Shown piece after piece: positions 1 through 26,375 of a stretch of DNA of 26,375 bases; the stretch's first letter is position 1; every line of letters begins with the position of its first letter. Both the position numbers and the translations under genes were made by a program. Source of the stretch: Chrysochromulina tobinii (Eukaryota; Haptophyta; Prymnesiales; Chrysochromulinaceae); NCBI GenBank assembly GCA_001275005.1, contig JWZX01002779.1, positions 1 through 26,375 on the forward strand. The letters run 5' to 3'. Below the pieces are notes generated by a model. It searched no databases. It was given only the letters and a program-made list of their open reading frames with translations, and was not told where the DNA came from.

Positions 1-686
1 ACCTCGACCGACGTGAGTCCCACTGAACACCACATAAGGCAGGACGCGCATGGGCCCGGCGGCGAAAGGTCCTCGACCAAGGCGGCGTTATCGCAGCACC
101 AGCTGACACAGCACCAGCAGGTGCAGCGTCGTGAGTCCGACGAGTCGAAACAGCGCGACGGGGAGCCGACGCCATCCGAGGGCGAGTCGTGCGCCGGCTT
201 GGTGAGCTCGTCTATCAAGACGAGTGGCGGCAACCGTCTGAGCAGCCGCCATCGCCAGCGGCTGCGGCGCCTTCAACTCGAGTCACTCGGCTCGAGCACT
301 GCCGCCTCCGCCTCAGCATCGGGAGGTCAGCCGTCTGGGGCGACAGTCCCCAAGGCCGAAGTCGCCGCAGAGGCGTACCCAAGGACACGGCTGCGCGCCG
401 TCGTGCTCAGGTGGATGCGCAGCTCGCGCTGGCACCGCATGCAGTACGTGTGGACCCAATCGATGTTACCACACTGATTGCCTCCACATTGATGGTTGAT
501 GGCCGCTGAGGAGATCTGATGGCCTCTTTCATCAGGTACGTGTGGACCCAATGGATGCGCACGGAGGCCGCGTCGTTTGCACGAGGCCCCGCACGGCGGT
601 TGGGGGGAATCTCGGAGTCCATCTCGGAGTCATCGAAGGCCGCGTTGCACCCACGAGGACGCACGGCGGCCGACGTGGAGGTCTAG
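1..686 (+). CDS. unknown protein, tandem copy A (5' end outside window)
   Basis: Exons 1-443 and 536-686, intron 444-535. The family is not recognised. It is the 3' part of the gene found complete at 1672-2844. The frame enters open at base 1. Unspliced, it stops at 475-477; removing the intron joins ATGCA to GTACGTG and extends the frame to TAG 684-686. The 197 visible residues are Ser/Gln/Arg-rich and have no clear domain. Compared with copy B, the coding indels are 3 bp and 12 bp, both frame-preserving, while the intron differs by 7 bp. That pattern supports both the exon model and selection on the protein. The longer frame starting at GTG 13 is only part of this exon. Confidence 0.6.
444..535 (+). 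repeat. intron of copy A with flanking direct repeat
   Basis: A 92-bp GT-AG intron. Its first 22 bases (444-465) match the first 22 bases of the next exon (536-557) with one mismatch, so the donor GT lies inside a duplicate of exon sequence. The 3' end reads CTGATGGCCTC then TTTCATCAG, close to the 3' ends of introns in unrelated genes at 15070-15087 and 20451-20468. It also carries CTGATTGCCTCC, the word that recurs in the other introns. Confidence 0.65.
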
Positions 687-1671
687 GTACACATGCAGGC
701 GAGGGTGTTATGAGGCCGGCGAGGGTCCCGATCAGGGAACCCGCCCTGTGCCGACTCCGACACGACTCCGAGCAAGCGACCGGAGGTGGCCTCTTCCGAG
801 TTGACATCGATTCGGTAGGCTTTAGGCGAACCCGACCGAACGATCCGAGAGAGTGGGGGCTGAAACGCATGCTGGGGCGCAATCAAGGCCTCCTTGTGCC
901 ACGTCGCGCGCGCGCGCACGTGCGGTCCATTTGAGCCAAATCAGACGGAGGGGCCTGCCTCTCTGGACCAGATGTCGACTGTTGACAGCGACAATCCTCT
1001 GTGGTCTGTGCCCGGCAGCTTGCTGGCCATTGAATGATTGCCCATTGGTTCATTCATCATTGGTACCGGTATAATTTTCAGGTAAATCTTCAGTGATTTT
1101 ATAACCACGCCGCACATGAAAAATGCTTACTCAATCACAAATTGTGACTCAACCGTCAACCGGGAACTCTCAACGCTGAACGCGACTTCCGCTCTTAGTA
1201 CTTACATAAGTTACAACTTAGATACGATCCCTATCGCCTAGAACGCCCGACAAATCTCTCGCTCGTCGCTCCCGGCCCGCGGTGTCTTCTAACCATCCCA
1301 ATGAACCCGACCATGCAACCATCCCGGTTAAGGGAGTAGTGTAAAGAAGACACGTTAAAACTTATAAAACTTAAAAGACCACCGAGCGGCGGGGTTCACC
1401 GCGCCCAAGGCAACGCATGAGTATTAAGCGAGTGCACTTAAGTACTCCCCACCCTTGTGCCAAAGGTCAGTTAGAGTGGTGAGCGCGGGGGGACCGCGAC
1501 GAAACTGACGCACTGACTGTGCCGCACTAAGCAAGCAAGCTAATTAGTCGAAACACACAAGTACCTAAACCAGCGCAAACGAATACCCCTGTAGCCAACG
1601 AGGTAGGAAAGGGTGGGCGGAGAGGGAGAGAGATATGCTTGCTTGCTTGCTTGCTTGCTTGCCGCACTAAA
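687..1671 (+). other. spacer between the two gene copies; probable promoter region of copy B
   Basis: About 1 kb without a credible gene. It has a CG dinucleotide run at about 905-917. The stretch 1070-1600 is AT-richer than the rest of the window and includes GGTATAATTTTC near 1067 and TTAAAACTTATAAAAC near 1354. A 10-mer GCCGCACTAA occurs at 1521-1530 and again at 1661-1670, next to GCAAGCAAGC and its reverse-complement tetranucleotide run respectively. I see no RNA gene. Confidence 0.5.
1636..1662 (+). repeat. TGCT tetranucleotide microsatellite
   Basis: Six TGCT-type units end nine bases before the ATG at 1672. The run is in frame with the gene and could be translated only from a non-ATG codon, so it is treated as 5' leader. 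A short complementary run (GCAAGCAAGC, 1531-1540) lies about 100 bases upstream, so the leader could fold on itself. Confidence 0.8.
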
Positions 1672-2844
1672 ATGTCTTCAAATTCGGCGGTGATCGTCGA
1701 CCGAAACCGGCGATCGCGGAGCCTCCGAACTGCTTTCTCTCCGCGGATGCCGGGCTTCCATGGACGACGCGAATGGAGACGGCCAGACCGTGGGGTGCGG
1801 ACCTTCTGGAGCTCCGCAGGCAGTTGGGGCGAGCAGTCGTCCTCAGCTTACATCCCCGTGCAGGCTCCCCCAGCGTACTCCATGCCGGCTTCACCGCCGC
1901 CATCACCTTTTGACCCGGGGATCGACCCGGCAGTGCTCATGCTTTCGCGTGTCGTCAGCAGCGTACAAAGTCGGGCGATGATGGGCCCCGATGCTGGGCT
2001 CACGTGCGCCGCGGCGGTCGCCGCCCTCAGTCTGCTCGAGCAGCTCGAGAGCACGCTACTCGCATCTGTGCACGCTGAGCGTCAGGACCTCTACGCCCAG
2101 ATCATTTGGCACAAGCGCAGCGCGCTCGGGATCGCTACCTCGACCGACGTGAGTCCCACTGAACACCACATAAGGCAGGACGCGCATGGGCCCGGCGGCG
2201 AAAGGTCCTCGACCAAGGCGGCGTTATCGCAGCACCAGCTGACACAGCACCAGCAGGTGCAGCGTCGTGAGTCCGACGAGTCGAAACAGCGCGACGGGGA
2301 GCCGACGCCATCCGAGGGCGAGTCGTGCGCCGGCTTGGTGAGCTCGTCTATCAAGACGAGTGGCGGCAACCGTCTGAGCAGCCGCCATCGCCAGCGGCTG
2401 CGGCGCCTTCAACTCGAGTCACTCGGCTCGAGCACTGCCGCCTCCGCCTCAGCATCGGGAGGTCAGCCGTCTGGGGCGACAGTCCCCAAGGCCGAAGTCG
2501 CCGCAGAGGCGTTCTACCCAAGGACACGGTTGCGCGCCGTCGTGCTCAGGTGGATGCGCCGAGCGCGCTGGCACCGCATGCAGTGCGTGTGCCGGGTGGA
2601 CCCAATCGATGTTGCCACACTGATTGCCTCCACATTGATGGTTGATGGCCGCTGAGGAGATCTGATGGCCTCTTTCTTCAGGTACGTGTGGACCCAATGG
2701 ATGCGCACGGAGGCCGCGTCGTTTGCACGAGGCCCCGCACGGCGGTCGGGGGGAATCTCGGAGTCAATCTCGGAGTCCATCTCGGAGTCATCGGAGGCCG
2801 CGTTGGACCCACGAGGACGCACGGCGGCCGACGTGGAGGGCTAG
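1672..2844 (+). CDS. unknown protein, tandem copy B (complete)
   Basis: Exons 1672-2582 and 2682-2844 give 357 residues. The product is not recognised. Residues 1-50 are Arg/Ser-rich. About residues 65-95 are Pro-rich. A plausible helical stretch follows (about 85-145, with VLMLSRVVSSVQSR and AAVAALSLLEQLESTLL), then a long low-complexity Gln/Ser/Arg region. After splicing, the C-terminus contains a 4-residue repeat (ISES three times). No signal peptide or membrane segment is evident. The start is the first in-frame ATG after the TGCT microsatellite. Splicing at ATGCA/GTACGTG gives a stop at 2842-2844. Copy A preserves this frame across two indels, which is the main evidence that it is a real gene. 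Confidence 0.6.
2583..2681 (+). repeat. intron of copy B
   Basis: A 99-bp GT-AG intron, orthologous to 444-535. The duplicated exon sequence at its 5' end has been disturbed here by 7 extra bases (GTGCGTGTGCCGGG before TGGACCCAAT). The intron therefore predates the gene duplication, and its left repeat is decaying. The 3' end is CTGATGGCCTC then TTTCTTCAG. Confidence 0.65.
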
Positions 2845-4031
2845 GTACACAGGCAGACAGGTGTCGGGGTCGAGTACGCTTCGCCGAAATGGTGTACGGC
2901 CGGTCGGGCCCGATGTCATACGGTCTTACGGTCCACTCGTCGGTTGTTAAGGTTGTGGGTGTTCGTTCGGTTGCGTGCCGGTCTCGTCGTGTCTCGTGTG
3001 GACAGGCGTACAGCTACAGGTGTATCGGACAGTTAGACAGGTGTATCCTGAGGTGTATCCTAGGTGTATCCGGATCGGAGCGACGGCGCGGCGGTACTCG
3101 GTACAGCGTTCTGCGTTGCGGTACGGCGAGGTCGCGCCCCGCGGTGCGCGGGTGCCGGGGTGGCTGCCGGAGCGGGTCTTCCGGGCGCGGTTCGCGTACA
3201 CACATATCGGTCGACGTGTAGCGCGTGTTCGTGCTTCGTGTATGCGTAGCCCGCCGGTAGGAGGTAGGAGCAGGTAGTTTAAATTTTTAGGTCTACCGTC
3301 GACGTTAGTCGTTACCGTGGAGCGTGGTGAGGCGACGACGAGACAGGTCGCACGTCCGCCGACCACGGTCCACGCGTACCCGTACGCGTGGTACGACCGG
3401 ACGCCACGCGGAACGAGTCGGCTTCTTTCGCGTTTCGGTCACAACCATGGCGATTAGGATGACCGATTTTTTCGGACAGCCAGACCTCACCGGTCAGCGG
3501 AACCGAACCGCTGAACCGAACGCCGGCGCCTCCGCCAGACCATGACCGATGACAAGGCCGCCTGGCCGCCCCTGGCCAGCCATACCTCCCTGGCTGTCTG
3601 TGTCTCGTGCGCTCTACTGTACCCACACCACCGCAGCCTATCTGCGAGCACGCCCCCGCCCTGATGCATGCCCCATTCCCCGCGCCATAGTCCCACTGAA
3701 GACGCTCCTTGAGCTCCGCCGCCTCGGGCGCCTCGGCCCGGCGCCTCCGGGCTGCTGTCACATCCCCCCCACTTCCCCACTTCCCCCACGCAGCCAATAG
3801 CGCGGGGAGCGCATCCGTGCCCCCGCGACGGCGCGTCGTGCTGACCCGCTTTCACGCGTCGCGCCGAGAGCTCGACCGGTGAGATCCATCGATCTGCAAT
3901 CGATCTCAATCGATCTCAGCCGCTTTCACGCGTCGCGCCGAGAGCTCGACCGGTGAGATCCATCGATCTGCGATCGATCTCGATCGATCTGCGATCGATC
4001 TCAATCGATCTGCGATCGATCTCAATCGATC
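2845..4031. other. repeat-rich intergenic region, no gene supported
   Basis: Open frames exist on both strands (for example 3312-3797 minus) but they overlap one another, lack ATG starts or recognisable domains, and look like GC-rich chance frames. The region holds AGGTGTATCC-type short repeats at 3036-3072 and, at its right end, a duplicated block and a GATCGATCT array. Copy B's 3' end lies on its left and the kinesin-like gene's 3' end on its right, so it is a spacer between converging genes. Confidence 0.6.
3846..3971. repeat. 52-bp direct repeat, period 74
   Basis: Bases 3846-3897 recur at 3920-3971 (CCGCTTTCACGCGTCGCGCC and onward) with one visible difference. Each copy runs into a stretch of GATCGATCT units. 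Confidence 0.9.
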
Positions 4032-4043
4032 TCAATCGATCTG
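3889..4043. repeat. ATCGATCT minisatellite reaching the kinesin stop codon
   Basis: Short palindromic units alternate as ATCGATCTGCG, ATCGATCTCA and ATCGATCTC. The array runs into the 3' end of the minus-strand kinesin-like gene. Its stop TGA (4032-4034) and last two codons (Ile, Asp) lie inside repeat units. Confidence 0.9.
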
Positions 4044-5897
4044 CTGCCGATTGAGAGGGCGCATGCCGCCGCGCGTGTTGCCTCCGCCGGTGGGCTGCGC
4101 GGGCACGCCCGAGTCGACAACGCGCTGCACCTCGGCCTTGAACGCGGCGAGCTCTGGCTGCGTCGCGCCAAAGGCGGCCTCAAGGATCGAGAGCGAGTGC
4201 GCAAAGAGCGCCGCCGCTTCCGCTTGCTGCCCGTCCTCAGAAAAGGTGAGCGCGAGCGTTGCGAGCTCGCGCGCCGCGCCGGGCAGCACGGCGCGCGCCT
4301 TGGTCGAATTCTCCTCGTGGAGAGAGAGCTCCGCCTCGGCGGTCTCGACGTAGCTCTGGAGAGAGCGCAGCCGCATGCCGATCGCCTGCACGTCCTCTGC
4401 GTGCTGCTGCCGCTGCTGCGCGAACTCGCGCCCGCCTTTGACGGAACTCATCTCGGACTGGAGCTCTGCCATGATAGCGGTGCGCTCGGCGCGGAGCGAG
4501 TACATGCGCTGCGCGTGCTCCTGCCGCAGCATCTCGAGCTGGTTCTGCAGCTGCGACTCCTTGGATGCGAAAGTGCGCGCCTCCCACTGCGTCTGCGCGA
4601 GCGCCTGCGCGAGCTGCTTAATCTCGACCTCCTGCCTCATCACCTCCTCGAGCTGTGGACGCAATTGACGAAGCACTTTGCCCTCGAGCTCATGAAGAGC
4701 TTCCTGCTTGGCGTCGCGCTGCGCCATGAGCTGAGAGGCAAGGGCCTGGTAGTCGACCGACGCCGATGCCTTCGTGCGCGTCACCGCAGCGATCGCGAGC
4801 TGGCCGAAAGCGAGCGCCTGCTGCGTGAGGGCCAGCTTGCGCTTCGAAGGGTGCACGCACACGAGGATGGTGGTTACGCCCTCGGGCGAGGCGCCGGGGC
4901 CGCCGAGCGCGGGCGCGAGGATCGTGGTCAGTGTCGACTCGTGCACCGGCGGCGTCGCCTTCTTCGAGCGCGAGAGGGCTTCGAGGCACTTGCCTGCTGC
5001 CTCAATCGAGTTTGCGAGTGGCTCGTTCGCGGCCTCCTCCCCCGGCGCGCCACGCATGGCGTCGATGGAGGCGAGCGAGCCGAAGATGACGACGCCCGCG
5101 TCGACGCGCAACAGGATGAGTGAGTGCGAGCCCTCGCGCGGCAGCGCCTCCGTGCGCGCGGAGTCCGCCTTCGACAAGATTCGCATCACCTCCTCCTTGG
5201 TCGTCGCCTTCGTCCATTTCGCGTCTTGGCAGATAGCCGCGTGGCCGCTCTGCTCGACGTCGTCGAGGGCGCCCGGATGGATGTTGAGCTCGGTGCAGCC
5301 GATCAGGTCGTGCACCGTCTGGTCGGGCGTGAGCAGCAGATACGCCACATGCACGTCCGCGCCCGTCGATTTCTGCGCCTTGTAATCATCCTCACGCAGC
5401 ATCGAGGCGGCGAGCAAGGAGGTCACGCGCGGCGAGGGCGCGACGAGCGAGGCGGAGCCCTGGAAGATGAGGGCGAGCGCACGCAGCAGAATGCCCTCCT
5501 GCCCGGGCCGCTCGCAACGCAGCGAAAAGTCCTTGCCGGAGCCGCTCGCGCCGAAGCACAGCACGCATCCCACGTTGCCGTTGATCGCCGCCTGCACCGG
5601 CTGCATGCCAACGATGTCGAAGACCTCGGCCTGGCCGACGTGCATCTCGAGCACCTCATCGAAGGCGTACTGGCGCGGCACCAGGTCGCCCATCTCGGCC
5701 TCGTCCTGCTCGCCGAGCGTCCACACGAGCCGGTTGCCGCGGTCGCACTGTAGCGCCTGGTTGTCCTGGCCCTCCTCCTCTGTGAGTGCCGGTCGGATGC
5801 GCAGGATCGCGTTCGCGCGCTCGCCCTGCGTGGCGGCGGCGCCGCCGGCGCCTGGCGAGGCGGCGAGCGGAGCGCGCGCCTTGGGCTTTGGCGCCAT
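4032..5897 (-). CDS. kinesin-like protein with degenerate nucleotide site, coiled coil and a KLC-type TPR
   Basis: One exon, 621 residues, ATG at 5897. Residues 28-375 follow the kinesin motor fold: strand 1 as AILRIRP (30-36), P-loop 116-123, relay-helix region 294-309, PPVHESTLTTILAPALGG (316-333) and the final strand/helix ILVCVHPSKRKLALTQQALAF. Key catalytic residues are missing. The P-loop reads GASGSGKD, with Asp where Thr/Ser binds magnesium. Switch I is reduced to REGSH. Switch II is IFGSLASID instead of a DLAGSE-type sequence. Residues 383-530 are a long coiled coil. Residues 555-592 (AEAAALFAHSLSILEAAFG and on) resemble one kinesin-light-chain-type TPR. It is probably a microtubule-associated protein that cannot hydrolyse ATP normally. 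The family call is firm; the lost activity is inference. Confidence 0.85.
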   Translation of the reverse strand: MAPKPKARAPLAASPGAGGAAATQGERANAILRIRPALTEEEGQDNQALQCDRGNRLVWTLGEQDEAEMGDLVPRQYAFDEVLEMHVGQAEVFDIVGMQPVQAAINGNVGCVLCFGASGSGKDFSLRCERPGQEGILLRALALIFQGSASLVAPSPRVTSLLAASMLREDDYKAQKSTGADVHVAYLLLTPDQTVHDLIGCTELNIHPGALDDVEQSGHAAICQDAKWTKATTKEEVMRILSKADSARTEALPREGSHSLILLRVDAGVVIFGSLASIDAMRGAPGEEAANEPLANSIEAAGKCLEALSRSKKATPPVHESTLTTILAPALGGPGASPEGVTTILVCVHPSKRKLALTQQALAFGQLAIAAVTRTKASASVDYQALASQLMAQRDAKQEALHELEGKVLRQLRPQLEEVMRQEVEIKQLAQALAQTQWEARTFASKESQLQNQLEMLRQEHAQRMYSLRAERTAIMAELQSEMSSVKGGREFAQQRQQHAEDVQAIGMRLRSLQSYVETAEAELSLHEENSTKARAVLPGAARELATLALTFSEDGQQAEAAALFAHSLSILEAAFGATQPELAAFKAEVQRVVDSGVPAQPTGGGNTRGGMRPLNRQQID

Positions 5898-6136
5898 GCT
5901 TCGGCAAGTGAGCAGTCAGGAGCCGATAGGACTTCGAGAGCCGCTTCCAAATCATCGAATCCACCGGAAGGAGAGCCCAATACGGCGCGAAACTTGACAT
6001 AGACTTTCATTTGTATGCAGACACGCTGCCCCCTCTGGCTCTGCAAGCCAAGGCGCTGAAAACCTCGAGGAGAGGATTGGGTGAATGATGACTGACTGAC
6101 TGGGTCGCTCTTCAGTTCAAAGTGGGGTGGGTCGCG

Positions 6137-7607
6137 TCACAGCTCATCCCGCACACCCTCTTCCGACCTTCGACCCTTTTCTGGTGTGTCCCTCAAGGTC
6201 CAGATGGTGCTCCCTACATCGCCGCCCCGCGTGTCGTCCTGCTCGTTCGACACGGCGAGGTACGTGACGCCGCCAATGGAGAAGCCAAGAAAGTCCGTGG
6301 CACCGAGGGTGGGCAGCTTTTGAAGGAGAGTCAGCATGGGGGTGCCCTCCTCCGCCAAGGGGTTGAATGCGTAGACCACACTGTCGCGCCTGTACATATT
6401 GGCCTGCCGATCGCCGAGGTTTGCCACGGCCAAAAAGTGAGACTTGCCATCGGCCGACGAGAAGAACTCGGCCGCGTGCGCGCCATCAGTGGCGACCTGT
6501 GGGGAAGGGGTAGGCGCCGTGGTGAGCACTTGCATGCCGGGCGAGGAGGAGGTCGGCCGCGTGCGCGCGCGCGCGCCATCGATGGCGACCTACCTTCTGC
6601 CGACTGACGAGACGTCCGTTTGGGAACAGTCCGACCCACTCGAAGAGTTCCGAATCTTGCTTGGTGCTGCGCTCGTCCTTATCGTTCGAGTAGAAGGCGA
6701 AGTGCCTGCCGTGAACGCTGACGACCTCGACATCGTGGGCCCCGACTGTGGCGACCTCACTGTGCTTCTCGAAGGCTGAGCCCGCGTCGTTCAGGGCGAA
6801 GATGGTCGAACGTGTGCGCCACCCCGTTTGCCGGGTCACGTAGCTTGCGGCGAGCATCAGCAGCTTCTGCCCCCTATCGGCAGTTGGCACTCGCATGTGC
6901 GCGATCGCCCCACAGCCTGGCGCGGGCACGCGTTGCCATAGCTGGAAGCGCTCTTCGTCCAACGCATACAGCGCCGCTATGCCCAAGTTGAACTCGGCAA
7001 AGGCCAGCATCGGCCGGCCGCCGACGTCCATCGCCTCCACTCCGCCGCCACCGTCGCACTTGACCCGCTGCAGCTCCGTGAAGCGGCGTGCAGCTGTATC
7101 CCAGCGGAGGATGACGGCATCCCCCCCGTAATAGTTGGGCACGGCCAGGTAGTGCCGGCCGCCACTCTCGAGGTGCGCGACCCCGTGTGCACCTGTCGTG
7201 CGAAAGCGCTGCACCTCGGTCAGCTGCAATTGAACTCCGTCGGTAGTCGCCGTGTACACGGCCGAATCCGTGGTCATGCTGGGCTGACGGCCAGGAGCAG
7301 ACGTGAAGAAGTTGGCCACGGCGAGAAAGTCAACGCCGTCGATCACAAAGTGCTCCCATCCCGCTGCGCCTCTGGTCTGAACGGTCGCCGCCTCGAAGAA
7401 AAGCATTTCTGCAGCCTGTGCTTGTGTGGAGGCGCTCATCAGCGCGAGTGTGAGCAATCTGCACTGCGCCTTGTGGCTTCCCCAGTGCTGCCGTTGACAC
7501 TCGCGGTCGCAATACCAGACGCTCTTACATTGCCCACAGCGCGACTTCGCCATGTTGGGTGAGTTGCAGTGGGCACAAGTACGACACTCCATGGCCGTGC
7601 CCGACAT
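6137..7607 (-). CDS. MYND zinc finger plus seven EAR/EPTP repeats
   Basis: Exons 7607-6594 and 6496-6137, 457 residues. An N-terminal MYND finger has all eight ligands: C11, C14, C24, C27, C33, C37, H45, C49. Seven EAR/EPTP-type repeats of about 45-60 residues follow, each with a pattern like GAxxxxxFxxxGxxFLAVAN then a W/Y-rich strand and LxQxx. They start near 75, 136, 183, 228, 286, 339 and 401. Seven repeats is the count that closes the beta-propeller of LGI/TSPEAR proteins. There is no signal peptide, so a cytosolic or nuclear protein-interaction role is more likely than secretion. The frame opens at a TTG (7688), but the first ATG is at 7607; the next, at 7592, would also keep the finger. 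Confidence 0.8.
6497..6593 (-). repeat. intron of the MYND gene with exon-derived 5' end
   Basis: A 97-bp phase-0 intron exactly between EAR repeats 5 and 6 (AAG/GTAGGT ... CCCCACAG/GTCGCC). The first 40 or so intron bases (GTCGCCATCGATGGCGCGC ... CACGCGGCCGA) are a near copy of the start of the next exon (GTCGCCACTGATGGCGCGC ...). Plus-strand 6514-6537 matches 20945-20968, inside a sulfatase intron, at 23 of 24 positions. Confidence 0.75.
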
Positions 7608-7720
7608 GACGCTCCATCCTCGGTCGTGCCTACGGTCGACTCTGCCCAGGAAAGCCTTTCTTAACTTTAAAACGCCTGCACGCAGCAAACTTCACGAGAA
7701 CTTGACGCAACTTGAGAGAC
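7608..7720. promoter_or_regulatory. compact divergent promoter
   Basis: Only 113 bp separate the start codons of the MYND/EAR gene (minus) and the U-box gene (plus), so this stretch must hold both leaders and probably a shared bidirectional promoter. TTAACTTTAAAAC lies near 7660. No standard motif is certain. Confidence 0.45.
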
Positions 7721-8572
7721 ATGGCCGCCTACCAACCCCTATCCGAAGCCCCCAGCACCCAGGCCTCGAGTCCAATAGCCTCGAGCATATTTTCTGGGCT
7801 CATCTTCGACGTCGACGACGCGCCCATGCTCCAGCGGCGCGACCTCGTGATGAACGGCTGCCTAGTGCAGATCGCGCTCTCGCTCGTTCTACTTACCAAC
7901 TGGCGGCGCTCGCCCACGCTGCTCGTCCTGCAACCCTTCTTCCTCGCCGCGGGGTTTCTCGGCTGGTATGGCGCGAAGCACTGCAAGAGCAACTACGTCG
8001 CCGCGCACTTCATAGGCTCCGCGGGGCTCGCGCTCGTTTTCCTCCTCTTCATTCTCGCTGAGACCTTCCTCAAGCACACACAGAATCAGACGCACGCGAA
8101 CGCCGACCTCTACTTCCTCTTCCTCAACGCTCCCATGGATCTCTACCTCGTCTTCACCTCGTCCGCCTCTGTCGTGCTCTTCCTCTCACTGCGCCAGCTC
8201 AAGGCCCAGCTCTCCCAGCGGCGTGAGCAGATGCGTGAGCAGTTCGAGGCGCGCACGCGCGGCGAGGGCTACCCAGGCGGGGTGGCACCCGCGGGCCTCG
8301 CGGGTGTGCAGCTCTCGAGCGCGGGCGCCGCTGCCGAGGTGCGCCGCTTGGCGCTCAAGAACGACCTGCGCTGTCCGATCACCCTCGCGGTGATGCAAGA
8401 TCCGGTGATTGCGGGCGACGGTCACTCGTACGAGCGGGCCGCGATCGAGCATTGGCTGCGCACTCATCGGACCTCGCCGCTCACGGGGTGCATCATGCCA
8501 AACAGCACGCTGCTGCCGAACCATAGGCTGCGCATGCTGATCCAGGATCTCGAGGCCGATCCTACTTTGTGA
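7721..8572 (+). CDS. membrane-anchored U-box E3 ubiquitin ligase
   Basis: One exon, 283 residues, ATG at 7721 (an upstream in-frame TTG at 7712 is ignored). Four hydrophobic segments lie at about 42-60, 66-84, 92-116 and 139-157. A basic, Gln-rich linker (158-182) and a disordered stretch follow. A U-box fills residues 214-277: LRCPITLAVMQDPVIAGDGH, SYERAAIEHWL, TSPLTG and LLPNHRLRMLI are all diagnostic. U-box proteins recruit an E2 and transfer ubiquitin without zinc. The four-TM anchor places this one on a membrane, with the U-box presumably cytosolic. Substrates are unknown. It shares its promoter region with the MYND/EAR gene. Confidence 0.88.
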   Translation: MAAYQPLSEAPSTQASSPIASSIFSGLIFDVDDAPMLQRRDLVMNGCLVQIALSLVLLTNWRRSPTLLVLQPFFLAAGFLGWYGAKHCKSNYVAAHFIGSAGLALVFLLFILAETFLKHTQNQTHANADLYFLFLNAPMDLYLVFTSSASVVLFLSLRQLKAQLSQRREQMREQFEARTRGEGYPGGVAPAGLAGVQLSSAGAAAEVRRLALKNDLRCPITLAVMQDPVIAGDGHSYERAAIEHWLRTHRTSPLTGCIMPNSTLLPNHRLRMLIQDLEADPTL

Positions 8573-8887
8573 GCGAGATCATCTCGTGTAGAGAAGAGAT
8601 AGCGTGACCGAGACGTGTAGACTCTTTCATCTCAGAGTTCTCTCTTACTAGCCAGCAGCGATAGTGTAGTGTTTCTGCGCGGTTGCGAACAGGCAGGGAG
8701 TGGAGCATTATCGAGACCTTCGAGCGGAGTGTTTCTCGAGTCATGGTATGACATTTGAACCCGCAACCTGCAATAAGTGCAACCCCCGCTCGACGGCAAC
8801 GGCGCAAGGTTAAGCAAGAGCAAGCTCACGGGGCCTTATCACGGGGCCTATAGACGCTACTATAACAGGGGGGTTTCGTCACTAGGG
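8573..8887. other. intergenic, nothing recognised
   Basis: 315 bp between the 3' ends of two converging genes. There is no convincing reading frame, RNA gene or repeat. It must hold both 3' UTRs. Confidence 0.5.
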
Positions 8888-10064
8888 CTACCGTATTAGA
8901 TCTCCGAAGTATATAGCTTTTCCGTTGTCCGGCGGTCTCCGAGGCGGCGTGTGGTGGCGTGGCTTAGACACGTCGGCGCGCCGGTAGACCTTGTTCTTGT
9001 TGTACGTCGCCCTGTTGATGCTTGACAAGTCGGTGGCCAAACTGAAATTGGCATTCAAGAGAGCCTGCTGGACGCGGGCGATCGTGCCCTCATCGCTCAC
9101 TTGCAACACAACATTGCGACAGTTTCGGAGATGGACAGCATGCCTACAGTCGAGAGTGCTGACGGTGGCTTCTGTCTCGACCATAATGATCTTGAAGCGC
9201 CCCGGCTCCACGGTCTTGAGCACCAGCTCCTCCGCCTATGCGAAACAAGACGTCGATCAGGAGGCAGTCATTGAGGCGGCGGTGCAGCTTTGGGGTGCAG
9301 CTTTGCCGGCTCCCGTGTCAGTGCGCGATGGCTTGGCGCGCACGCACCCCTTCGACATCCAAGGAGAAAAAGTCGGCTTGGGCAAGGCCTGCTGTGTCCA
9401 TGAGGCGCGAGAGCGGCGCGCACGGCACCGCCACGGTCCGGTTCGCCTCGGTTTGGTTCCTGCCGACATCGCTAACCTGCTTCGCTATGTTGCCCTCTCC
9501 GTCGCGAGGCCGCGTCATGTACACGACCGGCGGATCGGTACCGGCGCTACAGACGGCAGAATGGACCATCGTTGCATTCCGGCCGCTGCGCTGTCTGAGG
9601 GCCGCAAAGTTGTCCGGCTGCGCCTCAACGAGCAGCCCAGTCCAATTGAAGCAGCGCTCATACATATACGTGTTGCTCATATTGACGCCGTCGTATGCGC
9701 CAATCTCCACGTAGAGGCCCGGCCGGTAGTCGGCAGCGTGCAGCAGCGATGGCAAGAGGAAGAGGTCCTGGCGCTCCTGGCTGTTTGTGTTGGCGAGCAC
9801 ACACGAGAGCAGCGGCCAAAGGCACGCGATGCCGCATGCGCCGCCCGAGGGCATCACGATTCGCCGGATCGCCTCGAGTGTGGAGAGCAGCTCCGTGCGC
9901 GACAGCTTGCCAAGAACGAAGCGTTGCATCCTCGTGACGCGCCTAATAAGCCAGTGAAGATCAGCATCCAGTCCGATCTCTGGTTGCCCTTCCTTGCACC
10001 AGAGAAGCTTCCCATTTATACTCGGCCACTTTGTGAGTTTGCAGTCTGCGGGCGAGTCGGCCAT
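8888..10064 (-). CDS. FkbM-type SAM-dependent methyltransferase
   Basis: Exons 10064-9348 and 9235-8888, 354 residues. The SAM-binding core begins at LYVEIGAYDGVNMSNTYMYE (117-136) followed by GLLVEAQP (143-150). The second signature, DFFSLDVEG (231-239), is completed across the intron by AEELVLKTVEPGRF and then IIMVETEA. This order is typical of the FkbM / Methyltransf_21 family, which O-methylates sugars and other small molecules. The substrate here is unknown. Residues 1-110 are not recognised and contain a moderately hydrophobic stretch (about 76-92). The open frame begins at GTG 10139; ATG 10064 is the first Met. The last 40 residues are basic and variable. Confidence 0.82.
9236..9347 (-). 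other. intron of the FkbM-type gene
   Basis: A 112-bp phase-0 GT-AG intron (GAAGGG/GTGCGT ... TTTCGCATAG/GCGGAG). Removing it restores the family motif DVEGAE. It carries a short tandem duplication of GGTGCAGCTTTG. It has no flanking direct repeat and no TGATTGCC words, so it looks like an ordinary or old intron. Confidence 0.8.
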
Positions 10065-10288
10065 GGTGACAGTGTCGGCGGGCTGGCCGGGCGAGCGGCG
10101 TGAGCTCTCACGCTTTGCGACCGCGGGCGGGGCAACCACACAGCACGGTGCACTGCTCCATTTCTGGCGGCGCTGGCTGTGAAGTGGCGAGGCTGGATCT
10201 AATGTGATTCAGGTGTAAACGTGAGGCACGCCAGTTCCCAGAATAAAAAAAAACCCCCGCATCATTGCGACGTGGCAACCGCGACACA
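10065..10288. promoter_or_regulatory. divergent promoter between methyltransferase and J-protein genes
   Basis: 224 bp between the two start codons, holding both leaders. An A-run (AATAAAAAAAAA, about 10242-10253) followed by CCCCCGC lies just upstream of the J-protein start. No defined element is recognised. Confidence 0.4.
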
Positions 10289-11467
10289 ATGCATCTCTCT
10301 CGATGCCGACCGACTTCGGCTCTGCGCCTCGCACTCGGACGCTCTCCAGCGCCGACGGCGCTGACTCCGACCACATGTCTCCTCGCGCGCGCGCGCTCGG
10401 GCCGCGCGTCCGGAACGGCGCTGCTGCGCGCTTACGTGGCGACGCCCTCGTCCTCGCGACCTGCGCTTCAGTGTGGCTGCGGCAGCAGCAGCAGCTGCGG
10501 AATCGGTGGCGGCGGCGGAGCGCGACGAGCGATGTCGTCCAACGCCGGCGGCGACGACGACTACTACGCCATGCTCGGCGTACCCAAGGGCGCGAGCAAG
10601 TCGGACATCAAGAAGGCATACTTCCAGAAGGCGAAGCAGTGCCATCCAGACACGAACGCGGGCGACCCGGCTGCGGCCAAAAAGTTTGCTGAGCTGTCCG
10701 AGGCGTACGAGGTCCTCTCCGACGACAATAAGCGCAGCGCGTACGATCGCTTCGGCAAGGCGGGCGTGGACGGCAGCGGCGGCGACGGAGGCTTTCCTGG
10801 CGGCGGCGGCTTCGGAGGATTCCAGGGCTTTGGCGGCTTCCAGAGCGGCCGGTCTATGAGTGCGGAGGACCTCTTTACATTTTTCGAAGAGCAGGTGCGA
10901 AAGCAGCGCGGCCCGCCGCGCGGGCGCGACGTGCAAGTGGGCGTGACGCTCGATTTGCTTCAGGCGGCGAATGGCTGCCGCCAGACTGTCTCGTGGCGCT
11001 CGCCATCAGGCGGCGTTCGCTCACACGAGGTCAACATCCCGGCGGGCGTGGACAATGGGATGAACCTGCGCCTCAACGGCAAGGGCGAGGACGGGCCGGC
11101 CGGCCCCGGCGTCCTCTATGTCCAGATCAGTGTCGCCGAGCATCCGGTCTTCGAACGCGACGGAGCTGACCTCCACGTCCGCGTACGTCTCAGCCTGGCC
11201 GAGGCAGTGCTGGGCACCAAGGTTGTCATCCCAACGCTCGAGGGCGACGTGTCGCTCAAGGTGCCCGCGGGTACGCAGACGGGCGACCGGCGTGTCATGA
11301 CCGGCCGCGGGATCAAGGTGACGGGCGCCCGCCAGTCTGGTCATCAATTCGTGCATTTCCAGGTAATGATCCCTCGCGAGCTCTCCCCTAAGCAGAAGGA
11401 GCTCATCGAGGCGTTTCAGCAGGAGGAGCCACCACTCGAGCAGGACGAGCGGACCAAGCGCAGCTGA
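10289..11467 (+). CDS. mitochondrial-type DnaJ/Hsp40 co-chaperone without zinc finger
   Basis: One exon, 392 residues, ATG at 10289 (an in-frame TTG at 10265 precedes it). Residues 1-60 are rich in Arg, Ser and Ala with no acids, as in a mitochondrial transit peptide. The J-domain (about 90-157) has the HPD triad at 119-121, which stimulates Hsp70 ATPase. A Gly/Phe-rich linker covers 161-187. The C-terminal substrate-binding region (about 213-365) has the family motifs [19 protein letters not shown] and [17 protein letters not shown]. The CxxCxGxG zinc repeats of bacterial-type DnaJ are absent: the chain runs straight from [14 protein letters not shown] to [15 protein letters not shown]. It probably works with organellar Hsp70; organelle choice is inference. 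Confidence 0.9.
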
Positions 11468-11825
11468 GCGGCGGAGCACGGCCGGGACACACACACGCGC
11501 GCGCGCGCCGTCGCCGCGAGCGCGCACCGTACTTAGTGCGGGGGCAGTCTACAGGACTGGTGCCCTCATCGCGTCACAGGTCGCGGCATGCGCTCGTGCC
11601 GCTCTAGGACAGCCAGGTGGACCGGACACCAGAAAAGGAACTTCTTAGGGAGAACGCTAGCTGAAGGCGGGGGGTACAGGTAGTGACTGAGTGATTGGGC
11701 GTGTTGGAGGCCCTCCCACGAAGACAAAAAAGATCCGGGAAACTTGTGTGAACGAAACGGTGAGTTTCGTCGCGGACGCGAGTCGGGGCGAGGCAGCTTC
11801 GGCCCCGAGAGAAGTGCCCCGAGCC
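11468..11825 (+). other. intergenic / 5' leader, no gene
   Basis: 358 bp between two head-to-tail genes. There is a CA/CG dinucleotide run at about 11490-11510. ACG/GTGAGTTTCG (11757-11769) followed by GGCGAGGCAG could be a small leader intron, but this is weak. Confidence 0.4.
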
Positions 11826-12407
11826 ATGGGAGGGAAGGGCAAAGGTGGCGCGAGAGCTGCGTTCTTGCCACCGGCTCGCAGCCGTCCGCCTTCCGGCGAG
11901 GATGCAGGGCCAACCATCACCGAGAAGATCAAGAAGCGCAAGGCTGAGGGAGGCGCAGAGGGATGGGATGCATTCAAGGCGCGGGTAAAGCACCAGCAAC
12001 AGGAGGCGGCAGCTTCGGAAAATCACGAGGTGCTGCTCTCCGTTCAGCATCGCGAGATGCTGGACCGTGAACGCGAGGCGCGGCTTGCGCGGCGTGAGCC
12101 AGTGGCCGAGGATCGCAAGCGCAAAGCGAGCGATGATAGCAGTGATAGCAGCGACAGTGAGAGCAGTGAGGGGCCGAGGCATCGCAAGGAGAAGAAGAGG
12201 AAGCGCGAGCACAAGAGCGATAAGCACAAGAGCGACAAGCACAAAAGCGACAAGCACAAAAGCGACAAGCACAACCTCAAGCACAAGCACAAAAAGAAGC
12301 ATCGACATGAGCATCGACATGATGTGGAATCAGCGCCGCGAGGAAAGGCGACCGAGCCCGTGGCTCTGTCCGCATTCCTTGCGGCGCAATCGGACAGCGA
12401 CGATTAG
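11826..12407 (+). CDS. Lys/His-rich nuclear-type protein with HKSDK repeats
   Basis: One exon, 193 residues, ATG at 11826 (context CCATGGGAGG). The frame is open upstream only from a GTG. The N-terminus is Gly/Lys-rich. Residues 29-100 contain TITEKIKKRKAE and a charged helix with WDAFKARVKHQQQE and HREMLDREREARLARRE. An acidic Ser/Asp run (SDDSSDSSDSESSE) is followed by a basic tract of HKSDK repeats and HKHKKKHRHEH. The C-terminus AFLAAQSDSDD is acidic. Several lysine-rich runs could act as nuclear localisation signals, and Ser-Asp clusters suggest CK2 phosphorylation. The overall make-up resembles splicing-associated or nucleolar proteins, but no specific family is recognised. Confidence 0.65.
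   Translation: MGGKGKGGARAAFLPPARSRPPSGEDAGPTITEKIKKRKAEGGAEGWDAFKARVKHQQQEAAASENHEVLLSVQHREMLDREREARLARREPVAEDRKRKASDDSSDSSDSESSEGPRHRKEKKRKREHKSDKHKSDKHKSDKHKSDKHNLKHKHKKKHRHEHRHDVESAPRGKATEPVALSAFLAAQSDSDD
12210..12269 (+). repeat. 15-nt coding repeat, four copies
   Basis: CACAARAGCGAYAAG is repeated four times without interruption and encodes HKSDK. The first unit differs at one base and the last two share an A for G change, so the array arose by successive local duplications. Confidence 0.95.
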
Positions 12408-12595
12408 GGTATGGGTATGATATGATCCTGGGAGTCGCTGGCTTGGTGGGCCCATATATAGGCCTTCGAGTGACGTCGCATGTACACACAAAACAACATT
12501 GATGAATTCCGTTCGGAGCGAACACGCGCCTGTATAAAGTACAATCATGCATGATAGCGTTTAGCGATTTGGGACCAAATTCTTCATCGTTACGG

Positions 12596-13270
12596 TTAGG
12601 AGATTGAGAAGCAGCATGCGCTCTGTGTGGCCATCTTCTGGTCTGCGAGCTCCGCCCAGAGTGACAGGGCTATTAGAAGCTCAGACTTGTCGATGAGACC
12701 GTTCGCGTCAGCATCGCACTCCCTCATGATGAACGCGATGTCGGCTGCTGTAGGCCTGAGCTCCACGATCAGTCCCAATGAATTCGCCCGCTTCTGCGAC
12801 GCAGTCAAATTGGCCTCCTGCGAAGCGATCAGCGATCCGAGCTCAGTGGCATCGAGGCCGTTGTTGAGGTCGAAGTCCCACCGCGCAAACAAGCGATTCA
12901 CCCGATCGCGATTGCACAGATAGTACCTGTACTTGTGCACCGAATGGAGCAGCGCAGCTCGCGGCACCATCGCATGCTCTTTGGGAAGCGTCGGCGAGGT
13001 ACCAGCTTTCTGGTGCGCGCACGTCATGACCATGTCGAGCCCGTCTTCGTCAACGGGTGTTCCAATTTTACCAATGGTAGCTGCTAGCAGCTGCCGCACC
13101 TGAGTTCGGTTGAAAAATCCTGTGTTTCCTTTATCGATCTGCCCAACGAGGTGTGCAACGGCACGGTCGTCAGCCTGCCGCTGCCGCTGCAGCTGCTCCT
13201 TGCGACGCTCGAGCTCCGCAGCCCTCTTTCGTTCTTCGATCACTTTCGCCAATACCATCGCCTCCAGCAT
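12596..13270 (-). CDS. EF-hand calcium-binding protein
   Basis: One exon, 224 residues, ATG at 13270. Two canonical calcium loops are visible: DFDLNNGLDATE (132-143) and DADANGLIDKSE (186-197), with acidic residues at positions 1, 3, 9 and 12. A degenerate partner may lie at 46-57 (DKGNTGFFNRTQ). The N-terminus (8-35) is a charged Lys/Arg/Glu/Gln helix, likely coiled coil. Several centrin-, calmodulin- and flagellar-type protist proteins look like this, but no specific family is assigned. There is no signal or membrane segment; the chain ends in a Cys pair (219-220). Confidence 0.82.
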   Translation of the reverse strand: MLEAMVLAKVIEERKRAAELERRKEQLQRQRQADDRAVAHLVGQIDKGNTGFFNRTQVRQLLAATIGKIGTPVDEDGLDMVMTCAHQKAGTSPTLPKEHAMVPRAALLHSVHKYRYYLCNRDRVNRLFARWDFDLNNGLDATELGSLIASQEANLTASQKRANSLGLIVELRPTAADIAFIMRECDADANGLIDKSELLIALSLWAELADQKMATQSACCFSIS

Positions 13271-13707
13271 CCCGGCCGTCTACGGTCAGTCTGTCAATTG
13301 CGCCCGTGCACGCCCTATAGGCGTTTGCGCTCGACGAGATGACGAGAACTTGACAGTGATCATCAATCGTTCCACGTTCACGTTAATTTGCCATCTCGGC
13401 AAGACGCACAGACACCGGTCCCGTGGATGATGATCAATCAATCAAAACCCCACGAGGTTCAGAATGTTTATCGGGGGGTTGACTGTGGAGGTGCTTGGTT
13501 GCTATATGCGGGATCCATCACATAGCTCCTCATCGTACATCGAGAACTTTGCCAATCGAATTGATGACCACGAATGTCAAATCCAGCACAATCGTGCCAC
13601 GTGCGCGAGCAATTGTGCGCGAGGCAGCCGCGACGGTAATAAACATCTTAATGTTCGTTAAAAATGTTTGACTCGGCCCCCTATCAGTTCTGCTTCTCAG
13701 TTGCGGC
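13271..13707. other. intergenic, no gene
   Basis: 437 bp between the stop of the KATNIP-like gene and the start of the EF-hand gene, both on the minus strand. It must hold a 3' UTR and a promoter. It is AT-richer than the coding DNA. Short imperfect repeats such as GATGATCAATCAATC are present (near 13427). Nothing specific is recognised. Confidence 0.45.
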
Positions 13708-16308
13708 CTAGATTTGGGAAGCTTGCCTCGTGCGTAAACGGGCCTCGGAGCTGCGTGCCGAGAGGGCTGGGCCGCAGCTGCTGCTCGCAATGAGCGAGGG
13801 CCCGCAGGCGCAGCTGCTGCCCGCGCCCAGTACGACGCCCGGGGCGGGGCCCGAGACGCGCCCGCTGAGGGCTGTCGGCCGAGCGCCTCTACGCGCTGTG
13901 GGGGGCGCGGCGCCGACGACAGAGGTGGACGGTCGTTGGATCTCATCGGGGCGCGCCGCTGCAGAGCCGCTGAGCTTCGTGCCGTTATCGTAGATCTGGA
14001 GCCCATCCTCAAGGTCCTCCTGCGTATACACGTGGGCTGCCTCCGCGCGGATGACCTCCTCGTTGTCGGTGAAGAGCACGGTCTGTACAAAGTCGGTCGG
14101 GGCGTGGAGAGCGGAGCCGACCCGCAGGGGCGCCGGGCGCGCGGTGCCCTTGTAGAGCAGGCTCCCATCGAGCAGCACTTCGAACGAGCGCACGCCCCGC
14201 GTCGACGTCTTGGCATAGTTCCACAGCCGCACCGCGCCGAGGCGCTCCACCCTCCCCAGGTCGATACACACCACATTCGACCGGCCGGGTGTGAACGGCG
14301 CGAGGAACATGTGACGGTCGTCGTACGACGAGTTGACGCCGTCGACGAGCTTATCAACGGTGCGAGGATCGCCTTTGAGATGGGGCAGTGAGGCAATGGC
14401 GGGCGGGTCAGCCAGCAGCTGCGTGGGCGAGAGCCGCAGTGCCATCCCACTAGGGCTCAGCACCTCGAGCCCGTTGAGCCCAATGTAGTGGGGATCTCCC
14501 CATGTGCCTGAAGCGGAAGGACACTCGGACGCACTCAGACGTACTCGGACGCACTCGGACGCAATCAGATGCACTCAGACGCAATCAAGATGCAATCAGA
14601 CGCAATCAAGACGCAATCGGACGCACTCAGACGCAATCAGACGCACTCGGACGTACTCGGACGCAATCAAGACGAACTCAGACGCCATCCAGACGCAATC
14701 AAGAGGCGATTAAGCGTACTGAGCAGCACGAGCTTGATCACCCGACCCGCTGGATGGAGCGTCACAGCATAGTCCTGGAGCATGACTAGTGAAGGCACCA
14801 GCGCGCCGTGCTGGTCGCCGAACTCGGCGCCGAGCGCGCCGATGCCGCCACCGCCGCGCAGGCCACTGCCCGCGCCCGCCGCGCCCGCGCCCGCGCAGCT
14901 CTGCATCAAGCTGAGTGCAGCTGTCATGGGCCGTGTCAGGGCCGAGCGCACCGCCTCTGGCACTTCCTCCTCTGTGGGGCGCAGGGAAGAAGGCGCCTGC
15001 TGCTGCTCGCGCTCGGCCGTGCGTGGCCGCTCGCGGCTGGCACTCCCGAGCTCCGCGACCGGCTCGTACCTGATGAGGGAGGCAATCCGTTGGAAATCCG
15101 TTGGAAATCCGTTGGCAATCCGTTGGCAATTAGGTGGCAATCAGGTGGCAATCAGGTGGCAGTCAGGTGGCAATCAAGTGGCAATCAGGGCCCTTTCGAG
15201 CTCCGCGACCGGCTCGTACTCGAAGAGAGCATGATCATGCTCCTCAAGGCGCGCGAGCACGGCCGGTTCCATCGTGAATAAGATCGGCTCCGCAGCCGCC
15301 TCGGCCTCGTACAGCGAACCTGGCGCCTTGTTCACCTCCCCAAGGAAGATCACCTGCGCGTGGCATAATCAGTGGCCATCAACGAGAGTGCGGCAGCATC
15401 AATGGCAATCAACGGGAGTGCGACATCATCAGCGGCAATCAACGAGAGTGCGACATCATCGGTGGCAATCAACGAGAGTGCGACCTCATCAGCGGCAATC
15501 AACGAGAGTGCGACATCATCAGCGGCAATCGACGAGAGTGCGGCATCATCAGCGGCAATCAACGAGAGTGCGGCGCGGCATCATCAGCGGCCATCCACGG
15601 GAGAGTCACCTGCGCGTCCAGCCGGATCTCGAGCAGACGTGCGCCACGAAAGGAGTGGATGCGGCTCTTGTTGTAGTTCCACACGCGCAGCATCGAGAGC
15701 GTGCGAGGCGCGCCCAGGTCGATGTAAATATAGTTGCGCCGGCCCGGCGTGAACGGCGCCAGCCACAGGTGCGCGTCGTCGCAGGTGCGCAGCGTGCCGT
15801 CGAAGAGGTTGGAGACGACCCGAACGTCGTGTCCGTACTCGGGCAGCACGTTGATGTCGGCCGGATCGGCGCGCACCTGCAGCTCCGGGCTATCGAGCTC
15901 GATCGGGTCGCCGTACTCGTCGAAGAGCTCGAGCGCACTCAGCCCAACGTAGTGCGGGTCTCCCCAAGTGCTGATGATGTCGATCTGCAGGTGCTGCCCG
16001 GACGGCGAGCCGACGAGCACGCCGTAGTCGCCTGGGTGAATGTCCGCGGAAGGCGCAGAAGTCATGGCGGCGGCACGCGGTGGTGGAGCTGCGGGCAGCG
16101 GCGGCGCGGGCATTGGCAGCCCCTGGAATCCTGTGTCAGCCGGTGAGAAGGAGTCGAGATAGCCGCCACTGTTCGATGAAGAGCTTCTGCTGCCGCCCGA
16201 TGTGGCGAGCGACACGTGCTCGACTAGGGCCTCGAGCGAGTCCTCGAAGGCGTCCGTCGGCAGCGACGAACCGGGCACGCGAGAAGCCATTCCGCGCGAA
16301 TTGCGCAT
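13708..16308 (-). CDS. KATNIP: KATNIP-like (katanin-interacting, DUF4457) protein
   Basis: Exons 16308-15610, 15353-15220, 15069-14720 and 14507-13708, 660 residues. All three junctions keep frame (phases 0, 2 and 1). The protein has two copies of the KATNIP domain core: ISTWGDPHYVGLSALELF (112-129) with LWLAPFTPGRRNYIYIDLG (181-199), and STWGDPHYIGLNGLEVL (395-411) with MFLAPFTPGRSNVVCIDLG. Exon 3 ends in VIKLVLL and splices directly to STWGDPHY, as expected for the family. Human KATNIP binds microtubules and katanin and serves cilia; the ciliary role here is inference. The protein is much shorter than the animal one (about 1600 residues), so upstream exons may be missing: the frame is open to a TTG at 16389, and ATG 16308 is the first Met. 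The C-terminal 80 residues are low complexity. Confidence 0.8.
14508..14719 (-). repeat. KATNIP intron 3: 10-11 nt minisatellite
   Basis: A 212-bp intron (CTCA/GTACGC ... CCGCTTCAG/GCACAT). From about 14521 to 14712 it consists almost entirely of GACGCAATCA / GACGCACTCG-type units with 10-11 nt spacing. On the transcribed strand these read TGATTGCGTC. No flanking direct repeat is obvious. Confidence 0.8.
15070..15219 (-). repeat. KATNIP intron 2: minisatellite with 23-nt flanking direct repeat
   Basis: A 150-bp intron (TTCGA/GTACGAGCC ... CCTCATCAG/GTACGAGCC). The first 23 intron bases (15219-15197) are identical to the first 23 bases of the next exon (15069-15047). The donor GT is therefore part of duplicated exon sequence, while the acceptor AG is supplied by the inserted DNA. 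The interior (15083-15190) is 11-nt units GGTGGCAATCA and GTTGGMAATCC. The last 18 intron bases plus GTAC (plus strand 15066-15087) are identical to 20447-20468 at a sulfatase intron. Confidence 0.85.
15354..15609 (-). repeat. KATNIP intron 1: 30-nt minisatellite with flanking direct repeat
   Basis: A 256-bp intron. ACGCGCAGGTGA spans both junctions (exon/intron at 15610/15609 and intron/exon at 15354/15353), followed by similar TCTYCC sequence, so both splice sites lie in duplicated sequence. The interior (15377-15597) is about seven copies of a 30-nt unit, GCAATCAACG AGAGTGCGAC ATCATCAGCG on the plus strand. One unit has a 5-nt insertion. Confidence 0.85.
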
Positions 16309-17109
16309 TCTCGGCGCACGCTTCTCGTTGTGTGGGGAGGAGTTTGTGGAGGGAGCACAATTGGGGGTCGACAAGTCAAAACTGGGCAAGTATTGCTGGC
16401 CCGGGGCGCAGGTCGCCGGGCATCTTTCGGCTCTTTGCCATAGGCGAGCTTATCGGCGACAAGCCTCTTGCGCGATCCTCGCACAGCATCTTTCCAACTT
16501 GTGGTGGTGCGGGTGAGAGCGGCTCGACGCAGCTGGCTCGACGATTGGTCTATTTTATCGAGATCTGGGCGCGCGCCGGGCGGTGGCTCTTGTGGTGGCT
16601 CCTCCTACCAGGACATTCGAACGAGAAGAATGAACGGCAAGAACCTCGAACCACGAACGGCGGAGTTTGGAGGATATCGTCGTCGTGAGCTATCTCCTTC
16701 CCCAAATGCCAAAATGGAGGGAGATGGAGATGCCAGGAGCGAGAGCCCCGCTTCCGATTTACCCGTCGCGTCTGGGAAAGGGCTGGGCGAATGCAGCTGT
16801 GTGCCAGTGTCTCCTGTCCTCCATCGAACATAGGGATTAGAGCTCGTCCCCTCCCCGCGCCGACTGCGCACACCTCTAACGCACACCCGAACCACCCGGC
16901 CACCGACAGATCTAGGATACGCGGGTACCGATCGGATAACCACACACCCGTATCACAGATTCGCCGACACACTCACGCACCTCACGTGATTCATGCTGCT
17001 GCTCTACGTCGAAACACCCACTGTGCCCACTTGTGGGGGTGCTGCTCCTCCCAGCACGAGAATGCCGCATATATCCACTCAGCACGCTCATCATGGCCAT
17101 CGTTGATCG
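16309..17109. other. intergenic, upstream of KATNIP-like gene
   Basis: 801 bp between the stop of the SEC14-like gene and the start of the KATNIP-like gene, both minus. Open frames here (for example 16550-16972 minus) have no recognisable domain. Missing 5' exons of the KATNIP-like gene could lie here, but I could not identify one by a coding motif joined to a splice site. Confidence 0.4.
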
Positions 17110-18414
17110 TTATCCACCGCTGACCATCGTGATCCACGCACTTCCCTCACCGCCGGACCCCTCGTTGTCGGCATGTTTGCTACTGAGCTCCTTCTCCTCG
17201 TGTGGCGCTGTGTTGAGCACCTCCGGGGGAAGGATCGATGCCGGTAGATGCATACGCACTATGTTGTAAGGCGGACCGCTGTGCAGCTCAAACTTGGCGG
17301 CGGTCTCGGGGTCAAGGATGCGCTTCACTTGCTTGACGCACCATGCGCCAATCGACGAGCCGCGCACGATGCACATACAGCCCATGAGCTCAGGGTACCA
17401 ACACTGGCCGACGTTTGCCATGTCCATCCACAAGCCACAAGCCAAGCCACGCATGAACGTGACGACGTTCGGGCGAACGGGCCGTGCGCCGGCGTCGAAG
17501 ATATACAAGTGGCCGCGCTCCGGGTGGGGCGAAGCGCTCACCTTCTTGAGGATCCTCTCGAGGTTGCGGATGTGCACGCGGAGAAGCGCTTTCAGGAGCC
17601 CGTGCTTCTGGATCCAGACTATGTCAAACGCGGCCATGTTGTAGTACACGACGGGGCGCCCGAGCTTGTCGTAGCCGTCGAGGATTCGCGGATTCAGCAT
17701 GGGAGCGAGCCGCGCCGCGAGCTCCGCATCGGGCGGGATCATCTCGCCTTCAATTTCGTCCACACGCTCCGCCGCGCGCCATGCCACGTAATCAGCGTAC
17801 CGCCGTCGCGCGTGCTTCGCTGAGCCTTTAGCCGCTCGCAGGAAGCGCAGTACCGTGAAATCATCGACGCCCTTAAAGGCGCCGCCAGCCTCCGCCTGCA
17901 TCTCGCGAACCAACGCCAGCTCACTGACGGTGGCATCGTATCGTCCTGGCTCTTCCACAGCCGAGGGAGACGGATGCGCATCTGAAGCTGCCGGCTCTGC
18001 AACCGTAGCTGGCAGCCCGGACTCCTTGGTGCCGAGGGGTGTGGAAGATCCAGACGCGACGTAATAGGACGTCTCGGTGCTAGCTAGCCTAGTCTTCGAG
18101 TGAGTACTCGACGACGAGGAGAGTCCGTTGTCGAGAGCTGCTGCGCCACTATCGACGGGCACCGACAGAGTACTGGGCGTTCCATACAGCGCACGCAGCT
18201 CGGAAACACGCGCGAGCGTTGGCCGAGATGGCTGCGGCTCGTTTCCTGTAACGCATCCTGCCATGACAGGAGATCGTCCGGTGCGCCAGGAGCAATTTCG
18301 CTGATCGTTCTGCAATGGGAAAAGTTGGAGCGTGGGAATCTTCGACGAAACCCCTGACGAACTCCGGAACCGGCGCCGCGACGGCGCTTGTCTTCGGGAC
18401 CGGTGCGATTCCAT
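17110..18414 (-). CDS. SEC14-like / CRAL-TRIO lipid-transfer protein
   Basis: One exon, 434 residues, ATG at 18414. Residues 1-160 are disordered and Ser/Thr/Pro-rich. A CRAL-TRIO N-terminal helix bundle follows (162-213: VDDFTVLRFLRAAKGSAKHA, then YADYVAWR). The lipid-binding domain occupies about 240-385: YDKLGRPVVYYNMAAFDI, then LLRVHIRNLERILKK, YIFDAGARPVRPN and the terminal signature AWCVKQVKRILDPETAAKFEL. SEC14-type proteins move or present phosphatidylinositol and phosphatidylcholine at Golgi and plasma membranes. The ligand is not predictable from the sequence. There is no GOLD or kinase domain. The C-terminal 35 residues are acidic and Gly/Ser-rich. Confidence 0.88.
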   Translation of the reverse strand: MESHRSRRQAPSRRRFRSSSGVSSKIPTLQLFPLQNDQRNCSWRTGRSPVMAGCVTGNEPQPSRPTLARVSELRALYGTPSTLSVPVDSGAAALDNGLSSSSSTHSKTRLASTETSYYVASGSSTPLGTKESGLPATVAEPAASDAHPSPSAVEEPGRYDATVSELALVREMQAEAGGAFKGVDDFTVLRFLRAAKGSAKHARRRYADYVAWRAAERVDEIEGEMIPPDAELAARLAPMLNPRILDGYDKLGRPVVYYNMAAFDIVWIQKHGLLKALLRVHIRNLERILKKVSASPHPERGHLYIFDAGARPVRPNVVTFMRGLACGLWMDMANVGQCWYPELMGCMCIVRGSSIGAWCVKQVKRILDPETAAKFELHSGPPYNIVRMHLPASILPPEVLNTAPHEEKELSSKHADNEGSGGEGSAWITMVSGG

Positions 18415-18485
18415 GATGCATGCACGATGGTCGATACATCAGGACACGAGGCAGCTTACCGGTATGTAGACTATACAGTATGGGC

Positions 18486-21400
18486 TCAGCGCATGCTGGG
18501 GCGGAGGCGGGGGGATGTCACATGTAAGCGTCGGTGAACTTCGCCGCGAGCGCCGTCACGAGCACCTCCCCCCGCCTGGACCCATGCGGCGGCTCTATGG
18601 GGCGAGGGCTCCGTCTTCTTCCAGCGCTCATCCCTGGGCACGCGTAGAAGCAGCTCGGCATGCAGATCGCTCAGCAGCACGCGGAACGACTCCTTATCGA
18701 GCCGCATGAGTTTGATCCTCGAGATGGCCGTGACGGTGGCCGAGCGTCGCTCGTCAAAGAGCAAGGCCCTATCCCCAAAGTAATCTCCCGGCTTGAGGAC
18801 GCGCAGCAGCGTCTCGCCGTCAGCCGCGCTCGTGCCCTTCTGCGAGACCGAGCATTCGCCCTCCTCGATAATGTACATCGAGTCAGCTTGGTCTCCCTCC
18901 TTGATGACCAACTCATTCGGCCCTAGCACCACCTCTTCGATCACGTCGACGACGCGCGAGATCTTTCTCCACGAAAGTGAGCCGAAAATCTTGACCGACT
19001 GCAGGAAGCTCTCCTTGGCAGTGCGGCCTGAGACGGCCCCGACGCGAAGGGTGCCGACAAGCGCCACGAGCATGCGCCTTCGCGCCTCCCTGTCGGGCGC
19101 GGCCTCGAGACTCCCGTCGACCAGGCTCACCTGCAATGAGGGAGGCCATCAGCATGCCATGAGGGAGGCCATCAGCATGCCATGAGGGAGGCCATCAGCA
19201 TGCCATGAGGGAGGCCATCAGCATGCCATGAGGGAGGCCATCAGCATGCAATCAAGGAGGCCATCAGCATGCAATCAAGGAGGCCATCAGCATGCAATGA
19301 GGGAAGCCATCAGCATGCGATGAGGGAGGCCATCAGCATGCCATGAGGGAGGCCATCAGCATGCAATGGGAGCCCCCCCTTGACCAGGCTCACATTCCAC
19401 TCGCGCACGGCCACACGAAGCAGCCGATCGCGCCAGCCACGGTACTGGTCGTCGTAGGCCACATTCTTGGTCTCATTCACGTCCAGCTCGCGGTCATACA
19501 ACGTCTCGTCGAAGATCCGCTCGATACCACGCCTCGCGTGCAGCCCGCGCCATTCGACCGGGTAGAGCACGAGCGTGTACGCGAGGCGTCGGGTGCGCAG
19601 GTACAGCTGGCGTGTGCCGGGGGGCAGCCACCGGTCATTCGGCGCCAACAGTGGCAGCTTGTCCTCACTCGGCTCGCCATGAAGGAGGAGCCCTGCGTGA
19701 ACCATCGGGAATCGAAGCGCGCGGGAATCGAACAGCGCGCCCTCATCTCGAGTGATCTCGAGTGATCTCGAGTGATCTCGAGTGCTCGTCCCGAGATGCC
19801 GAGGCATCAGATGCAATCAGAGGTTATCAGAGGTCATCAGAGGCAATCAGAGGCAATCAGTGGCCCTTGGCTTACGCTCATGCAGCTCGGAGCGAGCAAA
19901 CCATCGAGGCCATCGCTCCTCGGCTGCACGCCCGGATCGCAAGAATGGCATCAGGGAGAGCCCCTCCAGCTCGACAACAGGCTGTCCAGGGAGCCTCACG
20001 GACTTTCGGCGATGCGCCGTGCGACGCCCACCGGTGGTGGAAGTCGACGACGACGCGGGTGCCGACGACGACGCGGGTGCCCAGGACGACGCGGGTGCCC
20101 ACAAGTCGAGTAGGGTGGGCAAGATGTCGAGAGCTTCGACAGGCGCCATGATTTCCATGTCACGGGGCGCGAGTCGATCAGTGAGACCCGGCACAGCGAT
20201 GAGCAGCGGGATGCGCGTCGCCTCTTCATGCAATGTGTACTTGGACCATCGCGCGTGCTGGCCCAGGGCAAACCCTGCGAGGCGAGATTGGAGGCGAGAT
20301 TAGGCCGAGATTGCATAGAGATTGCAGGCGAGGGGCGCACCGTGATCGGAGTGCACGACGATGGCGGTGGTCGAGGCGAGTTGAAGCTCATCAAGGGCTG
20401 TGAGTAGCGCGCCGATCTGGGCGTCCACGTGTGTGGCGCATCCGTGGTACCTGATGAGGGAGGCAATCAGTGGCACTCAGGGAGACCATTAGCTGGCAAT
20501 CAGGTGGCAATCAGAGGCACTCAGGGAGGCAATCATAGGGAATTGAGTGGCAATCAGAGGCACTCAAGGAGGCCATTGAGAGGCAATCAGTAGCATTCCG
20601 TGGTACCGGGCGATAGTCTCCTGCTGATCTCGTCGTGAGACGGCATGGGCGAGCAGAGCCGCCCGCTCGTCGCCCCTGTTGCTCCATCGAGTCCAGCTAA
20701 GTGCACACCCCGGGGGAGTGGTAGTGAGCGGGAGGGAGCGGTCACCCATAATCAGTGGTAATCAGTGTTAATCAGTGGTAATCAGTGGTAATCAGTGGCA
20801 ATCATCAGGGAGAGCGTGGTGGCGGGGGGCAAAGGTGCGTCGGACTAGCGCGTGGCGAAGAGCGGCGTACAGGTCGTGATTGATATTGGTCGTCAGCGGC
20901 GGGTTGCGTTCGTCGGACAGCCTGGCAGCGATCGGCCATGACTCGCGCTGTGGTGAGCACTTGCATGCAAGACAGGTCCTCAGTGGCAATCAACGCACCT
21001 GGCAGCGATCGGCCACGACTCGCTCGTCTCATTACGCCAATGCAGCACCTCGTAGCTCACCTCGTGCCACCCTCGGCCGTTGCTGTTCGGCTCCATAACC
21101 GGGTTGGAGCATCGAGCGTACGGGGCGACGACGTGCGTCTTCTGGAGGCCGATCGCAAGAAAGAAACGACGGCGCGTGCTTGCTATCTTCGAGAGCGCTG
21201 CGACGGCGCGGAGGACCTTCTGTTGGTCGTGCGTGGGGTGCTTTTGGACGGCGGGCCAGACGGTTGAGACCGACCTGACGGCCTCGTGAAGTCGAGCATG
21301 CTCCGGGCTCGAGAGGTTGTGCGCCCAGCCATCCGGTTCGATGGTGACGAGCCCGAAGCCGCGCGCGCTCGACTCGCACGACTCGTGGAAGATCTTGCCT

Positions 21401-21915
21401 CCCGCGCAGAGCACCACGGCGGCTGGCGAGCTTTTGCTGGAGGCGTAGGCATTCAGAAAGTCGGTGAGGGTAGGCAGCTCGACTGGGTCGTTCGAGGCGT
21501 CGTCGTTGCTAAATATACGCGTCGCGCTGGGCATGCGAGAGGTCATTAAGGACGATCGCGACGGGTTGCACAGTGGAGCCTGGCAGTAGGCACGCTGGAA
21601 GGTGACCGCACGTTTGGCCAGGCGCGCCAAGTGTGGCGTGGAGCCGAGGCTGTGCGGGTTGAAAACGGGCGACGCAATGGTCCCAAAGTCCTCCAGCACG
21701 ATGTACAGGATCCCATTCAAAGCGGAAGACCCCGCCGCCGCTGGCGCTGCGGCAGGCGCCGCCACTGCTGATGCCGCTACTGATTCTGGAGCCACTGCGA
21801 CTGCTCCGATTGCAGCCGCCGCCTGGCGCCAGCGTGGTTGCGTGTCACGCCATGCACGCGCCTTCTTCTTGGACTGCGACATGCTCCGCGGATCGTATTG
21901 GACTGCGACAGACAT
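18486..21915 (-). CDS. sulfatase apparently spliced to a cyclic-nucleotide-binding domain
   Basis: Exons 21915-20999, 20921-20871, 20696-20607, 20450-20341, 20274-19876, 19746-19394 and 19130-18486; 854 residues, all junctions in frame. Residues 68-640 are an iduronate-2-sulfatase-like enzyme: C116 in CNPSR, the Cys that becomes formylglycine; GGKIFH (172-177); LQKTH (257-261); HSDHG (386-390); K401. The first metal pair reads ED (75-76) instead of the usual DD. Exon 7 encodes one cyclic-nucleotide-binding domain (about 686-795): VIKEGDQADSMYIIEEGE, then the phosphate cassette FGDRALLFDERRSATVTA. The N-terminus is basic then Ala-rich, without a clear signal peptide. Less certain points: the exon 2/3 junction, the exon 6 acceptor (19746 or 19776), and whether exon 7 is a separate gene starting at Met 19073. 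In that case the sulfatase would end at 19310. Confidence 0.68.
19131..19393 (-). repeat. sulfatase/CNBD intron: 23-nt minisatellite with flanking direct repeat
   Basis: A 263-bp phase-0 intron (GGAAT/GTGAGCC ... CATTGCAG/GTGAGCC). GTGAGCCTGGTC begins both the intron and the next exon, with similarity continuing for about 18 nt. The interior (19135-19371) is about ten units of GGCATGCTGATGGCCTCCCT plus CAT on the coding strand, with two base variants. Each unit resembles a 3' splice region: CTGAT, a pyrimidine stretch, then CAT. Confidence 0.8.
19747..19875 (-). repeat. sulfatase intron 5: 10-nt repeats
   Basis: The intron starts at a good donor, GAGC/GTAAGCC, and carries six TGATTGCCTC-like 10-nt units (19800-19865). 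Four 10-nt ACTCGAGATC units follow at about 19745-19786. The acceptor falls in this last array, at 19747 or 19777; both keep frame and differ by 10 residues. No clear flanking repeat. Confidence 0.6.
20275..20340 (-). other. sulfatase intron 4 (66 bp)
   Basis: CACG/GTGCGCC ... CCTCGCAG/GGTTTG. Removing it restores the sulfatase motif SDHG followed by FALGQHARWSK, so the junction is well supported. The interior has AATCTCGCCTC repeated near the acceptor. No flanking direct repeat. Confidence 0.85.
20451..20606 (-). repeat. sulfatase intron 3: TGATTGCC repeats with flanking direct repeat
   Basis: A 156-bp phase-2 intron (CCCG/GTACCACGG ... CCTCATCAG/GTACCACGG). GTACCACGGA is repeated at the intron start and the exon start. 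The interior is a loose array of CTGATTGCCTC, CTGAGTGCC and CTAATGGTC words. Its terminal 22 bases including GTAC are identical to those of KATNIP intron 2. Confidence 0.85.
20697..20870 (-). repeat. sulfatase intron 2: 10-nt repeats
   Basis: Proposed as CT/GTACGCC ... GCACTTAG/CTGG, 174 bp, phase 2. It contains five to six CCACTGATTA 10-nt units (20750-20808). Donor and acceptor are the least secure in this gene: frame and the position in the sulfatase fold support them, but there is no strongly conserved motif across the junction. Confidence 0.5.
20922..20998 (-). repeat. sulfatase intron 1 with exon-derived 3' end
   Basis: A 77-bp intron (GCTGCCAG/GTGCGTTGATTGCC ... GCTGCCAG/GCTGTC). The last 25 intron bases (20946-20922) repeat the last 25 bases of the preceding exon with one mismatch (GCGAGTC, R, TGGCCGATCGCTGCCAG). 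Here the acceptor AG comes from the duplicated exon and the donor GT from the insert, the reverse of KATNIP intron 2. The insert holds the 24-nt core shared with the MYND-gene intron. Confidence 0.85.
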
Positions 21916-22013
21916 GTCGTGGATACGTCTTGGACCCGTGACGAAGTGCGACTATTTTTGGAAGCGCGATCAAGTCTAAGATCACGATCACAACTCAGAT
22001 GAGAAATAGTGGC

Positions 22014-24474
22014 TCACATGCGCCTCCATGGACGTTGAGGCGAGGCCGAGCGCGACCTCGAGTCGTACCGACCTGAGCTTGCACTCCTACTGGGTGCGCG
22101 GCGCCCGCCACTGCGCTCATCGCGGCGCTCATCGCCGCGCTCGTCGCGGCGCTCGTCGCGGCCGCTGCGGGGCTCATCCTGTCGATCCTTCTCGCGCGAG
22201 TGCCCCCGGCGCCGCTCACGGTGTGAACGCTCACCACGGCGCTCGCGCTCGTGCGAGTGCCCCCGGCGCCGCTCACGGTGTGAACGCTCACCACGGCGCT
22301 CGCGCTCGTGCGAGTGCCCCCGGCGCCGCTCGACACGCGCCCCGTCATGCCGCTCGTCAAACCGCTCGTCACGCTCAAGCCGTGGACGCTCATCACGGTG
22401 TGAACGCTCATCACGGCGCTCGCGCGCCGATGCGCGGTGGTGCTTGTGCCGATGCTCCCGTCCTGACGAACCCGAGCGATGCGAGGACGCGTGGCGCTCA
22501 GCACGGCGCTCGGCGTGAGAACGCTCACTACGGTGGGAACGCTCACCACGGCGCTCGCGCTCGGACGAGTGATGATGATGCCGCCGGCGCTTTTCGCGCC
22601 GTTCCGAGCGGTGATGCTGCCGGCGGCTGTCCCCGCGATCTCGCTCATGGAGATCGTCCACGCTGAACGCGTCGTCGGCGGCGTCGCTGACGTCGCTGGT
22701 GCCGCCCGCGTCGCGCCGCGTCGCTGCCACCGCTGAGAGCGTCGCCGCTGACCCGGTTGCCCTCGCCGCCGCGATAGCGCCGTCCCGAGCGCCGTCCTCC
22801 CTCGCGTGGTGAGGGAGCGGGAGCGGGAGCTGGAGCGGCGGCTTCTGAGGCTGAGGCTGTGGCTGTGGCTGAGGCTGTGGCTGCGGCTGAGGCTGAGGCT
22901 GCTGCGACGACGACGCGCCCGACGACGCGCCCGACAACGCGCCGGGCAACGGCCCTGGCAATGCCTCCGACAGTGCCTCCGACCCGCGAGCGCCGTGGTG
23001 AGCGTTCACACCTGGCAGCGCCTCCGACAGAGCCTCCGACTTGGTGTGAATGTGAATGTCGACTTCCGACCCGCTCGGCCGCGCCACATGGGTTTGCATC
23101 GGCGAGGCCAGCAGCACCATATCGTCATCGACCTCCACCATCAAGGGCAGATCGAGCGCCGTGTCGGGCAGACTGCGCGCCGTGTCGGGCAGACCGAGCG
23201 CCGTGTCGGTCAGACTGCGCGCCGTGTCGGGCAGACTGAGCGCCGTGTCGGCGGCTCGAGCACCGCCGCGGCCACCTTCGAAACCACCTTCGAGTGCGTC
23301 GCCACCGGCTTCGAATGCGCCATCCTCGGCTCCGGCGTCGCCACCACCTCCGCCGCCACCTCCGCCTCTACCTCCGCCACCGCCACCGCCACCACCTCCA
23401 CCACTGCCGCCTCCGCCTCCGCCGTCGCCGCCGCCTCCGCCTCCGCCTCCGCCGCCTCCGCCGCCGCCGCCTCCGCCGACGCATCCACCGCCAGCTCCAG
23501 GCTCTGGCCAATGGACGCCATGATACTCGTCGAGCACACGCCTCGCGATGTCGTCGAGTAGCACCTCACGCACGCCGAGCAGCATCGCGCGCATCAGATG
23601 CTTCACCTGATGAGGGACGCAATCCGAGCTCATTAGCATCGCTGATGAGGAACGCAATCCGAGCTCATTAGCATCGCGCGCATCAGAGGCCATCAGCATC
23701 GCGCGGCGCATCAGAGGCTTCACCTCCGCATCTATCATCCTCTCTTCCTCCGCCGTCAGCGCACGCGCCGTCGCGCCCTCGCCACCCGCACTGCTGCTGC
23801 TGCTGCTGCTGTCTAGGTGTGCTGTGCCGTTCTCGCCGCCGACGCCGCCGCAGTTGTCGCCGTGTGCCGCCCCGTTGCCGCTTCCGCCGATTTCGTCACG
23901 CCCGTTGCCGATTTCGTCACGCCCGTTGCCGATTTCGTCACGCCCGTTGCCGATTTCGTCACGCCCGCTTGAGGCGCCGATTTCGTCACGCCCGCTCGAG
24001 GCGCCAGCGCGTGCGTCGCAAGGCGTCGTAGTGGGCGCCGGCAGCGTCGGCGGAGCCGCCGAGGGCCATTCAGCTTCGTCAGCTTCGTCAGCTTCGTCAG
24101 CGGCGCCATCGCCATTCGGATTAGCAGCGGACGAAGCCACGGCCTTTGGGGCGGTCTGCTGCGGCGGCGGCGGCGGTGGCTGCGGCTGCAGGTGCGGCGG
24201 CGGCTGCGGCTGTTGCTGCGGCTGCTGCTGCGGCTGCGGCTGCGGCTGAGCGGGCTGCTGCTGCTGCTGAGTGGGCTGCTGCTGCTGCTGCTGTCCATAG
24301 TCGTGCCAACTCTGTTGGTGTTGGTGGAGCTGCTGGTATTGCTGCTGGTGTTGCTGCTGCTGCCTCTGCGCGTGCTGCTTGTAGTGCTGCTGCTGCACAT
24401 AATGTTGATGTGACTGAGGCGAGAGCTGCGATTGTGGATACCACAGCCCGTGGTGTTGCTGCTCGTGCACATGT

Positions 24475-24509
<35 letters not shown>

Positions 24510-24680
24510 ATGCTGCTGCTGCTGCTGCTGCCAATGCTGCCATTGCGGCTCTTGCAGTTGCTGTTGGTGCGGCATATGCTGGAAATGGTGCTGCTGTGGC
24601 TGCTGGAAATGGTGCTGCTGTGGCTGCCCATGGTATGCCGCCCACGCATCTATCGGCGGCGCGGCACCATTGGGCCACAT
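22014..24680 (-). CDS. large polyQ / polyG / RE-rich nuclear-type protein
   Basis: Open frame without stops. ATG at 24680 gives 888 residues, or 849 if the 117-nt segment 23723-23607 is an intron. An alternative ATG lies at 24809. The order is: His/Gln-rich region with long Gln runs; Pro/Gln-rich stretch; acidic DEADEADEAE; RDEIGNG repeats; Ser run; a short predicted helical region (LTAEEERMIDAEV, then HLMRAMLLGVREVLLDDIAR) that is the only globular-looking part; a polyGly tract; LPDTARS repeats; a QP dipeptide run; and a C-terminal RE/RS/HH-rich domain ending RSRSASPQRPWRRM. Such tails occur in splicing regulators and speckle-type nuclear proteins; the Gln-rich part is prion-like. No enzyme or RRM domain is visible. 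Confidence 0.65.
22200..22332 (-). repeat. 57-nt coding repeat in the RE domain
   Basis: Two perfect 57-nt units (22200-22256 and 22257-22313) and a third partial unit encode ERERRGERSHRERRRGHSH. The perfect identity implies a very recent duplication. Parts of the unit recur imperfectly to about 22560. Confidence 0.95.
22955..23011 (-). repeat. 57-nt insertion with target duplication; possible nascent intron
   Basis: A 30-nt coding segment is present twice (23040-23011 and 22983-22954, three mismatches), separated by a 27-nt insert. The insert with its edge bases (22985-23012) is the exact reverse complement of the RE-domain repeat at 22220-22247. The duplicated unit ends in TGCCAGG, so CCAG/GTGTG ... 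TTGCCAG/GG is a legal intron of 57 nt, stop-free and divisible by three. Architecture matches sulfatase intron 1. If not spliced, it adds 19 residues. Confidence 0.6.
23158..23251 (-). repeat. 21-nt coding repeat (LPDTARS)
   Basis: GCCGTGTCGGGCAGACTGCG plus C (plus strand) repeats about four and a half times, giving LPDTARS / LPDTALS heptads. Confidence 0.95.
23340..23495 (-). repeat. GGN repeat encoding polyglycine
   Basis: The plus strand is an almost pure run of CCN triplets (CCTCCG, CCACCT, CCGCCG), read as Gly on the coding strand with a few Asp, Ser and Arg. This is a slippage-prone low-complexity tract. Confidence 0.95.
23607..23723 (-). repeat. 117-nt stop-free candidate intron with flanking direct repeat
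   Basis: GCGGAG/GTGAAGC ... CCTCATCAG/GTGAAGC. The block GTGAAGCMTCTGATGCGC starts both the candidate intron and the following exon. It contains two units of about 35 nt (GCGATGCTAATGAGCTCGGA then TTGCGTNCCTCATCA). The 3' end differs by one base in 18 from those of KATNIP intron 2 and sulfatase intron 3. Length is a multiple of three with no stop, so splicing and retention both leave the frame open. Confidence 0.65.
23888..24004 (-). repeat. 21-27 nt coding repeat (RDEIGNG)
   Basis: CGATTTCGTCACGCCCGTTG plus C (plus strand) occurs three times at 21-nt period, then twice as a 27-nt variant, encoding GRDEIGN and GRDEIGASS repeats. Confidence 0.95.
24190..24620 (-). repeat. CAG/CAA and CCG runs encoding polyglutamine and Pro-Gln
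   Basis: The plus strand shows long CTG runs (the longest near 24477-24507) mixed with TTG, TGG and GTG triplets. The coding strand gives Gln runs of up to 11, interspersed His, and QP or PPP stretches. CAG dominates, so length polymorphism is expected. Confidence 0.9.
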
Positions 24681-25135
24681 GCACCGATGCGCCGAGATAC
24701 GGTCCTGTCCTGTGAGCGACGGAGCTACTCGCTGCTCGGACGCACGCACGCACGCACGCGTCGTCTCGTCAACTTTGGATACTTCCGGAAATAGAACTGT
24801 AAAAAACATTACGAAACCGTAAAGGCCGTGGGCATGGCTGTTCCCATCTTGCCTAGGCACGTGTGCACCTTGCGACGTGATTCAGTCTTCTCACATGTGA
24901 ATAGAGATTGCACTTCTCACATGCGAATAGAGATTGCAGTAGAATCCTCCTCGTTATCCGAGCTCGAATTTCCGGCGGACGCCGGCTGCTCTTCGGCTCA
25001 TCATATAGGATTATGAATAGCCCGGACTGCGTAAAGTGTGGCCGGGCATGTAAAGGGTGACCTTTAGAGCCCGAGATCGACAAATTGGAGTGTTCGCAGG
25101 GCCGTTGTGACGGCCGACACGGACTGCATGCTGCG
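24681..25135. other. intergenic / 5' leader region
   Basis: 455 bp between the polyQ gene start and the stop of the small gene upstream. A CGCA tetranucleotide run lies at 24741-24759. A perfect-but-one 26-nt tandem pair (24887-24912 and 24913-24938, CTTCTCACATGYGAATAGAG then ATTGCA) is present. The polyQ frame stays open across part of it, with an alternative ATG at 24809. No other gene is seen. Confidence 0.5.
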
Positions 25136-25609
25136 TCAGAGGGCGGAGAGCCGTTTGCTCTCGCTCAAGCTCAGCCGATCGCCAATGGCCTCGACCAAGC
25201 GCAAGTCGCCTCCATAGCCTTCAAACTTGCAGCTCGCCATGTCGTCCGCTAGAGATTGCCACGAGTCCTGCGCGTCCTCGTCAAGGCCATAGTCCGCTGC
25301 ATGGCAGCGCTGTGCTGCACGCTGGCACTTGAGGGCGAGTACTACCTTACTATCCTCCCAGTCTTCCTCGTCCAGCATACCCACGTCCGTGAGGAATCGG
25401 CTGCGTGCTTCTGCTGTTGAGAGGGAAGTTTTCAGCCGCGTGGCCACAGCGTGCGCAGTGCCATCTGCACAGCCCCATCTCCATTCGGGATCGCTCCACG
25501 CCGCCATGCATGGAGCTTTCAAACGACCACGAAAGGGAGTGAGAGCATTGATGTCGAATGGATGTTGCACAAGGGTGAACACGGACGAAGTCAGCAAGCT
25601 GAGCAGCAT
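25136..25609 (-). CDS. small conserved-looking protein of unknown function
   Basis: One exon, 157 residues, ATG at 25609; an alternative start at Met35 (25507) would remove the N-terminal part. Residues 1-17 are hydrophobic (LLSLLTSSVFTLV) and could be a short signal or organelle-targeting segment. The rest is soluble and mixed charge, with Trp-rich AAWSDPEWRWG (36-46) and acidic MLDEEDWEDSK (77-87), ending in LRLVEAIGDRLSLSESKRL. Codon use and residue balance look coding rather than random. No family is recognised. Confidence 0.6.
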   Translation of the reverse strand: MLLSLLTSSVFTLVQHPFDINALTPFRGRLKAPCMAAWSDPEWRWGCADGTAHAVATRLKTSLSTAEARSRFLTDVGMLDEEDWEDSKVVLALKCQRAAQRCHAADYGLDEDAQDSWQSLADDMASCKFEGYGGDLRLVEAIGDRLSLSESKRLSAL

Positions 25610-25698
25610 GCCTTTCGGAAGCGCTATACCGAGCGTTCACACACGCCGAAACCGACCCGTAAATCGTTAAATAGGTCCCCCCCTCAATAAAGATGCGA

Positions 25699-25704
25699 TT
25701 TATT
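25699..25704 (-). promoter_or_regulatory. possible polyadenylation signal
   Basis: AATAAA on the minus strand, 27 nt after the stop of the SAM-like gene, a usual distance. A plus-strand AATAAA at 25686-25691 is nearby but has no plus-strand gene before it. Confidence 0.35.
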
Positions 25705-25730
25705 TTCTCGACGCTACGTACTGGCTAGAG

Positions 25731-26314
25731 CTACACGCGCACGCTCGAAATGCATGCCTTGAACGCCTCCACTAGAAGCTGCACAGCGCTGGCTGCAGCG
25801 CTGGCACCGCTCCTCGCGAGTTGCTCCGCTGCCTTACCTGCGCTGGCGCTGTGTCGTGCGAGCTGCTCCGTCGCCACATGCCGCTCCATCTTGATCGCGT
25901 CGGCCGTGCTCAGTCCTATCTCACTCGCAAAGGTGCGGCGCTGCGCAGCGCTCAGCGAGAGCACGAAGTCGACTTGATCGTAGCCGAGCCGCACCATGCG
26001 ATGCGAATACTTGGACGCGCGCGCCGTCGAGATCCCAGCTTGCTGCAGAAGGGATATGAGCTGCAGCACGGCCTCCCGCCGCTCCGATGAAACCTCATCA
26101 GCGTCCTCACCGTCGCTCACGTCGACACCGAAGCTCCCGCGAAGCTCGAAAGTTGATGAGAGAGATGAGTACGGGTCGGGGGAAGGGCACCTCACGACCA
26201 GTGAGGTCGGAGGCTCGGGCGGTGCTGGTGAATGTGAATGGGAATGTGAATGTGAGGTCGGAGGCTCGGGCGGTGTTGGTGAAAGGCACTGCGGCGGTGG
26301 CGGCGGCGGCGGCA

Positions 26315-26364
<50 letters not shown>

Positions 26365-26375
26365 CGAGTCCAAGC
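25731..26375 (-). CDS. proline-rich SAM-like domain protein (5' end outside window)
   Basis: The frame is open from the window edge to TAG 25731-25733, 214 visible residues. The true start is beyond 26375; GTG 26195 is internal. The N-terminal part is a polyproline run followed by two PPEPPTS blocks flanking an alternating Ser-His stretch, then an acidic segment (SDGEDADEVSSERRE). A SAM-like helical domain follows: LISLLQQAGISTARASKYSH, RMVRLGYDQVDFVLSLS and IGLSTADAIKMERHV. SAM domains mediate protein or RNA contacts. The C-terminus is Ala/Ser/Gln-rich helix. The partner is unknown. The Pro frame was chosen over the overlapping polyAla frame because it joins the SAM domain without a stop. 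Confidence 0.7.
26211..26282 (-). repeat. duplicated PPEPPTS block with Ser-His hexamers
   Basis: GAGGTCGGAGGCTCGGGCGG is present at 26203-26222 and again at 26252-26271, separated by hexamer units of GAATGT / GAATGG. All repeat lengths keep the SAM-gene frame open. Confidence 0.85.
26292..26362 (-). repeat. GGC/GCC trinucleotide repeat encoding polyproline
   Basis: A nearly pure GGC run on the plus strand, interrupted by GGT and CAG-type variants. In the SAM gene frame it encodes Pro on the minus strand. Confidence 0.95.

Follow-up and report, generated by a model that had tools for sequence, protein, structure and literature searches.

Most of the repeat-flanked introns in the window (the whole 26,375-nt stretch analyzed here) are, in the reading that their sequences favor and that we consider likely, spliceosomal introns made by introners through staggered insertion at proto-splice sites, probably by way of an RNA copy. 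Introners are a known kind of element; the duplications here are longer than the introner or new-intron repeats that we found reported (3-12 nt). Introner-type, repeated intron gain had been proposed in the initial annotation of this DNA and is borne out by thousands of cassette matches in the genome, long duplications, both arrangements of borrowed splice site, and paralogs at two sites that are free of the insert.

Direct repeats at intron ends include the splice sites

Nine introns had been annotated as flanked by direct repeats that include the splice sites, and all nine intervals run from GT to AG when read on the strand given or implied. We scored them together with three further located introns (14508-14719, 20275-20340, and 20697-20870; n=12), taking the best ungapped repeat that spans both the donor and the acceptor boundary with a register offset of at most 5 nt. 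Such an anchored repeat scored at least 9 in 8 of the 12 introns, compared with 0 of 130 cross-paired controls (maximum, 8) and 1.6% of 5000 random GT..AG pairs with the same spacings. The three additional introns scored just 3 to 4 and have no anchored repeat. Eight of the nine annotated introns thus hold up; the ninth, 2583-2681, scored only 6, and a boundary-free search recovers a 19-nt repeat shifted by 7, which is out of register because of a short insertion in the first repeat copy. Since this intron lies within a duplicated copy of the 444-535 segment, it is no independent event, and the nine introns amount to eight events. The looser boundary-free test was superseded by the anchored one, as arrays inside the introns are enough to produce a score and, of 3000 random positions, 5.4% attain 16. 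An Rfam search of the window gave no matches at the gathering threshold.

Table 1. Introns of the window and their repeats, with the length of the anchored repeat where there is one
Feature	Coordinates	Strand	Anchored repeat (nt)	Details
F1 intron	444..535	+	22	21 identical, anchored on splice sites; spliced frame open
Parts of 444..535	444-465 (donor side), 536-557; 466-535	+		Duplication copies; insert, end ..TTTCATCAG
Segmental duplicate of 444-535 intron	2583..2681	+		Short insertion in first repeat copy; anchored score 6
F2 type-a intron, MYND/EPTP gene	6497..6593	-	26	Repeats 6566-6591, 6473-6498 (register offset, 4 nt)
F2 cassette of 6497..6593	6497-6537	-
KATNIP intron, 10-nt minisatellite (comparison)	14508..14719	-		No anchored duplication; inferred from open frame and homologs
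F1 intron, KATNIP/DUF4457 gene	15070..15219	-	23	Repeats 15197-15219, 15047-15069; 23/23 identical
30-nt minisatellite intron, KATNIP gene	15354..15609	-	12	Repeats 15606-15617, 15350-15361 (ACGCGCAGGTGA)
F1-like intron, cyclic-nucleotide-binding gene	19131..19393	-	12	Repeats 19382-19393, 19119-19130; 23-nt minisatellite; spliced frame open
F1 intron, sulfatase gene	20451..20606	-	11	Repeats 20597-20607, 20441-20451
F2 type-b intron, sulfatase gene	20922..20998	-	26	Repeats 20998-21023, 20921-20946
F1 intron, low-complexity gene	23607..23723	-	20	Repeats 23706-23725, 23589-23608; 35-nt repeat interior

Excision of the introns in the tested genes leaves an open frame and conserved domains. The EPTP profile scores 101.8 bits on the spliced 6497-6593 gene versus 74.8 on the unspliced one, and the sulfatase profile scores 103.3 bits on the spliced 20451-20606 gene versus 43.6 for the first exon frame. 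Protein homologs are uninterrupted at the positions of introns 15070-15219, whose interior is an 11-nt minisatellite, and 15354-15609, whose terminal repeats span both splice sites with AGGT in mid-repeat. The DUF4457 score was rejected as junction support, as the spliced sequence scores 277.9 bits, no higher than its two parts added together (128.4 and 155.4).

Cassettes of two families each supply one splice site

Most of the repeat-flanked introns share sequence with many others. In the 53.15-Mb eukaryotic assembly, which is probably that of a haptophyte, the F1 cassette, ending in CTGATTGCCTCCCTCATCAG, has 4141 matches (control, 0), and the core of F2, a cassette of about 40 nt composed of GCATGCAAGTGCTCACCACGGCGCC, pyrimidines, and CCCCACAG, has 2191 (control, 1), with a further search for the type-b head returning 152 (control, 0). 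Introns sharing sequence up to their boundaries occur in unrelated genes, including sulfatase, KATNIP, MYND/EPTP, SNF2, DSP, and JmjC genes. Type-a inserts have their new donor (GTRCG) at the start of the first duplication copy, and the end of the cassette provides a branch-like region followed by a pyrimidine tract and AG; type-b inserts have the donor at the start of the cassette and the acceptor CAG at the end of the duplication, as at 20922-20998, where the insert gives the donor and the duplication the acceptor. Both arrangements had been anticipated from the window, and both exist, the usual one taking its donor from the duplication and its acceptor from the cassette and the reversed class being a minority. 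The accompanying claim of minisatellite interiors applies to the F1-type introns and fails for 6497-6593 and 20922-20998, each of which has a unique cassette; such interiors are a trait of one of the two families, not of the mechanism.

F2 cassettes have precise ends and no clear 5'-truncation series: the 3' end of type a (F2a) is fixed at CACAG, many F2a copies start at GCATGC, and a longer type-b form exists. Their pyrimidine tract is hypervariable, with 83 distinct tracts among the first 100 listed of 190 F2a copies selected for an identical 25-nt head and 8-nt tail. By eye, F1 inserts tend to start with CTGAT and end with ATCAG, a 5-nt inverted pair, and F2 cassettes show no inverted ends; CTGAT is also compatible with a branch point. 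Arrays of duplication-plus-cassette units occur at three loci (L023, L039, and L063).

Duplications are long, variable, and placed at proto-splice sites

Direct duplications were found at 34 of 42 F2 inserts (null, 2/42) and 40 of 100 F1 inserts (null, 2/100), the gapped F1 null being high (14/104). Those starting at AG measure 16-45 nt in F2 (median, 30; n=33, of 34) and 13-58 nt in F1 (median, 26; n=39, of 62 F1 repeats), where lengths above approximately 42 nt are mostly, by eye, tandem units or run into arrays. Among copies with a measurable duplication, its length thus differs from copy to copy over roughly 13-45 nt; some duplication pairs are identical. The remaining 23 of the 62 F1 repeats start elsewhere than at AG, GT does not directly follow 35 of 114 F1 ends, and three type-b copies (L003, L036, and L055) have, by eye, only about 6-8 nt common to their ends.

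Most copies with a measurable duplication lie at G|GTRCG. Over 71 sites, the target has G at -1 in 62, G at +1 in 65, T at +2 in 61, and G at +5 in 52, and the base after exact F2a copies genome-wide is G in 190 and another base in 7. Frame-specific decay was considered and rejected as the cause of the F2 length bias (off-frame stops differ only slightly, 2.09 versus 1.76 per 100 codons in seven window genes). Near the inserts, the coding score is higher on the cassette strand in 27 of 38 F1 and 22 of 33 F2 cases and positive on that strand in 22 F1 and 19 F2 cases, and among 420 random 300-mers, 255 score positive on one of the two strands; the coding scores show a strand preference only.

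Insert-free paralogs exist for two F2 sites

Four empty-site comparisons were made, and a fifth match (C2168) was left out. The SNF2 site aligned better with the intron removed than with it kept against two paralogs (180 versus 120 for C312; 108 versus 84 for C2110), as did the DSP site against C2204 (136 versus 120); the comparison of the L047 site with C1014 was uninformative (99 versus 102). Paralogs at the SNF2 and DSP sites are thus insert free. Among five joined peptides that were scanned, DSPc, SNF2, and JmjC domains score above the cut-off across the junction.

Alternatives to staggered insertion of introners

How could such introns arise other than by staggered insertion? One option, put forward for certain algal introners, is that the inserts are non-autonomous DNA transposons of the MITE type that move by cut-and-paste; we regard it as unlikely here. 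The inverted F1 pair, noted by eye, points that way, but F2 lacks visible inverted ends and CTGAT fits a branch point as well; moreover, duplications as long and variable as these speak against a cut-and-paste mechanism. Duplications or inverted ends are frequent in other introner families, according to the survey (PMC9860276), yet the F2 duplications spread over 16-45 nt (n=33) with no fixed short (3-9 bp) length, whereas a characteristic duplication length is described as general in DNA transposon families (PMC8969392). Repair of staggered double-strand breaks with captured filler, reported for Daphnia introns, likewise seems unlikely: variable direct repeats are expected from it, and those shared with exons in Daphnia measure 4-12 bp (PMC4202315), but the filler here comes from two conserved cassettes that are matched thousands of times in the genome, and the G after 190 of 197 exact F2a copies is unlike random breaks.

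Tandem duplication of an AGGT-containing exon segment, the extra copy becoming the intron, had been raised as another route; it is very improbable and was rejected as a general account, since it fits 15354-15609 at most, where ACGCGCAGGTGA lies at both ends across both splice sites, and cannot provide the shared foreign cassette that lies between the two repeat copies in F1 and F2 introns. Insertion at proto-splice sites and the precise AG end would also follow if an excised intron were fully reverse-spliced into mRNA and the product then reverse transcribed and recombined; this route should leave no duplication, however, and a duplication starts at AG in 33 F2 and 39 F1 sites, making it improbable unless reverse splicing is confined to one end. 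That the segments are not introns or not independent, being minisatellite arrays or assembly artefacts with ends that match by chance, is scarcely credible: the duplication-plus-cassette arrays would suit it, but conserved domains cross the junctions, paralogs at two sites are insert free, and anchored repeats exceed the controls.

A possible RNA-templated element

For staggered insertion by introners, one edge of the break would be fixed at a proto-splice site, with the second edge at a distance that varies. We infer that the inserted strand is probably copied from RNA, either in a target-primed, LINE-like manner or by reverse splicing of one end into DNA; slippage of CTGAT units would subsequently enlarge F1 interiors. 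It is possible, although we put this forward tentatively and think it may well prove wrong, that the agent is an RNA-templated intron-making element of about 40 nt, one end of which is joined to the proto-splice site while the other strand is cut variably. The element would carry nothing beyond a donor, or beyond the branch region with its pyrimidine tract and AG; joining would resemble one-ended reverse splicing or target-primed reverse transcription; and a cut in the opposite strand roughly 13-45 nt away would create the duplicated exon sequence from which the missing splice site comes. Each round of copying may rewrite the tract. As the type-b class fixes the opposite edge, the edge specificity may reflect selection for splicing rather than an enzyme.

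A search for an autonomous partner of F1 and F2 returned 26 RVT_1 matches in the genome, the best of which, the one that was classified, has an RT_RNaseH domain and appears to be LTR type, one weak LINE endonuclease match, and four GIY-YIG matches; none was convincing, and F1 and F2 are absent from all 6 RVT_1 loci fetched of the 26. A viral vehicle was also rejected. Among IMG/VR contigs, from which near records may have been omitted, none has the exact F1 pattern and one (L075) has the exact F2 core, within its last 60 nt; judged by eye from its frames, this contig is phage-like, and it is probably a chimera. As regards local re-insertion from neighboring copies, a private variant is common to three inserts in L007, but the test across all pairs was negative (4/120 same-contig pairs versus 3.6/132 in shuffles).

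Relation to known intron-generating systems

How introns spread is an old question. Its best answer at present is introners, which are mostly interpreted as DNA transposons. With its thousands of matches, long duplications, sharply fixed sites, and some identical duplication pairs, this genome should allow the joining of cassette to exon to be read from sequence, and a comparison of strains should yield rates of intron gain. Should insertion at proto-splice sites stem from the mechanism rather than from selection alone, intron gain would be linked to splicing chemistry. F1-like families could have been hidden from the survey of Gozashti et al. (2022), which filtered out low-complexity families by hand (PMC9860276).

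The introners of that survey resemble those described here in producing similar introns by insertion in many copies, each carrying one splice site and recruiting its partner from the duplication, in either arrangement; many of its families have inverted ends, and the repeats it names for earlier families are 3-9 bp long, in contrast to the variable duplications of roughly 13-45 nt, cassette of about 40 nt, and hypervariable tract found here (PMC9860276). Those of Chrysochromulina sp. TARA_PON_109_MAG_00232, likewise a haptophyte if the present genome is correctly placed, bring their own donor and recruit an acceptor, as the type-b minority does; compared by description, they differ in their 4-bp duplications, and the majority class here carries the acceptor (PMC9860276). 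LINE/SINE target-primed insertion shares the variable-length duplications, but we found no tail, clear 5'-truncation series, or cognate LINE (PMC8969392). Amoebophrya introner elements are also repeated introns with direct repeats at exon-intron boundaries, although as described these are 3-5 nt long and accompanied by 8-20-nt inverted repeats and noncanonical sites, whereas here they are long and the introns mostly GT-AG (PMC7789003). New introns in Daphnia likewise have direct repeats, there attributed to staggered breaks, and internal repeats; the available text of that report mentions no shared cassette (PMC4202315), whereas here a conserved cassette sits at a fixed type of site.

Long duplications flank the introns

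The initial annotation had described nine introns of the window as flanked by direct repeats. An anchored repeat score, run on these nine and three further window introns, was at least 9 in 8 of the 12; among controls, this level was reached in 0/130 cross-pairings of donors with acceptors and in 1.6% of 5000 GT..AG pairs drawn at random with the same spacings. This upholds most of that description. The part that did not stand concerns 2583-2681, which stays below this mark with a score of 6; since it sits in the duplicate of the segment carrying 444-535 (its first repeat copy has a short insertion), the nine claimed introns represent eight events.

The wider survey covered 282,695 nt, mostly chosen for cassette matches, and contained 114 distinct ends of F1, one of two short intron cassette families (the other being F2). 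A repeat scoring at least 12 was found in 40 of the 100 F1 ends far enough from the sequence end, some being tandem duplication-plus-cassette units or F1 arrays, versus 2/100 when the downstream piece was swapped in from another locus; a gapped test gave 62/104 versus 14/104 for a poorer null. For F2, 42 of 62 heads could be scored, having both an identifiable acceptor end and sufficient flank (20 were excluded), and a repeat scoring at least 14 was present in 34 of these, versus 2/42 in the null. The duplication starts at AG in 39/62 F1 cases (length, 13-58 nt; median, 26) and in 33/34 F2 cases (16-45 nt; median, 30). By eye, most F1 values above ~42 nt reflect tandem units or repeats that continue into arrays, and we therefore take ~13-45 nt as the working range. 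Given the high median identity between duplication copies (F1, 0.957; F2, 0.951) and the identical pairs (10 F1, 6 F2), some insertions look recent.

Coordinates of introns and associated features
Sequence	Position (nt)	Feature	Remark
Window	1 to ~700; 2137 to ~2855	Near-identical duplicated segment containing introns 444-535 and 2583-2681 (by eye and search)	Either segmental duplication or assembly overlap
Window	15070-15219; 15354-15609	Introns in the KATNIP/DUF4457 gene	
Window	20922-20998	Type b intron in the sulfatase gene	
Window	22014-24881	Long low-complexity frame hosting intron 23607-23723	Q/H, G and R/E repeats; no match in a Pfam search
Locus L007	773-2600	Three F2 inserts with differing duplications	One private variant in common (GCTCATCAC), which hints that they were copied locally; the overall test for such copying of F2 was negative
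Locus L075	4495-4554	Final 60 nt of a phage-like (by eye) IMG/VR contig: F2 cassette, then GTGAGT	Probably a chimeric assembly
Locus L082 (contig C1014)	5000-5600	Paralog of the L047 gene with its own F2-like acceptor end	End lies ~45 nt upstream of where L047 has its insert

Splice sites and target site

Splice sites had been proposed to be borrowed from either insert or duplication, and both arrangements were observed. In type a, the donor lies at the start of the duplication and the acceptor at the end of the cassette; in type b (the window copy and those in loci L003, L036, L055, and L059), the cassette opens with GTRCGTTGATTGCC or a similar sequence, and CAG or AG closes the duplication. 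As the common end sequence in L003, L036, and L055 spans just ~6-8 nt by eye, the evidence for long duplications is firm in type a and, within type b, in the window copy. The target site reads G|GTRCG (among 71 sites: -1 G, 62; +1 G, 65; +2 T, 61; +3 A/G, 63; +5 G, 52). Across the genome, the base after an exact F2a copy is G in 190 cases and a different one in 7. Random insertion surviving in noncoding DNA would be expected to give many more non-G cases, and selection for splicing accounts for part of this preference.

Two families across the genome

The assembly comprises 2253 contigs and 53.15 Mb, the window being one contig, with a GC content of 62-67% across six sampled stretches. A search for the common 3' end of F1 followed by GT gave 4141 matches (at most 3 mismatches) versus 0 for a reversed-pattern control; where arrays are present, one intron can yield several matches. 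The 19-nt F2 core has 2191 matches (at most 2 mismatches; control, 1), and a longer type b head has 152 (control, 0). An unselected 60-kb sample of six contig starts held 3 and 2 matches, in agreement with the F1 and F2 densities.

Among 100 listed of the 190 F2a copies, 83 distinct pyrimidine tracts separate the 25-nt head from the 8-nt tail, whose identity was a search condition; 57/100 cassettes have a length of 1 mod 3. The variable tract suggests error-prone copying but may instead stem from several sources. Intron length is 2, 0, and 1 mod 3 in 20, 9, and 2 of 31 F2 type a introns in sampled loci and unbiased in F1 (13/9/10 of 32); 22/31 of these F2 introns are stop free in every frame, whereas in 30/32 F1 introns two or more frames contain a stop. 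Entire duplication-plus-cassette units are tandemly repeated at L023, L039, and L063, possibly forming intron-microexon-intron arrays.

Predicted splicing and insert-free sites

Excision of the claimed introns leaves open frames in the genes examined. Splicing raises the sulfatase profile score to 103.3 bits (first exon frame, 43.6) and the EPTP score from 74.8 to 101.8 bits; the spliced DUF4457 score (277.9 bits) does not exceed the sum of its parts (128.4 and 155.4). KATNIP homologs covering the positions of introns 15354-15609 and 15070-15219 run on without insertion there. One (P0011) has an insertion ~8 residues past the 15354-15609 position, and the start of another (P0006; 92% identical in the alignment) resembles read-through from the end of F1 intron 15070-15219. 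The top relative of the window's KATNIP protein with a species name is from the haptophyte Chrysotila carterae (51% identity), ranked below seven proteins 66-83% identical and one at 54%; we regard the source as probably a haptophyte. When joined peptides from five sites beyond the window were scanned, domains crossed the junction above cut-off for DSPc (75.2 bits), SNF2 (73.4), and JmjC (42.8); DEAD reached 23.2 bits, under its cut-off of 26, and the fifth had no domain match.

A whole-genome search with seven of the 14 joined sites that had been prepared gave five matches off the source contigs, of which four were examined. The intron-less version fits better for SNF2 on contigs C312 (180 versus 120) and C2110 (108 versus 84) and for DSP on C2204 (136 versus 120). 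The comparison with C1014, a paralog of the L047 gene (99 versus 102), is uninformative because of its own F2-like end, which is itself a sign of an independent insertion.

Origin of the introns

Taken together, we consider it fairly probable that these are introner-made spliceosomal introns, inserted at a staggered break with one edge fixed at a proto-splice site; we stop short of a firmer statement in view of the short type b overlaps, the inflation of F1 lengths at their upper end, and the DUF4457 score. Judging from geometry, target-primed or one-ended reverse-splicing insertion would produce the observed order of parts; counting against it, searches of the genome found no convincing partner enzyme, with neither F1 nor F2 at the six reverse transcriptase loci examined, and the cassettes form no clear 5' truncation series. 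Plain reverse splicing is argued against by the presence of duplications, and cut-and-paste transposition by their spread of lengths, since in DNA transposons this length is generally characteristic of the family, according to PMC8969392. Type b also weighs against target-primed or one-ended reverse-splicing insertion: because it fixes the opposite edge from type a, the edge may be set by selection rather than by an enzyme.

The initial annotation's view that the repeats are longer than typical target duplications is borne out by the available texts of earlier work. These give 3-9 bp for earlier introner families, and 4 bp for one from a Chrysochromulina MAG, in a survey that took out low-complexity families by hand (PMC9860276), 3-5 nt, with 10-15 bp for MITEs in general (PMC7789003), and 4-12 bp (PMC4202315). 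In the literature searched, as far as its available text extends, we found no introner duplication longer than ~12 bp described.
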